A DNA stretch of 64,000 bases from Adineta ricciae (lineage: Eukaryota; Rotifera; Eurotatoria; Adinetida; Adinetidae): contig CAJNOJ010000296.1 in NCBI GenBank assembly GCA_905250025.1, positions 1 through 64,000 on the forward strand. The letters are read 5' to 3'. The first letter of the stretch is position 1, and each line of letters starts with the position of its first letter. Shown here piece after piece: positions 1 through 64,000 of the stretch. The notes beneath the pieces were generated by a model. It saw only the letters and a list, made by a program, of their open reading frames with translations, was not told where the DNA came from and did not search any database. A program made the translations under genes and the position numbers.

Positions 1-419
1 TGAGACATGTTCGTGAAAAAGAGACTCTGTATATGACGGCTCGCGTCAACTGTGTAAAACTAAAGGCAAAAGTTTCAGATCGACAATTATGTCGAATGTT
101 ATTCACCCAAGTGTTTATTTATGGTTTAACAGGACTCATATTCTGTGTGGCATTTATTTACATATCAATGAATAGAGGTTCAGCAAGGACTATTCTCGAC
201 ATTGCACAGGAAGATTTGATTATTACAATTGTTGGAATGCTGTCGAATATTGGTCCTTGCTCAAGTTTTTATTTGTATACGTTATCGAGCCGACTCTTTC
301 GAAAGGAACTCGAGAATCTTTTCTATTCGAGTCACACACGTGCGGTGCAACTGAATGATTGTTGTACGGATACGAATGAGTTAGAGTTAGTAACAGTCCT
401 GCAATCAGATCTATGCTGA
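1..419 (+). CDS. Rhodopsin-like GPCR, 3' part (copy A)
   Basis: The window opens inside the last exon. The readable frame starts at base 3 and stops at 417-419. It covers the third intracellular loop, TM6 (around the FTQVFIYGLTG stretch), TM7 and a cytoplasmic tail ending in LCstop. It is the counterpart of residues 215-353 of the complete receptor at 34034-35145, with a few substitutions. TM7 has FYLYTLSS where most class A receptors have NPxxY, which marks a divergent lineage-specific receptor. The ligand cannot be inferred. The gene is partial only because of the window edge. Confidence 0.85.
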   Translation, partial: RHVREKETLYMTARVNCVKLKAKVSDRQLCRMLFTQVFIYGLTGLIFCVAFIYISMNRGSARTILDIAQEDLIITIVGMLSNIGPCSSFYLYTLSSRLFRKELENLFYSSHTRAVQLNDCCTDTNELELVTVLQSDLC

Positions 420-624
420 TTTTATTCAAAACTTTTGTATGCACTATAGTGTAATCCGTTTCAACACTTGACACTAGGTTAATAAACTCAATATTTGTTT
501 TTAATCTCGAACGAGAAATTACTTCGGTATATATTCAGTAGATATTTTTTTTCGGAAACAACATGTGTATCGATTACTGAAAAAATTGAATTTGGAGAAG
601 ATCTGATTTCTTCTGTATATATAA

Positions 625-1722
625 ATGCACCAGACTGAGAATGTCAGTGCTGATTTAATAGCGATCCCTGAAGCGTCAATGGACTCAATGAATGACAAAG
701 ACCGCTGTTGGTCACGGATGTTTAAAGTCGTCATCGTGTTATTGATGTTATCTCTCCTCGTTGCAGGTATTACCATCTCGGTAATATATTTAACACGAAT
801 ATCAAATAGTACGTGCACATCAACTGGCACAGGTTTTCTTCCGAATGATACAACAAGATCGCCTCTACTAAACAATATTTCGGACGAAACTACACGCATC
901 ACGAGTAAATGTGTTTGTAAATAATTACACCCATATTCTGAGATGTATTTAATTTCAGGTACTTTGTTCACAACGGAAAATCCGTGTCAAATCACTAATC
1001 CATGCCAGAATGGTGTATGTTTATTGATCGATTAGATTTTCTTCCGATTGAACATTTCTGCTAAATAGGGTTCCTGTCATCCCAGAGGTATGAACGAAAC
1101 GGTTTGCTCTTGTCCGGACTATTATTACGGACTGCGATGCGAACAAACCAATGTCACCACGGATAAACTAATTATTAGTCGAGTGCTTAGTCGTAATATA
1201 TGGCCGAATGCGCTGGCAGTAATTGATGTTACAGGCTCAATGATTGGCTGTGCAACTACTATAGTTCAATGGATGAAACCGTTACATCGATCAACAACGA
1301 TCAACATGTATGTTTTCTTCAATGATGGCGACAATAAAAATGATACTTCTAAAGTTATAAATGCAACTGGTGGTATCTATGCCGTAAATGCAACGAATAT
1401 ATCCGAAGTTCTACACATGATGAACTATGCCGCAAGTAAGGGTAATGGTGGCGATGACCCTGAGAATGATATTGAAGCGCTCCTTTATGGTATAAATCGA
1501 TGTCCTTTATGTAAAAACATCATTCATATTGCCGATAATGCAGCCACACCTCGAGATTTAGTACTACTTCCATCTTTAAAAAACAAACGTATCAAAGTGA
1601 TTCCATGTCAAGTTTCAAGCAATATTAATCCTGCTCTGATAGATATTGCTCGACGAACGAATGGATCACTCCATACACTCGAACAGGATATTTATGATTT
1701 TCCAATGAATACATCAGGATGA
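625..1722 (+). CDS. Type II membrane protein with EGF-like and VWA-like domains (copy A)
   Basis: Three exons: 625-916, 959-1014 and 1069-1722, giving 333 residues. The N-terminus is cytoplasmic, followed by one membrane segment (about residues 35-58). A Ser/Thr-rich stalk leads to an EGF-like module assembled across introns 1 and 2 (CQNGGSC, then CSCPDYYYGLRC), and then a von Willebrand A-like domain opening with AVIDVTGSM, close to the DxSxS metal-ion site. The tiny middle exon supplies half of the EGF cysteines, which supports the splice model. Intron 1 uses a GTAAAT donor that leaves SKCVC in frame, and copy B splices identically. An adhesion or extracellular-ligand role is inferred from the domains. 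A TATA-like string (615-623) lies almost on the start codon, so an internal Met at codon 18 is a possible alternative start. Confidence 0.8.
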
Positions 1723-1952
1723 TATACTATAACTCTTTTTGTTATATGTTGTGTTGATAGGGTGAACGCTTTATTTGTTAATTGTTGTTCGTGTAAGAGA
1801 CAATAGAAGATCGTAATTTGTCGTGATTAACCACATGCGTCAATTATAATCATTGATGCATGAAACAATATCATGTTTGATGTAATTCATTACTCATACT
1901 TTCTCTTCGTTTAATAAACATATTATTCACACATTCATTTGTATATGCAACA

Positions 1953-2877
1953 ATGTCGTCGAGCGCAAATACGAAGATTCAACGGAAAAACGAATTGTAT
2001 GAAGTCGGTCCCGGGTTCTGGAATGTTCGTGGTCGATTCCGAATGTTTGCTCAAAAAGTCGATGTCGGAACACACATGTCAATCGTCCGGTTAAGTAACG
2101 GTAATTTTGTTATTTTCGACACTGTCGCACTTGACGATCATCTCAAAGAACAAATCAATCGATTGACTGATAATGGAAATCGAATTGAAGGTGTTATTGG
2201 TACACATTCGTTCCATACACGATCGTTTCTAGACTTTTATCAAACATATCCTCAAGCGGCATACTATGGCACACCAAGACACCTACGTCAACTACCAGAG
2301 ATTCCATGGTTAGGAAGCCTTGATAATTGCAATGTTCGACAAAAGTGGGAACCGGATGTGGAAATGCGTATTACAGCAGGTGAGTCATAAGTTCGAAGAG
2401 TATGAAAGAAGAGTGTATTTCATTTTAGGTGGTGAATTCATCAATCCACGACATGGATCTAGTCATTTAATGAGTGTATTTATGTATCATCGTCCATCGA
2501 GTACACTTCACGTTACAGATACAATTATGTACACGGATAAGTTTACACCAATTCTTCGCTTGTTTGGAATGGCTCGTGACGTAATGATTTTTCACCCGTC
2601 CATTAGAACACACGGTTTACATCCAACGGCAGATGCTCCATTCGTATTTCGTGATTGGATGCGTAATGTGCTACAGGATTGGCCGTTTGAAAACCTCTGT
2701 TGTGCTCATCTCGATGTGAAAATTGGCGATGCGCATCGTTTAGTCACACAACTTTTAAATAAGACAGAGTCGCTGTTTATTAAAGTAAGTAAAAAGAATA
2801 AAAAGAAAAATCCTAGTGGAGAATTGCCAGTGGGTAGTTTCCCGAATATCGATGTGGTCGGAGATGAATGTGGATGA
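1953..2877 (+). CDS. DUF4336-like (metallo-beta-lactamase-fold-like) protein (copy A)
   Basis: Two exons, 1953-2379 and 2429-2877, joined in phase 1 give 291 residues. The N-terminal half reads like the DUF4336 family: GPGFWNVRGRF, then a strand with NFVIFDTVALDDH, then GVIGTHSFHTRSFLDFY, where metallo-beta-lactamase-fold proteins keep HxHxDH. Only part of the metal-ligand set seems present, so catalysis is doubtful. The C-terminus is Lys-rich (KVSKKNKKKNPSG). No signal peptide is visible. The stop lies only 14 bases from the stop of the convergent permease gene, and both copies keep this tail-to-tail layout. The family call is moderate and no substrate can be proposed. Confidence 0.7.
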
Positions 2878-2891
2878 ATAAAATGATTTAT

Positions 2892-4514
2892 TTATTTTTT
2901 TATAAAATATAATTCAATCGATCGAAATATTGGATAACTGATTGCTGTGAATAGAATTCCCACTTCGAAACCAACATCTGCACCTTCGTCACTATTCTCA
3001 CCTGATACAGCTTTTGCAATTGGTCCAACTAACCATATCTGCGACATACCAAGTCCAATGCCAATACACCCGACGACAGCAGAGAGAATCGCCCCGAAAC
3101 TAATCGGTAATTGCTGACGATTATTCCAACTATCGAAATCATAATTTTTAAATGAACACCGTCGAAATAAGATGTGATCTTCACATATGATAACAATTAA
3201 TACAACCGACCAGTAGGATGTAACACTCATGAATGATAACAGAACATCGTTGAATCGATAAGCAGCAATAATAGCTAGGAGAACATAACTTGTCGTACCG
3301 ACAATAGTATACAGAACACGTGGGATACATTTGAAGACCGGAGCGATGACTTGTGCAGATAAAGATAACGAATACATATTCGGTATATTACATGCTACAG
3401 ACGATAATGCAAACAGGATCAAAATCAGTTTACCGAAAATACCCAGAGACGATAGACAAGCACCGAATAATCCACCGACATTGTCTTTTTCATATGCATT
3501 CTTCCAATTCGAATTTGTATACGTTCCTGTGAAAGTCGCCGCTCCAAGCAGTTGCAATGGAGTCATCGATAGAAAATTACCGAAATAAGTTAGAAGAAAA
3601 ATTTTCGATTGACTGGTATTCTCAGGAAAATATGCATTGTAATCCGCTGCACATGCAGACCAACTAGCAGAAATACCGAAACAGACTGAACCGAAACTGA
3701 GGGCATGCGAGATTTTCCCACGATAATCTACTATTGTCGTATTCAGCGGTGTCTGTCAAAGCAAATGTGTGAACATATTCTTCAGAGATTGGAATATTAC
3801 CGGTTCAGACAAAGTAAAATACTTTGCACCAACTCCCGCTAATATACAGTATCCAACAAAGACTGGTATCCACGAGTATCGTTCATAGTAATGAATCCAT
3901 TCGTAGCCAACAAATGAGATAGCCAAAGATAAGATACCAATAATCACAATTCCGATCGTCAAAGGAAATCTTTCATCGAAAACAACACGAAGTGTTTGTG
4001 CTCCAGTTATACTATTCACAGCTGCCCAACCGAGTGAAAGAAACACATTGATGAATGACAGGATAGAAGCACCATAGTAACCCCAACTATAACGGGAAAT
4101 AAGCATGGTACGCAGACCAGATGCTGGGCCAAAACATGCTATACCTGCAACAGGAATAGCTCCAAGTAAATTGAAAATGAGAATTGTTATGATCGAATCA
4201 TAAAGATTTAAATTGAATACTGCTGGACCAAGTATTCCACTTGTAAAAGTCGGTATGATTGTATTCGCACCCATCTGTGGAACATTACGTTAAGAATTCT
4301 CACATGATACTATGAAAATATTCCTTACCCACATTAATGCTGTATTAATGATAGTAGAATCAGTTCGATCTTCGGGCAAGATACGATCACTTCCACGCGT
4401 TTCTACTTTGAAACAGCTGAATTTCTTCAACCATTGCATGATACTTAAACCGATTTTAGGATTCTGATCATTGCTATTAATACATATTGCTGATGTACTC
4501 GAATCATTCGGCAT
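2892..4514 (-). CDS. NCS1 family nucleobase/cation symporter (purine-cytosine permease type) (copy A)
   Basis: Three exons on the minus strand: 4514-4329, 4274-3801 and 3752-2892, giving 506 residues, the normal size for the family. It is a multi-pass transporter. The motif around PASGLRTMLISRYSWGYYG with GWAAVNSITGAQ downstream is typical of fungal-type purine-cytosine permeases (Fcy2-like, NCS1). Both splice junctions are phase 0 (W|M and SEP|TP). The first ATG that fits is at 4514; copy B has the matching ATG at 39251. Expected role: proton- or sodium-coupled uptake of purines, cytosine or related compounds at the plasma membrane. The family is common in fungi, plants and bacteria and scarce in animals, so horizontal acquisition is plausible. 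Confidence 0.85.
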
Positions 4515-5815
4515 TTTCTGCCTTACACGATCCAATCAATCCTACTTATTTTATAGAGTATGTTGACCTCGTACTTCGGTTTTTCTTTTCATTCTCTTTT
4601 CACCTACGTGTCGATCGTTGTAAAACAACATGTGCATGATGATGAAAATGTTTTAATTGTGATTCTCGGTAATAGTTGTTGAAAAGGTGAATTTTATGAT
4701 ATATAAGCCATAAGTAAAAGAGCAAATAAAGATGACATTTTCTGAAAAATGTTTAATTAAGATACAACACACATAATGATGAAATTCATCCTCAGTCAAT
4801 CATTTTCGACTATCATACCATTAGCAGCGCTTGAAATTGTACATCCATCGTGAAAGCCATTTGATTGGAGTCATTCAAAGTTATCTTTGCTATTGATTCA
4901 TAATATACGATATTTGTTTCGAAATAAAGCCAAAGGGTGCGGATTTTAGCAGCGTACTGTGACTGTATGTCAGTACGTATGATTGAAAATCGGTAAAACA
5001 CAGACGAAATAAGAAGGCAGCCGTTTTGAAATGCAACATGATCGTTAACCAATCGCGCATACCTCTCACGAATGTTACCTAATAGTTGAAGAATTGTGAA
5101 GCTTAGTTTAAGTAGATAGTGAACCACCAAAAACTTTGCCAATATCTTTCATGTTCTGTATATATACATGATTTGTGAACATGTCGAAAAATGAAACTCT
5201 GTTGGTGAACTTGAGAGAAACTTACATAGAGATGAGAAAGACACCGGAAGCTAATTAAAGTTATCATTATACATATAATAGGAAAAACTCGGTGTTGGAT
5301 TGTAATGACTTTTTCCAAAGCAGTATTTGAATTCCTTAATTCAAATTCGTATGAGTTCGGCATGTATGTTATTATCGGAGGCATCAGAAACAACAGGAGA
5401 AATATTAGTCCTCAAGTCAGAACACAATAATGGAAAAGTCCACTGTTTTCACGTGTCGGTTGTAGAATACGACAATGGTCATCGAAGAGAAAATTCACCT
5501 CCAAGTTTATTCGATATTATTTTACGAACCTATGTATTGTACTTTCTATAATTCGAGAAATAATGGCCAAGCCATGGTGCTGATCATGCACAGTGGAAAA
5601 AAACATGTACGTCATGGTTTTAAATCAGTATCGGTGTTGATTCATTCCATTTTAATAGCTTTCCGAAAGAAATAAGCCTTGAAATGTACCGTTAATCTTC
5701 TCTTTTATATCAACATAGCGCTTAGTATTGTATTTCTCTTTCCATTTTCTCATACAAATAACTTCATTTTTGTATGCATACGTTTCATTGTTATAAAACG
5801 ATTATATTTTACAAC
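4515..5815. other. Intergenic region, no supported gene (copy A)
   Basis: About 1.3 kb between the divergent permease and secreted-protein genes. Open frames of 60-110 codons occur on both strands, but the matching copy B sequence (39252-40644) shifts frame within them and carries extra bases, so coding is not supported. The stretch probably holds both promoters, but no site can be pinned down. Confidence 0.5.
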
Positions 5816-6565
5816 ATGCTGTTATATCTGTTATCACTCACTGTCACATTTTGTGCTTTGACTAATGCTCAAAGTGGCATCAGTTATAATCAAGGTAGAG
5901 CCAGTTACATGGATGCCGGTCAATTACATATGATAAGTGGATCAGTCACCAATCAATCTAAACAAGATGTGCTCTATTCACATCTACTTATTCAGTTAGC
6001 CGCTAATGCGAAAGCACCTCGATCAGCAATTTCGTCATGGTATCAAGTATACGAACGAACTTTATCAACTCTTGCTTGGATTGTGTCGTCCTCTGCAAAA
6101 TTCACACCATTTACTCCGAGCACTGACCGCGTTTCTCTCAAATCTGTTATCACAACATCGTTAGCCAACCGAATCAATCCTGAATTACAGAATATCTTAA
6201 GTCGTAGTTTCGAAAGATTCCAACAAATGAAAGCGGATGATCCTGTAATTGTAGAATTCACCAAAGATTCAAGTGATGGCAATACTTATAACATTCAGGT
6301 GCAGATAGTCGATGAAAAAGCCGGTGATTTGTCTGTTCTCCAATTGTATGTAACACTGACAACTTCAGAAAGTATTGGCAACGATATCTTCTTGCTACAT
6401 GAATTTGCTAAAAACGCAGCGAACATTCAGATCGCATATGAAAGTATTACGTTGAATAGCGATCTTTATGCAACTATTCGTCAAAGTGTGATTAACAAAC
6501 TCGGACCAGAACGAATTGCTCGTTACATTTCGAGAGTATTTGATGATGGATCGATGATATTTTAA
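5816..6565 (+). CDS. Secreted protein of unknown function, 249 residues (copy A)
   Basis: Single exon. The start at 5816 is preferred over an in-frame ATG 42 bases upstream. It gives a clean signal peptide (MLLYLLSLTVTFCALTNAQS, likely cut after Ala/Gln), and copy B has an ATG only there. The mature part is about 230 residues, soluble, with no cysteines and mixed alpha/beta character. I do not recognise the family. Copies A and B have the same length with scattered conservative changes, so the gene looks under purifying selection. Its stop is 24 bases from the convergent hydrolase stop. Confidence 0.75.
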   Translation: MLLYLLSLTVTFCALTNAQSGISYNQGRASYMDAGQLHMISGSVTNQSKQDVLYSHLLIQLAANAKAPRSAISSWYQVYERTLSTLAWIVSSSAKFTPFTPSTDRVSLKSVITTSLANRINPELQNILSRSFERFQQMKADDPVIVEFTKDSSDGNTYNIQVQIVDEKAGDLSVLQLYVTLTTSESIGNDIFLLHEFAKNAANIQIAYESITLNSDLYATIRQSVINKLGPERIARYISRVFDDGSMIF

Positions 6566-6589
6566 GCTAATAAAAAAAAGGGTTTATCC

Positions 6590-7432
6590 TTATGATGTTT
6601 CATTGATAAATTGAGGAATTAATTGAGCAGCTACTTCGATGCCGGGTTCTGTTAAAGAAAGATAATGAACACCGTGTTCGACGATTACGAATTTCCATAA
6701 ATTAGGTAATTTCGATGTCCATGTTTGTGCTTCTTCAACTGTAAATATACGATCTTCGGTTCCGTGTAAAACTAACGTTGGCACAGTGATTTTCTCCAGT
6801 TGATCATCAATTGCTTCGCGATTGAGAAGACAATTCAATGCTGGATCATAACATTCAGCACCCGCATACCGTTGTATCCACATATCTCGAATTTTTCTGA
6901 ATACTTTTCTACCGACACGCGTAGGTCCGCCAAAAGATGCTGCTCGCACCAACATTGCTTCATCTGAAGGAATTTTTGTTCTACACCATTGATCACGAGA
7001 TGCTTGCATATAAGTTTTGAGCTGTTGCGGTGTTGCATAAACCGAAGTAGATAATAATATCAAACCTTTCACCCGATTAGGTTCCAGTAGTGCCATGCGC
7101 AAAGCAATAAAACCTCCCTGTGTAGACCCCATAGCGTAGAACTGATCAACGCCAAGTTTGGTAAGAAGCTGTAACGAATCGGCAGCCGAGTCCCAGAATG
7201 TAAAGTCGTTCCCACGACCGATTGTTTCACCATGACCATGTGCATCGATTGATATAAGATTATAATTTGAATATCGACTATCTTTAAATTGTTGATCATA
7301 AAATCGAGAATTCATTAAGAAAGCATGATGCATAACGATGCTTGGCAATGATGTATCAATCGAATGTGATAAACGATAAGCAATACGAACACCGTTTTCC
7401 AACGGCATATGGAGCAATTCTTTGCGTAGCAT
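6590..7432 (-). CDS. Alpha/beta-hydrolase with a Thr at the nucleophile elbow (copy A)
   Basis: Single exon, 280 residues, start at 7432. Alpha/beta-hydrolase fold: the oxyanion-side strand SIVMHHAFLMNSRFYD, then DAHGHGET, the nucleophile elbow MGSTQGG at residues 101-107, an acid in HGTEDRIF and a His in EHGVHYLSL. In the G-x-Nuc-x-G pattern the central residue is Thr104, where related hydrolases have Ser. Copy B keeps Thr104 (GTTQGG), so it is unlikely to be a sequencing error. The protein could be a slow or altered esterase or lactonase, or non-catalytic. No signal peptide is present, so it is probably cytosolic. It is convergent with the secreted-protein gene. Confidence 0.85.
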   Translation of the reverse strand: MLRKELLHMPLENGVRIAYRLSHSIDTSLPSIVMHHAFLMNSRFYDQQFKDSRYSNYNLISIDAHGHGETIGRGNDFTFWDSAADSLQLLTKLGVDQFYAMGSTQGGFIALRMALLEPNRVKGLILLSTSVYATPQQLKTYMQASRDQWCRTKIPSDEAMLVRAASFGGPTRVGRKVFRKIRDMWIQRYAGAECYDPALNCLLNREAIDDQLEKITVPTLVLHGTEDRIFTVEEAQTWTSKLPNLWKFVIVEHGVHYLSLTEPGIEVAAQLIPQFINETS

Positions 7433-8583
7433 AATCGATTCAAGTGAATACCATCAACGTATTTGTAAAACGAAACAATATTTTTAGATGGCACCATATG
7501 TGGTTTTCTTCCTTTCAATAGAGAAACCTCTTGCTGAATTAAATTATACTTAGAGAGGAAGTTGAAAAAAAAGGGGACACCTTCACCCTCGTTGCAGCAG
7601 TTTTATCTTTCTTTTCTTATCTTTTACCTACTGCTCTCTCTCCCAAAAATTGAAATAACTTGCAACAGCAATACATTTGCTCTTGTAGTCTACATTATAT
7701 CACGAATGACTCATACCAACGAAAAAGAAATGCGAAGCATGTGTTTTTTCGTCCTACACTGAAAGGGTGTTATATACTGAATGAGTTCTTCAATTATTTA
7801 GCACGCGTTAGTCTTCAAACAAAATTCAGCCAAAAGATATTCGATTTTGATTTTTTCTTATGCATTCTGAGAGGCTGAAATGATGATGACTATAGACATA
7901 GTACAGATTTTTACGTTGTAATATGAAGAGTTTCGAAAAAGTGAACAAGACAGAAAGTTGTAGAGCAATTATTGTTACTTCTTGAGCCTTAATATTCGGC
8001 ATATTGTTTTATGGAGCGAATGTTCTACATCAAAGCTTGATGTTCCTGACAGAGGAAAATTCCGTTTCGTCTTTGACTCTTTCTGTGGGTAAATGATGAA
8101 TAGTTATCAAATGAACATGAGAGATTCTGATTTCTTGAGCGTCTTTAAATTTTGCCAGTATTTCTTCTAAAATACATACCGAGTAAAGAGTAACAAACGC
8201 TCTGGGTTTTAAGAGAATTTCGTTTGTAGCATATATTCAAAAAAATGTATAAATAGCTAAATTCAAATGTTGATTTTTAATCTTCTTAACTTCTAAAAAT
8301 CTCAATAGAAAACACTCATAAGCCGAACAAATCTCTAGAATTCCTTGTCATAAACTGAGCGCGGATGTGTTTATATTTAATCTTCTAGATACACGTAAAA
8401 GTTTGTTTTGTATTGAAATAGAAACAGCAGTATATTACAATTTTCTTTAAGAAAGCAACACATGATATAATTATATATCTAGTAATTAAACATTTATATA
8501 ACAGCATGAGAAACGCGCAAGAAAGAAGCATGTTCATTTCAACAAAAGTCTTCTGTGGAAAAGTACATTGAAGCAACAAAAGC
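7433..8583. other. Intergenic region with a tRNA-Cys remnant (copy A)
   Basis: At 7565-7581 the T-run (as A's on this strand) and the 3' acceptor arm of the tRNA-Cys seen intact in copy B survive, then homology stops. About 82 bp of unrelated pyrimidine-rich sequence replaces the rest, and homology resumes near 7660. From about 7847 to 8575 the sequence has no counterpart in copy B. No gene is supported. Confidence 0.6.
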
Positions 8584-9438
8584 ATGTTTTGGCTTACAAT
8601 AGTTTTATCCTTGATTTCGTTGATAAATTCAAGTAAGATTGGTGTAATAGACAACCATATCATGATTAGTACGATAATAAGCGTTTTATCAAACTTAACT
8701 CGCGAACAGTGCTTATGCAGTATGATAAGATTGAATGCAGTCGTATCCGCTATCAACTATTTTTCACAAAACCAAACTTGTCAACAGTTGCTTTCAAATA
8801 ATACTTCGATCCTTATTGGATACCAAGCGAATGCGACTTTCATATTCATCAATCAGTCGATGATTTCAATTCAAATAAACAGTAAGTTTATGGAAAATCG
8901 GACTTTCATTTTTATTTGTCGATTTTTTTGTTTGCAGCTGAATCAACAACCACTTCTAGCACCACCACAACATCTGTCACCACTTCCAGTAAATTAAAAA
9001 CAAAATTTACATTTCACTAATTAAATGACAACATTTCTTTCAGCTCCACCATCTTCTCTTTGTGCGAATACCACTAGTAGTGCGTTTCTATATAAGAATC
9101 AATTTATTTACTCACCAACGTCACAAACCTATGCTGCAGGAATGCTAAACAATCAGTTTGGTGTGTACAAAGCGTACGGATATCAAAACGTAACGGCAAC
9201 GGCCATTTGGAATGCAAAGCAGAAACCAACAACTTATGAAGCTTATTTCGTAGCTCAAGGAGATCGTAACTTGGTTGTTTACGCCGCAAGTGTCGGAACT
9301 GTATTATGGTCAGCTAATACCGCTAGTCGAGTTTACGGAGAGCCATTCTGTTTGAATATGTTAGATACGGGTATTCTTATGTATGTCGATGGTAGCGGAT
9401 CGACTATTTGGCAAACAAACATCGAGCCAAATGGATGA
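8584..9438 (+). CDS. Secreted bulb-type lectin protein with cysteine-bearing N-terminal module (copy A, intact)
   Basis: Exons 8584-8881, 8938-8988 and 9044-9438 give 247 residues. Order: signal peptide (MFWLTIVLSLISLINSS); a module of about 80 residues with a CLC pair, INYFSQNQTC and FIFINQS (PAN/Apple-like in feel, family unproven); a Thr/Ser linker carried by its own 51-base exon; and a B_lectin (bulb-type, mannose-binding-like) domain with QGDRNLVVYA, TVLWSANTA and STIWQTN repeats. Both junctions are phase 1, which allows exon exchange. It is probably extracellular and glycan-binding. The copy B allele is broken by several stops. The N-terminal module is shared with the FG-GAP gene at 43549. 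Confidence 0.8.
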
Positions 9439-9793
9439 TTCTCCAAATGTGTACTGTATGCAGCCTTTTGTGTAGTTGAGTATTTGTGTTAACGACGAAA
9501 GTGCATAAGAGAGAAATTTCATGTGATTTCTTTTACTCTTCCGCCAAATTGTTTGTATTCATCACAGTGATGCCAGTCGCTTGTGTCAATAAATAATTCG
9601 TGATTTCTTTCATACTGTCTGTGACGTCATGATCAGAACAAACACGGGGGAGACCCGAAACGGAATAAGTTCTCGCTGCACGTAATTTTTTTGTTCCGTG
9701 AAAAATCTGAATCATTACTGAATGGCGCACTCTCACATATAAATAGCTGACGAGTGGCATTTATTTGCATTTTTACCTCACAGAGCAGCAAAA
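9439..9793. other. Promoter-containing spacer before the NIDO gene (copy A)
   Basis: 355 bp between the lectin stop and the NIDO start. It is well conserved in copy B (48611-48962), including the TATA box. No coding frame is conserved between the copies. Confidence 0.5.
9738..9745 (+). promoter_or_regulatory. TATA box, NIDO/AMOP/VWD gene (copy A)
   Basis: TATAAATA lies 49 bases before the ATG at 9794 and is conserved at 48907-48914 in copy B. It implies a very short 5' untranslated region. Confidence 0.6.
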
Positions 9794-12700
9794 ATGTTTT
9801 TAAAAACAGTTTTGCTTGTTGTGTGTATGATCAATGCGATTCATAGTGTTTCTCTGGAAGAATTTTTTCCATTTGGAACACAAGCTGGCGATGAAATCTT
9901 TCCAGCCAATGATGATGGAAGCACAAATGCGTTGTCTCTACCCGCCAACTTCCCTTATTTCGATAACAACCATCGGAAAATCTATTTAGCCAACAATGGC
10001 CTCTTTTCATTTCTTGGTCCAATATCAACTTTCGTGCCAGATCCGTTTCCATTGAGTGATGACCGTCGTCTTATTGCGGGATTTTGGTCAGATATAGATA
10101 CGCGAGGTTACATTCCATCAGGTAACCAAGTATTCTATCACATATATAGCAATGAAGATAATACAACTGCATTCGAAAAAGCCACATCGTACGTTCAACA
10201 GTTTTTTCCCAGTGAACATTCATTCAATCCGACAATGATCATAACTGGTACATGGTATCGGGTTGGAGCTTTTTCTCAACAAACAAACAAAAAAAATACA
10301 TTTCAAATTGTGCTGGTATCAGATTCAATGCGTAGTTTTGCTTTCATGCTATACCACGATATGCAATGGGCTAATCCCGGATATACAAACAGTTCAGCGT
10401 ATACTTCGGGACAAGCTGGTTTCAATGCCGGCGATGGAGTCATTTTTCAGTTGTTACCCTATTCTCGAACGGCGGACATCATTCGTCTTACAGAAATCAG
10501 TAACGTCAATGTTCCAGGTTTATTCGCTTTTCGAATTGATACGGATACAATTACCCTTGGTGGTTGCGGAGAAAACTCGACTATGCAATTTCGACCACGC
10601 CGCGGTTCACAACTTGGTTCAACAGCAATTACTATTCAAGGTCCATGCTTTACAAATTTGAGTGAGTCCGCTGTCAAATGTCGATTTGGCGACTCACTAG
10701 AAGTTGATGCCATTGTCATCGATGATTTCCAAGCAATTTGCTTGACTCCATCCGTTCCTTTACCCACGTTTGCTAATGTTTATTTAAGCATCAACGGCGG
10801 TTGGACATACGAAGCGTTTCCTAGTACATTCACGTATACACGTACAGAGTTCGGAATGATCTCAAGCGATGATAGTGAAGTTATAGTTGTTAATCAGGAA
10901 CAACTCAGCATTGCGGTGGGCAGTGAAATTACTCTGCAATGGTTTCTTTCTGATAGAACAATGAAGACATGGCCCAATGAAACCATTCAACTTCAAGTAC
11001 AAATGTGGAGCGTAATATTAAACGAAACAAATGGCGGTATCATACTCAACACTCATACTGTTCTACAATCAAATATCGCTCCGACTGCTGGTTTACAATC
11101 AACAAGTGTTACTATTGCATCGCTTGGTAGTACTTACACACAGCCCATCTTCTTTCGTATTGTCGCACTCGATTTGGAAACCAACCTTATCTATGCTGCC
11201 TTGAGTTCAGCTTTATTTGTTCTAAATGATACTACGGCCGGATCGACAGATTATTGCCAAAGGTGGGCAGCGGGAGAGCCCGAACCAACCACATGGAATG
11301 AAAACCTCTTGTTGTGTCCATTAAGATTGTCTCAAGCACGTGTGGCACGCTGTTGTTATGAAGCAGATCCTCTGTGCTCCGAATATAATCAGGATTCACC
11401 TTTGAATTGTGCGCTTCATCGCGGCCGAGAAGGACACGACGAACCGTCCGCTGTTGCATGTTATGTATCACTGACACGGAATGAAGCTCAATCCGGAGCC
11501 GAATGCTGCTATGATGGCGAAGGTCAACTGATCACTCATGGTACAGGTGCAGGAACCGACGATCGTTATCGACCTGGCTCTTTACCTATTCTTCATTTCT
11601 TTGGTGATATCCTACCATATATTGGATGTTGTTTGTCGAATTCGAATTTTGAGAACTGTGAAACGTACTTTCGTCTCCGACCAATACGTAGTGGCAGTAA
11701 CACGCGAAATCCATCCGGTGGCGCGTGGGGTGATCCACATTTTATCACTCTCGATGGAACCGCGTATACATTCAATGGCTATGGCGAATACACTTATTTA
11801 GCAGTTACAGATTCAGCACTATCGACACAAACACTTGTTTTTAATTCGCAAGTCCGCACTGCCCCATTGAATTCAACTAGCAATACAGTAACAGTTATTC
11901 GTGGTTTTGCAGCGAAGTCAAATCATCCCGATGCGAAACGCATGAGTATTACGATTTCACGACGAAATACGCTCATTGTCCGACGTGGAAATGAAACTCT
12001 CGATCTTGATATTACTAATGATGATAGGATTTCGTCGAACAATTCACTGGCCATCGTTTTCCCAGAACTCGTTCTAGAGAAAAATCGAACAAATGGTGCC
12101 TTAACACTTTCCTGGTCAATTGGAATCAGTATTCAAATTACGCCAATTCCAGTTACAGGTGGTCTCCTACTCAACCTTGGTATCTCAGTTTCCAACGCAC
12201 ATCTGCAACGAACATTCGGTCTTCTTGGGTTATACGACAATGATCCCACCAATGATCTTCGTACACCGAATGGAACTGTTGTTGGTCAACCAAGTACACT
12301 CACATTAGAACAGATTCATTATGAATTCGGTCAGGCTTGGACAATCAATCCAAGTCAGTCATTTTTCTACTATGAATCCGGTGATTCGGCTCTGTTTTAT
12401 GCAAATCAAACTCTTCAGTATAGACCATTATTTGAATTACCTGAACTTTCGACAGCAGAAATGAATGCAATACGCTCCGCATGTGGTATTGCTTCGTCAG
12501 CAACAAATCAATCGACCTGGACTGTAGCTCAACAAACATGTTATTATGACATAGCTGTAACAAACGACTTATCGCTGGGAGAAGCATCAAGACTTGTTGC
12601 AAACACAATTGCTCAAACCGAAGCAGATCAACGTTATGCACCAGAATTCAATTCATCTCTGCCGTTAACTCTTGCGGTTAATGCAAACGCCTCAGTATCA

Positions 12701-13006
12701 ATTAATTTCACAGCAATCAGCCCGTATACAACAGATATCACTTATACATTAGTTCAAGGTCCAGCCTCTGCTACATTCAATCCTGCTACCGCCATTTTCC
12801 GTTGGACAGTACCTTCTACAGGTCGTGGTTTGAGTGCAGTTGTACGTGTCAGCGCACAAGATACCCTCTACAACCTCGTGTCCACACGTGACCTTGTTAT
12901 TCGTGACGTCGTTAGCTCTGTTCCTCCAACATCGCTCGGTACTATTTTAAGGATCGCATGGATGTTCTTACTCGTCAATCTCGTCGGAACATTCGTTCTT
13001 CTCTAA
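9794..13006 (+). CDS. NIDO-AMOP-VWD surface protein, 1070 residues (copy A)
   Basis: One uninterrupted exon. Signal peptide (about residues 1-18). NIDO domain (about 70-245; AGFWSDIDTRG is typical). A TIG/IPT-like strand region (about 255-350; GSTAITIQGPCF). AMOP domain with its cysteine array (from about 484: DYCQRWAAGEPEPTTW, then RCCYEADPLC). VWD domain (from about 642: GAWGDPHFITLDG, with NGYGEYTYL). Then a putative Ig or cadherin-like module (about 955-1040) and a hydrophobic C-terminus without a basic tail, suggesting a GPI anchor or one membrane segment. The NIDO-AMOP-VWD order is that of mucin-4 and sushi-domain-2 type proteins. Many NxS/T sites are present. Role: extracellular adhesion or mucin-like, inferred. 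Copy B is intact and the same length. Confidence 0.9.
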   Translation: MFLKTVLLVVCMINAIHSVSLEEFFPFGTQAGDEIFPANDDGSTNALSLPANFPYFDNNHRKIYLANNGLFSFLGPISTFVPDPFPLSDDRRLIAGFWSDIDTRGYIPSGNQVFYHIYSNEDNTTAFEKATSYVQQFFPSEHSFNPTMIITGTWYRVGAFSQQTNKKNTFQIVLVSDSMRSFAFMLYHDMQWANPGYTNSSAYTSGQAGFNAGDGVIFQLLPYSRTADIIRLTEISNVNVPGLFAFRIDTDTITLGGCGENSTMQFRPRRGSQLGSTAITIQGPCFTNLSESAVKCRFGDSLEVDAIVIDDFQAICLTPSVPLPTFANVYLSINGGWTYEAFPSTFTYTRTEFGMISSDDSEVIVVNQEQLSIAVGSEITLQWFLSDRTMKTWPNETIQLQVQMWSVILNETNGGIILNTHTVLQSNIAPTAGLQSTSVTIASLGSTYTQPIFFRIVALDLETNLIYAALSSALFVLNDTTAGSTDYCQRWAAGEPEPTTWNENLLLCPLRLSQARVARCCYEADPLCSEYNQDSPLNCALHRGREGHDEPSAVACYVSLTRNEAQSGAECCYDGEGQLITHGTGAGTDDRYRPGSLPILHFFGDILPYIGCCLSNSNFENCETYFRLRPIRSGSNTRNPSGGAWGDPHFITLDGTAYTFNGYGEYTYLAVTDSALSTQTLVFNSQVRTAPLNSTSNTVTVIRGFAAKSNHPDAKRMSITISRRNTLIVRRGNETLDLDITNDDRISSNNSLAIVFPELVLEKNRTNGALTLSWSIGISIQITPIPVTGGLLLNLGISVSNAHLQRTFGLLGLYDNDPTNDLRTPNGTVVGQPSTLTLEQIHYEFGQAWTINPSQSFFYYESGDSALFYANQTLQYRPLFELPELSTAEMNAIRSACGIASSATNQSTWTVAQQTCYYDIAVTNDLSLGEASRLVANTIAQTEADQRYAPEFNSSLPLTLAVNANASVSINFTAISPYTTDITYTLVQGPASATFNPATAIFRWTVPSTGRGLSAVVRVSAQDTLYNLVSTRDLVIRDVVSSVPPTSLGTILRIAWMFLLVNLVGTFVLL

Positions 13007-13696
13007 TGATTTGATTTTGAAGTTTTCTTAAGTTCATACTTTTTTTTGAAGATTTTTCTATCCAAGGATTTTTGATCCAGAAGCAAAATATGTATCAAGC
13101 TTTTATATTTATCCAAGAAGTAATGCGATACCTGTAGCCTTGCAATTCATTCATCATTCGATTTGTCGGCCCTATGCCCTACTCTATTTTTGTTCGTGGA
13201 ATAAATCAACCCTTTGGATCTTATGATCCCTTAGCAGAGCCCCTTTGTCACTGTTTCCCCATCTCTTCGAACGAGAAAGAGCTCTTTTGAGTGGAAATGA
13301 AACTTTCCACGTACCTTTATCTTTTGAATGTATTATTCTCATTTGTCATTCATTCATTGCTAATTGTAAAATTGACCTGCTCTTGAACGAAAGTCGACTG
13401 GCAACAAATTTATTAGTCAGAGGAATGTTATTGTTAAGATCATCGTTATGTCAATCATTAAAATCAATTCCGAGTGAAAAATCGCGTATATTCAAATGCG
13501 CGAGTGAATGTGCCTAATGATCATAAGCGACATATCGAAACCAGTCCGGTGTCATGGGATGCGTAATTCTATTTGCTATACAGAACGAAAGAGAAAAAAA
13601 GTAGTAGACACGTTTTCGTCGTGTTCGTTAACAAAGTCACATATAAGCAAAGAATACAGATAAGAAGCGAGAACGAAAATTTCATTTTCAGATATA
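13007..13696. other. Intergenic region, no supported gene (copy A)
   Basis: About 690 bp, conserved in copy B (52176-52919) but with indels and no shared reading frame. A perfect 7-bp inverted repeat (GTGGAAA ... TTTCCAC, near 13290-13312) is present in both copies; its meaning is unknown. Confidence 0.4.
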
Positions 13697-14702
13697 ATGT
13701 CATCAGATACGGGAGTTTTACGTACTCCCGAATCGGCATTTGATAATCTTTTAGATTATCCATTTCGACCAAACTACATTGATTTAGCAAATCCGGGCTC
13801 GATCGGTAATGGCCGAACAAAACTACGTTTACATTATCTAGACGAAGGAAACAAGAATAGTCCGGACACGATTTTATTGTTACACGGCGAGCCAAGCTGG
13901 AGTTATTTGTATCGACATTTTATTCCAGTCTTACGCCAGTATCGAGTTATAGCAGTTGATTTGATTGGATTTGGAAAATCGGATAAACCAGCCAATAAAG
14001 AAGATTATACTTATCAAAGACATGTGAATTGGATACGAGAGTTTATTGAAAAACTGAATTTAAACAATATTACATTGTTTTGTCAGGTAATACGCTTCCC
14101 TCGTAGACGATTAATTTCAAATATCTGAAACGTAGGATTGGGGTTCTTTAATTGGTTTACAATTGGTTGGAACGAACGGAGTCGGTGATCGTTTTGCTCG
14201 AGTTGCCGTTGCTAATGGTGGATTACCTACTGGTGATGGAAAAATTTCACAAGGTTTTCTTCAATGGCGCAATTTTGCAGCACAGCAGACAGAAATGGAT
14301 GTCGGCAACGTAATCAAGTTCGGAGTGGTCAAAGATATGAAACCGGAAGAAATCGATGCATACAATGCTCCATTTCCAAATGAGAAATACCAAGCAGGTG
14401 CTTTAATATTTCCATTGTTAGTTCCCATCACTCCGGATAATCCATCATCGGAATATAATCGTCAAGCATGGAAGAATTTGAAGAATTTCCGTCGACCTTT
14501 TCTAACGCTTTTCTCGGATTCCGATCCGATCACAGCTGGTCTTGACAAAGCTCTGCAATCAATGATTCCAGGCACCAAAAATCAACCACATACGACAATT
14601 ACCGAAGCTGGACATTTCTTACAAGAAGATAAACCCCACGAAATCGCCGAACATCTGATCAAGTTTATCAAAAATAATCCTTTGGTATCTTCACGATTAT
14701 AA
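13697..14702 (+). CDS. Haloalkane dehalogenase-like alpha/beta-hydrolase (copy A)
   Basis: Exons 13697-14086 and 14136-14702, phase 0, give 318 residues, the usual length for the family. HGEPSWSYLYRHF carries the oxyanion/halide-side motif (HGxP). The intron falls exactly before the nucleophile: exon 2 opens with DWGSLIGLQL, so Asp131 is the predicted nucleophile and Trp132 the halide-stabilising residue. FSDSDPIT supplies the acid region and AGHFLQEDKP the catalytic His. Expected reaction: hydrolysis of a carbon-halogen bond to alcohol plus halide (EC 3.8.1.5), though related epoxide hydrolases share the fold. The family is mainly bacterial, so an intron-bearing animal copy suggests an old horizontal transfer. 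It sits upstream of, and parallel to, the ABCG gene. Confidence 0.85.
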
Positions 14703-14903
14703 ATATCATAAAAAAGTCTACATCTTATGTAACCAACAGAATAAATATTGTCCTTCATCTTACATAACAACGAGAAAAAGACACAAAACATACTGTTACC
14801 TTTCCTTTTTGCATGCTCCTCTATTCTCTTATGTAACACACCGATAACACTATTATATATACTCACATCAGGACTTTTTCTTTTATTTTTTCTAAAAGAA
14901 TCC

Positions 14904-14958
14904 ATGAATAGTCAAATTTTACCTACAGACGTCGAACATGGTTCGGCACTGACACATT
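14904..14958 (+). CDS. ABCG half-transporter, 5' fragment (copy A), cut by N
   Basis: ATG at 14904 followed by 18 readable codons (MNSQILPTDVEHGSALTH), matching the start of the complete gene at 54126. The sequence then meets the N at 14959. The rest of this same allele continues at 62471. Only 91 bp, matching 54181-54271, is missing between the two pieces once the 47.5 kb insert is removed. Confidence 0.85.
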
Positions 14959-14959
14959 N
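14959..14959. other. Single ambiguous base N: contig junction 1
   Basis: One N breaks the ABCG copy A frame on its left and a minus-strand secreted-protein gene on its right. Copy A identity with copy B (54180) ends exactly here. It behaves as a scaffold join. Confidence 0.85.
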
Positions 14960-15227
14960 CGATCGCATCGCAATAATCGTTTACTGTTAAGTCGATCAAC
15001 TTCGCATCACATTGAACAGGATAAGTTTCTCGACAAGAGCCAACTTTGAGTTGAAATTCATGTTCGGCACAACCACCACTATACTGAACTTGAATATCGA
15101 TTGTTTTGGTCTGTTTATTGTATCGAGCATCTCGAATAAACGGCATGTATTGTGCGTTTATCATTGACGAACAAAGCACAATCATTGCCAATATAACAAG
15201 AGAAAAATCCAATTGATGAAAAGCCAT
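14960..15227 (-). CDS. Small secreted protein, 3' end missing at contig junction
   Basis: Start at 15227. A signal peptide (MAFHQLDFSLVILAMIVLCS, then SMINAQ) is followed by a Cys-bearing domain with IDIQVQYSGGC, KVGSCRETYPVQC and NDYCDAI. The frame is still open when it reaches the N, so at least 89 residues are present and the C-terminus is lost. I recognise no named family; four paired-looking cysteines suggest a small disulphide-bonded extracellular domain. The truncation coincides exactly with the junction, so it reflects the assembly rather than gene decay. Confidence 0.65.
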
Positions 15228-15476
15228 GATATCGAATGATGAGAAATTACAAATGGTAATTTTTTATACTGAATTTCAGCAAACTATTTCAAATGAAGTT
15301 TTAATCCATTCCAGCTGTACAACGAGAGGCAATGCAATATATATTTTTCTTTTCTACAAGCCTACCCTATGCGTCACTATGTAATTAAACAAAATGAATC
15401 ATTGTTATAGGCGACATCTCTCTCATATACATATACTTTTTCTCTCGCTCTCTCTGCCTATATCAATTGCTATACC

Positions 15477-16172
15477 GGTACTTCTTCACTTTAAACACAG
15501 TGCAGAACAGGAAAGAGAAATTATTGGAGAGAGAGAGACAACCAATCGAATGTATAGAACGGAAAAAGAGAGATAAAACATATAGATAGACACTGTAGAT
15601 GACAGTATAATGCTGTCACAGAAATATGATTGATAAGTGATGCGTTTGATAATTGTTTAATCTTCTTATATTAATATAAAAATAAAAAGTATCTAATTAA
15701 AGAGCATAGAAAAGAAGATCAAATAATTTGTCTCATAAATGGGACATGAATATATAACGACTCATTTGCCATTTCGAAACATTAAATATATTTTTCACAA
15801 ATATCATTCTTATCGAACTTAATATTTATGATGAACATTACTTTGAATGATCTTGACACTTTAAATGTACGACGAATTCATAAGATTATGATATCAGACG
15901 AAGCTAATATTAAATTCCTACAACACCTTAAATTACTACCTGTAATTCCTAAAATAATTGAGCAATGTAATGAATTTGCAACTCATGATTGGTATTTGGC
16001 GAAACTAACACGACTAACTGACGGTAAGAAATATAAATTACAGGGAGGTCATCTACAGTGTCTATCTATATGTTTTATCTCTCTTTTTTCGTTCTATACA
16101 TTCGATTGGTCGTCTCTCTCTCCAATAATTTTTCTTACCTGTTCTGCACTGTGTCTAAAGTGAAGAAGTACC
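15477..16172. mobile_element. Non-autonomous DNA element with about 125 bp terminal inverted repeats
   Basis: 15477-15603 and 16048-16172 are inverted copies of each other, nearly perfect over about 125 bp. Ends read GGTACTTCTTCACTTTA and its complement. The interior (about 445 bp) carries a short open stretch from 15828 (frame with LPVIPKIIEQCNEF and LTDGKKYKL), which loosely recalls the zinc-binding start of ISXO2/Merlin-like transposases; this is a weak guess. No full transposase is present, so the element would depend on one elsewhere. No clear target-site duplication is seen next to the ends. Confidence 0.7.
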
Positions 16173-16732
16173 TAAATATGTACGTGTGATAGTGTGAAGA
16201 GAGAGCATCGAGAGGAGTGTTTTTCCACGCGTGTAACTTTTCATTTTCACAATAAACTAAGAAGTTCCGATAACACAAACTCACTTGTCTCTAATAATCA
16301 TACAAGCAAACAGTTTCTTGTTTGCATGCAAGCTCACAGCCGATATTTGATAATCAATATGTGCTTTATGTATGAGGGCATATGAATGAATCCAAGTTAA
16401 TCTGACTTTTCAAGAAATACTTGTCGCCAGTAGATATCAGGTTTTCAGAATTTATTTTGCCATTCAAAATAGCGCCTTTTAAATGTAAGACAGGAACTTT
16501 TAGTAACACGCAAATACAAAAAACGACGAAGATGCTATTAGAATAATGAATTTTATTTCAATTAAAGAAAAGAAAACTTATTTTTTGTTCTTAATAAAAT
16601 AGTTCTTTAATATCCTGATTAAAAAGAGCGAGTCTACTCGGAAATAGAATCTTGTCAGCGTTCAGCATATATAAATACGGCTTGCAATATAAATACTTTC
16701 ATCTATCTAACAAGAGACTTTTTTCCACAAAG
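16173..16732. other. Intergenic region before GPCR
   Basis: 560 bp of AT-rich spacer. Apart from the TATA box at its right end, no gene or repeat is recognised. Confidence 0.4.
16668..16677 (+). promoter_or_regulatory. TATA box of GPCR gene
   Basis: TATATAAATA lies 65 bases before the ATG at 16733. It lies inside a longer in-frame open stretch beginning at 16652, which argues that the upstream ATG is not used. Confidence 0.5.
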
Positions 16733-17671
16733 ATGTCGAACAGCACAAGTACAGCAAGCGATTCCTTAGTTGTTGCGTATTATCCATTCACTTTAGTCAT
16801 TGTTGGTACTTCGTTGAATATCTTAACGTTTGTTGTACTTTGTCGATCAACGTTTCGTGATACGAAAAAGCAACCAATCATTCATTACATGCGCACCATC
16901 GCGATCTTCGATATTCTGATGTTATACGGATGGAATCTCGATCATTATCTTCAAGCTGTGCACGGTTATGTCTTATTGACATACACCATTGCAACATGCA
17001 AGATTTTTGGCTTTTTGAATTATTTTGCCTGTCAATCGTCAGCTTGGTTACGAGTTTTTATCTGTCTGGATCGGTATTTATCGATCAGTCGGCTTCATCG
17101 AACATGGTTCAGTCGAGAAAAAAGTGTTTTAATCATCATTGCATCTGTCATCTCAATTCTTACTTTATTCAACTTGCATTTTCTGATTTTCACCTGTTAC
17201 TACCGACCAAGCGGGAGAATCAGTCCCAATTCTCCACTATATATTATTTATCCCTTATGGGATTATGTCAATTTAGGTGTGTACAATTTTGCACCATTTA
17301 TTCTCATGGTGACACTTAACAGTGGAGTGATTTATCATTTATATCGTCGTCACCAAACACAATTGATTCAACAATCCCGAATTAATCACCGAGCGATTTC
17401 GATTACACTGGTTATTACAACATGTCTCTTTCTGATCATGACAGTACCAGCAAACATTGCTTCTGCATTTTCTGACATACCTCCACCAATATCGGTTAAA
17501 ATTTTAGATTCATTTTTGTATACTTATCATATCTTATCGTTTCCACTTTATTTTCTCACATTTAAAGAATTCCGACAAGAATGTATTATGATGTTTACAT
17601 GTGGCAAAAATCAACATCGAGTTCGACCAACGTTGACAGCGACTCATACAGGCGCAGGTATCACTAAATAA
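16733..17671 (+). CDS. Rhodopsin-like GPCR, 312 residues
   Basis: Single exon. The start at 16733 is chosen because an upstream in-frame ATG (16652) lies before the TATA box. Seven hydrophobic segments: TM1 at YYPFTLVIVGTSLNILTFVV, TM3 ending in FICLDRYLSI (DRY box), and TM7 ending FPLYFLTFKEF, where a usual receptor has NPxxY. An N-terminal NxS/T sequon and short loops fit a class A peptide-type receptor. The ligand is unknown. It is one of five GPCR loci in the window (one of them present as two copies), and its sequence is not close to the others. Confidence 0.85.
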   Translation: MSNSTSTASDSLVVAYYPFTLVIVGTSLNILTFVVLCRSTFRDTKKQPIIHYMRTIAIFDILMLYGWNLDHYLQAVHGYVLLTYTIATCKIFGFLNYFACQSSAWLRVFICLDRYLSISRLHRTWFSREKSVLIIIASVISILTLFNLHFLIFTCYYRPSGRISPNSPLYIIYPLWDYVNLGVYNFAPFILMVTLNSGVIYHLYRRHQTQLIQQSRINHRAISITLVITTCLFLIMTVPANIASAFSDIPPPISVKILDSFLYTYHILSFPLYFLTFKEFRQECIMMFTCGKNQHRVRPTLTATHTGAGITK

Positions 17672-17996
17672 AAGCACACAAAAACAAATGTTGTCGTATC
17701 ATTCCGCCCTCCTACTCTATTTATCTGTATACCCTTTTCTTTTTTGAAAACTTGAAATAAATTATCTCAATTAATGAAGGAAGCCATGCAGAAACATGTT
17801 ACTGATATGCAATTCACTTGACACGCAAGAAAAACTAATTGATATTGAGAAAGGGGCGCGTTATAGAAAATAGAAAACAGGTTGAGAGCGACGTCTAATA
17901 AGTGACATATAAATAGTGCCTTGCACTTTAGTTGGTAAATACGTGTATGGTATTTAAAGAAGAATTACATTTCGTCAAACAAATTTTATAACGATC
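17672..17996. other. Spacer before the beta-helix array
   Basis: 325 bp containing the GPCR 3' end and the promoter of the first beta-helix gene. Nothing else is recognised. Confidence 0.4.
17908..17915 (+). promoter_or_regulatory. TATA box, first beta-helix gene
   Basis: TATAAATA, 82 bases before the ATG at 17997. Confidence 0.5.
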
Positions 17997-19550
17997 ATGC
18001 AAACAGGACTTGCTTGTTTCACTTTTCTTCTACTTTGGACTCAAACAAGTATGTGCAAAAACTTTTTATGATGAAATATAAAGTCTTCTGTATTGTTGTT
18101 ATATAGTAGCCGGTAGAACATACTATGTAACAAAATCTGGCTTGGATTCCAACGCAGGAACGAGTCAGACATCTGCTTGGTTAACAGTTCAAAAAGCAGC
18201 GAATTCGGCAACACCCGGATCCACGGTTTACATTGGTCCTGGAACATATTATGAAACGGTAACGGTCAATGTACAAGGAAATGTCCGAGATGGACTAATT
18301 ACATTCGCTAGCTTGATCTATGATAGTCCAGCAGTGATTTCTGGCAAACAGGCTAAAACAGAATCTGCTGATGGCACCATGAACATCATTTTTATTCAAG
18401 AGAAAAGCTATTTGCGCTTTGTCAATTTAGAATTAACAGATTTGAAAGCAGTAGAATGTAGTGGAGTGAGAATTACTGGCGCTGGAACCAATGTTGGTAC
18501 GTTTTGAGGTCGTCATTATCAAAAATATAGTTTTTGTTTGTAGAACTTCGAGGTTTGCATATTCACGATATTCGTGGCGGTGGACAGAGCGGCGGAGCAA
18601 TGCCAATCACGGTTTACAATAAAGATCAAACGGCAAGTCGACGACAAGTGATCGTTGATAGTTGTATACTTCATGATTGTGAGCCAGCATGGAGTGAAGC
18701 TTTGACATTCAATGGAAATATTGAAGACTTTCAAGTGACTAACAACAAAGTGTATAACATGAACAACATTGGAATCGATTTCATTGGTCTGTAGAACTCA
18801 GCCGGTTGTCAGAAATTTTATAATTTCTTTCCTTCTCTAAAGGTGGAGAAAGCTTCCTCGGTGCTCTTGGAGTGCGAAATGGTCTCTGTGCTTATAACCT
18901 CGTGTGGAATATTCACTCCGTCTATGATAGTAGTTCAGCGGGCATCTATGTTGATGGAGCATCGAATGTCACTATCGAATATAACGAAGTACACCATTCG
19001 GACATGGGGATTGAAGTTGGCGCAGAGAATAAAGGTCGAGTGGCTTCAAAGATGACTGTTCGGAATAATTATCTTCATCACAATGACAAATTTGGCTTAG
19101 CTTTTGGCGGATATGATTCTCAGTAAGTTATATTTATGCATACTCTCGTGACATGAAAATACGTGTACGTGAATACATTATAGACGTGGTCAAGTCACCA
19201 ATAGTTTATTTATGAATAATCGTCTTGTACAGAACGATGTACGTCTTACCGGTGGTGGAGAAATTTCAATTTCATTTGCTTCGGGCAATGTAGTTTATGG
19301 TAATACGATAAAACCGAACTCACAAAATGTAATTCTACTTGCCAGTCAAGAAGGTGGTTTGAATAATCAATTCGACTATCAAAAGTACTATCCGAATGGT
19401 CAAGGTGCTACAAAAGAAAGTCTTATCTTCTTTTGGGGAAACACGCAGTATGATGGTTTGACTGCCTTTCAACAGAATGCCAAACAAGAAGTGCATGCAG
19501 AACTCGGCGTTAGCAAACGTGCTTTTGGACGTAAACGCTTTTTCCTATAA
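17997..19550 (+). CDS. Secreted right-handed beta-helix protein, tandem copy 1
   Basis: Five exons: 17997-18048, 18107-18496, 18544-18786, 18843-19122 and 19184-19550, giving 443 residues. Exon 1 encodes a signal peptide (MQTGLACFTFLLLW). Exon 2 begins YYVTKSGLDSNAGT ... AWLTVQKAANSATPGSTVYIGPGTYYE, the DUF1565-type opening of bacterial parallel beta-helix (pectate-lyase-like) proteins. Later exons carry the stacked Asn/Gly-rich rungs (NNKVYNMNNIGIDFIG, NNYLHHNDKFGLAFGG). The C-terminus is basic (KRAFGRKRFFL). Likely extracellular polysaccharide binding or cleavage; the catalytic residues cannot be assigned. The exon structure is identical in the two downstream copies. Confidence 0.85.
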
Positions 19551-19878
19551 AGTTCGAATAAAATATATGTGGCGATCGCATATCACATGAAAGTGACACT
19601 GTTGTCGGAGAATGAGAAAGAAAAAATTGAAATATATAATCATCATTTCGATCTGAAGAGGCGGTGACACCGAAGCATATTTATTTATATTTGCAAAGGC
19701 ATAGTCATGAAGAGAAAACACTGGTTACTAACACTTTTATTGCCAATTTTTTCATATACTAGAGCGATGCGTGACGCACTTTGCAAAGGAAATATTTATC
19801 AGCAATGTAAACTTCTTCTGATATGTTCACGCACGATACGAGCATCTGACATCTCATTCACATTGATCATTTTCAATC
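19551..19878. other. Spacer between beta-helix copies 1 and 2
   Basis: 328 bp, homologous to 21624-22065 (shared stretches around the GAAAGAAAAAATTGAAA motif). It carries the 3' end of copy 1 and the promoter of copy 2. No gene is supported. Confidence 0.5.
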
Positions 19879-21623
19879 ATGTTTGATCGACTGCATTCCA
19901 TGTACCTAGCCACCGGTCTTTTATGGACGCAAATAAGTACGTATGCAGAAGATTTGCCTAATTGAGCATGCAACACTCTGTGCTAGTTCAATATTTAGTG
20001 AACAAAATTTCACCCAGGACGCAAGATGGAAGTAAGTGAATAAATATTGAAACATGAATACATGTTTTTTGAATATCTGATAAAATGTACCATTGAGATG
20101 TTGAACATAAAGTTTTCTGTCTGATATGACATATTCATTTTTTTTTATTTGCGAGTCTACAATAATAGTTCTCGATAGAAGGGTATCCGTTTATTACATA
20201 GTGGCGCGCAGATCGTATTATGTAATGAAATCTGGTCAAGATACAAATGCTGGAACAAGTAGAGTAACTGCTTGGTTAACGATACAAAGAGCAGCGAATT
20301 CGGCAACACCAGGTTCTACTGTCTATGTTGGTCCTGGAATTTATTATGAAACGGTTACGATTAACGTAGAAGGAAATGCTCACAATGGGCCAATTACGTT
20401 CACTAGTTTGATATCAAACAACATGCCAATTATTTCTGGTAGAGTTTCACAGAATCCATCTGCCGATGAAACATTCAATGTCATCTATATTGAAGACAAA
20501 AGCTATTTACGTTTTGTCAATTTAGAACTAACAAATTTGAGAGCGGTAGAATGTAGTGGAGTGAGAATAATCGGTCCAGGAACGAATATTGGTAGGTTTC
20601 ACGCTTATCGATATTAAAATTATCCTTTTTGTTTCTAGAACTTCGAAATTTGCACATTCACGATATCCGTGGAGGTGGCGAAAATGGTGGTGCAATGGCG
20701 ATTACTGTTTACAACACAAATCAGAACACGAGTCGACGACAAGTGATTGTTGATAATTGCACCCTGCATGATTGTGAACCAGCATGGAGTGAAGCTTTGA
20801 CATTCAATGGAAATGTTGAAGAGATTCAAGTAACGAACAACAAAGTGTATAACATGAACAACATTGGAATCGATTTCATCGGTATGACTTTTGATGATTT
20901 CTCTAATTAAAAAGTTAACTGTAACATATTACTAGCTGGAGAAAGCTGGGCCGGTACACTGGGAGTTCGAAATGCTCGATGTGCGAATAACACAGTTTGG
21001 AACATTCACTCGGTTTACGATCATAGTGCAGCTGGTATCTATGTTGATGGAGCATCGAATATCACCATAGAGCACAACGTAGTACATCATGCAGATATGG
21101 GAATTGAAATTGGTGCAGAGAATAAAGGTCGAATGGCTACAAAGGTGATTGTTCGGAATAATTATCTTCATCACAATGACAAATATGGCTTAGCTTTTGG
21201 TGGATATGATTCTCAGTAAGTTATATTCACACATATTTTGGTAGTATCAATAAATGTGTACTGATACTTTACAGATGTGGTACAGTGACAAATAGTTCAT
21301 TTACTGGCAATCATCTTGAACAGAATGATACACATCTGACTGGTGGCGGAGAAATTTCCATTTCATTTGCTTCTGGTAATATAGTGCAGCGCAATACAAT
21401 AAAGCCAAACAGACAGAACGTAATCCTAGTAGCGAGTCAAAGAGGGGGTTTGAATAATCACTTCGATTATCAAAAGTACTATCCGAACGGACGAGGTGCA
21501 ACAAAAGAAAGTCTTATCTTCTATTGGGGACATAGAGAATACCAGGGTCTCACTACATTTCAAGAGAATACAAAGCAAGAGATGCATGCACAAACCAGTG
21601 TTGGTAAACGTGCCTTGGAGTAG
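19879..21623 (+). CDS. Secreted right-handed beta-helix protein, tandem copy 2
   Basis: Five exons: 19879-19936, 20202-20591, 20639-20881, 20936-21215 and 21275-21623, giving 439 residues. The order matches copy 1: signal peptide exon (MFDRLHSMYLATGLLW), DUF1565-like opening (SYYVMKSGQDTNAGT), then beta-helix rungs. Intron 1 is unusually long (265 bp against 58 and 64 in the sisters). Exon 3, intron 3 and most of exon 4 are almost identical to copy 3, while exons 2 and 5 are clearly diverged, which suggests gene conversion. Predicted extracellular, glycan-related. Confidence 0.85.
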
Positions 21624-22065
21624 AAACATTTGTTTACATAAGTTTTGAATAAAGATATATCGTGTTTGCCAGTCACATGACAACGACAACATTGTCAGAT
21701 GGTGAAAAGGTGAGAGAAAGAAAAAATTGAAAAATCTAATCATCGTTTCAATCGATAAAGGTGACGACACGTAGTCATGATTATTTTACATTTGCAAATG
21801 CATGGTCACCAAGAAAAACATTGATTACTAATGCCTCTAATGGCATCTTTTCACAAGGTAAATTTTTCGATTTGTTTCTGATACAAAACAAAATGGATTC
21901 ATTGCGCTGGAGGCTATGCATGACACAATTTGAAAAGAAACCGTTTATGACTAAACAGTAGAAGAGGTGTAAATATTTGCCTGCACTTTCAATCGCAACC
22001 AATGTATTATATAAAAAAACGACATAAACATCTACCACCTCATTCGTATTCACGATTTTCATCAT
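21624..22065. other. Spacer between beta-helix copies 2 and 3
   Basis: 442 bp, related to the spacer after copy 1. No gene is supported. Confidence 0.5.
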
Positions 22066-23590
22066 ATGTCTTTTCAAATTCAACTTATATGTTTGATCAG
22101 TGCCCTATTATGGATGCAAATAAGTATGCACACGAACGCCTATCATATGATTGAGCTTGACATGTTTTATGTGTTTATTTTAAATAGTGGCGGGTAAATC
22201 TTACTACGTGACCAAATCTGGCAAGGATACTAATGCAGGAACTACTGAAGCCACTGCTTGGTTAACAGTTCAAAAAGCAGCGAATTCAGCAACACCTGGT
22301 TCTACTGTCTATATTGGTGCTGGTACTTATTATGAAGCTGTCACAATTAATGTTCAAGGCAATGCTCAAGACGGACCGATTACGTTCACTAGTTTGACAT
22401 CAAACAGTGCACCGATTATTTCTGGCAGAGACACAAAAAAAGCATCCGCTGATGGAACATTAAATATAATCTTTGTTCAAAATAAAAGTTACCTCCGCTT
22501 TGTCAACTTAGAATTGACAGGTTTGAAATCGACAGAATGCAGTGGAGTGAGAATTATTGGCGCTGGAACCAATGTTGGTAGGTTTTGAACCTGTCGTTAT
22601 CAAAAATATAGTTTTTGTTTGTAGAACTTCGAAATTTGCACATTCACGATATCCGTGGAGGTGGCGAAAACGGTGGTGCAATGGCGATTACTGTTTACAA
22701 CACAAATCAGAACACGAGTCGACGACAAGTGATTGTTGATAATTGCACCCTTCATGATTGTGAACCAGCATGGAGTGAAGCTTTGACATTCAATGGAAAT
22801 GTTGAAGAGATTCAAGTAACGAACAACAAAGTGTATAACATGAACAACATTGGAATCGATTTCATCGGTATGACTTTTGATGATTTCTCTAATTAAAAAG
22901 TTAACTGTAACATATTACTAGCTGGAGAAAGCTGGGCCGGTACACTGGGAGTTCGAAATGCTCGATGTGCGAATAACACAGTTTGGAACATTCACTCGGT
23001 TTACGATCATAGTGCAGCTGGTATCTATGTTGATGGAGCATCGAATATCACCATAGAAAACAATGAAGTACACCATTCAGACATGGGAATTGAAATTGGT
23101 GCAGAGAATAAAGGTCAAATAGCTACGAAGATGACTGTACGAAATAATTATCTTCATCACAATGACAAATATGGATTGGCCTTCGGTGGATATGATTCTA
23201 AGTAAATGATTTCTTAAGAGTTTCTTTTTTTGTTAATGATTAACGAAAATGAACGCCTTTAGACGTGGGCGAGTGGTGAATAGTTCATTTACTGACAATC
23301 GTCTTGAACAAAATGACAACAATCATACAGGTGGTGGAGAAATTTCGATTTCGTATGCATCTGGTAATACAGTTCTCCGAAATACTATCAAACCAAATGT
23401 TCAAAATGTGATTCTTCTGGTCGACCAAAAGGGAGGACTAAGCAATACATTAGACTATCAGAAGTATTATCCATATGGACAAGGTGCAACAGAAAAGAAT
23501 CTTATTTTCTATTGGGGTGACAATGAATACGATGGATTGAGCGCTTTTCAAAAGAAAACCAAACAGGAAGCGCATGCTCAAGTAGTTTAG
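22066..23590 (+). CDS. Secreted right-handed beta-helix protein, tandem copy 3
   Basis: Five exons: 22066-22123, 22188-22577, 22625-22867, 22922-23201 and 23263-23590, giving 432 residues. The signal peptide is MSFQIQLICLISALLW, and the DUF1565-like opening is SYYVTKSGKDTNAGT. The C-terminus is shorter and lacks the basic tail of copies 1 and 2. Intron 2 resembles that of copy 1 more than copy 2, while exon 3 to mid exon 4 is nearly identical to copy 2, so the gene is a mosaic. Its stop lies 40 bases from the stop of the convergent GH99-like gene. Confidence 0.85.
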
Positions 23591-23630
23591 AGTTTGAACA
23601 TGTTTGAAAAGTACAATTTTTTCCCAATTC

Positions 23631-25446
23631 CTAACCATTAAATATATAACTGAACCGACCATCCGGAGCAGTGTCTCCATTTTGAAAAAGACTGAGAATA
23701 TCGCCGTCATGTATCATATTATCTACCCACTTGAAATTAACCTTGATAGGAGCTGTGCTATTGAAACCTAATAACGTTCTGGGAATAGCGAATTGTAGTT
23801 CATTGTTAACAGTGACAAAAGCAATTTGTGAAACGAGTTGCCAAATCCAACCAGACTGACTTCGTTCGATAGATGCAAGTGAACCATTAATGTGACGATT
23901 AACTACGATATCAAATCCTTCCCATCCTGTCGTAAAATTTTGATCAATATCAATAAAGAGTAACATCCAGTTAGAACTATTATTCGCATTCGTCAGTGTC
24001 TTATTAGTTCGAGCATAAAAGTAAACATTGTTCATGTCTCTCGCTACTTTGACTAAGGTAATATCATTTCGACCGGTATCATCCTGGTACCGCATACTAG
24101 TGTTGTATCCAATTTCATCGCGATGTTCTACGTCATTGATATAATCAATGAATGATGGTCCAACCGTTTCCCATTGCGTAAAATCTGGTTCAATATTGAT
24201 GGTTTTTGGTTCAGTAGGTATTGGAACAGTTCGAGCGCCTTTATAACGACGAACATTGCTCACTAATTGATAATAATAAGCATCCTGATAATAATTTCCT
24301 AAGAAACCGTTGCATATTGATAACTGAATACAAATCACACTGCCTACCTTCAGGATACCCTCCGCTAACTCCACCAGCGCAAGGTTCAATATCACGACTA
24401 TGTTCCCAATCGAATTCATCGACGAACATAACTGGAAGTTTTATACTAGCGAATTCCGATAGACGCATAGCAATCCATTCATTCCAACCAGTAACAAATA
24501 CGAACTGTGGATCAATTTCTATGACACGTTCCCATTGCTCTTGCATATTCAATCCGTACGGTGTCAATGTGTTACCCGATGGAATAGTATTGTTATGAAA
24601 ACTACGTCCATGAGAACCAACTTCACTCATCGATCCCAATCGATTGCCAACGGCGTTCTGTGCGACACCCACAGTCATTTGTTCCGATATGTTTGTACTC
24701 GTTTTGTAGATATGTTGAGGATATATTTCTAGCCAACCCCATTGATTGGCACCAGTTGGTCCAGTGAAATAATCAGGCTGAGGCGTTCGAAAAGTAAAAA
24801 AATTTAAAATATCCGGACGCGTTTGAAAGGATTGTGGATTGGCAAGGATGAATGGCTTGCCTTCCCATCGAAACCACAGTTCTGAATAATAGTTTATCTT
24901 ATAAATGTTGTCGAAAAGAACTTGCACTGTTCCGAGCGGTGATCCGAAAGGTGTGAGAAATGCAACTTGCGGTGTTGATCCTCCTACTGCACGCACATCG
25001 GAAAAGGCTTGGCATATAGCTCGAAACGACTCGAGATAAACAGCAGTATTCGTGACATCGAAGAAGATAACATCAACACCAGCATTGACCAGCATTCTCG
25101 CATGTCGACGAATAACCCATTGATCGTTTGAACGATAGTAGCCAAAATAAGGTTCACCCCAGTGATGATAATGAGTCATCGGTCCCCATGCGGAATTATT
25201 TGGTTCTAACATTGCATTTGGATGAGCTGTGAGAATTTTACTGATGTCAAATGGTCCGTCAGGTGATTCAAAACCAAGCCAGAGAAAATAAAACATACCA
25301 ACGAATCGATCTGGTCGTGGTGGCGGTACTGTTTTGGGAAGAGAACGACCAAGGCCATCGGTTGCCGTCCATGTATCGCTCATCAAATCTACCGAGGCAA
25401 CAGGTCGTATCCATATTAACAACAGAAAGACAAGTAGAGATAGCAT
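23631..25446 (-). CDS. Secreted GH99/GH71-like glycoside hydrolase with CBM9-like C-terminus
   Basis: Two exons, 25446-24348 and 24298-23631, phase 1, give 588 residues. Signal peptide: MLSLLVFLLLIWIRPVAS. The catalytic part begins near GMFYFLWLGFESPDG, continues with HHWGEPYFGYYRSND and AGVDVIFFDVTN, and ends with FVFVTGWNEWIA. The acidic residues in FFDVTN and GWNEW match the general pattern of GH99-like and WbsX-type (beta/alpha)8 enzymes; the exact family is uncertain. From about residue 400 the C-terminus (DFTQWETVGPSFIDY, MLLFIDIDQNFTTGWEGFD) looks like a CBM9 or DOMON-like sugar-binding domain. Such architecture is mainly bacterial, so horizontal origin is likely. Predicted extracellular polysaccharide degradation, beside the beta-helix genes. 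Confidence 0.75.
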
Positions 25447-25591
25447 ACCTAAAATGAAAACAAATAATCATCTCGAATATAAATACGGTTACTGTGCTTC
25501 TTATCTTAGTGATAAACAAGAATGGTTTATCTTTCTTTCTGAATATTTCACATGCTAACACGAGGACGTCTTTTTTCGTTGTCCATCGATC

Positions 25592-27367
25592 ATGTTTGTG
25601 TCAGGGAACATCGTCCGTTATCAATTGGCTTGCCCATCATTCGATGATTTGCACTTTCGAAATGAATCCTTCTTGAAAATTGTCGTGCAATGTTATCGAG
25701 CAGATGATAGCCAATTTCCTCTGACTAAAGAAATCTTTCTCTTTGGACATGTCAAACCGGCAGTGACAATCACGTGCAACAACGTTCAATTTCGCCAATC
25801 GGCTGAACCTATCCTTTATACATGCAATTATAATATTGATAATCTACCACCAGGTAATTATTCGATTTTTGCATATGAAGATTTCTCAGATACACATGGG
25901 TCATTGGAGCATCCAGAGAAGCAAGCATTTGGATGGAGTACGAATGAAACAGGCGAGAAATGGACTCAACATGCAATTTCGAATTCAAATGCTGATATTA
26001 TTTTACGTAAACCTCATTCATTCTTTGCTATCGGTTATCCAACAGAAACAGACACGGCACGATTCTATCGAATCGATCGTATTCCAGTTTTACAATTAAA
26101 TGCCTCTACGCCCAGCGATCGAGGTTATGCACATGGATATCTACTAGCTCCTCATATACTCGATTGGTTTTATTTTTACTTACTAGAAGAAAACTTTGGA
26201 TCGATAACAAAATATAAGGAATTCTATGCATATGTAGATCCATCATCGAAATTCTTCCATTATCCAACTGAATATTTATGTGAAATCCAAGGAATACTAC
26301 TTGGAATGCAAGCAAGAATAGATTGTAAGCTCTATCTTCATGAGCTGAAGCGTCCATTTAATATGATTGACCTTCTTGCCATGAATTCATATATTGAGCG
26401 TCGAACAATAAGATCAGATGCGCGTACGGATGATCCAAACTGTAGTCAAGTTGTCGTTGGGAATACTTTAACAGCTGATCAACGAATCATTGCTGGTCGC
26501 AATATGGATGGCGAATGTGATATTCGTCGTGTGACTGTCTCGACTACTCTACTATTTGCTATCAATAGTTCGAGCGCATCGAAAGAATACCGTTATGTTA
26601 GCTTATCGTGGCCCGGAATGGTAGGTGTACTATCTGGCGTCAATGAAACTGGATTCTATTCGATGGAAAATGCTGGACCTTCACAAATTGGAGGACAGAT
26701 TAAAGGTTTGACACCTGTTTCTTATGTGGCAACTCATGCACTACGAACACTTAATGCTCGCTCAATCACGAAAGACGATATGAAAGCTGCATTTGAAAAA
26801 TTCACACCTGATTCAACGCTTAACAATGATTCAAAATGTTGGCCGACAGACAAAGCTATCAGTGAACTGAAAGGGCCTATCTGTGGTCCTGGTAGCATAT
26901 TTGTTTTCGCCACAATATCAGACCAGGAGAATAGTGCATTTGTATTAGAAGGCGATCGGTACGGAGGATGTCTAAGAACTTCTCTGCAAGCGCCGCCATA
27001 TATCCCTGATTGTATATTAGCAACGAATCACTTCCTCCGCTATGGATTTACTTCTTCATCCGGCGAAGACTATCGCAATTTTGAATCAAATGTCAGTTTT
27101 AATTCATTGCATCGTTACGAAAGTATTCGACAACAAATGGAAGCGCTGTTTCGTTTGAAAAAGAGTACGACGTATTTGGACGTGCAAGACATTCGATCAT
27201 TATTGCAATCAGCATGCACAGGACATACGGAACATACAATTGAAGTAGAACTTGAACTCAATGGTAAAATCACACTACATATTCATTTAGCAGCATTGGA
27301 ATTTGGAATGTGGTATGCACCCTACGAACCAGCACAAACGATTATATTCGAAGAATTGTTTCAATAG
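25592..27367 (+). CDS. Ntn-hydrolase of the acyl-CoA:6-APA acyltransferase / C45 type
   Basis: 591 codons from the first ATG. The 5' end is uncertain because no signal peptide is visible there and an upstream exon is possible. The C-terminal half carries the Ntn-hydrolase core: DDPNCSQVVVGNT, with Cys284 as the predicted N-terminal nucleophile after self-cleavage, then AGRNMDGECD (the N-x-D motif of the PLB, NAAA and AAT group), SLSWPGMVGVLSG and ETGFYSMENAG. The N-terminal 150 residues, with VTITCNNVQF and YNIDNLPPGNYSIFAYED, look like a beta-sandwich. The expected chemistry is amide or ester bond hydrolysis. It lies head to head with the GH99-like gene (146 bp between ATGs), so the two may share a promoter. 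Confidence 0.7.
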   Translation: MFVSGNIVRYQLACPSFDDLHFRNESFLKIVVQCYRADDSQFPLTKEIFLFGHVKPAVTITCNNVQFRQSAEPILYTCNYNIDNLPPGNYSIFAYEDFSDTHGSLEHPEKQAFGWSTNETGEKWTQHAISNSNADIILRKPHSFFAIGYPTETDTARFYRIDRIPVLQLNASTPSDRGYAHGYLLAPHILDWFYFYLLEENFGSITKYKEFYAYVDPSSKFFHYPTEYLCEIQGILLGMQARIDCKLYLHELKRPFNMIDLLAMNSYIERRTIRSDARTDDPNCSQVVVGNTLTADQRIIAGRNMDGECDIRRVTVSTTLLFAINSSSASKEYRYVSLSWPGMVGVLSGVNETGFYSMENAGPSQIGGQIKGLTPVSYVATHALRTLNARSITKDDMKAAFEKFTPDSTLNNDSKCWPTDKAISELKGPICGPGSIFVFATISDQENSAFVLEGDRYGGCLRTSLQAPPYIPDCILATNHFLRYGFTSSSGEDYRNFESNVSFNSLHRYESIRQQMEALFRLKKSTTYLDVQDIRSLLQSACTGHTEHTIEVELELNGKITLHIHLAALEFGMWYAPYEPAQTIIFEELFQ

Positions 27368-28145
27368 ATATTCCTTCAACGATGCGTTTTTAAAATCTGA
27401 AAAAAAAAGAGCAAGTCCGATTGTCGAAACATTTGTTTTTTTTTTAAATAGTTGTGACAATAAAACAGTTCAATCGATCACCATGATTTTCATTGAAGTT
27501 GGAATGCGCAGATAACCGAATTAAAAAAGAACAAGATTTTCGAAAAGATGCTGGTAGACGATCTATGAAAAAGAAAATCAATGGGTCTATTCTTTCTTCT
27601 TCGTTCAGTAGAAATTTTGGTTTCCATCACACTATCGTAGTTCGTGCAAGAATGTGACATATAGTTGTGCACTGTTAATTTGTGCTGTTCACCATCAGTT
27701 GTGTGTTTACCTGAACTGATAACAGATTTCTATCCGCGAAATAAAGAATCATAAACTATAAATTGTATTACTTGAGACACGAAACAATGAACGCATTCAT
27801 GTATCGTTGGAGGTACTCTTTCAAACTTGAAAATCATATTTAAAATTATTTACAGTGATGAACACGTTCGATTTTCTATATAACATAACGATGCAAACGA
27901 GACTTGCTCTATAATAGCTGCTTTATCAATTTCTTATTTTATAAATACTCGCTAGAAAGTAGTAAGAGAGAGAGAGTATCCAAGTAAACTGTTCTCAGTT
28001 TACAAGCAGTTTATAATGTTTGCATTCAACTGATAGGGATGTGATAACAATACATGAATATTATAAAACACACTATATTTCGTTTTTCTTGCTTTAAAAC
28101 AAAGTTCTACAAACGGAGATACTCATAAGCAAAACAGTTTGTCTT
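27368..28145. other. Intergenic region, no supported gene
   Basis: About 780 bp, AT-rich, with poly-A/T runs and a short GA repeat near 27965. No tRNA, repeat pair or coding frame is recognised. Confidence 0.4.
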
Positions 28146-28589
28146 ATGGCTCTTTCCTATCTTTCCTACTGGTTACTAATAGTTAGTGCATACAATTTTA
28201 TCGGCGCAGCATTTCTAGCCTGCAAACCAGAATCGTTAGAACATCTATTCGTTGGTAGTGCAAATATTTTAATCAATGACGGCATGACAGTGCCAATCCT
28301 ACGACGAGTTATTGTTTGGTGGACATTAACATTTGCTGTCTTACGAACATTAACTGCATTCTCTTTGCACCACCGTGCATTGTATCTATCGACTCTATGG
28401 TCATTTCTGGTCTGGTTAGGATGGTCATGTAGTGAAGCATTTTATTTTCAAACAGTCCCACCATATACATTGTCATTTGGAATGGGTATGGGAACTATTT
28501 CAACGATTTGGTTATTATTCTATCTGCCGACAATGTGGTCAATTACCGCGAATAAAAGGTTGAAAACAGAAAAACTTCATTGCAAATAG
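28146..28589 (+). CDS. Small four-helix membrane protein, Erg28-like
   Basis: 147 residues, single exon. There are four hydrophobic segments. The pattern RRVIVWWTLTFAVLRTLTAF, HHRALYLSTLWSFLVW, SEAFYF and a last helix recalls Erg28, the small ER scaffold that holds sterol C4-demethylation enzymes together. Length and topology fit (Erg28 is about 140-150 residues), but the match is judged by eye. The tail is basic (KRLKTEKLHCK), compatible with ER residence. It converges with the lectin gene that follows. Confidence 0.5.
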   Translation: MALSYLSYWLLIVSAYNFIGAAFLACKPESLEHLFVGSANILINDGMTVPILRRVIVWWTLTFAVLRTLTAFSLHHRALYLSTLWSFLVWLGWSCSEAFYFQTVPPYTLSFGMGMGTISTIWLLFYLPTMWSITANKRLKTEKLHCK

Positions 28590-28653
28590 ATTTTTTTTTT
28601 GATCAGTCTTAGTTTATGTTGGACATGTGAGTAAGAAAAAAAGTAAAAAAGAA

Positions 28654-29325
28654 TTATCCCGTTTGTGCTGTATTTGTTTGCCAGACGATCGAGTTACTGT
28701 TGTCAGTCCAGATTAGGTTTCCAGAATCGGATATTTTAAAACAGAATGGTTTTCCAGTGCCATTATTATAAATGTTAGCCGCCCATAGTACTGTTTGATT
28801 ACGCGTTGCGTAGACAACTAAATTACGATCAGTTTGTAGAGCAAGAAAACATGGAACGGATGTGGAAGTTTGATTTGCAGTCCATATAGCTTGTGCAGTT
28901 ACATTTCCATAGCTATAAGCTTTGAAAACACCAAATTGATTGTTTAACATCCCAGCTGCATAAGTTTGTGATGTTGGAGAATAAAGAAATTGATCATTGT
29001 AGAAAGTTATACTGGTATTATATACGCAGGCCGATGACGGAGGTGCAGTCGTAGTAGTTGCTGTTGTTGTTGTTGAACTTTTATCTAGAAAAAGAATGAA
29101 AAAAACAAAGCTTGTTTCTATGTAGTCGATTCTTGGGTACTTGTTACAGTTGTACTGACTAAACTCGTATTTGTAGAGCTTGTAGCTAGAAAAAAAAATG
29201 CAATCACATGTATACTGGTATCATCGCAATGCTAAACCTGATGTTCGCCAAAGGACGATTAAAACTGCTAGTACATTTCCTGCGATTAACAAGCCGAGAA
29301 TCAATCCAGCGACAAACACATTCAT
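28654..29325 (-). CDS. Membrane-anchored bulb-type lectin protein
   Basis: Three exons on the minus strand: 29325-29238, 29185-29141 and 29084-28654, giving 187 residues. Exon 1 encodes one membrane segment or uncleaved signal anchor (MNVFVAGLILGLLIAGNVLA, then VLIVLW). Exon 2 is a 45-base Ser/Thr linker. Exon 3 carries more Thr linker and a B_lectin domain (YSPTSQTYAAGMLNNQFGV, DRNLVVYATRNQTVLWAAN, SIVWQTN). The lectin part is close to that of the gene at 8584, but the N-terminal Cys module is replaced by a membrane anchor. All junctions are phase 1. Predicted cell-surface glycan binding. Confidence 0.7.
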
Positions 29326-29523
29326 TTCAGAATGAATCTTTTTGTGAATACAGTTTACTTTTGCAGTCTATTGTTTCACCATCACTTGTGAATAGGTCTT
29401 CAGATGATATGTAAAAAATAATTAAAAAAGAAAACATACAAATATTCGTATTCTATGACTTGTTCGAATAGAAAGACAAAGTACATTTCGTTTTATTATA
29501 ATTAAAAAAGAAAGCTTTATATT

Positions 29524-31059
29524 CTAATGATGCTCTGCCCGTTGTTTGCTACCATCTATCCATCGTTTCAGATCTTCTAAATTTCTCGGTTCGAAACGAC
29601 ATTTGAACATTTTTGGTTGCACAACGAGACCGGTAGGTCGTGCATTGATTTCCATTCCATCTAAGATTGCGGCATCTTCTTTATTCAATGGTCCGAGAAT
29701 GCGAAATCCAATGATGAGTCGAACGAGAAATGTGTATAGTTCTCGATTCGCTAAATGAGCACCAATACACATTCGTGTCCCAGCACCATATGCGTAATGA
29801 GGTGTACCATCCACATCACCTAGATAGCGATCGGGATTGAATTGATACGGATCTTCGAAATGATTCTCATCGTAGTCACCGGCAAATGCATTCATATAAA
29901 ATGACGTACCAGCTGGAATTCGTGAACCTTCGTATTCAATCTCTTGAACACTACGTCGAGGAAGACTCATATGGTGAACAGTATAATAACGAAGAATTTC
30001 TTTGTAGAGAGCGGTGACATATGGAACTTGTTCTTCATCAAGACATCTATCCCATGCATCACCATTCGGATAGACATCGAGAATTTCTCGATAGGCACGT
30101 TCCTGAATTTCTTGACCATGTGGCGATGAAAGGTAACCAATGCCGAGAATAATGTTTGCTGGAACTGTTTCGAGAGCAGCACTGATCATTGTCAAACAAA
30201 TGCTTCGAATTTCTGTTTCATTTAATTTAGCAGATGGATCTTTAAGGATATTTCCCGTTATACATGGTTTATCGACTCCATTAGCAATGTCTTTTTTTAG
30301 ACCATTCAATAGGCGAACAAGATAACGATCTCGACGTTGACGAATTGTCGCTGCTTCATTTGATCGTGCAGGAAATATTCGTAGGAGGGGAACATAATCT
30401 TGCCAATTATTCGATGCTGATCGCAACTGTGCCACAGCTCCTTCAACTGTAACTATCTCTTTCAAAAGTGCATCATCCGACGAAGCTATTCGTGTGCCAT
30501 AATTAAGGGTTAACGATGTATTTAATGCAAATCGCTGAAGATGAGGAATAATATTAATATCAGCTTTGCCATCTTGACATTCGTGCAATATTTCGTTGAT
30601 TGCAATATATGATTCATGATCGATGATGGGCATGTATGTCTGAACAGCTGGTTTATTCAATGCAGTCGCTGCTGCCTTACGACGCTGTTTACATGACTCA
30701 TCCCACGGCGAAGTACCAATAGATAAAACTTCACTGCTGACAACATTATGAAATGTATGCAATGCCGGCCGGCTGATCAGTGCGGCTTGATTTTTAACCC
30801 AGAAATACTTGATCGAATCGTACGAGTTTGCCACTACAATGCGTCGATTTCCCATGCGAATTTGAAATACTGGACCCAATTTTTTCGCTAATTTTGAGAG
30901 TGATTTCGAATGATTCTCACCCAGCTGAAATAAACTGCCAAATACTGGCCAGTTAGGGGCTTCAGGAAGTCCGTGGATCTTCGGAATGTCAGTGGTATCG
31001 AATATTTTGACAAGAAAAATTAGGACGGCAACGACACCAAGTAGAACAAAAATCATCAT
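29524..31059 (-). CDS. Cytochrome P450, CYP504 (phenylacetate hydroxylase)-like
   Basis: Single exon, 511 residues, start at 31059. An N-terminal membrane anchor (MIFVLLGVVAVLIFLVKIF) is followed by a proline-rich hinge (LPEAPNWPVFGS). KEILR gives the ExxR motif and YAYGAGTRMCIGAHLA the haem loop with Cys431. The I-helix reads AALETVPANI instead of the usual AGxDTT. This helix and the block SRPALHTFHNVVSSE with IGTSPWDESCKQRRKAA resemble fungal phenylacetate hydroxylases of the CYP504 family. Predicted ER-bound monooxygenase acting on small aromatic acids or xenobiotics. Lack of introns and fungal likeness suggest horizontal origin. Confidence 0.85.
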   Translation of the reverse strand: MMIFVLLGVVAVLIFLVKIFDTTDIPKIHGLPEAPNWPVFGSLFQLGENHSKSLSKLAKKLGPVFQIRMGNRRIVVANSYDSIKYFWVKNQAALISRPALHTFHNVVSSEVLSIGTSPWDESCKQRRKAAATALNKPAVQTYMPIIDHESYIAINEILHECQDGKADINIIPHLQRFALNTSLTLNYGTRIASSDDALLKEIVTVEGAVAQLRSASNNWQDYVPLLRIFPARSNEAATIRQRRDRYLVRLLNGLKKDIANGVDKPCITGNILKDPSAKLNETEIRSICLTMISAALETVPANIILGIGYLSSPHGQEIQERAYREILDVYPNGDAWDRCLDEEQVPYVTALYKEILRYYTVHHMSLPRRSVQEIEYEGSRIPAGTSFYMNAFAGDYDENHFEDPYQFNPDRYLGDVDGTPHYAYGAGTRMCIGAHLANRELYTFLVRLIIGFRILGPLNKEDAAILDGMEINARPTGLVVQPKMFKCRFEPRNLEDLKRWIDGSKQRAEHH

Positions 31060-31382
31060 GCGATAAAAGACGAGAAGAAGAACGTAAAATGTAACGCAGC
31101 TACAGCTGCATTGGTTATATATGAGATGTTTTTTCGTTCTCTGCTCTTTATAATATTGATAACGCTTTTTATCTATCGTTTTCCTCTTTCACACGATGTG
31201 TATAGAAACATCAAACGCGTATAAATCTTTTATAATTCGTTCTACTACTTTGATCTTCCACTGTGATGGGAAATTGTAACAGACGCTGTCTATATATCGA
31301 TAAGAATTGTTTATTTCAAAATTTTAGACAACATTAATAAAAAGAATGAGGCAAAATTATCTTATTTGTGTAGTTCAATGTA
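31060..31382. other. Spacer between P450 and GPCR genes
   Basis: 323 bp, mainly the P450 promoter and the GPCR 3' end. No further gene is seen. Confidence 0.4.
31114..31121 (-). promoter_or_regulatory. Possible TATA box of the P450 gene
   Basis: TATATAAC on the minus strand, 55 bases before the ATG at 31059. The spacing fits other genes here. The motif is weak. Confidence 0.35.
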
Positions 31383-32345
31383 TCACGATAAAGGATTGAT
31401 AGCCATTCGTGTGCGTTTCCACCAAATTAACATTTGAAGTTTCTTTTTCACATGAGGTAACGTTATAGCGGTGGCATAAGGTAAAACTATTGCTGGTACA
31501 TTCGCCATCTGATCAAACAGTGTTCGCACATTCGGATCGACATCATAACCATTTACTCTTCGTGTAATATTGACCATCGTGAAAGGTAGAGCAAAGCTGA
31601 TATAAGTCGTAGAAATAAAGGCAAATTGTAAAATCATTTTTCGATTTTTTTTCCACATATTACCACGTTTCAAACGGTGCTTTTGGATCAAGACTCGAAG
31701 TAGAAAGCTACTGCTAACAATGAAAATGATTGGGAATGGTATGAAGTTATGGCCAAATGTTAAATACAAACGAAGTGATGCTGACAACGAACACGAGTAC
31801 CAAGGCCCACCACATAAAGTAACATGATAATCATATGTATGTTCACATGGATAAATGAAAATCATGTAGAAATAAAAACATGGCGCATACAGAGAGAAAA
31901 GAGCTAATGGGATATAATGAAATATCCACTGCCCACGTGTAGTTCGGATCCAGTTTGAGTGAAAGATTAGGATATGTCGTTCGATACACAGCCAAATCAT
32001 TGTAAATACAGCTCCATACCAAACTCCACGGTCGACCATTTGATGAGTAAGACAAAGTGCGGGAGTGGGTGGTATGTACACGCCTCCTTTCATGAACATT
32101 AATACTAATGATATACCTATTGTCAGGTAAATCAAATTGAAAAATAACATGATTATAGTAGTGTGATTGTAGAGAGCTGTGCGCGCAGTTTTAGTAGCCA
32201 AAAGATGATAAAATACAAATATATAGCAAGGAATCGATGCTAATTGACCAACTATATATAGAGAGAAGGTAATGTCCGACCAGTTCGGAGGTAGATAGAT
32301 ATCTCTACCAGTAGTTTGGACTTTCTCGGTCGTATTCTGTAGCAT
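31383..32345 (-). CDS. Rhodopsin-like GPCR, 320 residues
   Basis: Single exon, first ATG at 32345. Seven hydrophobic segments with an extracellular Asn-rich N-terminus. The TM3 end reads IWLCIERHIL, so the DRY box is replaced by ERH. The TM7 region (AIVLPYATAITLPHVKKKLQ) has a Pro but no NPxxY. It is a divergent class A-like receptor; ligand unknown. It is transcribed away from the receptor at 34034. Confidence 0.8.
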   Translation of the reverse strand: MLQNTTEKVQTTGRDIYLPPNWSDITFSLYIVGQLASIPCYIFVFYHLLATKTARTALYNHTTIIMLFFNLIYLTIGISLVLMFMKGGVYIPPTPALCLTHQMVDRGVWYGAVFTMIWLCIERHILIFHSNWIRTTRGQWIFHYIPLALFSLYAPCFYFYMIFIYPCEHTYDYHVTLCGGPWYSCSLSASLRLYLTFGHNFIPFPIIFIVSSSFLLRVLIQKHRLKRGNMWKKNRKMILQFAFISTTYISFALPFTMVNITRRVNGYDVDPNVRTLFDQMANVPAIVLPYATAITLPHVKKKLQMLIWWKRTRMAINPLS

Positions 32346-34033
32346 TTTAGAAGATAGCGACAAGAAACGTGTTCTTCTCAGTTATAAAAGAGTTTATACT
32401 GAAAAGTAATATCTACATGCTCGAATACGTCTCTTTTTCTTTTGACAAATAAGTGCGCATCTATTCGTCTCGGATGTGACTAAATGCGTTATTCTGGAAC
32501 AAACTATAGAAAGTTTTTCTTTTTTTTTCATTAAAAAAACAAAGGTATTTCAGTCTAATAGTGTTACTTTAATGAGAGGTAGACAAGAGTGAAATGTTGC
32601 TTCTTAATCTATCAGACCAAGCGAATAGAAATAAGTAGCGTATTCTTGTGGATTATGAGTTTCATCTGACCGATGAAATCGGTTCTCTTCTAATGAGAAC
32701 ATCTACGACTACATTGACTTCTCCATTCTTCGCATATCGAACATTATGCGTCGATGTTAGTTTTGTCAAAGAAAAACAAATCTTGCACTCGGTTAAGTGG
32801 TGGAGTATGCGTACGTTTGTGGTTCTTCTTCCAATTGTCCGCTTCAGACATCACTGCAAATGACATACAAGTTGTTTCTTACTTTTCACATCTCTCAATA
32901 ACACACGCGCGATGTGTTTTGAACCATCAGCAATATCTTCTTTGAAATAAAGTTAACCTGAAAAACAATGTCAATTGATTATCATCGCATATGAGCTAAT
33001 TTTCGAAAACGTCCGAGATTTATTTTATCTTGCTATGCTCTTTTATTACGTATGAATTTATAGAGAAACAATCGGCAGATTTGTTCCATGTTATGCATTA
33101 ATCGTCACTATAAGAAAAGATAAATTATTCAATACAACGTATTGTATGATGAAGGAGTGAACCTAGCAATCGTTGTAATCAAGGGTGTACTATATATACT
33201 CTGATATAATGATTGCGGTAGGAGCTTTGTTTTTATAGAACATTCCAGCTAAAACTATACTAGAACTATGAAAAAAACAAACTATTTCTGTCACTAATAA
33301 CAACATGCAAATTATCATAGGCTCTCATCAATTTGATAATAGGAAAATTTAGCTTTATTGCAATAATGTACTCCACTTTCCATGTAATCAGAAGAATATT
33401 GTCATGTGCATAAATAGCTCCGTGTTTATGACACATTTTTTTATTTATCTACTTAATCAACGAGTGTATTAAGCAGCTCATTTCTTCCTGTCAAACGCTC
33501 AATTAATTCTCAATCAATTATAGTATAGTTTTTCTTTTTCATATCGTTATCATTCTCTTTTTAACAGTGTTGACGACAAGATGAACTGAGAAGATTTGCT
33601 GACCTTATTTCTTCGTTATGTAACGGTTTGAGAAGGTTAAACTTACTTTTTTTCATGTTACACGTCTCTGCTAATCAAGTATTCTCTTATAGAAATAGAA
33701 TGGGAGGACTCATTTCAGCATATACCTTGATGAGAAGAAGATGAGACACTACGGCAGCACAAGAAAAACAGAATGATAAGAAAATTACCAAATATTGTTA
33801 GCATCGAAGATCAGTGGGAGCTCTTGTCTAATTTTACTTCCTTCATAAAAATCATGAACTGAAAGAAAAGACTGATTGTGTTACATTCGTGATATAAGGT
33901 GTGTAGAATGGAAGAGTAGAATATAGACTTGTAAAAAATGTTAATTAGAGTACAACAACGAAAGTATTTTTTTTCCTTGTGAGCAGAAAAGGAAGAGAAA
34001 TTGTCTTGTAACTTTCTTCGAAGAAGAATCCGA
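32346..34033. other. Large intergenic region, no supported gene
   Basis: About 1.7 kb between two divergently transcribed GPCR genes. Very AT-rich, with several open frames of 60-80 codons that have no recognisable features. No RNA gene or inverted repeat was noticed. Confidence 0.4.
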
Positions 34034-35145
34034 ATGGATTTGCCATTATCCAACGAAACTGATTTGCAATTTGAAGCTCAACAAATCAAATGGTATGCAA
34101 TGACGTTCATTCGATGCTTCTGCTTAATCATGATTCCATTTGGTATTATCGGTCATCTATTAAGTATCTTCGTTTTTACTCGTCGAACATTGAGAACGAA
34201 TCCGTGTGTCATGTACCTATTTGCTGCGACTGTTTCTGGACTTCTTAGTTCGTGTTTTATTCTCCCAATGCGACTAATCCAAGCGGGATACATCGACATC
34301 GATCCAACTCTTCATTCACTCATTGCATGCAAAATCATCTGGTTTCTTCTGTACTCGATCAGGTTTGCATCATGATAACTGATCCGAATTTTCTATTTGA
34401 ATCGTGTTTTAGATTGTTAGGTTTTTGGTTTATTGTTTTAGCATGTATCGATCGATATTTGTGTAGTTGTTCATCGACAGACAAACGAGCATGGAGCAGC
34501 ACTCACGTGGCTTCTCGAGCTATTCTCATCACTACTATTATGTGTTTTCTTGCTTATGTTCATATTCCTATTCACTTTCGCTTTTATATCGAACCAGCAA
34601 CACAAAAACGTGTTTGTCACAGTGCTGGTCCGTTGGGTATCTATCGGAAGATCTTTTCGTTCTATAATTTGATCATCTTTGGTTTTCTTCCACCTTTTTG
34701 CATGTTTATATTTGGATTACTTACTCTGAGACATGTTCACGAAAAAGAGACTTTCTATATGACGGCTCGCGTCAATTCTGCAAAACTAAAAGCAAAAGTT
34801 TCAGATCGGCAATTATGTCGCATGTTATTCACCCAAGTGTTTATTTACGGCATAACAGGACTAGTATTCTGTGCGGCATTTATTCACATATCAATGAATA
34901 AAAGTTCACGGAAGACTATTCTCGACATTGCGTACGAAGATTTGACTATTACAATTGTTGGAATGCTATCAAATATTGGTCCTTGCTCAAGTTTTTATTT
35001 ATATACATTATCGAGCCGGCTCTTTCGAAAAGAACTAAAGAATCTTTTCTATTCAAGTCACACACGTGCGATGCAACTGAACGATTGTTGTACAGATACG
35101 AATGAGTTAGAGTTAGTAACAGTCCTACAATCAGATTTATGCTGA
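34034..35145 (+). CDS. Rhodopsin-like GPCR, 353 residues (copy B, complete)
   Basis: Two exons, 34034-34362 and 34413-35145, phase 2, joining R|LLGFWFIVLACIDRYLC. TM1 lies at FIRCFCLIMIPFGIIGHLLS, the DRY box is CIDRYL, the third intracellular loop is short, and TM7 ends SFYLYTLSS instead of NPxxY. Two Cys (CKIIWF near the top of TM3 and RVCHSAG in loop 2) fit the conserved disulphide. This is the complete version of the fragment at 1-419. Ligand unknown. Confidence 0.85.
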
Positions 35146-35348
35146 TTTTATTCAAAACTTTTGTATGCACTAGTGTAATCCATTTCAACATTTGATACTA
35201 GGTTAATAAATTCAATATTTGTTTTTAATCTCGGACGGGAAATTAATTTGGTATATATTCAGTAGATATTTTTTTTCGGAAACAACATGTGTATCGATTA
35301 CTCAAAAAATTGAATTTGGAGAACATCTGATTTCTTCTGTATGTCTAA

Positions 35349-36446
35349 ATGCACCAGACTGAGAATGTCAGTGCTGATTTAACAGCGATCCCTGAAGCGT
35401 CAATGGACTCAACGAATGACAAAGACCGTTTTTGGTCACGGATGTTTAAAGTCGTCATCGTGTTATTGATGTTATCTCTCCTCATTGCAGGTATTATTGT
35501 CTCGGTAATATATTTAACACGAATGTCAAATACTACGTGCACATCAACTGGAACAAGTTTTCTTCCGAATGATACAACAAGATCGCCTCTACTAAACAAT
35601 ATTTCTGACGAAACTACACACATCACGAGTAAATGCGTTTGTAAATATTAACACCGATATTCAAAGATGTCTTTAATTTCAGGTATGTTTTTCACAACGG
35701 AAAATCCGTGTCAAATCACTAATCCATGTCAGAACGGTGTATGTTTATTGATCGATTAAATTCTCTTCCGATTGAACACTTCTACTACATAGGGCTCCTG
35801 TCATCCCAGAGGTACGAACGAAACTGTTTGTTCTTGTCCGGCCTATTATTACGGACTGCGATGCGAACAAACTAATGCCACCACTGATAAACTAGTTATT
35901 AGTCGCGTGCTTAGTCGTAATAAATGGCCGGATGCGCTGGCAGTAATTGATGTTACAAGCTCGATGATTGGTTGTGCAACTACTATAGTTCAATGGATGA
36001 AACAGTTACATCGATCAACAACGATCAAAATGTATGTTTTCTTCAATGATGGCGACAATAAAAATGATGCTGTTAAAGTTATAAATGCAACTGGTGGTAT
36101 CTATGCCGTAAATGCAACGAATATATCCGAAGTTCTACACATGATGAACTATGCTGCAAGTAAGGGTAGTGGTGGCGATGGTCCTGAGAATGATATTGAA
36201 GCACTTCTTTATGGTATAAATCGATGTCCTTCATGTAAAAACATCATTCATATTGCCGATAATTCAGCCACGCCTCGAGATTTAGTATTACTTCCATCTT
36301 TAAAAAACAAACGTATCAAAGTGATTCCATGTGAAGTTTCAAGCAATATCAATCCTGCTCTGATGGATATTGCTCGACGAACGAATGGATCACTCCATAC
36401 ACTCGAACAAGATGTTTATGATTTTCCAATTAATACATCAGGATGA
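35349..36446 (+). CDS. Type II membrane protein with EGF-like and VWA-like domains (copy B)
   Basis: Exons 35349-35640, 35683-35738 and 35793-36446 give 333 residues, the same length and splicing as copy A. The VWA opening reads AVIDVTSSM here (Gly to Ser change beside the metal-site motif), which is closer to canonical DxSxS spacing. The EGF module CQNGGSCHPRG...CSC is intact. The TATA-like string overlapping the copy A start is changed here, so it is probably not a functional TATA box in either copy. Confidence 0.8.
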
Positions 36447-36690
36447 TATACTATAACTCTTTTTGTTATATGTTGTATTGAGAGGGTGAACGCTTTATTT
36501 GTTAATTGTTGTTCGTGTATAAGAGACAATAGAAGATTATACATATTTTCATACTTTGTCGTGATTAACCACGTGCGTCAATTGTAATTATTGATGCATG
36601 AAACAATATCATGTTTGATGTCATTCATTACTCATATATTCACTTTGTTTAATAAACATATTATTCACACATTCATTTGTATATTCAACA

Positions 36691-37615
36691 ATGTCGTCGA
36701 ATGCGAATGCGAAGATTCAACGGAAAAACGAGTTATATGAAATTGGTCCCGGGTTCTGGAATGTTCGTGGTCGATTCCGAATGTTCGCTCAAAAAGTCGA
36801 TGTCGGAACACACATGTCAATCGTCCGATTAAGTGACGGCAATTTTGTTATTTTCGACACTGTCGCACTTGACGATCATCTCAAAGAACAAATCAATCGA
36901 TTGACTGATAATGGAAATCGAATTGAAGGTGTTATTGGTACACATTCGTTCCATACACGATCGTTTCTAGACTTTTATCAAACGTATCCTCAAGCGGCAT
37001 ACTATGGCACACCAAGACACCTACGTCAATTACCAGAGATTCCATGGTTAGGAAGCCTTGATAATTGCAATGTTCGACAAAAATGGGAACCGGATGTGGA
37101 AATGCGTATTACAGCAGGTGAGTCAGAAGTTCGAAGAGTATGAAAGGAAAATAGCTTTCATTGTAGGTGGTGAATTCATTAATCCACAACATGGATCTAG
37201 TCATCTGATGAGTGTATTTATGTATCATCGTCCATCGAGTACACTTCATGTTACAGATACAATTATGTACACGAATAAGTTTACACCAATTCTTCGCTTG
37301 TTTGGAATGACTCGTGGCGTAATGATTTTTCATCCGTCGATTAGAACACACGGTTTACATCCAACAGCAGATGCTCCATTCGTATTTCGTGATTGTATGC
37401 GTAATATGCTACATGACTGGCCGTTTGAAAACCTCTGTTGTGCTCATCTCGATGTGAAAATTGGCGATGCGCATCATTTAGTCACACAACTTTTAAATAA
37501 GACAGAGTCGCTGTTTATTAAAGTAAGTAAAAAGAATAAAAAGAAAAATCCTAGTGGAGAATTGCCAACGGGTAGTTTCCCGAATATCGATGTAGTCGGA
37601 GATGAATGTGGATGA
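36691..37615 (+). CDS. DUF4336-like protein (copy B)
   Basis: Exons 36691-37117 and 37167-37615 give 291 residues, as in copy A. The GTHSFHTRSF region is identical to copy A. Substitutions cluster in exon 2. In copy A the intron contains an early in-frame stop; here the first exon frame runs further into the intron before stopping, but the splice sites are the same. The tail-to-tail overlap zone with the permease is conserved (10 bases between stops). Confidence 0.7.
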
Positions 37616-37625
37616 ATAAAATGAT

Positions 37626-39251
37626 TTACTTTTTTATAAAATATAATTCAATCGATCGAAATATTGGAAAACTAATCGCTGTGAATAGAATTCCTACTTC
37701 GAAACCAACATCTGCACCTTCGCTACTATTCTCACCCGATACAGCTTTTGCAATTGGTCCAGTTAACCATATCTGCGACATACCAAGCCCAATACCAATA
37801 CATCCGACGACGCCGGAGAGAATCGCCCCGAAACTAATCGGTAATTGCTGACGATTATTCCAAATATCGAAATCATAATTTTTAAATGAGCACCGTCGAA
37901 ATAAGATGTGATCTTCACATATGATAACAATTAATACAACCGACCAGTAGGATGTAACACTCATAAATGATAACAGAACATCGTTGAATCGATAAGCAGC
38001 AATAATAGCTAGGAGAACGTAACTTGTCGTACCGACAATAGTATACAGAACACGCGGGATACATTTGAAAACCGGTGCGATGACTTGTGCAGATAAAGAT
38101 AACGAATACATATTCGGTATATTACATGCTACAGACGATAATGCAAACAGGATCAAAATCAGTTTACCGAAAATACCCAGAGACGATAGACAAGCACCGA
38201 ATAATCCACCGACATTGTCTTTTTCATATGCAGCCTTCCAATTCGAATTTGTATACGTTCCTGTGAAAGTCGCCGCTCCAAGCAGTTCCAATGGAGTCAT
38301 TGATAGAAAATTACCGAAATAAGTTAGAAGGAAAATTTTCAATTGACTGGTATTCTCAGGAAAGTATGCATTGTAATCCGCTGCACATGCAGACCAGCTA
38401 GAAGAAATACCGAAACAGACTGAACCAAAACTGAGGGCATGCGAGATTTTCCAACGATAATCTACTATTGTTGTATTCAGCGATGTCTGTCAAAGCAAAT
38501 GTGTGAACATGTTACTCATAGATCGGAATATTACCGGTTCAGACAAAGTAAAATACTTTGCACCAACTCCTGCTAATATACAGTATCCAACAAAGACTGG
38601 TATCCACGAGTATCGTTCATAGTAATGAATCCATTTGTAGCCAACAAATGAGATAGCCAAAGATAAGATACCAATAATCACAATTCCGATCGTCAAAGGA
38701 AATCTTTCATCGAAAACAACACGAAGTGTTTGTGCTCCAGTTATGCTATTCACAGCTGCCCAACCGAGCGAAAGAAACACATTGATGAATGATATGATAG
38801 AAGCACCATAGTAACCCCAACTATAACGGGAAATAAGCATGGTACGCAGACCAGATGCTGGGCCAAAACATGCTATACATGCAACAGGAATAGCTCCCAG
38901 TAAATTGAAAATGAGAATTGTTACGATCGAATCATAAAGATTTAAATTGAATACTGCTGGACCAAGTACTCCACTAGTAAAAGTCGGTATGATTGTATTC
39001 GCACCCATCTGTGGAACATCACGTTAAGAATTCTCATTTGATTATACTATGAAAATATTCCTTACCCACATGAATGCTGTATTAATGATAGTAGAATCAG
39101 TTCGATCTTCGGGCAAGATACGATCACTTCCACGCGTTTCTACTTTGAAACAGCCGAATTTCTTCAACCATTGCATGATACTTGAACCGATTTTAGGATT
39201 CTGATCATTACTATTAATGCATATTGCTGATGTACTCGAATCATTCTGCAT
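37626..39251 (-). CDS. NCS1 family nucleobase/cation symporter (copy B)
   Basis: Exons 39251-39066, 39008-38535 and 38486-37626 give 506 residues, matching copy A in length and splice phase. The PASGLRTMLISRYSWGYYG motif is unchanged. Differences from copy A are scattered and conservative, so both alleles look functional. Confidence 0.85.
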
Positions 39252-40644
39252 TTTCTGTCTTACACGATGCAATCAATTCGACTTATTTTATAGAGTATGT
39301 TGACCTCGTACTTCGTTTTTTCTTTTCATTCTCTTTCCATCTACGTGTCGATTGTTGTAAAACAACATGTACATGATGATGAAAATGTTTTAATTGTGAT
39401 TCTCGGTAATAGTTGTTGAAAAGGTGAATTTTATGATATATAAGCAATAAATAAAAGAGCAAATAAAGATGACATTTTCTGGAAAATGTTTAATTAAGAT
39501 CCAAAACACATAATGATGAAATTCATCTTCGGTCAATCATTTTCGACTCTCATACCATTAGCAGCATGATTTCTAATGAGCAAGCGCTTGAAATTGTACA
39601 TCCATCGTGAAAGTCATTTGATTGGAATCATTTAACGTTTTCTTTGCCATTGATTCATAACATACGATATTTGTTTCGAAATAAAGTCAAAGGTTAAGGA
39701 AAATACCGATTATAAATGCGAGAATCCCTACGTAAATGGCAAGGATTTGATCAGCGTACTGTAGCTATATGCCAGTACATACGATTGAACGTATAAATAC
39801 AGACTGAGACGAGATCGGTAAAACACAGACAAAATAAGAAAGCAGCCGTTTTGAAATGCAACATGGTCGTTAACCAGTCGTGTATACCTCTCATGAATCT
39901 TACCTAATAGTTGAAGAATTGTGAAGCTTAGTTTAAGTATAGATAGTGAACCACTAGAAATCTTGACAGTATCCTTCATGTCCTATATATATACATGATT
40001 TGTGAACATGTCGAAAAATTAAACTCTGATGGTGAACTTGAGAGAAATTTACATAGAGATGAGAAAGACACCAGAAGCCAATTAACGTCATCATTATATA
40101 CATATAATAGGAAAAGCTCGGTATTGGACTGTAATGAGTATTTTCTAAAGCATCATTTGAATTCTTTAATTCAAATTCGTATGAGTTCGACATTTATGTT
40201 ACTATCGGAGACATCAGAAACAGCAGGAGAAATATTAGTCGTCATGTGAGAATGCAATAATGGAAAAGTTCATTGTTTTCATGTATCGGTCGTATAATAC
40301 TACAAAGGCAATCGAATAGAAGATTCACCTCTACGTTTATTCAATATTATTTTACGAACCTATATATCGTACATTCTATAATTCGAGAAATAATGGTCAA
40401 GCCATAGTGATAACCATCTACAGTACGAAAAACATCTACGTCATGGTTTTAAATCAGTATTAGTGTTGATTCATTCCATTTTAATAGCTTTCCGAAAGGA
40501 ATAAGCCTTGAAATATACCGTTAATCCTCTCTTTTATATCAACACAGCGCTTAGTATTGTATTTCTCTTTCCATTTTCTCATACAAATATCCTCATTTCT
40601 GTATACATACGTTTCATTGTTATAAAACAATTACATTCTACAAC
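39252..40644. other. Intergenic region, no supported gene (copy B)
   Basis: Counterpart of 4515-5815, with several small insertions and frame shifts relative to it. The poor conservation compared with flanking genes argues that neither copy encodes a protein here. Confidence 0.5.
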
Positions 40645-41394
40645 ATGCTGTTATATCTGTTATTGCTCACTGTCACATTTTGTGCTTTGACTAATGCTCA
40701 AAGTGGCATCAGTTATAATCAAGGTAGAGCCAGTTACATGGATGCCGGTCAATTACATATAATAAGTGGATCAGTCACAAATCAATCTAAACAAGATGTG
40801 CTCTATTCACATCTACTTATTCAGTTAGCCGCTGATGCGAAAGCACCTCGATCAGCAATTTCGTCATGGTATCAAGTATACGAACAAACTTTATCAATTC
40901 TTGCTTGGATTGTGTCGTCCTCTGCAAAATTTACACCATTCACTCCGAGCACTGACCGTGTTTCTCTCAAATCGGTTATCACAACATCATTAGCCAACCG
41001 AATCAATCCTGAATTACAGAATATCTTAAGTCGTAGTTTCGAACGATTCCAACAAATGAAAGCTGATGATCCTGTAATTGTAGAATTCACCAAAGATTCA
41101 AGTGACGGCAATACTTATAACATTCAGGTGCAGATAGTCGATGAAAAAGCTGGTGATGTGTCTGTTCTTCAATTGTATGTAATACTGACAACTTCAGAAA
41201 GTATTGGCAACGATATCTTCTTGCTACATGAATTTGCTAAAAATACAGCGAACATTCAGATCGCATATGAAAGTATTACTTTGAATAGCGATCTTTATGC
41301 AACTATTCGACAAAGTGTGATTAACAAACTCGGACCAGAACGAATTGCTCGTTACATTTCGAGAGTATTTGATGATGGATCGATGATATTTTAA
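40645..41394 (+). CDS. Secreted protein of unknown function, 249 residues (copy B)
   Basis: Same length and signal peptide as copy A (one changed residue, MLLYLLLLTVTFCALTNAQS). This copy has no in-frame upstream ATG, which fixes the start in both. Family unknown. Confidence 0.75.
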   Translation: MLLYLLLLTVTFCALTNAQSGISYNQGRASYMDAGQLHIISGSVTNQSKQDVLYSHLLIQLAADAKAPRSAISSWYQVYEQTLSILAWIVSSSAKFTPFTPSTDRVSLKSVITTSLANRINPELQNILSRSFERFQQMKADDPVIVEFTKDSSDGNTYNIQVQIVDEKAGDVSVLQLYVILTTSESIGNDIFLLHEFAKNTANIQIAYESITLNSDLYATIRQSVINKLGPERIARYISRVFDDGSMIF

Positions 41395-41417
41395 TTTAAT
41401 AAAAAAAAAGTTTATCC

Positions 41418-42260
41418 TTACGATGTTTCATTGATAAATTGAGGAATTAATTGAGCAGCTACTTCGATGCCGGGTTCTGTTAAAGAAAGATGATGAACAC
41501 CGCGTTCGACAATTACGAATTTCCATAAATTAGGTAATTTCGATGTCCATGTTTGCGCTTCTTCAACTGTAAATATACGATCTTCGGTTCCGTGTAAAAC
41601 TAACGTTGGCATAGTGATTTTCTCCAGTTGATCATCAATTGCTTCGCGATTGAGAAGACAATTCAATGCTGGATCATAACATTCAGCACCTGCATACCGT
41701 TGAATCCACATATCTTGAATTTTTCTGAATACTTTTCTACTGACACGTGTAGGTCCACCAAAAGATGCTGCTCGTACCAACATTGCTTCATCGGAAGGAA
41801 TTTTTGTTCTGCACCATTGATCGCGAGATGCTCGCATGTAAGTTTTGAGCTGTTGCGGTGTTGCATAAACCGATGTAGATAGTAATATCAAACCTTTCAT
41901 TCGATTAGGTTCCAGTAGTGCCATGCGCAAAGCAATAAAACCACCTTGTGTAGTCCCCATAGTGTAAAACTGATCAATACCAAGTTTGGTAAGAAGCTGT
42001 AATGAATCGGCAGCCGAGTCCCAGAATGTAAAGTCGTTCCCACGACCGATTGTTTCACCATGACCATGTGCATCGATTGATATGAGATTATAATTTGAAT
42101 ATCGACTATCTTTAAATTGTTGATCATAAAATCGAGAATTCATTAAGAAAGCATGATGCATAACAATGCTTGGCAATGATGTATCAATCGAATGTGATAG
42201 ACGATAAGCAATCCGAACACCGTTTTCCAACGGCATATGAAGCAGTTCTTTGCGTAGCAT
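41418..42260 (-). CDS. Alpha/beta-hydrolase with a Thr at the nucleophile elbow (copy B)
   Basis: 280 residues, single exon, start at 42260. The elbow reads MGTTQGG: residue 103 differs from copy A (Ser there), but the central nucleophile position, Thr104, is the same. The acid (HGTEDRIF) and His (ERGVHHLSL) regions are kept. That the catalytic fold is conserved while the nucleophile is Thr in both alleles suggests a real functional state. Confidence 0.85.
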   Translation of the reverse strand: MLRKELLHMPLENGVRIAYRLSHSIDTSLPSIVMHHAFLMNSRFYDQQFKDSRYSNYNLISIDAHGHGETIGRGNDFTFWDSAADSLQLLTKLGIDQFYTMGTTQGGFIALRMALLEPNRMKGLILLSTSVYATPQQLKTYMRASRDQWCRTKIPSDEAMLVRAASFGGPTRVSRKVFRKIQDMWIQRYAGAECYDPALNCLLNREAIDDQLEKITMPTLVLHGTEDRIFTVEEAQTWTSKLPNLWKFVIVERGVHHLSLTEPGIEVAAQLIPQFINETS

Positions 42261-42431
42261 AATCGATTCAAGTGAATACTATCAATGTGTTTGTGAAACG
42301 AAAGAATATTTTTAGATGGCAACATATGTGGTTTTCTTTTTTTCAATAGAGAAACATCGACTTATAATACGAATTGAAGAACAAAACGTGTTGGAGAATT
42401 AAATTATAATTAGAGAGGAAGTTGCAAAAAA

Positions 42432-42503
42432 AAGGGACACCCGGAATCGAACCGGGAATCGGTCGATCTGCAGTCGAATGCTCTACCATTAAGCCATGTC
42501 CCC
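42432..42503 (-). tRNA. tRNA-Cys (anticodon GCA)
   Basis: On the minus strand the sequence folds as a cloverleaf. The acceptor GGGGACA pairs with TGTCCCT (with one G-U). The D-arm is GCTTAATGGTAGAGC. The anticodon loop CTGCAGA gives anticodon GCA. The variable loop has 5 bases, and the T-arm is CCCGG TTCGATT CCGGG. The A/B box regions (GGTAGAGC, GGTTCGATTCC) are intact and a run of T's follows for Pol III termination. The top anticodon-stem pair is a T-C mismatch. It is 72 bases long with no intron. Copy A keeps only the 3' acceptor arm at 7573-7581. Confidence 0.9.
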
Positions 42504-43548
42504 GAAATGCATTACATCAGGCAGTGAAACACCTTGCAGCAGCAATACATTTGCTCTTGTAGCCTACGTTATATCACGAATGATTCATACCAAAGAAAAA
42601 GAAAAGCGAAGCATGTGTTTTTGCGTCCGACACTGCAGAAAGGATGTTATACACAGAATGAGTTCTTCAATTATCTAGCACGCGCTAGTCTTCAAACAAA
42701 ATTCAGCCAAAAGATATTCGGGTGGGTGTGGGTGGGGTGAAAATTTTTTATGATTGGAACCGATAGAGCTCATCAAGTTGTAGTTGGTTCGATTGAAACC
42801 TACGCTGAAACAAATTCGTCCAAGAAAATGTCGAATCATACCCTCAGGTATTCTACGTTTGTAGACAATAACACGGGTGCTAATTGAATACATTATTTAA
42901 ACAAATTTTTATTTCCAGTGTTTCTAAATGAGTATTTTTGGTACTTTATTTTTAATCTAATTCTTTCGTGCATTCTAAAGTGTTCGAGAAATTTTACGCA
43001 GAGTGCATAATTTAGAAAGCAAAAGAATATTGAATGCAATTAAGATCTTCTTTGTAAACGTTTTCATTTCAAAGTTTAATAAACAGAAATAAATGAAATA
43101 GATTAAGTATAATCAATCTTCATGGAAAACAACTGAAAAAATACTCATGCTAATATGTACTTATTTGAATGTCAGTGATAATTTAAAAGAGTTGTTCGAA
43201 AAAAACATGCAGGCCACAGTGCACACTTTATTTTCTTATTGAGGAGGACAACATAGGGCGCTTAGAAAGAAAAAGCAGATATTCCGCGCACTTTACTCTA
43301 TATGACGCACTTTGTCATTGAAAACACTGTTTATTTCTCACTAAAAGCTTTTTCTTTTATAGTACTCAACAAATGTTTTCAAAGACAATGTGACAAAAAA
43401 CCTAGTTTGTCTAAGAACAATTGGTACCTTTTAGCAAATATTTCCATGGCTTGAAAAGTCGAATAAAATTTAAAAACATACTCCTATGAAAAAATCTTTT
43501 TTTCTCATCAGTTATCAAACAAATTCAGTGAAACAAGCGCCATCAAAA
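42504..43548. other. Spacer spanning the haplotype breakpoint
   Basis: Collinear with copy A up to about 42720, where a 20-base G/T-only run (GGGTGGGTGTGGGTGGGGTG, 42720-42739) appears and homology to copy A ends. The remaining 800 bp up to the FG-GAP gene is AT-rich without recognised features. Confidence 0.5.
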
Positions 43549-45141
43549 ATGTTCCGCATCGCCTTTCTTCTGTCGGTTTTTTCTGTCAATGAATCAATTT
43601 TCCTCAATAAAATAAATAATGGTATAAGAATGGGTATACCAAATATGTCATTATTCAATTTAACACAAAATGAATGTATATGTGAAATGTTGAAATCCAA
43701 TGGATTGATTTCGGGAGTAAATTATTTTTCATCCAATCGGACTTGTCAATTATTTCGATCTGGGAATAGTTCAATTGTGATAAAAGTTAATTTAAATTCT
43801 TGTTTGATATATATTAATCAGACAGTTATATCAACAACAACACGCAATGGTAAGTTCAACGGAAAACATATAGACGAGTGAAAAAAAAAGATATTAGAAA
43901 ACTCGTGTGAGTGACTAAATATTTAGAATTATTCTATAGAGATTCTTACTTTCAAACTGAAAACGTTTTAATCGTCATCTATCATATATTTCTTATCTAT
44001 ATCAATTCGCTTTGTAATTTGTATTTTTTGACAATCTGTTGTTAAATCATTTAACAACACATCCTCAATACGAATATAAAAAAATAGTTTCTTTGTAATA
44101 GTTAGCAACAATAACTCACTGTTTGGTAATCAAAGAACTTACTCAGCTGGTGCCACTCCATATTTTATAGCTGTAGGCAATCTGAATAATGACAGCACAG
44201 CTGATATTGCTGTAGCAAATTATGATTCGAACACCGTTGGCATTCTTTTCAACATAGGCAACGGAAGTTTTTCTTCGCAAAGAACTTATTCAGTTGGTCC
44301 CAATCCAGCTTCGATCGTATTATCTGATCTTAATAGTGACGAACAACTTGATATTGTAGTGACCAATTTTGGTTCGAACACCATCAGTGTTCTTCTTAAT
44401 ATTGGTAATGGAACATTTTCTTCCCAGAAAACATATTTAGTTAACGATCAGCCAATCTCAGCAGTGGTTGCTGACACAAACAATGACAACAAATCCGATA
44501 TTGTTGTTGCAAACCTTTATGCTGACAATATCAGCGTTCTTCGCAACTATGGCAATGGTACTTTTTCTCCTCAAACAACTTATCCAGTCGGTAGCTTCCC
44601 AAGAGCAGTAACGGTGAGTGACATTAGTAGTGACAACAAACCAGATATTATCGTTGTAAATGCGGATTTAAACAATATTGGCGTTCTTCTCAACATCGGC
44701 AACGGCACGTTTTCTTCCCAGAAAACATATCCAGTTGGTGATAATCCAAGATCAGTAGTGGCTGGAGATCTTAATAACGATGCGAAACCCGATCTTGTAA
44801 TTGCAAACTATGATTCAAACACGACAGCTATTCTTTTTAATAAAGGTAACGGAACCTTTTCTTCTCCAACTAATTATTCAGTTGGCATCGGCCCAAAATC
44901 AGCAGTATTAAGCGATTTAAATGAAGATAACCAACTTGATATAATAGTGACAAATTATGATTCGAACACCATCAGTATTTTACTTAACAGCGGTAATGGT
45001 ACATTTCGTCCTAAAATTAACTATCCAACTGGCGGCAGTCCAAGATCAGGAGTGGCAGCCGATGTAAATAATGATAATAAACCTGATCTTATTGTTGCAA
45101 ATGAAGTTTGGAACAATATCAGCGTTTTTTTACATAATTAA
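43549..45141 (+). CDS. Secreted FG-GAP/VCBS-repeat protein with cysteine-bearing N-terminal module
   Basis: Two exons, 43549-43849 and 44102-45141, phase 1, give 446 residues. The ATG at 43549 is preferred over one at 43486 because it begins the hydrophobic leader MFRIAFLLSVFS. The N-terminal module (CICEMLKSNGLISGVNYFS, then CQLFRSGNSS, then CLIYINQTVIS) matches that of the lectin gene at 8584. It is followed by seven repeats of about 48 residues, each with a calcium-loop-like DxNxD and a GNGTFSSQ turn, as in the integrin-like beta-propeller of FG-GAP/VCBS proteins. Predicted extracellular binding protein. There is no copy A counterpart. Confidence 0.75.
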
Positions 45142-46029
45142 CACTTATTTATTAGTTGAACTCTTTTCATTTTTTTGAAGGTGGTGTGAGGGCGTGACTA
45201 AAATAAGACCATCTACATCCTCATCGCTCCTAAACTCTTTTGCGACCCATGACACTTTATAGTGACATTGAAATTTTTACGTGGTCTTCTATGTCAAACT
45301 TTGAAATTTTTCACATTATATTTTTACAGTTTACGCGTTCCAATTATGATCTATGAAGACATAAAGGTCACTGCCTGTTCTCTCTGTTGCTTGATGCTGT
45401 TTTTCTAAAATCTCGGAAAATTTTATACATATCTTTTACTTATATGTGTGCACCTGCTCGAATCTTTTTACAGATTGTATGAGTCACAGCATGGCCTTCG
45501 CGATTTTCATTCTCTGTAGGACATCTTGAGGGAAAAGGACGCTCAATCAAAGACAAATTGACGTAGTTTTGACTGGTAAAAGAAGTGGGGGAAAAGTAAC
45601 GTTTCAGTTTTATATGGTCGGACATAGAATCTGAAATCAAGGACAGGTTGGCATTAGATTAGCTCGAAGCGCTTCCGACAAGGAACTTCGATAGAAAATT
45701 GTCAAAGACTAAGAAGAATCAAAGACAAAATGCAGCTCTAAGCGCTATGACCGAACTGCAGAATGGTTTATTCTCGGCAATTATGTAAAAGTCACTGTTC
45801 GTTTTTTATCGTAGAGTGAAGCGAGACGAAAATGGGCGCAGCAATACGTGGTTTTACTGTCCGGAGCGTCGTGTCTCACCATGTAGTCCGAACTGTTTCA
45901 AAGAAAATCACATTTTGAAAGCTTTCTGAAGTTCGTACTGTGTTAAATCCAGCAAAAATAAGTCATTTCTTTAAACCTGAACGGCTAATCTCAGCTTAAA
46001 ATAAGCTGACCCTGAAAGGGTTAAACGCT
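45142..46029. other. Intergenic region, no supported gene
   Basis: About 890 bp, inside the block missing from copy A. No conserved coding frame or repeat pair is recognised. Confidence 0.4.
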
Positions 46030-46860
46030 CGGAAGGCATCGAAAAATAATCTAAGTTTAGTCATGTCATCATTGACATTGTGTTGTTGATCAACAACAGA
46101 TGGTAACATCCAATGAGATTGACTGAGTAGCTTCGCTTGTACATAATAACTATATCCATTACACGGTGTGAATCTATTTGAATCAGATTTTGAACAAACA
46201 ATGGGTAACGACGAAGTTGCATCAGATCAATAAGGCATTATTTCAGTGACAATGGTTTTTGATGGAACGAAATTGATGTTTGATAAAGCTCCACCATGAA
46301 TACCGAATATAATGTGAGCGTTGGAAAGCAGTTTGATCTTCGCATTTACCGAGTAAATTCCAAAGTTCTCGAACAGATCGATCAAATCTTGGTTCTTTCA
46401 TGATCAAAACTTTCGAATCGGGATATTGATCTAAATATTTTCTCGAAATTGCTAATTTCGATCCAATTCCATCGAGAAAATGTTGAAAGCTCTATCCATC
46501 CGGTACGGTGTAAATGATTAGTTGGTCGTAAACAGCTGAAACATGATTTTGTTATACAAAAGTTCTTCGAAGAGCTCTCTCGTCATAATTACATTCACAA
46601 GCATCATTGTAATAAACACCATTTTGAACTAAAGTGACGAATACATTCAAGTGTTCTTTGGAATCGTTGAAATAAAATCCATTTGGTCTCACAATCACTG
46701 ATGTCGAAACATTGAGAAGAATATCGTTTGTAAAATGTCGAATTATAAAACCAATGTTGTGAGTCATTATCGAAGAATGTTCGAATTCAGACTTAATTGC
46801 CGTGAAAAAAGAATCATCGAGATGAGTTTTATATAAATTGGTTTGGTGACATTCATTCGT
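46030..46860 (-). pseudogene. Decayed GT61-family glycosyltransferase
   Basis: Reading the minus strand, three pieces look like a GT61 (DUF563) glycosyltransferase. The first has NLYKTHLDDSFFTAIKSEFE, the second SFQHFLDGIGSKLA followed by RKYLDQYPDSKVLIM, and the third AHIIFGIHGGALSNINFVPS with TIVTEIMPY. The HGGALSN block is the usual C-terminal signature. The pieces are broken by an in-frame TAG (46494-46492), a TGA (46229-46227) and frame shifts between blocks. A functional protein is not expected. Family call by eye. Confidence 0.65.
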
Positions 46861-47059
46861 ATGTTCTTTTCACAATGAAACAGATGCTTCTCAATTTTGA
46901 TTTTGTGTTACTGATAATAACGACACACACACATACGATGTAAACTATGAACAACTGCGACACGCGTTCTCTTCTGGTCATTTTATTCATCTGAGAGAAA
47001 TATCTTTTGATTCTTCTCACGATTATGTTCGAAAATCAAGCGGAAAAAAGAGCTGAAAG

Positions 47060-47410
47060 TCTATTTGTCTTTTGCTAAACCAAAACAATCGATGTTATGA
47101 ATAAGAATTTCTTGTTGATTTTGATTCAATAACCATTGGATAGCTCTTCTGTTTCTTTTATCAGCAATCATCAATGATTGACTTTCATCATCTGTAATTA
47201 CATCTGTCAGTTCACTCAATTGATCAATTCTACTTCCATTTCCAGTTTTACCTAATTTTCATCGAATAATTCGATGATTGTAAGCATTTGTGATAAAAAA
47301 ATATTTTGATTTTTATCAAGATACATTGCACAAGGCAAATGAAGTTGATTTAATTTCTTTTCATCTCCATTTTCTCCTGCTACAGTTTTCGCATTTCGTT
47401 GTCATTTATT
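47060..47410 (-). pseudogene. Decayed NHL-repeat protein fragment
   Basis: On the minus strand, LNQLHLPCAMYLDKNQNIFL and, after a frame shift, RIDQLSELTDVITDDESQSL then MIADKRNRRAIQW match the rhythm of NHL beta-propeller repeats (a gene class common in rotifers). An in-frame TAG follows DK. Only about two blades remain. It lies upstream of the GT61 remnant on the same strand and may or may not have been part of the same gene. Confidence 0.55.
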
Positions 47411-47754
47411 GAATTTGATTTCTAAAAACCGAAATTAAAAGTTTCGTGTTTGTCTCGGTTATTCTATATGTAATTGTGTGTTTTTGTATCTAAAAAATGT
47501 GATTCGTGATAGAAATAAAGGCGTGGTGCCATTAGCGGATGCTTCTCTTCTATTAGAAATCGTTACAATTTTCTGTAAATAAGAATTTTTCTTTGAATAT
47601 GAAAGAATACGAAAACCAGATGACATTCTCGTTTTCAATTCTGATAATATTTGGAATATAAGTCTTTTTGATTAGTTAATCATTGAAAAAAACAAATAGT
47701 GAGACAAACGTAGTTATTTCATAAGTACTTAATAGAAATCATAGCAGTAAAAAA

Positions 47755-48610
47755 TTGTTTGGGCTTACAATAGTTTTATCTTTGATGTTGCTGATAAATT
47801 CAAGTAAGATTGGTGTAAGAGACAACCATATCGTGATTAGTACAATAATAAGCGTTTTATCGAACCTAACTCGCGAACAATGCTTATGCGGCATGGTAAG
47901 ATCGAATACAGTCGTATCGGCTATCAACTATTTTTCACAACATCAAACTTGCTAACAATTGTCTTCAAATAATACTTCGATCCTTATGGGATACAGAGTG
48001 AATGCTACTTTCATATTCATCAATCAATCGATGATCTCAATTTAAATAAACAATAAGTTTATTAAAACTTGAACTTTCATTTTTATTTGTCGTTTGTTTT
48101 TTGGTAGCTGAATCAACCACCACTTCTAGCACCTCCACAACAACTGTCACCATTCCGAGTAAATGGAAAAGAAAATTGAAATTTCACTAATTGAATGACA
48201 ACATTTCTTTTAGCTCCACCATTTTGTCTTTGTGCCAATGTCACTAGTAGTGTGTTTCTATATAACAATCAGTTTATTTACTCACCAACGTCACGTACCT
48301 ATGCTGTAGGAATGCTAAACAATCCATTTGGTGTGTGCAAAGCGTACGAATATCAAAACGTAACGGCAACTGCCATTTGGAGAGCAAATCAGATATCAAC
48401 GACTTATATTAAGCTTACTTTGTATCTCAAGGAGATCGTAGCCTGGCTGTTTACACCGCAAGTGCCAACATTATATTGTGGACGGCTAATACTAATAAGG
48501 GAGGTTACGGAGAGCCATTCTGTTTGAATATGTTAGATACGGGTATTCTCATGTATGTCGATGGTAGCGGATCGACTATTTAGCAAACAAACATAGGGCG
48601 AAATGGATAA
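47755..48610 (+). pseudogene. Bulb-type lectin gene, copy B allele, inactivated
   Basis: This is the allele of the intact gene at 8584-9438. The ATG has become TTG (47755). CAA has become TAA right after the NQTC-equivalent cysteine (47953-47955). A second stop lies before the first intron (48043-48045). A small insertion near 48407 shifts the lectin frame, and a Trp codon is now TAG (48581-48583). The sequence is otherwise still close to copy A, so the loss is recent relative to the split of the two haplotypes. Confidence 0.85.
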
Positions 48611-48962
48611 TTCTCCAAATGCGCAGTACGCAGCCTTTTGTGTAGTTGAATATTTGCTTTAAAAACAAAAATACATAACAGAGAAAGTTGATGTGATTTC
48701 TTTTACTATTCTGCCAAATTGTTTGTATTCATCACATTGCCTCTAGTCGCTTGTGTCAATAAAAAATTCGTGATTTATTTCATATTGTATGTAATGTCAT
48801 AATCATAAGAAACACGGGGGAGACCCAAAACGGAATAAGTTCTCGCCGTCGATGATTTTTTTTCAGTGAAAAAATCTGAATCATTATTGAATGACGTACT
48901 TTCACATATAAATAGCTGACAAGTAGCACTTATCTGCATTTTCACTTCATAGAGCAGCGAAA
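48611..48962. other. Promoter-containing spacer before the NIDO gene (copy B)
   Basis: 352 bp, counterpart of 9439-9793. The TATA box is conserved. No gene. Confidence 0.5.
48907..48914 (+). promoter_or_regulatory. TATA box, NIDO/AMOP/VWD gene (copy B)
   Basis: TATAAATA, 49 bases before the ATG at 48963, the same spacing as in copy A. Confidence 0.6.
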
Positions 48963-51900
48963 ATGTTTTTAAAAACAGTCTTGGTTGTTGTATGTATGAT
49001 CAATGCGATTTATAGTGTTCCACTGGAAGAATTTTTTCCATTTGGAACACAAGCTGGCGATGAAATCTTTCCAGCCAATGATGATGGAAGCACAAATGCG
49101 TTGTCTCTACCGGCCAACTTTCCCTATTTCGATAACAACCATCGGAAAATCTATTTAGCCAACAATGGTCTCTTTTCATTTCTTGGTGCGATATCAACTT
49201 TCGTGCCGGATCCGTTTCCATTGAGTGATGGTCGTCGTCTTATTGCAGGATTTTGGTCAGATATAGATACGCGAGGAAACATTCCATCAGGGAACCAAGT
49301 ATTCTATCACATATATAACAATGAAGATAATACAACTGCATTCGAAAAGGCTACATCGTACGTTCAACAGTTTTTTCCCAGTGAACATTCATTCAATCCG
49401 ACAATGATCATAACTGGTACATGGTATCGGGTTGGAGCTTATCCTCGACAAACAAACAAAACAAATACGTTTCAAATTGTGCTAGCATCAGATTCAATAC
49501 GTAGTTTTGCTTTTATGCTGTACCACGATATGCAATGGGCTAATCCCGGATATACAAACAGTTCAACGTATATTTCCGGACAAGCTGGTTTCAATGCCGG
49601 CGATGGAGTCATTTTTCAGTTGTTACCCTATTCTCGAACGGCAGAGATCGTTCGTCTAACAGAAATCAGTAATGTCAATATTCCAGGTTTATTCGCTTTT
49701 CGAATCGATACGGATACAGTTACTCTTGGTGGTTGCGGAGAAAACTCAACTCTGCAATTTCGACCACGCCGTGGTTCACAACTTGGTTCAACAGCAATTA
49801 CTATTCAAGGTCCATGCTTTACAAATTTGAGTGAGTCCGCTGTCAAATGTCGATTTGGCGAGTCGTTAGAAGTTGATGCCATTGTCATCAATGATTTCCA
49901 AGCAATGTGCTTGACTCCATCCGTTCCTTTACCCACATTTGTCAATGTTTATTTAAGCGTCAATGACGGTTGGACATACGAAGCGTTTCCTAGTACATTC
50001 ACATATACACGTACAGAGTTCGGAATGATCTCAAGCGATGATAGTGAAGTCATAGTTGTTAATCAAACACAACTCACCGTTGCAGTCGGTAGTGAAGTCA
50101 CTCTGCAATGGTTTCTTTCTGATAGAACAATGAAGGCATGGCCCAATGAAACCATTGAACTTCAAGTAGAAATGTGGAGCGTAATATTAAACGAAACAAA
50201 TGGCGGTATTATACTCAACACTCATACTATTCTACAATCAAATATCGCTCCAACCGCTGGTTTACAATCAGCAACTGTTACAGTTGCGTCGCTTGGTAGT
50301 GCTAACATGCAGTCCATTTTCTTTCGTATTGTCGCACTCGATTCGGAAACCAATCGTACCTATGCTGGCTTGAATTCAGCTTTATTTATTCTAGATAATA
50401 CTACGGCCGGATCAACAGATTATTGTCAAAGATGGGCAGCGGGAGAGCCCGAGCCAACTACATGGAATGAAAATCTCTTGTTGTGTCCATTAAGATTGTC
50501 TCAAGCACGTGTGGCACGCTGTTGTTATGAAGTAGATCCTCTGTGCTCCGAATATAATCAGAATTCACCCTTGAATTGTGCGCTTCATCGCGGCCGAGAA
50601 GGGTACGACGAACCGTCCGCTGTTGCATGTTATTTATCATTGACACGAAATGAAGCTCAATCCGGAGCGGAATGCTGCTATGATGGCGAAGGCCAACTGA
50701 TCACTCATGGTACAGGTGCAGGAACCGACGATCGTTATCGACCTGGCTCGTTACCTATTCTTCATTTCTTTGGTGATATCCTACCATATCTTGGATGTTG
50801 TTTGTTGAATTCGAATTTTGAGAACTGTGAAACATACTTTCGTCTTCGACCAATACGTAGTGGCAGTAACACGCGAAATCCATCCGGTGGCGCGTGGGGT
50901 GATCCGCATTTTATCACTCTCGATGGAACTGCGTATACATTCAATGGCTATGGTGAATACACTTATTTAGCAGTTAAAGATTCAGCACTATCGACACAAA
51001 CACTTGTTTTTAATTCGCAAATCCGCACTGCCCCATTGAATTCAAGTAGCAATACAATGACAGTTATTCGTGGTTTTGCAGCGAAATCAAATCATCCCGA
51101 TGCGAAACACATGAGTATTACGATTTCACGACGAAATATGCTCATTGTCCGACGTGGAAATGAAACTCTCGATCTTGATATCACTACTGATGATACAATT
51201 TCATCAAACAATTCACTGGCCATCGTTTTTCCAGAACTCGTTCTAGAGAAAAATCGAACGAATGGTGCCTTAACACTTTCCTGGTCAATTGGAATCAGTA
51301 TTCAAATCACGCCAATATCAATTACAGATGGTCTCCTACTCAATCTTGGTATTTCAGTTTCAAACGCACATCTGCAACGAACATTCGGTCTTCTTGGCTT
51401 ATACGATAACGATCCCACCAATGATCTTCGTACACCAAATGGAACCGTTGTTGGTCAACCAAGTACACTCACATTGGAACAAATTCATTATGGATTCGGT
51501 CAGACTTGGACAATCAATCCAAGTCAGTCACTTTTCTACTATGAATCCGGTGATTCGGCTCTGTTTTATGCAAATCAAACTCTTCAGTATAGACCATTAT
51601 TTCAATTACCTGAAATTTCGACATCAGAAATGAATACAATACGTTCCACATGTGGTATTGCTTCGTCATCAACAAATCAATCGACCTGGACTGTGGCTCA
51701 GCAAACATGTTATTATGACATAGTTGTAACAAAAGACCTATCGCTGGGAGAAGCATCAAGACTTATTGCAAACACAATCGCTCAGACCGAAGCAGATCAG
51801 CGTTATGCACCAGAATTTAATTCATCTCTGCCGTTAACTCTTACAGTTAATGCAAACGCATCAGTATCAATTAATTTCACAGCAATCAGCCCGTATACAA

Positions 51901-52175
51901 CAAATATTACTTATACATTAGTTCAAGGTCCAGCCTCTGCTACATTCAATCCTGCTACCGCCATTTTCCGTTGGACAGTACCTTCAACAGGCGCTGGTTT
52001 GAGTGCAGTTGTACGTGTCAGCGCACAAGATACCCTCTACAATCTCATGTCCACACGTGACCTTGTTATTCGTGATGCCGTTAGTTCTGTTCTTCCATCA
52101 TCGCTCGGTACTATTTTAAGGATCTCATGGATGTTCTCACTCGTCAATCTCATCGGAACATTCATTCTTCTCTAA
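48963..52175 (+). CDS. NIDO-AMOP-VWD surface protein, 1070 residues (copy B)
   Basis: Intact single exon with exactly the same length and domain order as copy A. The NIDO (GFWSDIDTRGN), AMOP (DYCQRWAAGEPEP, RCCYEVDPLC) and VWD (GAWGDPHFITLDG) motifs are all present and every cysteine of the AMOP block appears conserved. Substitutions are spread evenly and no indel is present over 3.2 kb, which indicates constraint on both alleles. Confidence 0.9.
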   Translation: MFLKTVLVVVCMINAIYSVPLEEFFPFGTQAGDEIFPANDDGSTNALSLPANFPYFDNNHRKIYLANNGLFSFLGAISTFVPDPFPLSDGRRLIAGFWSDIDTRGNIPSGNQVFYHIYNNEDNTTAFEKATSYVQQFFPSEHSFNPTMIITGTWYRVGAYPRQTNKTNTFQIVLASDSIRSFAFMLYHDMQWANPGYTNSSTYISGQAGFNAGDGVIFQLLPYSRTAEIVRLTEISNVNIPGLFAFRIDTDTVTLGGCGENSTLQFRPRRGSQLGSTAITIQGPCFTNLSESAVKCRFGESLEVDAIVINDFQAMCLTPSVPLPTFVNVYLSVNDGWTYEAFPSTFTYTRTEFGMISSDDSEVIVVNQTQLTVAVGSEVTLQWFLSDRTMKAWPNETIELQVEMWSVILNETNGGIILNTHTILQSNIAPTAGLQSATVTVASLGSANMQSIFFRIVALDSETNRTYAGLNSALFILDNTTAGSTDYCQRWAAGEPEPTTWNENLLLCPLRLSQARVARCCYEVDPLCSEYNQNSPLNCALHRGREGYDEPSAVACYLSLTRNEAQSGAECCYDGEGQLITHGTGAGTDDRYRPGSLPILHFFGDILPYLGCCLLNSNFENCETYFRLRPIRSGSNTRNPSGGAWGDPHFITLDGTAYTFNGYGEYTYLAVKDSALSTQTLVFNSQIRTAPLNSSSNTMTVIRGFAAKSNHPDAKHMSITISRRNMLIVRRGNETLDLDITTDDTISSNNSLAIVFPELVLEKNRTNGALTLSWSIGISIQITPISITDGLLLNLGISVSNAHLQRTFGLLGLYDNDPTNDLRTPNGTVVGQPSTLTLEQIHYGFGQTWTINPSQSLFYYESGDSALFYANQTLQYRPLFQLPEISTSEMNTIRSTCGIASSSTNQSTWTVAQQTCYYDIVVTKDLSLGEASRLIANTIAQTEADQRYAPEFNSSLPLTLTVNANASVSINFTAISPYTTNITYTLVQGPASATFNPATAIFRWTVPSTGAGLSAVVRVSAQDTLYNLMSTRDLVIRDAVSSVLPSSLGTILRISWMFSLVNLIGTFILL

Positions 52176-52919
52176 TGATTTGATTTTGAAGTTTTCTTAG
52201 ATTAATACTTTTTTTTTGAAGACTTTCCCATCCAAGGATTTTTTATCCAGAAACAAAATATATATTCCAAACTTTTATATTTATTCAAGAACTAATACAA
52301 TATCTGTAACTTTCGGATTCGTTCATCGTTTGATTTCTCGGCCCTACACACTGTTCTCTTTTTATTCACGGATTAAATTAACCCTTTGGATCCGATGACT
52401 GTCAAAGTCGACGATAAACATATTGTAACTTTTATCAATGAAAATCTTATGACCTTAACAGAACCTCTTGCTACTGTTTCCTCATCTCTTCGAACGAGAA
52501 AGAACTCTTTTGAGTGGAAATGAAACTTTCCACGTACCTTTATCTTTTTAATGCATTATTTTCATTTGTCATTCATTCACTGCTAATTGTAAAATTGATC
52601 TGCTCGTGAATGAAAGTCGACTGACAACAAATTTATTGGTCAGAAGAATGTTATTGTTGAGATCATCGTTATGCCAATCATTAAAGTTAATTCCAAGTGG
52701 AAAACCGCGTATATCCAAATGCACGAGTGAATGTGCCCAATGATCATAAGCGACACTTCGAAACCAGTCCGGTGTCATGGGATGCGTAATTCTATTTGTT
52801 ATACAGAACGAAAGAGAAAAAAGGTAAAAGACACGTTTTCGTCGTTTTCGTTAACAAAGTCACATATAAGTAAAGAATACCGATAAGAAGCGAGTACGAA
52901 AACTTCATTTTCAGATATA
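52176..52919. other. Intergenic region, no supported gene (copy B)
   Basis: About 740 bp, counterpart of 13007-13696 with an extra stretch around 52390-52450. The inverted repeat seen in copy A (GTGGAAA/TTTCCAC) is also present here. No gene. Confidence 0.4.
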
Positions 52920-53925
52920 ATGTCAACAGATACGGGAATTTTACGTACTCCCGAATCGGCATTTAATAATCTTTTAGATTACCCATTTCGACCAAACTAT
53001 ATTGATTTAGCAAATCCAGGCTCGATCGGTAATGGCCGAACAAAATTACGTTTACATTATCTAGACGAAGGAAACAAGAATAGTCCGGAGACGATTTTAT
53101 TGTTACATGGCGAGCCAAGCTGGAGTTATTTGTATCGTCATTTCGTTCCAGCTTTAAGTCAGTATCGAGTTATTGCAGTTGATTTGATTGGATTTGGAAA
53201 ATCGGATAAACCAGTTAACAAAGAAGATTATACTTATCAAAGACATGTGGATTGGATACGAGAGTTTATTGAAAAATTGAATTTAAACAATATTACATTG
53301 TTTTGTCAGGTAACACGCTTTCCTCGTAGACGATTAATTTCAAATATCTGAAACGTAGGATTGGGGTTCTTTAATTGGATTACAATTGGTTGGAACGGAC
53401 GGAGTCGGTGATCGTTTTGCTCGAGTTGCCGTTGCTAATGGTGGATTACCTACTGGTGATGGAAAAGTTTCACAAGGTTTTCTTCAATGGCGCAATTTTG
53501 CAGCACAGCAGACAGAAATGGATGTCGGCAACGTAATCAAGTTCGGAGTGGTCAAAGACATGAAACCGGAAGAAATGGATGCGTACAATGCTCCATTTCC
53601 AAATGAGAAATATCAAGCAGGTGCTTTAATGTTTCCATTGTTAGTTCCCATCACTCCGGAGAATCCATCATCGGAATACAATCGTCAAGCATGGAAGAAT
53701 TTGAAGAATTTCCATCGACCTTTTCTAACACTTTTCTCGGATTCTGATCCGATCACAGCTGGTCTTGACAAAGCTCTGCAATCAATGATTCCAGGCACCA
53801 AAAATCAACCACATACGACAATTACCGAAGCTGGACATTTCTTACAAGAAGATAAACCACACGAAATCGTCGAACATCTGATCAAGTTTATCAAAAATAA
53901 TCCTTCAGTATCTTCACGATTATAA
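52920..53925 (+). CDS. Haloalkane dehalogenase-like alpha/beta-hydrolase (copy B)
   Basis: Exons 52920-53309 and 53359-53925 give 318 residues. The nucleophile Asp131 and Trp132 (DWGSLIGLQL), HGEPSWSYLYRHF, FSDSDPIT and AGHFLQEDKP are all unchanged from copy A. The intron sits directly before the nucleophile codon, as in copy A. Both alleles look functional. Confidence 0.85.
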
Positions 53926-54125
53926 ATATCATAAAATTCTACATCTTATGTAACCGACAAAATAAATATTGCCCTTCATCTTACATAACAACGAGAAAAA
54001 GAACACAGAACATACTGTCACCTTTCCTTTTTGCATGCTCCTCTATTCTCTTATGTAACACACCGATAACACTATTATATATACTCACATCAGGACTTTT
54101 TCTTTTATTTTTTCTGAAAGAATTT

Positions 54126-56158
54126 ATGATTAGTCAAATTTTACCTACAGACGTCGAACATGGTTCGGTACCGACACATTCAACGGATAACAGCTATGGT
54201 TCGACCATAAGTTTTCAGGCAATTAATTACGTTTTACCCCATCCGACATGCTGCAATTGTATTCCAAAACCGTGTTCGAAAATACATCAACAACAGATTC
54301 TTTACGATATATCAGGAGTGTTTAAACCAGGTATGAATGCGATTCTTGGACCGACAGGAAGTGGAAAATCGTCATTATTGGATATTCTTGCCGATCGAAA
54401 AGACCGTCACGGTCTTGAAGGACAAGTATTGATTGATGGACAAGTGCAGACATTTGATTTCAAGTATCGGGTGGGTTATGTTGTTCAAGATGATATTATC
54501 AGTGGTAACTTAACCGTGCGAGAGAATCTACTGTTCTCGGCTAATACTCGAATGTCTCGAAAAGTTTCGTCCCATGAGAAGCTGGCAATTGTTAATGAAG
54601 TTATCGAGCAATTGGGTTTGGAGAAATGTGCGAATAGGAAAGTGGGGACTGAACTACGGCGGGGAATTTCCGGTGGTGAACGAAGACGAACGAATATTGG
54701 TATGGAATTGGTACTCTCACCTCGAGTGCTCTTTTTAGATGAACCAACTACCGGGTTGGATTCATCCACAGCTCGCAATGTAATGGTATATCTGCAAAAG
54801 TTATCCAGGAAAGGCCGTATGTAGTTCTATTCATGCCATTCGATCCTCTCATTCGCTCGTGTTTAGGAACAATTATTTTCTCCATTCATCAACCACGCTA
54901 TTCAATCTTCAGATTGTTCGACACTTTGTTTCTTGTTGCTGCTGGTCGTTGTATTTACCATGGACCCAGTCAATCTGTTCTTTCATATTTTGACTCCATC
55001 GGTTTTCAATGCGAGAATCACAATAATCCTGCGGATTTTCTTCTTGATGTTTGTCAAGGTGATTATCCACTTAATCTTCCGTCGTCGAATATTCAGGAAG
55101 CTAGTGATCCTGATAAACAGGCACAGCAAATCGACCAATATTTATACGATAATTATAAAAAGTCGACCTTGTGTACGATGATCAAACAAGAAATTGCCGA
55201 GTTGGGTTCGTCGGCCAATTCTCCTGAAGCAACGACTTATGGAGCATCACAAGTGCCAAAAAAATCTCGTCTAGCCGAAGTGTTTTATGTTGCACAACGA
55301 ACGCTTCGGAATGCATTTCGAAATCCCGCATTAATCGGTATGCAAACAGGTGTCTCGATCTTTCTCGGTATACTCATCGGATTGATCTACATTCAAATGG
55401 ATCGTTCGGTCGATACGGGTGTGAAAAATCGTCTCGGTGCGATATTTTTTATTGTTACCAATCAAATCTTCGGCAGTCTCTCCGCGCTCGATCTCTTCAT
55501 CAAAGAGCGTCCACTATTTCAACACGAAAATGTCAGTGGCTACTACCATGTGTCGACATATTTTCTCGCAAAAATTCTTTGTGATATTATTCCACTACGA
55601 ACGATTCCAACAATATTCTTCTCGTCAATCGCGTATTTTATGATTGGATTCCAGAGACAAGTAACGAAGTTCTTTATATTTTTCCTGGGCATCTACATGA
55701 CTTCGCTTTGTGCCTCATCATTCTGCTTTTTAGTTTCGGCGAGTGTACGAGTTTACGGTAGGAAACATCTCCCTTTCAAATGACTTGCAATTGACGTATT
55801 CGTTTTAGCTGTGGCCAATCTACTCGCTGCCATGTATTGTGTTCTGACGTTGATTTTCAGTGGATTTCTTGTAGAAGTAACATCGGTGACGGAATTTCTT
55901 TCCTGGATTAAATGGATTAGCATCTTTCGATACTCCACGAATTTATTTTCCATTAATGAGTTTACCGATTTAAAACTGTGTTTACCAAATGATACAAATA
56001 CCTGTAACATTGATGGGTCAGAAATTTTGAAACAACAGAATATTGATGCATCGACCGACTGGGATCTCTGGAAGAATTTCGTAGCATTAGCAGGACTCAT
56101 GTTAGGTTTCCTATTTTTAACTTATATTCAGTTACTTCGCATGAAGAAAACCAAATGA
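54126..56158 (+). CDS. ABCG-type half-transporter (copy B, complete)
   Basis: Three exons, 54126-54816, 54867-55757 and 55809-56158, give 643 residues, the normal size of an ABCG half-transporter. The nucleotide-binding domain comes first: Walker A GPTGSGKSS, signature ISGGERRR, Walker B VLFLDEPTTGLD, and GRTIIFSIHQPR, which is reconstituted across intron 1. The membrane domain follows, with the first helix near NPALIGMQTGVSIFLGILIG and the final helix near the C-terminus (LAGLMLGFLFLTYIQLLRM). It should work as a dimer exporting lipids, sterols or xenobiotics (ABCG2/ABCG1 group). TATA-like sequence lies about 50 bp upstream. It follows the dehalogenase on the same strand. Confidence 0.9.
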
Positions 56159-56807
56159 ATTCTGTGTAAACTTTTTCGTAATTAGTTTTGAATTTTTACT
56201 ACGTAAATGCGATGAGATACACATAAATAAATATAAAATTGAATACAACCAAAGAAAGAAAGACATTTATATCTATCTTCAATGTCACCGTTTATCGTTT
56301 GTGTCTGAGCGTGAATTTGCCACTCTTCTGTCATGGTCTTCTTATCGATGTTTTTCTATGAGTAACTTCTCAAGCTACGTTTGAATAACACACAACCGGG
56401 GAAACATTTTTAACGCCAAAATTACCAAATAAAAAAGAAGCTTTTATTAATCTCGCTTCGTATGCCCGCATATATTTCTTACAGCTTGGTTATGTAAGTA
56501 TGGATAAAAGATTAGAAATTCGTGAGTAATATTTATAATTTCATTTGGTTTCTTCCAAACGCGAAAGTCACATCTTCTGCATAACGAAACATGATATAAG
56601 AGGATGAGAAAGAGCGACAGGTGCGTATCGTTCTAATTCTTTTATCAGAAACACAAAATAAGACGGAAAAAAGAACTAGGAAGTGACAATATACTATCTA
56701 CTCTTCGTCTTTATCTATATACGAACTAATATATAAATACGCAAGACACATCAGATTCTATTCATTCTTCTCATACAATCTGTTAATAATATTTCATTCG
56801 AATATTA
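56159..56807. other. Intergenic region before the AIG1 GTPase
   Basis: About 650 bp holding the ABCG 3' end and a TATA-type promoter. No further gene. Confidence 0.4.
56732..56739 (+). promoter_or_regulatory. TATA box, AIG1-type GTPase gene
   Basis: TATAAATA, 69 bases before the ATG at 56808. Confidence 0.5.
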
Positions 56808-57737
56808 ATGGCTGCATCCTGTGCTAATTCCAATAATAACAAAGGTGGCTCACAGATTGGCATCATTCTGTTGGGTAATACTGGTGCCGGCAAGTCGTTC
56901 TTAGGTAATATTCTACTCGGCCGTGACGCATTCAAAAATGAATGCAATCCAAACTCCGTCACACATGAAACGGAGTTTGAGACATTCGTCAATGATGATG
57001 AATCCTATGCCGTCTTCAACATTCCTGGCCTGATTGAAGGCGATCAAACTGCTATTGATCGAAACAAACGAGAAATCTACAAAGCATTTGAACAACGTCC
57101 GAATTCAGTGGTAGTTTTCATTTTCGTTGGCGGAAGTAGTGGCCGAATGCGTGATGAGGATCTCGTTGCGTTCAATGCACTTCATCAAGCATTCAAATTT
57201 AAGCCGCAATCATTAGTACTAATTGTAAATGATTTACCGCCGCGTCGATCAGAAAACTATGAAGCAACCGTGACCGTCAGTCTGGAACGTTTGTTGAAGA
57301 TCTCTAATCTCAAAGTTTGCTTTCTGGATCGAATCGACAACAAAAATCATGACGAATGCAATAGAGTTCGTACGAAATTGATTGAATTTATTATCGGTCG
57401 ATCTACGCCAGAATTACATAAGAAAGAAGGTGATATCCAGCTACATGTTGATACCATCGCCAAGTTGAAGGTGGAATCAAAGGCTGCACAAGAGAAGCTT
57501 GAAAATGAAATCAACTCTTTGAGAGATGTAATTGCTGACAAAGATCGCGAATTCAAAGCTGCAGAAGAACAACGACAAAAAGAATTCGAACACTTGAAAG
57601 ATGAAATGAAACGAAAGGATCAAAACCATTCTCAAGAGATTCAGAGTATGCAACATCGAATAAATACTCTGGAAAGTATACCGCCACAAGTTATTGTTAA
57701 GCATGTAAAAAGAAAACATTGGTGGAAGAAATTGTAG
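56808..57737 (+). CDS. AIG1/GIMAP-type GTPase with C-terminal coiled coil
   Basis: Single exon, 309 residues. The P-loop GNTGAGKSFLGN (about residues 25-36) followed by LLGRDAF is typical of AIG1 GTPases. Switch II is degenerate (FNIPGL in place of DxxG). The AIG1-specific conserved box region is FIFVGGSSGRMRDED. The guanine motif is weak (LIVNDLPP). From about residue 210 a long charged coiled coil (heptads in KVESKAAQEKLENEINSLRD) runs to a strongly basic, Trp-containing end (KRKHWWKKL), possibly a membrane contact. In animals and plants such GTPases serve immunity or membrane remodelling; its role here is not known. Confidence 0.8.
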   Translation: MAASCANSNNNKGGSQIGIILLGNTGAGKSFLGNILLGRDAFKNECNPNSVTHETEFETFVNDDESYAVFNIPGLIEGDQTAIDRNKREIYKAFEQRPNSVVVFIFVGGSSGRMRDEDLVAFNALHQAFKFKPQSLVLIVNDLPPRRSENYEATVTVSLERLLKISNLKVCFLDRIDNKNHDECNRVRTKLIEFIIGRSTPELHKKEGDIQLHVDTIAKLKVESKAAQEKLENEINSLRDVIADKDREFKAAEEQRQKEFEHLKDEMKRKDQNHSQEIQSMQHRINTLESIPPQVIVKHVKRKHWWKKL

Positions 57738-57871
57738 CACATATCAATGTGAATTATTGCCTTGAATACATTTTATAGGAAACTACTCATATGTATTATT
57801 TTATATTACTTAGTAATAAAAAAGAGGATTTATTTATAAAGATAAACACGAAAAAATATCACAGGTGTCGA

Positions 57872-59644
57872 TTAAATCTTGGTAAACCTTTGCCAAAATA
57901 CTTGATGGAAAGCCATGTCACCCAGCCAAATTTTAATCCAGTTCTCGGCTTGTTGAAGAATAAATGGAGGGAAATGGCTGTCTAGTGATGTAAAATAATT
58001 CAATATATGAAAATAACGTTCCGGAAGTCGAAAGGTGAGAGTGGATAGTTTGGGTAGGTGATCTTCAAGTAGAGGAACATTGTTTAAATCAACTGTATTG
58101 ATAACTAAGTGTTCGAGAAATGGAAAATATTGCGCGATAGTCACAATATCTTTTTTTCGGAATGCATGTGGTCCATCCGAGAGATCAAGACGTTTAAGAT
58201 GAATATTTCGCCGAATGGATGCACCACGATCAGGAATCAAATGATCGAAGTCGATTTTTAATGACTGAATGTTCACAGTGGATTGTAAAAGCAAGTTTAT
58301 TGCCTTAGTTTCCTTGTCGGAGAACGAAATAACAAGTTCTCTGATTTTCGAACAATTCACACAATTCAGTACCCATTCCACTAATCTTGAATTTAGATTG
58401 TACAAGGCGAGAAATGTGACATTCTTAAAATAATACTGTTGAGAAGACGAGTCAGGCAAGGAGGAAATGCATAGCCGTGTAATTGTATTTAAACAATAAA
58501 CATGATCATGTGAATTTTGTTTGCCTGCAGTCCACCATTGAACGACCGGGCGGTGACTGACATCAGCTCGGAAAACATCATTTCCACTGTCACATATGTC
58601 ACTGACGGTATTCTCATAGTGACCTTGCACTTCATGATCTATAACAATAATATTGAAATTCAACTTCGTCATCCAAAATGGATTGTTATATAATGTCAAT
58701 AAATTCGTGGGATAGATATTTAACTGATGTCTGGTACGAACTATACTTGTAGTCAAAGTAAAGTGCCTTAGTCGTGGTAATGATGTTTCGATTAACGTTT
58801 GCCAAGGCTCAGGCTCGAAAAATGTATCAGGCCCGTCTACTGTTAAACGATAGAGAGCAGGTGTATAGTCAAAATAGTGTCGCAATACACCGGTGGTATT
58901 GCCATTGCAAAAGTACAGGGAAAGTGCGCGTAGTTTGAGCATTGGCAGGAATTGATAATGTGTTGCTAATGGTGAGAAGAAATGATCATCTACATCGATA
59001 TTAAGACATTCCAGATGAGGGATGTATCGTGAGAAGGATACCAGTGTATTCCAGTCGCACTGTAAACCTGTGATGGTCAAGTGTTCGATGTTTAATAAAG
59101 TAGTTAATTGTGCTTTCCAAGTGGCATAGCGCTGAGGAAAAGCCAGTGATAGTCGTCGCAATGTGGTAAATGTGAATATAGTCGAAATAACGGTTATCCA
59201 CGAAGGAAAATATGATCCTTTGATCATTTTAATCGTCAACGTTTCGATTTTAGTATCGACTAATGTTAGAATAGCAGTTTGCACCGACTTTGAATTAATT
59301 CCTTGTCCACTGCAATAAATGTAAAGTGAATGAAGTCGTTCAAAAGGTGCGAATGATGGAAAACAGGCAAAAAACATATTGACTTGACCAGGTGTGTCGC
59401 GTTCAGATAAAGCTAATTTTGTTATTCTATTGGCATAATCCGGAAGAAGATGTAACGAATAACGAAACGTGTCCAAATGGCAACCAATGAAATTGAAATG
59501 AATTCGAGTCTGACTCAGCAATGCATCAAAGCGTTCATTGAGTTGATGAAGAAACACAGTAAGAAGATCGATTCCATCGATGTAATTCTCGAAAAGATCG
59601 AGTAGAATTTCGTTGGGAAGCGATTCGAGCTTTGAAAGTGTCAT
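57872..59644 (-). CDS. F-box protein with leucine-rich-like repeats
   Basis: Single exon, 590 residues, start at 59644. The N-terminus LESLPNEILLDLFENYIDGIDL is an F-box (about residues 6-45), the Skp1-binding part of an SCF ubiquitin ligase. The rest shows irregular leucine-rich spacing (LRRLSLAFP, LEHLTITGL, LECLNIDVD, LRALSLYFC, LKRLDLSDG), suggesting an LRR-like solenoid for substrate binding. No introns. Large, variable F-box families of this kind are common in invertebrates. The target is unknown. Confidence 0.75.
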   Translation of the reverse strand: MTLSKLESLPNEILLDLFENYIDGIDLLTVFLHQLNERFDALLSQTRIHFNFIGCHLDTFRYSLHLLPDYANRITKLALSERDTPGQVNMFFACFPSFAPFERLHSLYIYCSGQGINSKSVQTAILTLVDTKIETLTIKMIKGSYFPSWITVISTIFTFTTLRRLSLAFPQRYATWKAQLTTLLNIEHLTITGLQCDWNTLVSFSRYIPHLECLNIDVDDHFFSPLATHYQFLPMLKLRALSLYFCNGNTTGVLRHYFDYTPALYRLTVDGPDTFFEPEPWQTLIETSLPRLRHFTLTTSIVRTRHQLNIYPTNLLTLYNNPFWMTKLNFNIIVIDHEVQGHYENTVSDICDSGNDVFRADVSHRPVVQWWTAGKQNSHDHVYCLNTITRLCISSLPDSSSQQYYFKNVTFLALYNLNSRLVEWVLNCVNCSKIRELVISFSDKETKAINLLLQSTVNIQSLKIDFDHLIPDRGASIRRNIHLKRLDLSDGPHAFRKKDIVTIAQYFPFLEHLVINTVDLNNVPLLEDHLPKLSTLTFRLPERYFHILNYFTSLDSHFPPFILQQAENWIKIWLGDMAFHQVFWQRFTKI

Positions 59645-60406
59645 GAGCTCTCTTTATATCTTAAACTAACAAACATATTTATTTATTTTTCCTTTCCTTT
59701 TACATCAACATGCGAGTCATAACTAATTGTATACGTCACCACCCTTCATCACGCGTTTGATCATAATCCAATGTTCTAAATCATAGAATGATGTACCGAC
59801 GAACTTCAATTATTCCATGGAAAATGTTTCATGATCACCTGTATCGATATAATAGGCGAGTAATTCAGATCGTTGAATTATCACCTTGAACTCGCTATAA
59901 TCAACATCTTATTTACTTACAGCATACTTTTCATAGCCTCGGTTTTGCGAATCTGGACGCACAGCGAACGTGTCCATTTGCCTAACCGTGATTCGATATT
60001 TCGTCACGACAGCTGCTGTTTATAAACGTCGCTAATGAATAGCAATCAGTGTAAGTTGCAATGCGATAATTTAAGAAATCAGAATCAAGCACAGAACAAG
60101 CTGCGACACCTTTATCGTCAGTGATACTCATTTGGGTATCCGTATCTTCCTTCAAACGTAACGTTTTTATATGATGCTCGTCAATGTAAAAGTGTATATT
60201 TCTTTTTATACTCACAAAAAAAGCACGTGTTGTTAATTTTTTTCTCTACAGCATACAAGAATGACTCAGTCGTGTAAAAAGTGCCGCTGAGTGTTCACGA
60301 AGAGTTTGTCGAATTCGAACTGTATAATATTTCACGAGCAAAACTAGTTCTTTGCAGAATATTCGAGATGTTAACGAATAAACAATGAATGAGACCTGAA
60401 AAGTAG
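59645..60406. other. Spacer holding a decayed gene
   Basis: About 760 bp. Apart from the minus-strand remnant described separately, nothing is recognised. Confidence 0.4.
59735..60215 (-). pseudogene. Probable decayed gene, family uncertain (possibly GNAT-like)
   Basis: On the minus strand three pieces read like protein but in different frames: SITDDKGVAACSVLDSDFLN, then YRITVRQMDTFAVRPDSQNR followed by a GTAAGT donor, then an exon-like stretch with RSELLAYYIDTGDHETFSME interrupted by TAA and continuing LKFVGTSFYDLEHWIMIKRV. The VRPDSQNRGYEKYA section loosely recalls the acetyl-CoA-binding loop of GNAT acetyltransferases. The frame shift and stop suggest a pseudogene; an unrecognised intron could account for part of this. 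Confidence 0.4.
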
Positions 60407-61363
60407 TTAATAGTTGTCTTCTAATTCTGATTTAAACTCGATGACTCCTACCGCTGCATTAATGTACTGTAAAAGAGTGCACATTTGAAAGATATAATTT
60501 TCAACAAATGTTCGAAATGAAGATTTTTGCTGATATTGTGTTAAGCCATTATAACATAAAACACTTGTAATAGGTAAGGTTAATACAATTGTAGCAAATA
60601 ATTGGATGAGAAGCATGCGACACAAAAGCCATTCTTCTTTTCTCCTTCGTTGAAAGTTATTGATGATACTTGTATGAATTTTCTTGCGAAGAGACTTCAA
60701 ATTTTGAAGTGTTAAAAAGGCAAATATTGCTGTTAATAATGGCATTGATATTCCATTGATTAGTATGGAATAGAAACTCAAAAATGTCGAATATGGACCC
60801 GGTTGGTATGTACAAGTACGGTCTGTGCTATTGTAGGATATTTGAATATCATAAAAGATCAAGTCATGAACGCATACGATTGCCCAAAATAAGTAATTTA
60901 TTATTATCATTTTCCACGTCGTCGGACGGCGTAAAAACCAATGATGATTTGTTTTACTCATAAGATACCTATGCAAAAAAAGTCTTCAGTGGATTGATAG
61001 TCATATAGTTGAACGTATTCTCTACCTGTCGACAGCTGCTAATAACATGTACGATCGAGGTAGCATCAGAAATAAACCTATAGTGAAGAAACGCAATTTA
61101 CAAAACCATGACCATTGCGCAGATAGATCGATATTGAAACCAGTTTGAAGAAATCTTAGCAGAGGAACGGTGTTCAAATAAACAGCATAACAAATTGAAG
61201 AAAATATTAAATATAGTGAGCAAGGGCTTGCACGAAGTTTAGTACTACCCGAGAATACAATGACATTCAAAATTGAACCAATGTTACCAGTAATAATGAT
61301 AATAGGAATGGAAATAATAAATAGATTTTGCTGAAAACGAACTAGTTCATCTTTGGTCCACAT
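60407..61363 (-). CDS. Rhodopsin-like GPCR, 299 residues
   Basis: Two exons, 61363-61026 and 60968-60407, phase 2, joined within the DRY region (AAVD R|YLMSKTN). TM1 lies at FIISIPIIIITGNIGSILNV and has the conserved Asn of GN. TM2 is preceded by RASPCSLYLI. TM6 and TM7 lie in LFATIVLTLPITSVLCYNG and NYIFQMCTLLQYINAAVGV. The last helix has no NPxxY. The gene resembles the receptor at 34034 in overall layout, including an intron close to the DRY motif, which suggests one family. Ligand unknown. Confidence 0.8.
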
Positions 61364-61663
61364 CGTTCAGTTCAGAGGCACATGTATGTGAGCTTATATT
61401 CTCGTTTTTTACTCATTCAGCCAAGTAGATGAAAGATGAGGTGATTATCATTATCTGGATATCAAATATACAATACTTAATTAGTTCCTCTTTACCAAGA
61501 AGCACAGAGTGTATCATTCTGCGCTATTAATTAAATTCTGTCACGTATCAACTAACAATATTTATTACGTTTATTATTGACAGGTGAAGAACCGAGTAGT
61601 AACTCCCGATTCAACATTATTCACACCAGAAGAGAAAAAAAACAAGCATAGCTACGTAGGATA
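61364..61663. other. Spacer between two GPCR genes
   Basis: 300 bp, AT-rich. No feature is recognised beyond probable promoter and 3' end sequence. Confidence 0.4.
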
Positions 61664-62469
61664 TTACAGAAAAAGAGGATAGATCGCATTTGATCTCCTA
61701 CGAATTGACTTTTTGCATTCGTCTCTGTAGTATTTCGACGGTAAAACAAAGATTAGAAAAACAATCATCGGCGGAATAAATGAAAGAAAATATCCACTCA
61801 AAAATAACCAAGCATCACTTGCTGAATTCATGCATCTCGTACTATACGAAAGAATTAAACGCGGTAACGCAAGAAGGAAGAGAACCACAGGTGCAATCAA
61901 TAAATGTTGATGTCCGACGATTTCTTGACGCAGTATACCTCGGTATGATCGCTGCCTTTTCAAACGAGATTGTCGACGGGTTTGTTTAATGATCAGAATA
62001 ATAATCGAAATCAAATTAATGAGAAACGGAACGAAAAAGTGAAATGTATTCACAATTCGATTATACATCTGTACACTTGATGAATATTTAACAATACACC
62101 AGATTCTAATCATATTTTTATTATCATTGTCCTTCTCTTCAAACAAACGTCGATGAATCGCATCATGTATTGTTGTCAATGTGATAAATATCAAAAGATA
62201 GATCATCACTTTCTTGGCTACCGCTTTACTTTTTGCCTTCATAAATGTAGCACCTTGAATAGCTGTCATCGCTCTCTCCATCGACACACATGCATCCAAC
62301 CATTGGTCCATGTTCACACATATACGAAGAACGAAATCTAATGAATGACACTGAGCTTCTAACAATACTCGGTTCTGCCATGTTGATATCTGAGTCGAAA
62401 GATACACAAAATACTTCATTCCAAACAATGTCATTGTCAACAGAGTTGTGATCGATGAGCCCAACAGAT
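61664..62469 (-). CDS. Rhodopsin-like GPCR, N-terminus missing at contig junction
   Basis: The minus-strand frame is open from the N at 62470 to the stop at 61664, about 267 residues. The N-terminal tail and TM1 are absent; the first visible helix is TM2 (SSITTLLTMTLFGMKYFVYL). TM3 ends CVSMERAMTAIQG, with MER at the DRY position. TM5 is near FHFFVPFLINLISIIILI, TM6 near LLIAPVVLFLLALPRLIL, and TM7 ends FLIFVLPSKYYRDE. It is a divergent receptor. Truncation exactly at the N shows that the contig ends inside the gene. Confidence 0.75.
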
Positions 62470-62470
62470 N
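62470..62470. other. Single ambiguous base N: contig junction 2
   Basis: One N separates the truncated GPCR from the resumed ABCG gene of copy A. The base after it corresponds to 54272 in the complete ABCG gene. Confidence 0.85.
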
Positions 62471-64000
62471 GTGTTCGAAAATACATCAACAACAGATTCT
62501 TTACGATATATCAGGAGTGTTTAAACCAGGTATGAATGCGATTCTTGGACCGACAGGAAGTGGAAAATCGTCATTACTGGATATTCTTGCCGATCGAAAA
62601 GACCGTCACGGTCTTGAAGGACAAGTGTTGATTGATGGGCAAGTGCAGACAGTTGATTTCAAATATCGGGTGGGTTATGTCGTTCAAGATGATATTATCA
62701 GTGGTAATTTAACCGTACGAGAAAATCTGCTTTTCTCGGCTAATACTCGAATGTCTCGAAAAGTTTCGTCGCATGAGAAGCTGGCAATTGTCAATGAAGT
62801 TATCGAACAACTGGGTTTGGAGAAATGTGCGGATAGGAGAGTGGGGACTGAATTACGGCGCGGAATTTCCGGTGGTGAACGAAGACGAACGAATATTGGC
62901 ATGGAATTGGTGCTCTCACCACGAGTGCTCTTTTTAGATGAACCAACCACCGGATTGGATTCATCCACAGCTCGCAATGTAATGGCATATCTACAAAAGT
63001 TATCCAGAAAAGGCCGTAGGTAGTTCTATTCGCGCCATTCGATCGTCTCATTCGCTCGTGTTTAGGAACAATTATTTTCTCCATCCATCAACCACGCTAT
63101 TCAATCTTCAGATTGTTCGACACTTTGTTTCTTGTTGCTGCTGGTCGTTGTATTTACCACGGGCCCAGTCAATCTGTTCTTTCATATTTTGACTCCATCG
63201 GTTTTCAATGCGAGAATCACAATAACCCTGCGGATTTTCTTCTTGATGTTTGTCAAGGCGATTATCCACTTAATCTTCCGTCGTCGAATATCCAGGAAGC
63301 TAGTGATCCCGATAAACAGGCACAGCAAATCGACCAATATTTATACGATAATTATGAAAAATCGACCTTGCGTACAATGATGAAACAAGAAATCGCCGAG
63401 TTGGGTTCGTTGGCCAATTCTCCTGAAGCAACGACGTATGGGACATCACAAGTGCCAAAGAAATCTCGTCTAGCCGAAGTGTTTTATGTTGCACAACGAG
63501 CGCTTCGGAATGCATTTCGAAATCCCGCATTAATCGGTATGCAAACAGGTGTCTCGATCTTCCTAGGTATACTCATCGGTTTGATCTACATTAAAATGGA
63601 TCATTCTGTTGATACGGGTGTGAAAAATCGTCTTGGTGCGATATTTTTCATTGTTACGAATCAAGTCTTCGGCAGTCTCTCGGCGCTCGATCTGTTCATT
63701 AAAGAGCGTCCACTATTTCAACATGAAAATGTCAGTGGCTACTATCATGTGTCGACATATTTTCTCGCAAAAATTCTTTGTGATATTGTTCCACTACGAA
63801 CGATTCCAACGATATTCTTCTCATCCATTGCGTATTTTATGATTGGATTCCAGAGACAAGTAACGAAGTTCTTTATCTTTTTCCTGGGCATCTATATGAC
63901 TTCGCTGTGTGCCTCGTCATTCTGTTTTTTAGTTTCGGCGAGTGTACGAGTTTACGGTAGGAAACATCTCTCTTTCAAATTACTTGCAATTGACGTATTC
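62471..64000 (+). CDS. ABCG half-transporter, main part (copy A), runs off window
   Basis: Continuation of the gene started at 14904. Exon 1 remainder 62471-63015 (Walker A GPTGSGKSS, signature ISGGERRR, Walker B VLFLDEPTTGLD), exon 2 63066-63956 (same 891-base length as copy B and open throughout), and the start of intron 2 at 63957. The alignment to 54272-55801 has a constant offset of 8199, so there are no net indels over 1.5 kb. The last exon lies beyond the window. Function as for copy B. Confidence 0.85.

Follow-up and report, generated by a model that had tools for sequence, protein, structure and literature searches.

Contigs of two alleles interleaved on one Adineta ricciae scaffold: a very probable scaffolding misjoin that imitates a tandem duplication

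Introduction

The class of assembly artefact closest to the locus described here is already known and is termed false heterotype duplication in the accessible portion of PMC9516828. According to the same portion, 7-24% of the false duplications in three older vertebrate assemblies were located on the same scaffold, and in one case exons of one gene had been inserted in another gene through false duplication. Related problems appear in the parts of two other papers available to us: scaffolding errors can create false palindromes (PMC7953838), and Nowell et al. (PMC5916493) note N gaps at many of the breaks in collinearity. The consequences reach beyond gene annotation, since linkage of alleles on one scaffold has been taken to indicate that a bdelloid evolves ameiotically (PMC5916493, in the same available part).

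Here we analyse a locus of A. ricciae in which, judging from the assembled sequence, contigs of two alleles were almost certainly joined in the wrong order, i.e., by a scaffolding misjoin. The scaffold appears to contain a tandem duplication and a broken ABCG-like gene, both of which are probably artefacts.

Results

Layout of the scaffold

The window, i.e., the whole stretch of DNA analysed, comprises positions 1-64000 of scaffold C296, which has a total length of 122,887 bp. The genome searched consists of 130.46 Mb in 1,033 contigs, and its sampled GC content is 35.6% (ten 5-kb stretches at fixed positions, 43,387 readable bases). As a taxon marker, the repeat TGTGGG, which we take to be telomere-like, was uninformative, with 28 matches versus 30 for a reversed control that is the same repeat. 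C296 is assembled from six contigs, and four of its five joins consist of a single N (14959, 62470, 78738 and 101185), the fifth being a run of 97 Ns. The single Ns separate allelic blocks, so a gap lies between the copies, as is looked for in a false duplication. The Ns at 14959 and 62470 had been pointed out in the first-pass annotation, and they are indeed the sole non-ACGT bases in the window. The contigs and the joins that concern us are as follows.

1-14958, + strand: contig c1, haplotype A; collinear with c2 34727-54180 except at 7844-8571
14959, no strand: single-N join c1/c2, presumably wrong
14960-62469, + strand: contig c2, haplotype B, flanked on both sides by haplotype A contigs
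62470, no strand: single-N join c2/c3, presumably wrong
62471-78737 (window holds 62471-64000), + strand: contig c3, haplotype A
78739-80618: contig c4
80716-101184: contig c5
101186-122887: contig c6

Homology between the two copies

The haplotype A contigs c1 and c3, together referred to as copy A, match c2 with weighted mean identities of about 91.7% and about 90.8%, respectively, and identity remains at 90-92% by block over long stretches. The first part of c3 (62471-64000) matches 54272-55801 of c2 without gaps at 94.9%. Matches between copy A and c2 span 1.5 to 8 kb, each with an E-value reported as 0, and chance is therefore excluded. The corresponding segments of c2 are listed below.

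34727-42720, + strand: block allelic to c1 1-7843, 91.9% identity
42721-47742, + strand: c2-specific segment with an FG-GAP repeat frame, 5,022 bp; the c1 counterpart is 728 bp (7844-8571)
47743-54180, + strand: block allelic to c1 8572-14958, 91.5% identity
54181-54271, + strand: stretch without counterpart between c1 and c3, 91 bp
54272-62469, + strand: block allelic to c3; 54272-61822 at 90.9%, 61097-62469 at 90.0%

The first-pass annotation had described a second, collinear copy of the copy A region. The copy itself stands, but full collinearity does not, given the unequal segments at 42721-47742. The long shared stretches are interrupted twice, by an extra segment in c2 and by another in c3, the latter located between the blocks 54272-61822 and 61097-62469. 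The further claim that copy A lacks just 54181-54271 holds: aligned to c2, c1 ends and c3 starts exactly on either side of these 91 bp. Both junctions within the window are Ns, and ungapped junction sequence of the kind sought for a tandem duplication was not present at either.

Genes at the joins

Two genes of c2 bear on the joins.

53901-55783, + strand: ABCG-like gene region, haplotype B; no N; two open frames; domains ABC_tran and ABC2_membrane
61667-62467, - strand: open frame of a 7TM receptor, truncated where c2 ends; Pfam 7tm_1, E = 3.6e-7

The transporter, probably of the ABCG type as suggested by its domain order, is free of Ns in c2, whereas in copy A the corresponding region is divided, with one part at the end of c1 and the other at the start of c3. 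A GPCR cut at 62469 had been proposed previously, and the open frame with its 7tm_1 domain confirms this. The cut receptor frame runs on in frame into c4 (C296 78739-80616, minus strand, computed from coordinates), and in c3 both receptor parts lie within one open frame. What had been called a secreted protein at 14960 is only an open frame of 101 residues (14961-15263, minus strand). For primers at positions 14700 and 62700, the product expected without the insert is 580 bp, compared with the earlier estimate of about 0.5 kb.

Contig-end overlaps and flanks

The last 221 bp of c2 are identical to the first 221 bp of c4 (221/221), a contig that stands two joins further on in the scaffold, whereas the counterpart of this sequence in c3 matches at 208/221 positions. 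Given this exact overlap and the in-frame continuation of the receptor, the printed contig order looks wrong. At another single N, C70:20747, which was met in the fixed-position sample, an exact 221-bp repeat is likewise located on both sides, and such overlaps therefore occur between neighbouring contigs in this assembly.

The left part of c2, which is unduplicated on C296, has its other allele on a different scaffold.

14960-34323, + strand: left part of c2; other allele at C205:3-17667 (minus), 88-95% identity by block, few unmatched stretches

The first base of C205 maps to 34325, leaving 401 bp up to the start of c1 at 34727. At its left end, c2 has an exact overlap of 160 bp with the right-hand contig of C205 (from 17729), the assignment of which to haplotype B is based on 2 differences in 160 bp. 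The ends of c1 and c3 do not overlap; these two contigs are probably adjacent, judging from homology to c2 alone. The two ends brought together at c1/c2, and those at c2/c3, are not visibly homologous. Exact shared ends of 121 bp (five pairs) and 221 bp (two pairs) resemble k-mer overlaps, but lengths of 34, 44, 106, 160, 182 and 192 bp are found as well.

A repeated segment at the start of c1

The region of c2 where c1 begins is itself duplicated. In the genome-wide search, the 1-kb edge segment 34049-35048 has four copies besides the query, including 83544-84545 at 93% and the c6 start at 88%, rather than the two-copy count of a simple allelic pair. The copies in c1 and c6 are cut by contig ends, and another is located at the end of C205. 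An open frame overlaps this segment.

34249-35145: open frame, no Pfam match

The first 121 bp of c1 are identical to the start of c6, and over its first 310 bp c1 agrees with the c6 start at 289/310 positions and with c2 at 277/310, which counts against a simple misjoin picture. The 401 bp missing between C205 and c1 fall inside the edge segment, and its repeat nature may be the cause of the contig breaks there.

Alleles or paralogues

Of the duplicated region, the genome-wide search covered 47743-57000 (9.3 kb) and the edge segment, and the resulting copy counts are lower bounds. At 90% identity or more, 47743-57000 has two copies, namely c2 itself and c1/c3 (a lower bound), and extra copies beyond one per haplotype were not found for this stretch; distant copies, e.g., on C82 and C120, match at 64-76%. 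All three control stretches of 5 kb each also have a close second copy on another contig: control 1 (L033) on C311 (main block 92%, others 88-97%), control 2 on C207 (94%, with partial copies on C424 at 88-89%) and control 3 (L030) on C190 (95%). In addition, part of L033 is repeated within the same contig (94%, about 1.1 kb) and again on C311 (88%), and the contig of L030 holds an inverted repeat of 295 bp of that stretch without mismatches. Close same-contig copies therefore do exist in this genome, which counts against a simple two-copy picture. Under degenerate tetraploidy, as in A. ricciae, a close allele would be accompanied by distant copies. Distant copies were found for three of the four searched stretches, two of them controls with matches of at least 300 bp at about 67-73% on C48 or C12; for control 1 the genome-wide search found no distant copies.

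Pooled over 11 open-frame pairs, the Nei-Gojobori dS is 0.128 and dN is 0.029. The frames compared are stop-to-stop open frames rather than gene models, and two of them overlap by 77 bp; because they were chosen as open, their lack of internal stops is not evidence. In the available part of PMC5916493, homologues of A. ricciae have a mean KS of 0.135-0.14 (SD 0.036) and ohnologues one of 1.27. The divergence between the copies is thus at allele level, with dS at 0.128 versus the published 0.135-0.14 and the main blocks of the controls at 92-95%. We infer that A and B are alleles, not paralogues.

The same fault further along the scaffold

Contigs c5 and c6 show the same scaffolding fault as c1-c3. 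They are collinear, with 84280-101184 corresponding to 101244-119043 at about 92% (87-95% by block), and the last 221 bp of c5 are identical to part of the interior of c6. For most of the c6 tail (119609-122887), the other allele starts directly after a single N on C293. Homologous sequence is present on both sides of seven of the nine single Ns that we met, eight of which were encountered because of this locus; at the other two, C205:108627 and C293:62094, no homology between the sides was found in the flanks examined. The fixed-position sample (ten 5-kb stretches, 43,387 readable bases) contains one single N, too few for a genome-wide rate.

Discussion

Taken literally, C296 would carry a genuine tandem segmental duplication, confined to a single chromosome, in which the second copy breaks the transporter gene. 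The long direct repeats on one scaffold are what such a duplication would produce. However, a duplicated locus with separate alleles should have more than the two close copies found for 47743-57000, and the ends of copy A fall at the scaffold start or at Ns. In addition, the exact overlap of c2 is with c4 rather than c3, the other allele of the unduplicated left part of c2 is on C205 and ends beside the position of c1, and the divergence is at the published allelic level. We therefore consider a tandem duplication very improbable. The same points argue against a true head-to-tail linkage of the alleles within a single chromosome, the "ameiotic" architecture described for the 2013 assembly of A. 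vaga, in which the locus of this asexual rotifer would be indivisible into haploid sets. Two tandem-linked homologous blocks have been reported in another A. ricciae assembly in the available part of PMC5916493, which lends this arrangement some precedent, but its interleaved order conflicts with the end overlap between c2 and c4, and the authors of that paper state in the same part that errors of scaffolding may account for at least some of the breaks in collinearity located at N gaps. We regard true head-to-tail linkage as extremely improbable.

A misjoin of allelic contigs thus remains by far the preferred explanation. The first-pass annotation had likewise placed an allelic contig in a gap of copy A, and its proposal is supported by the c2-c4 overlap, the C205 flank, the two close copies of 47743-57000, the allelic divergence and the repetition of the fault at c5/c6. 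On the same evidence, its view that neither the tandem duplication nor the broken ABCG gene is real is most likely right. According to this explanation, the locus would have been assembled as separate contigs per allele, about 8-9% apart, and the scaffolder would then have interleaved the alleles in the order c1(A)-c2(B)-c3(A)-c4(B)-c5-c6. The true path of haplotype A is likely to be the reverse of C205:1-17728, a gap of about 0.4 kb, c1, a gap of 91 bp and c3, and that of haplotype B the right-hand contig of C205 at 17729, c2 and c4.

Bridging evidence that is blind to alleles could have led the scaffolder to put an allelic contig next to its homologue; where the estimated gap was negative, the join may have been accepted and represented by a single N. 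This is the way in which SSPACE-type scaffolders record a negative gap. We found no literature support for this convention, including for BESST. On balance we lean toward allele-blind bridging combined with negative gaps as the cause. In the available part of PMC8849508, all long-read scaffolders named there except SMIS try merging overlapping contigs, and the idea that a single N stands for a negative gap is therefore not favoured by that part; the scaffolder used for A. ricciae is not named in the methods section of PMC7943196. No homology that would account for the particular wrong links c1/c2 and c2/c3 was seen between the joined ends. Chimeras from whole-genome amplification could have supplied wrong links and so produced the same artefact, a contribution compatible with the misjoin as such. 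The DNA was whole-genome amplified if the assembly is ARIC003 (PMC7943196, in the part available), but a single scaffold with four single-N joins of allelic pieces suggests a systematic cause, and we would tentatively assign chimeras only a minor share.

As biology the locus is of low interest; its modest value is as an illustration of how an appearance of ameiotic linkage arises, because overlaps among the contigs of the assembly itself reveal how scaffolding can create such linkage between alleles. Single-N joins are a suggested cheap filter for artefacts of this kind, and gene counts and lists of "broken genes" from this assembly need checking at these joins.

In comparison with known systems, the locus resembles false heterotype duplication, as characterized in the accessible portion of PMC9516828, in that both alleles are retained as if paralogous, share a scaffold and have gaps separating the copies. 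It differs in that here a contig of one allele is enclosed by two contigs of the other, and a gene is thereby also split. Two A. ricciae scaffolds, ARIC00305 and ARIC00659, similarly carry homologous blocks in tandem on one scaffold according to the available part of PMC5916493, although they come from another assembly than C296. As cited in that part, the 2013 assembly of A. vaga also has alleles on one scaffold; there, 23 of 25 same-scaffold blocks are palindromic and 2 are tandem, whereas the arrangement in C296 is direct.

Placement of the FG-GAP segment

On scaffold C296, which contains the window, both haplotypes have a ~3 kb segment that includes an FG-GAP repeat frame:

Window 42746-46025 (contig c2, haplotype B): segment with FG-GAP repeat frame
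C296 70388-73435 (contig c3, haplotype A): segment with FG-GAP repeat frame

Its position differs between the two haplotypes and its orientation is opposite, and both sites lie within contigs, away from the Ns. A ~1.1 kb sequence, directly duplicated (97-98%), flanks the c3 copy. Among the matches listed, the FG-GAP part has no further copy above 67%. Provided that the contigs are right, the placement of the segment is a real structural difference between the alleles.

The join at C205:17729

At the single N at C205:17729, on another scaffold of the same genome, the left and right sides overlap (219/221 bp). The start of c2 matches the right side exactly (160/160 bp) and the left side at 158/160, and from these alignments a haplotype switch is possible at this single N too.

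Repeats and receptor-like frames

Window 16173-16296: dispersed element, ~124 bp
Window 18083-23581: consecutive repeated units, ~1.4-1.7 kb each, 76-83% alike
C296 74502-77000 and 78739-80616, minus strand: long receptor-like open frame

Copies of the dispersed element (85-98%) occur across many contigs, and C205 likewise carries the ~1.4-1.7 kb repeated units. The receptor-like frame has a 7tm_1 match in its c2 end; its relatives (64-74%) are spread over many contigs, in some cases several per contig, which suggests that it belongs to a large gene family.
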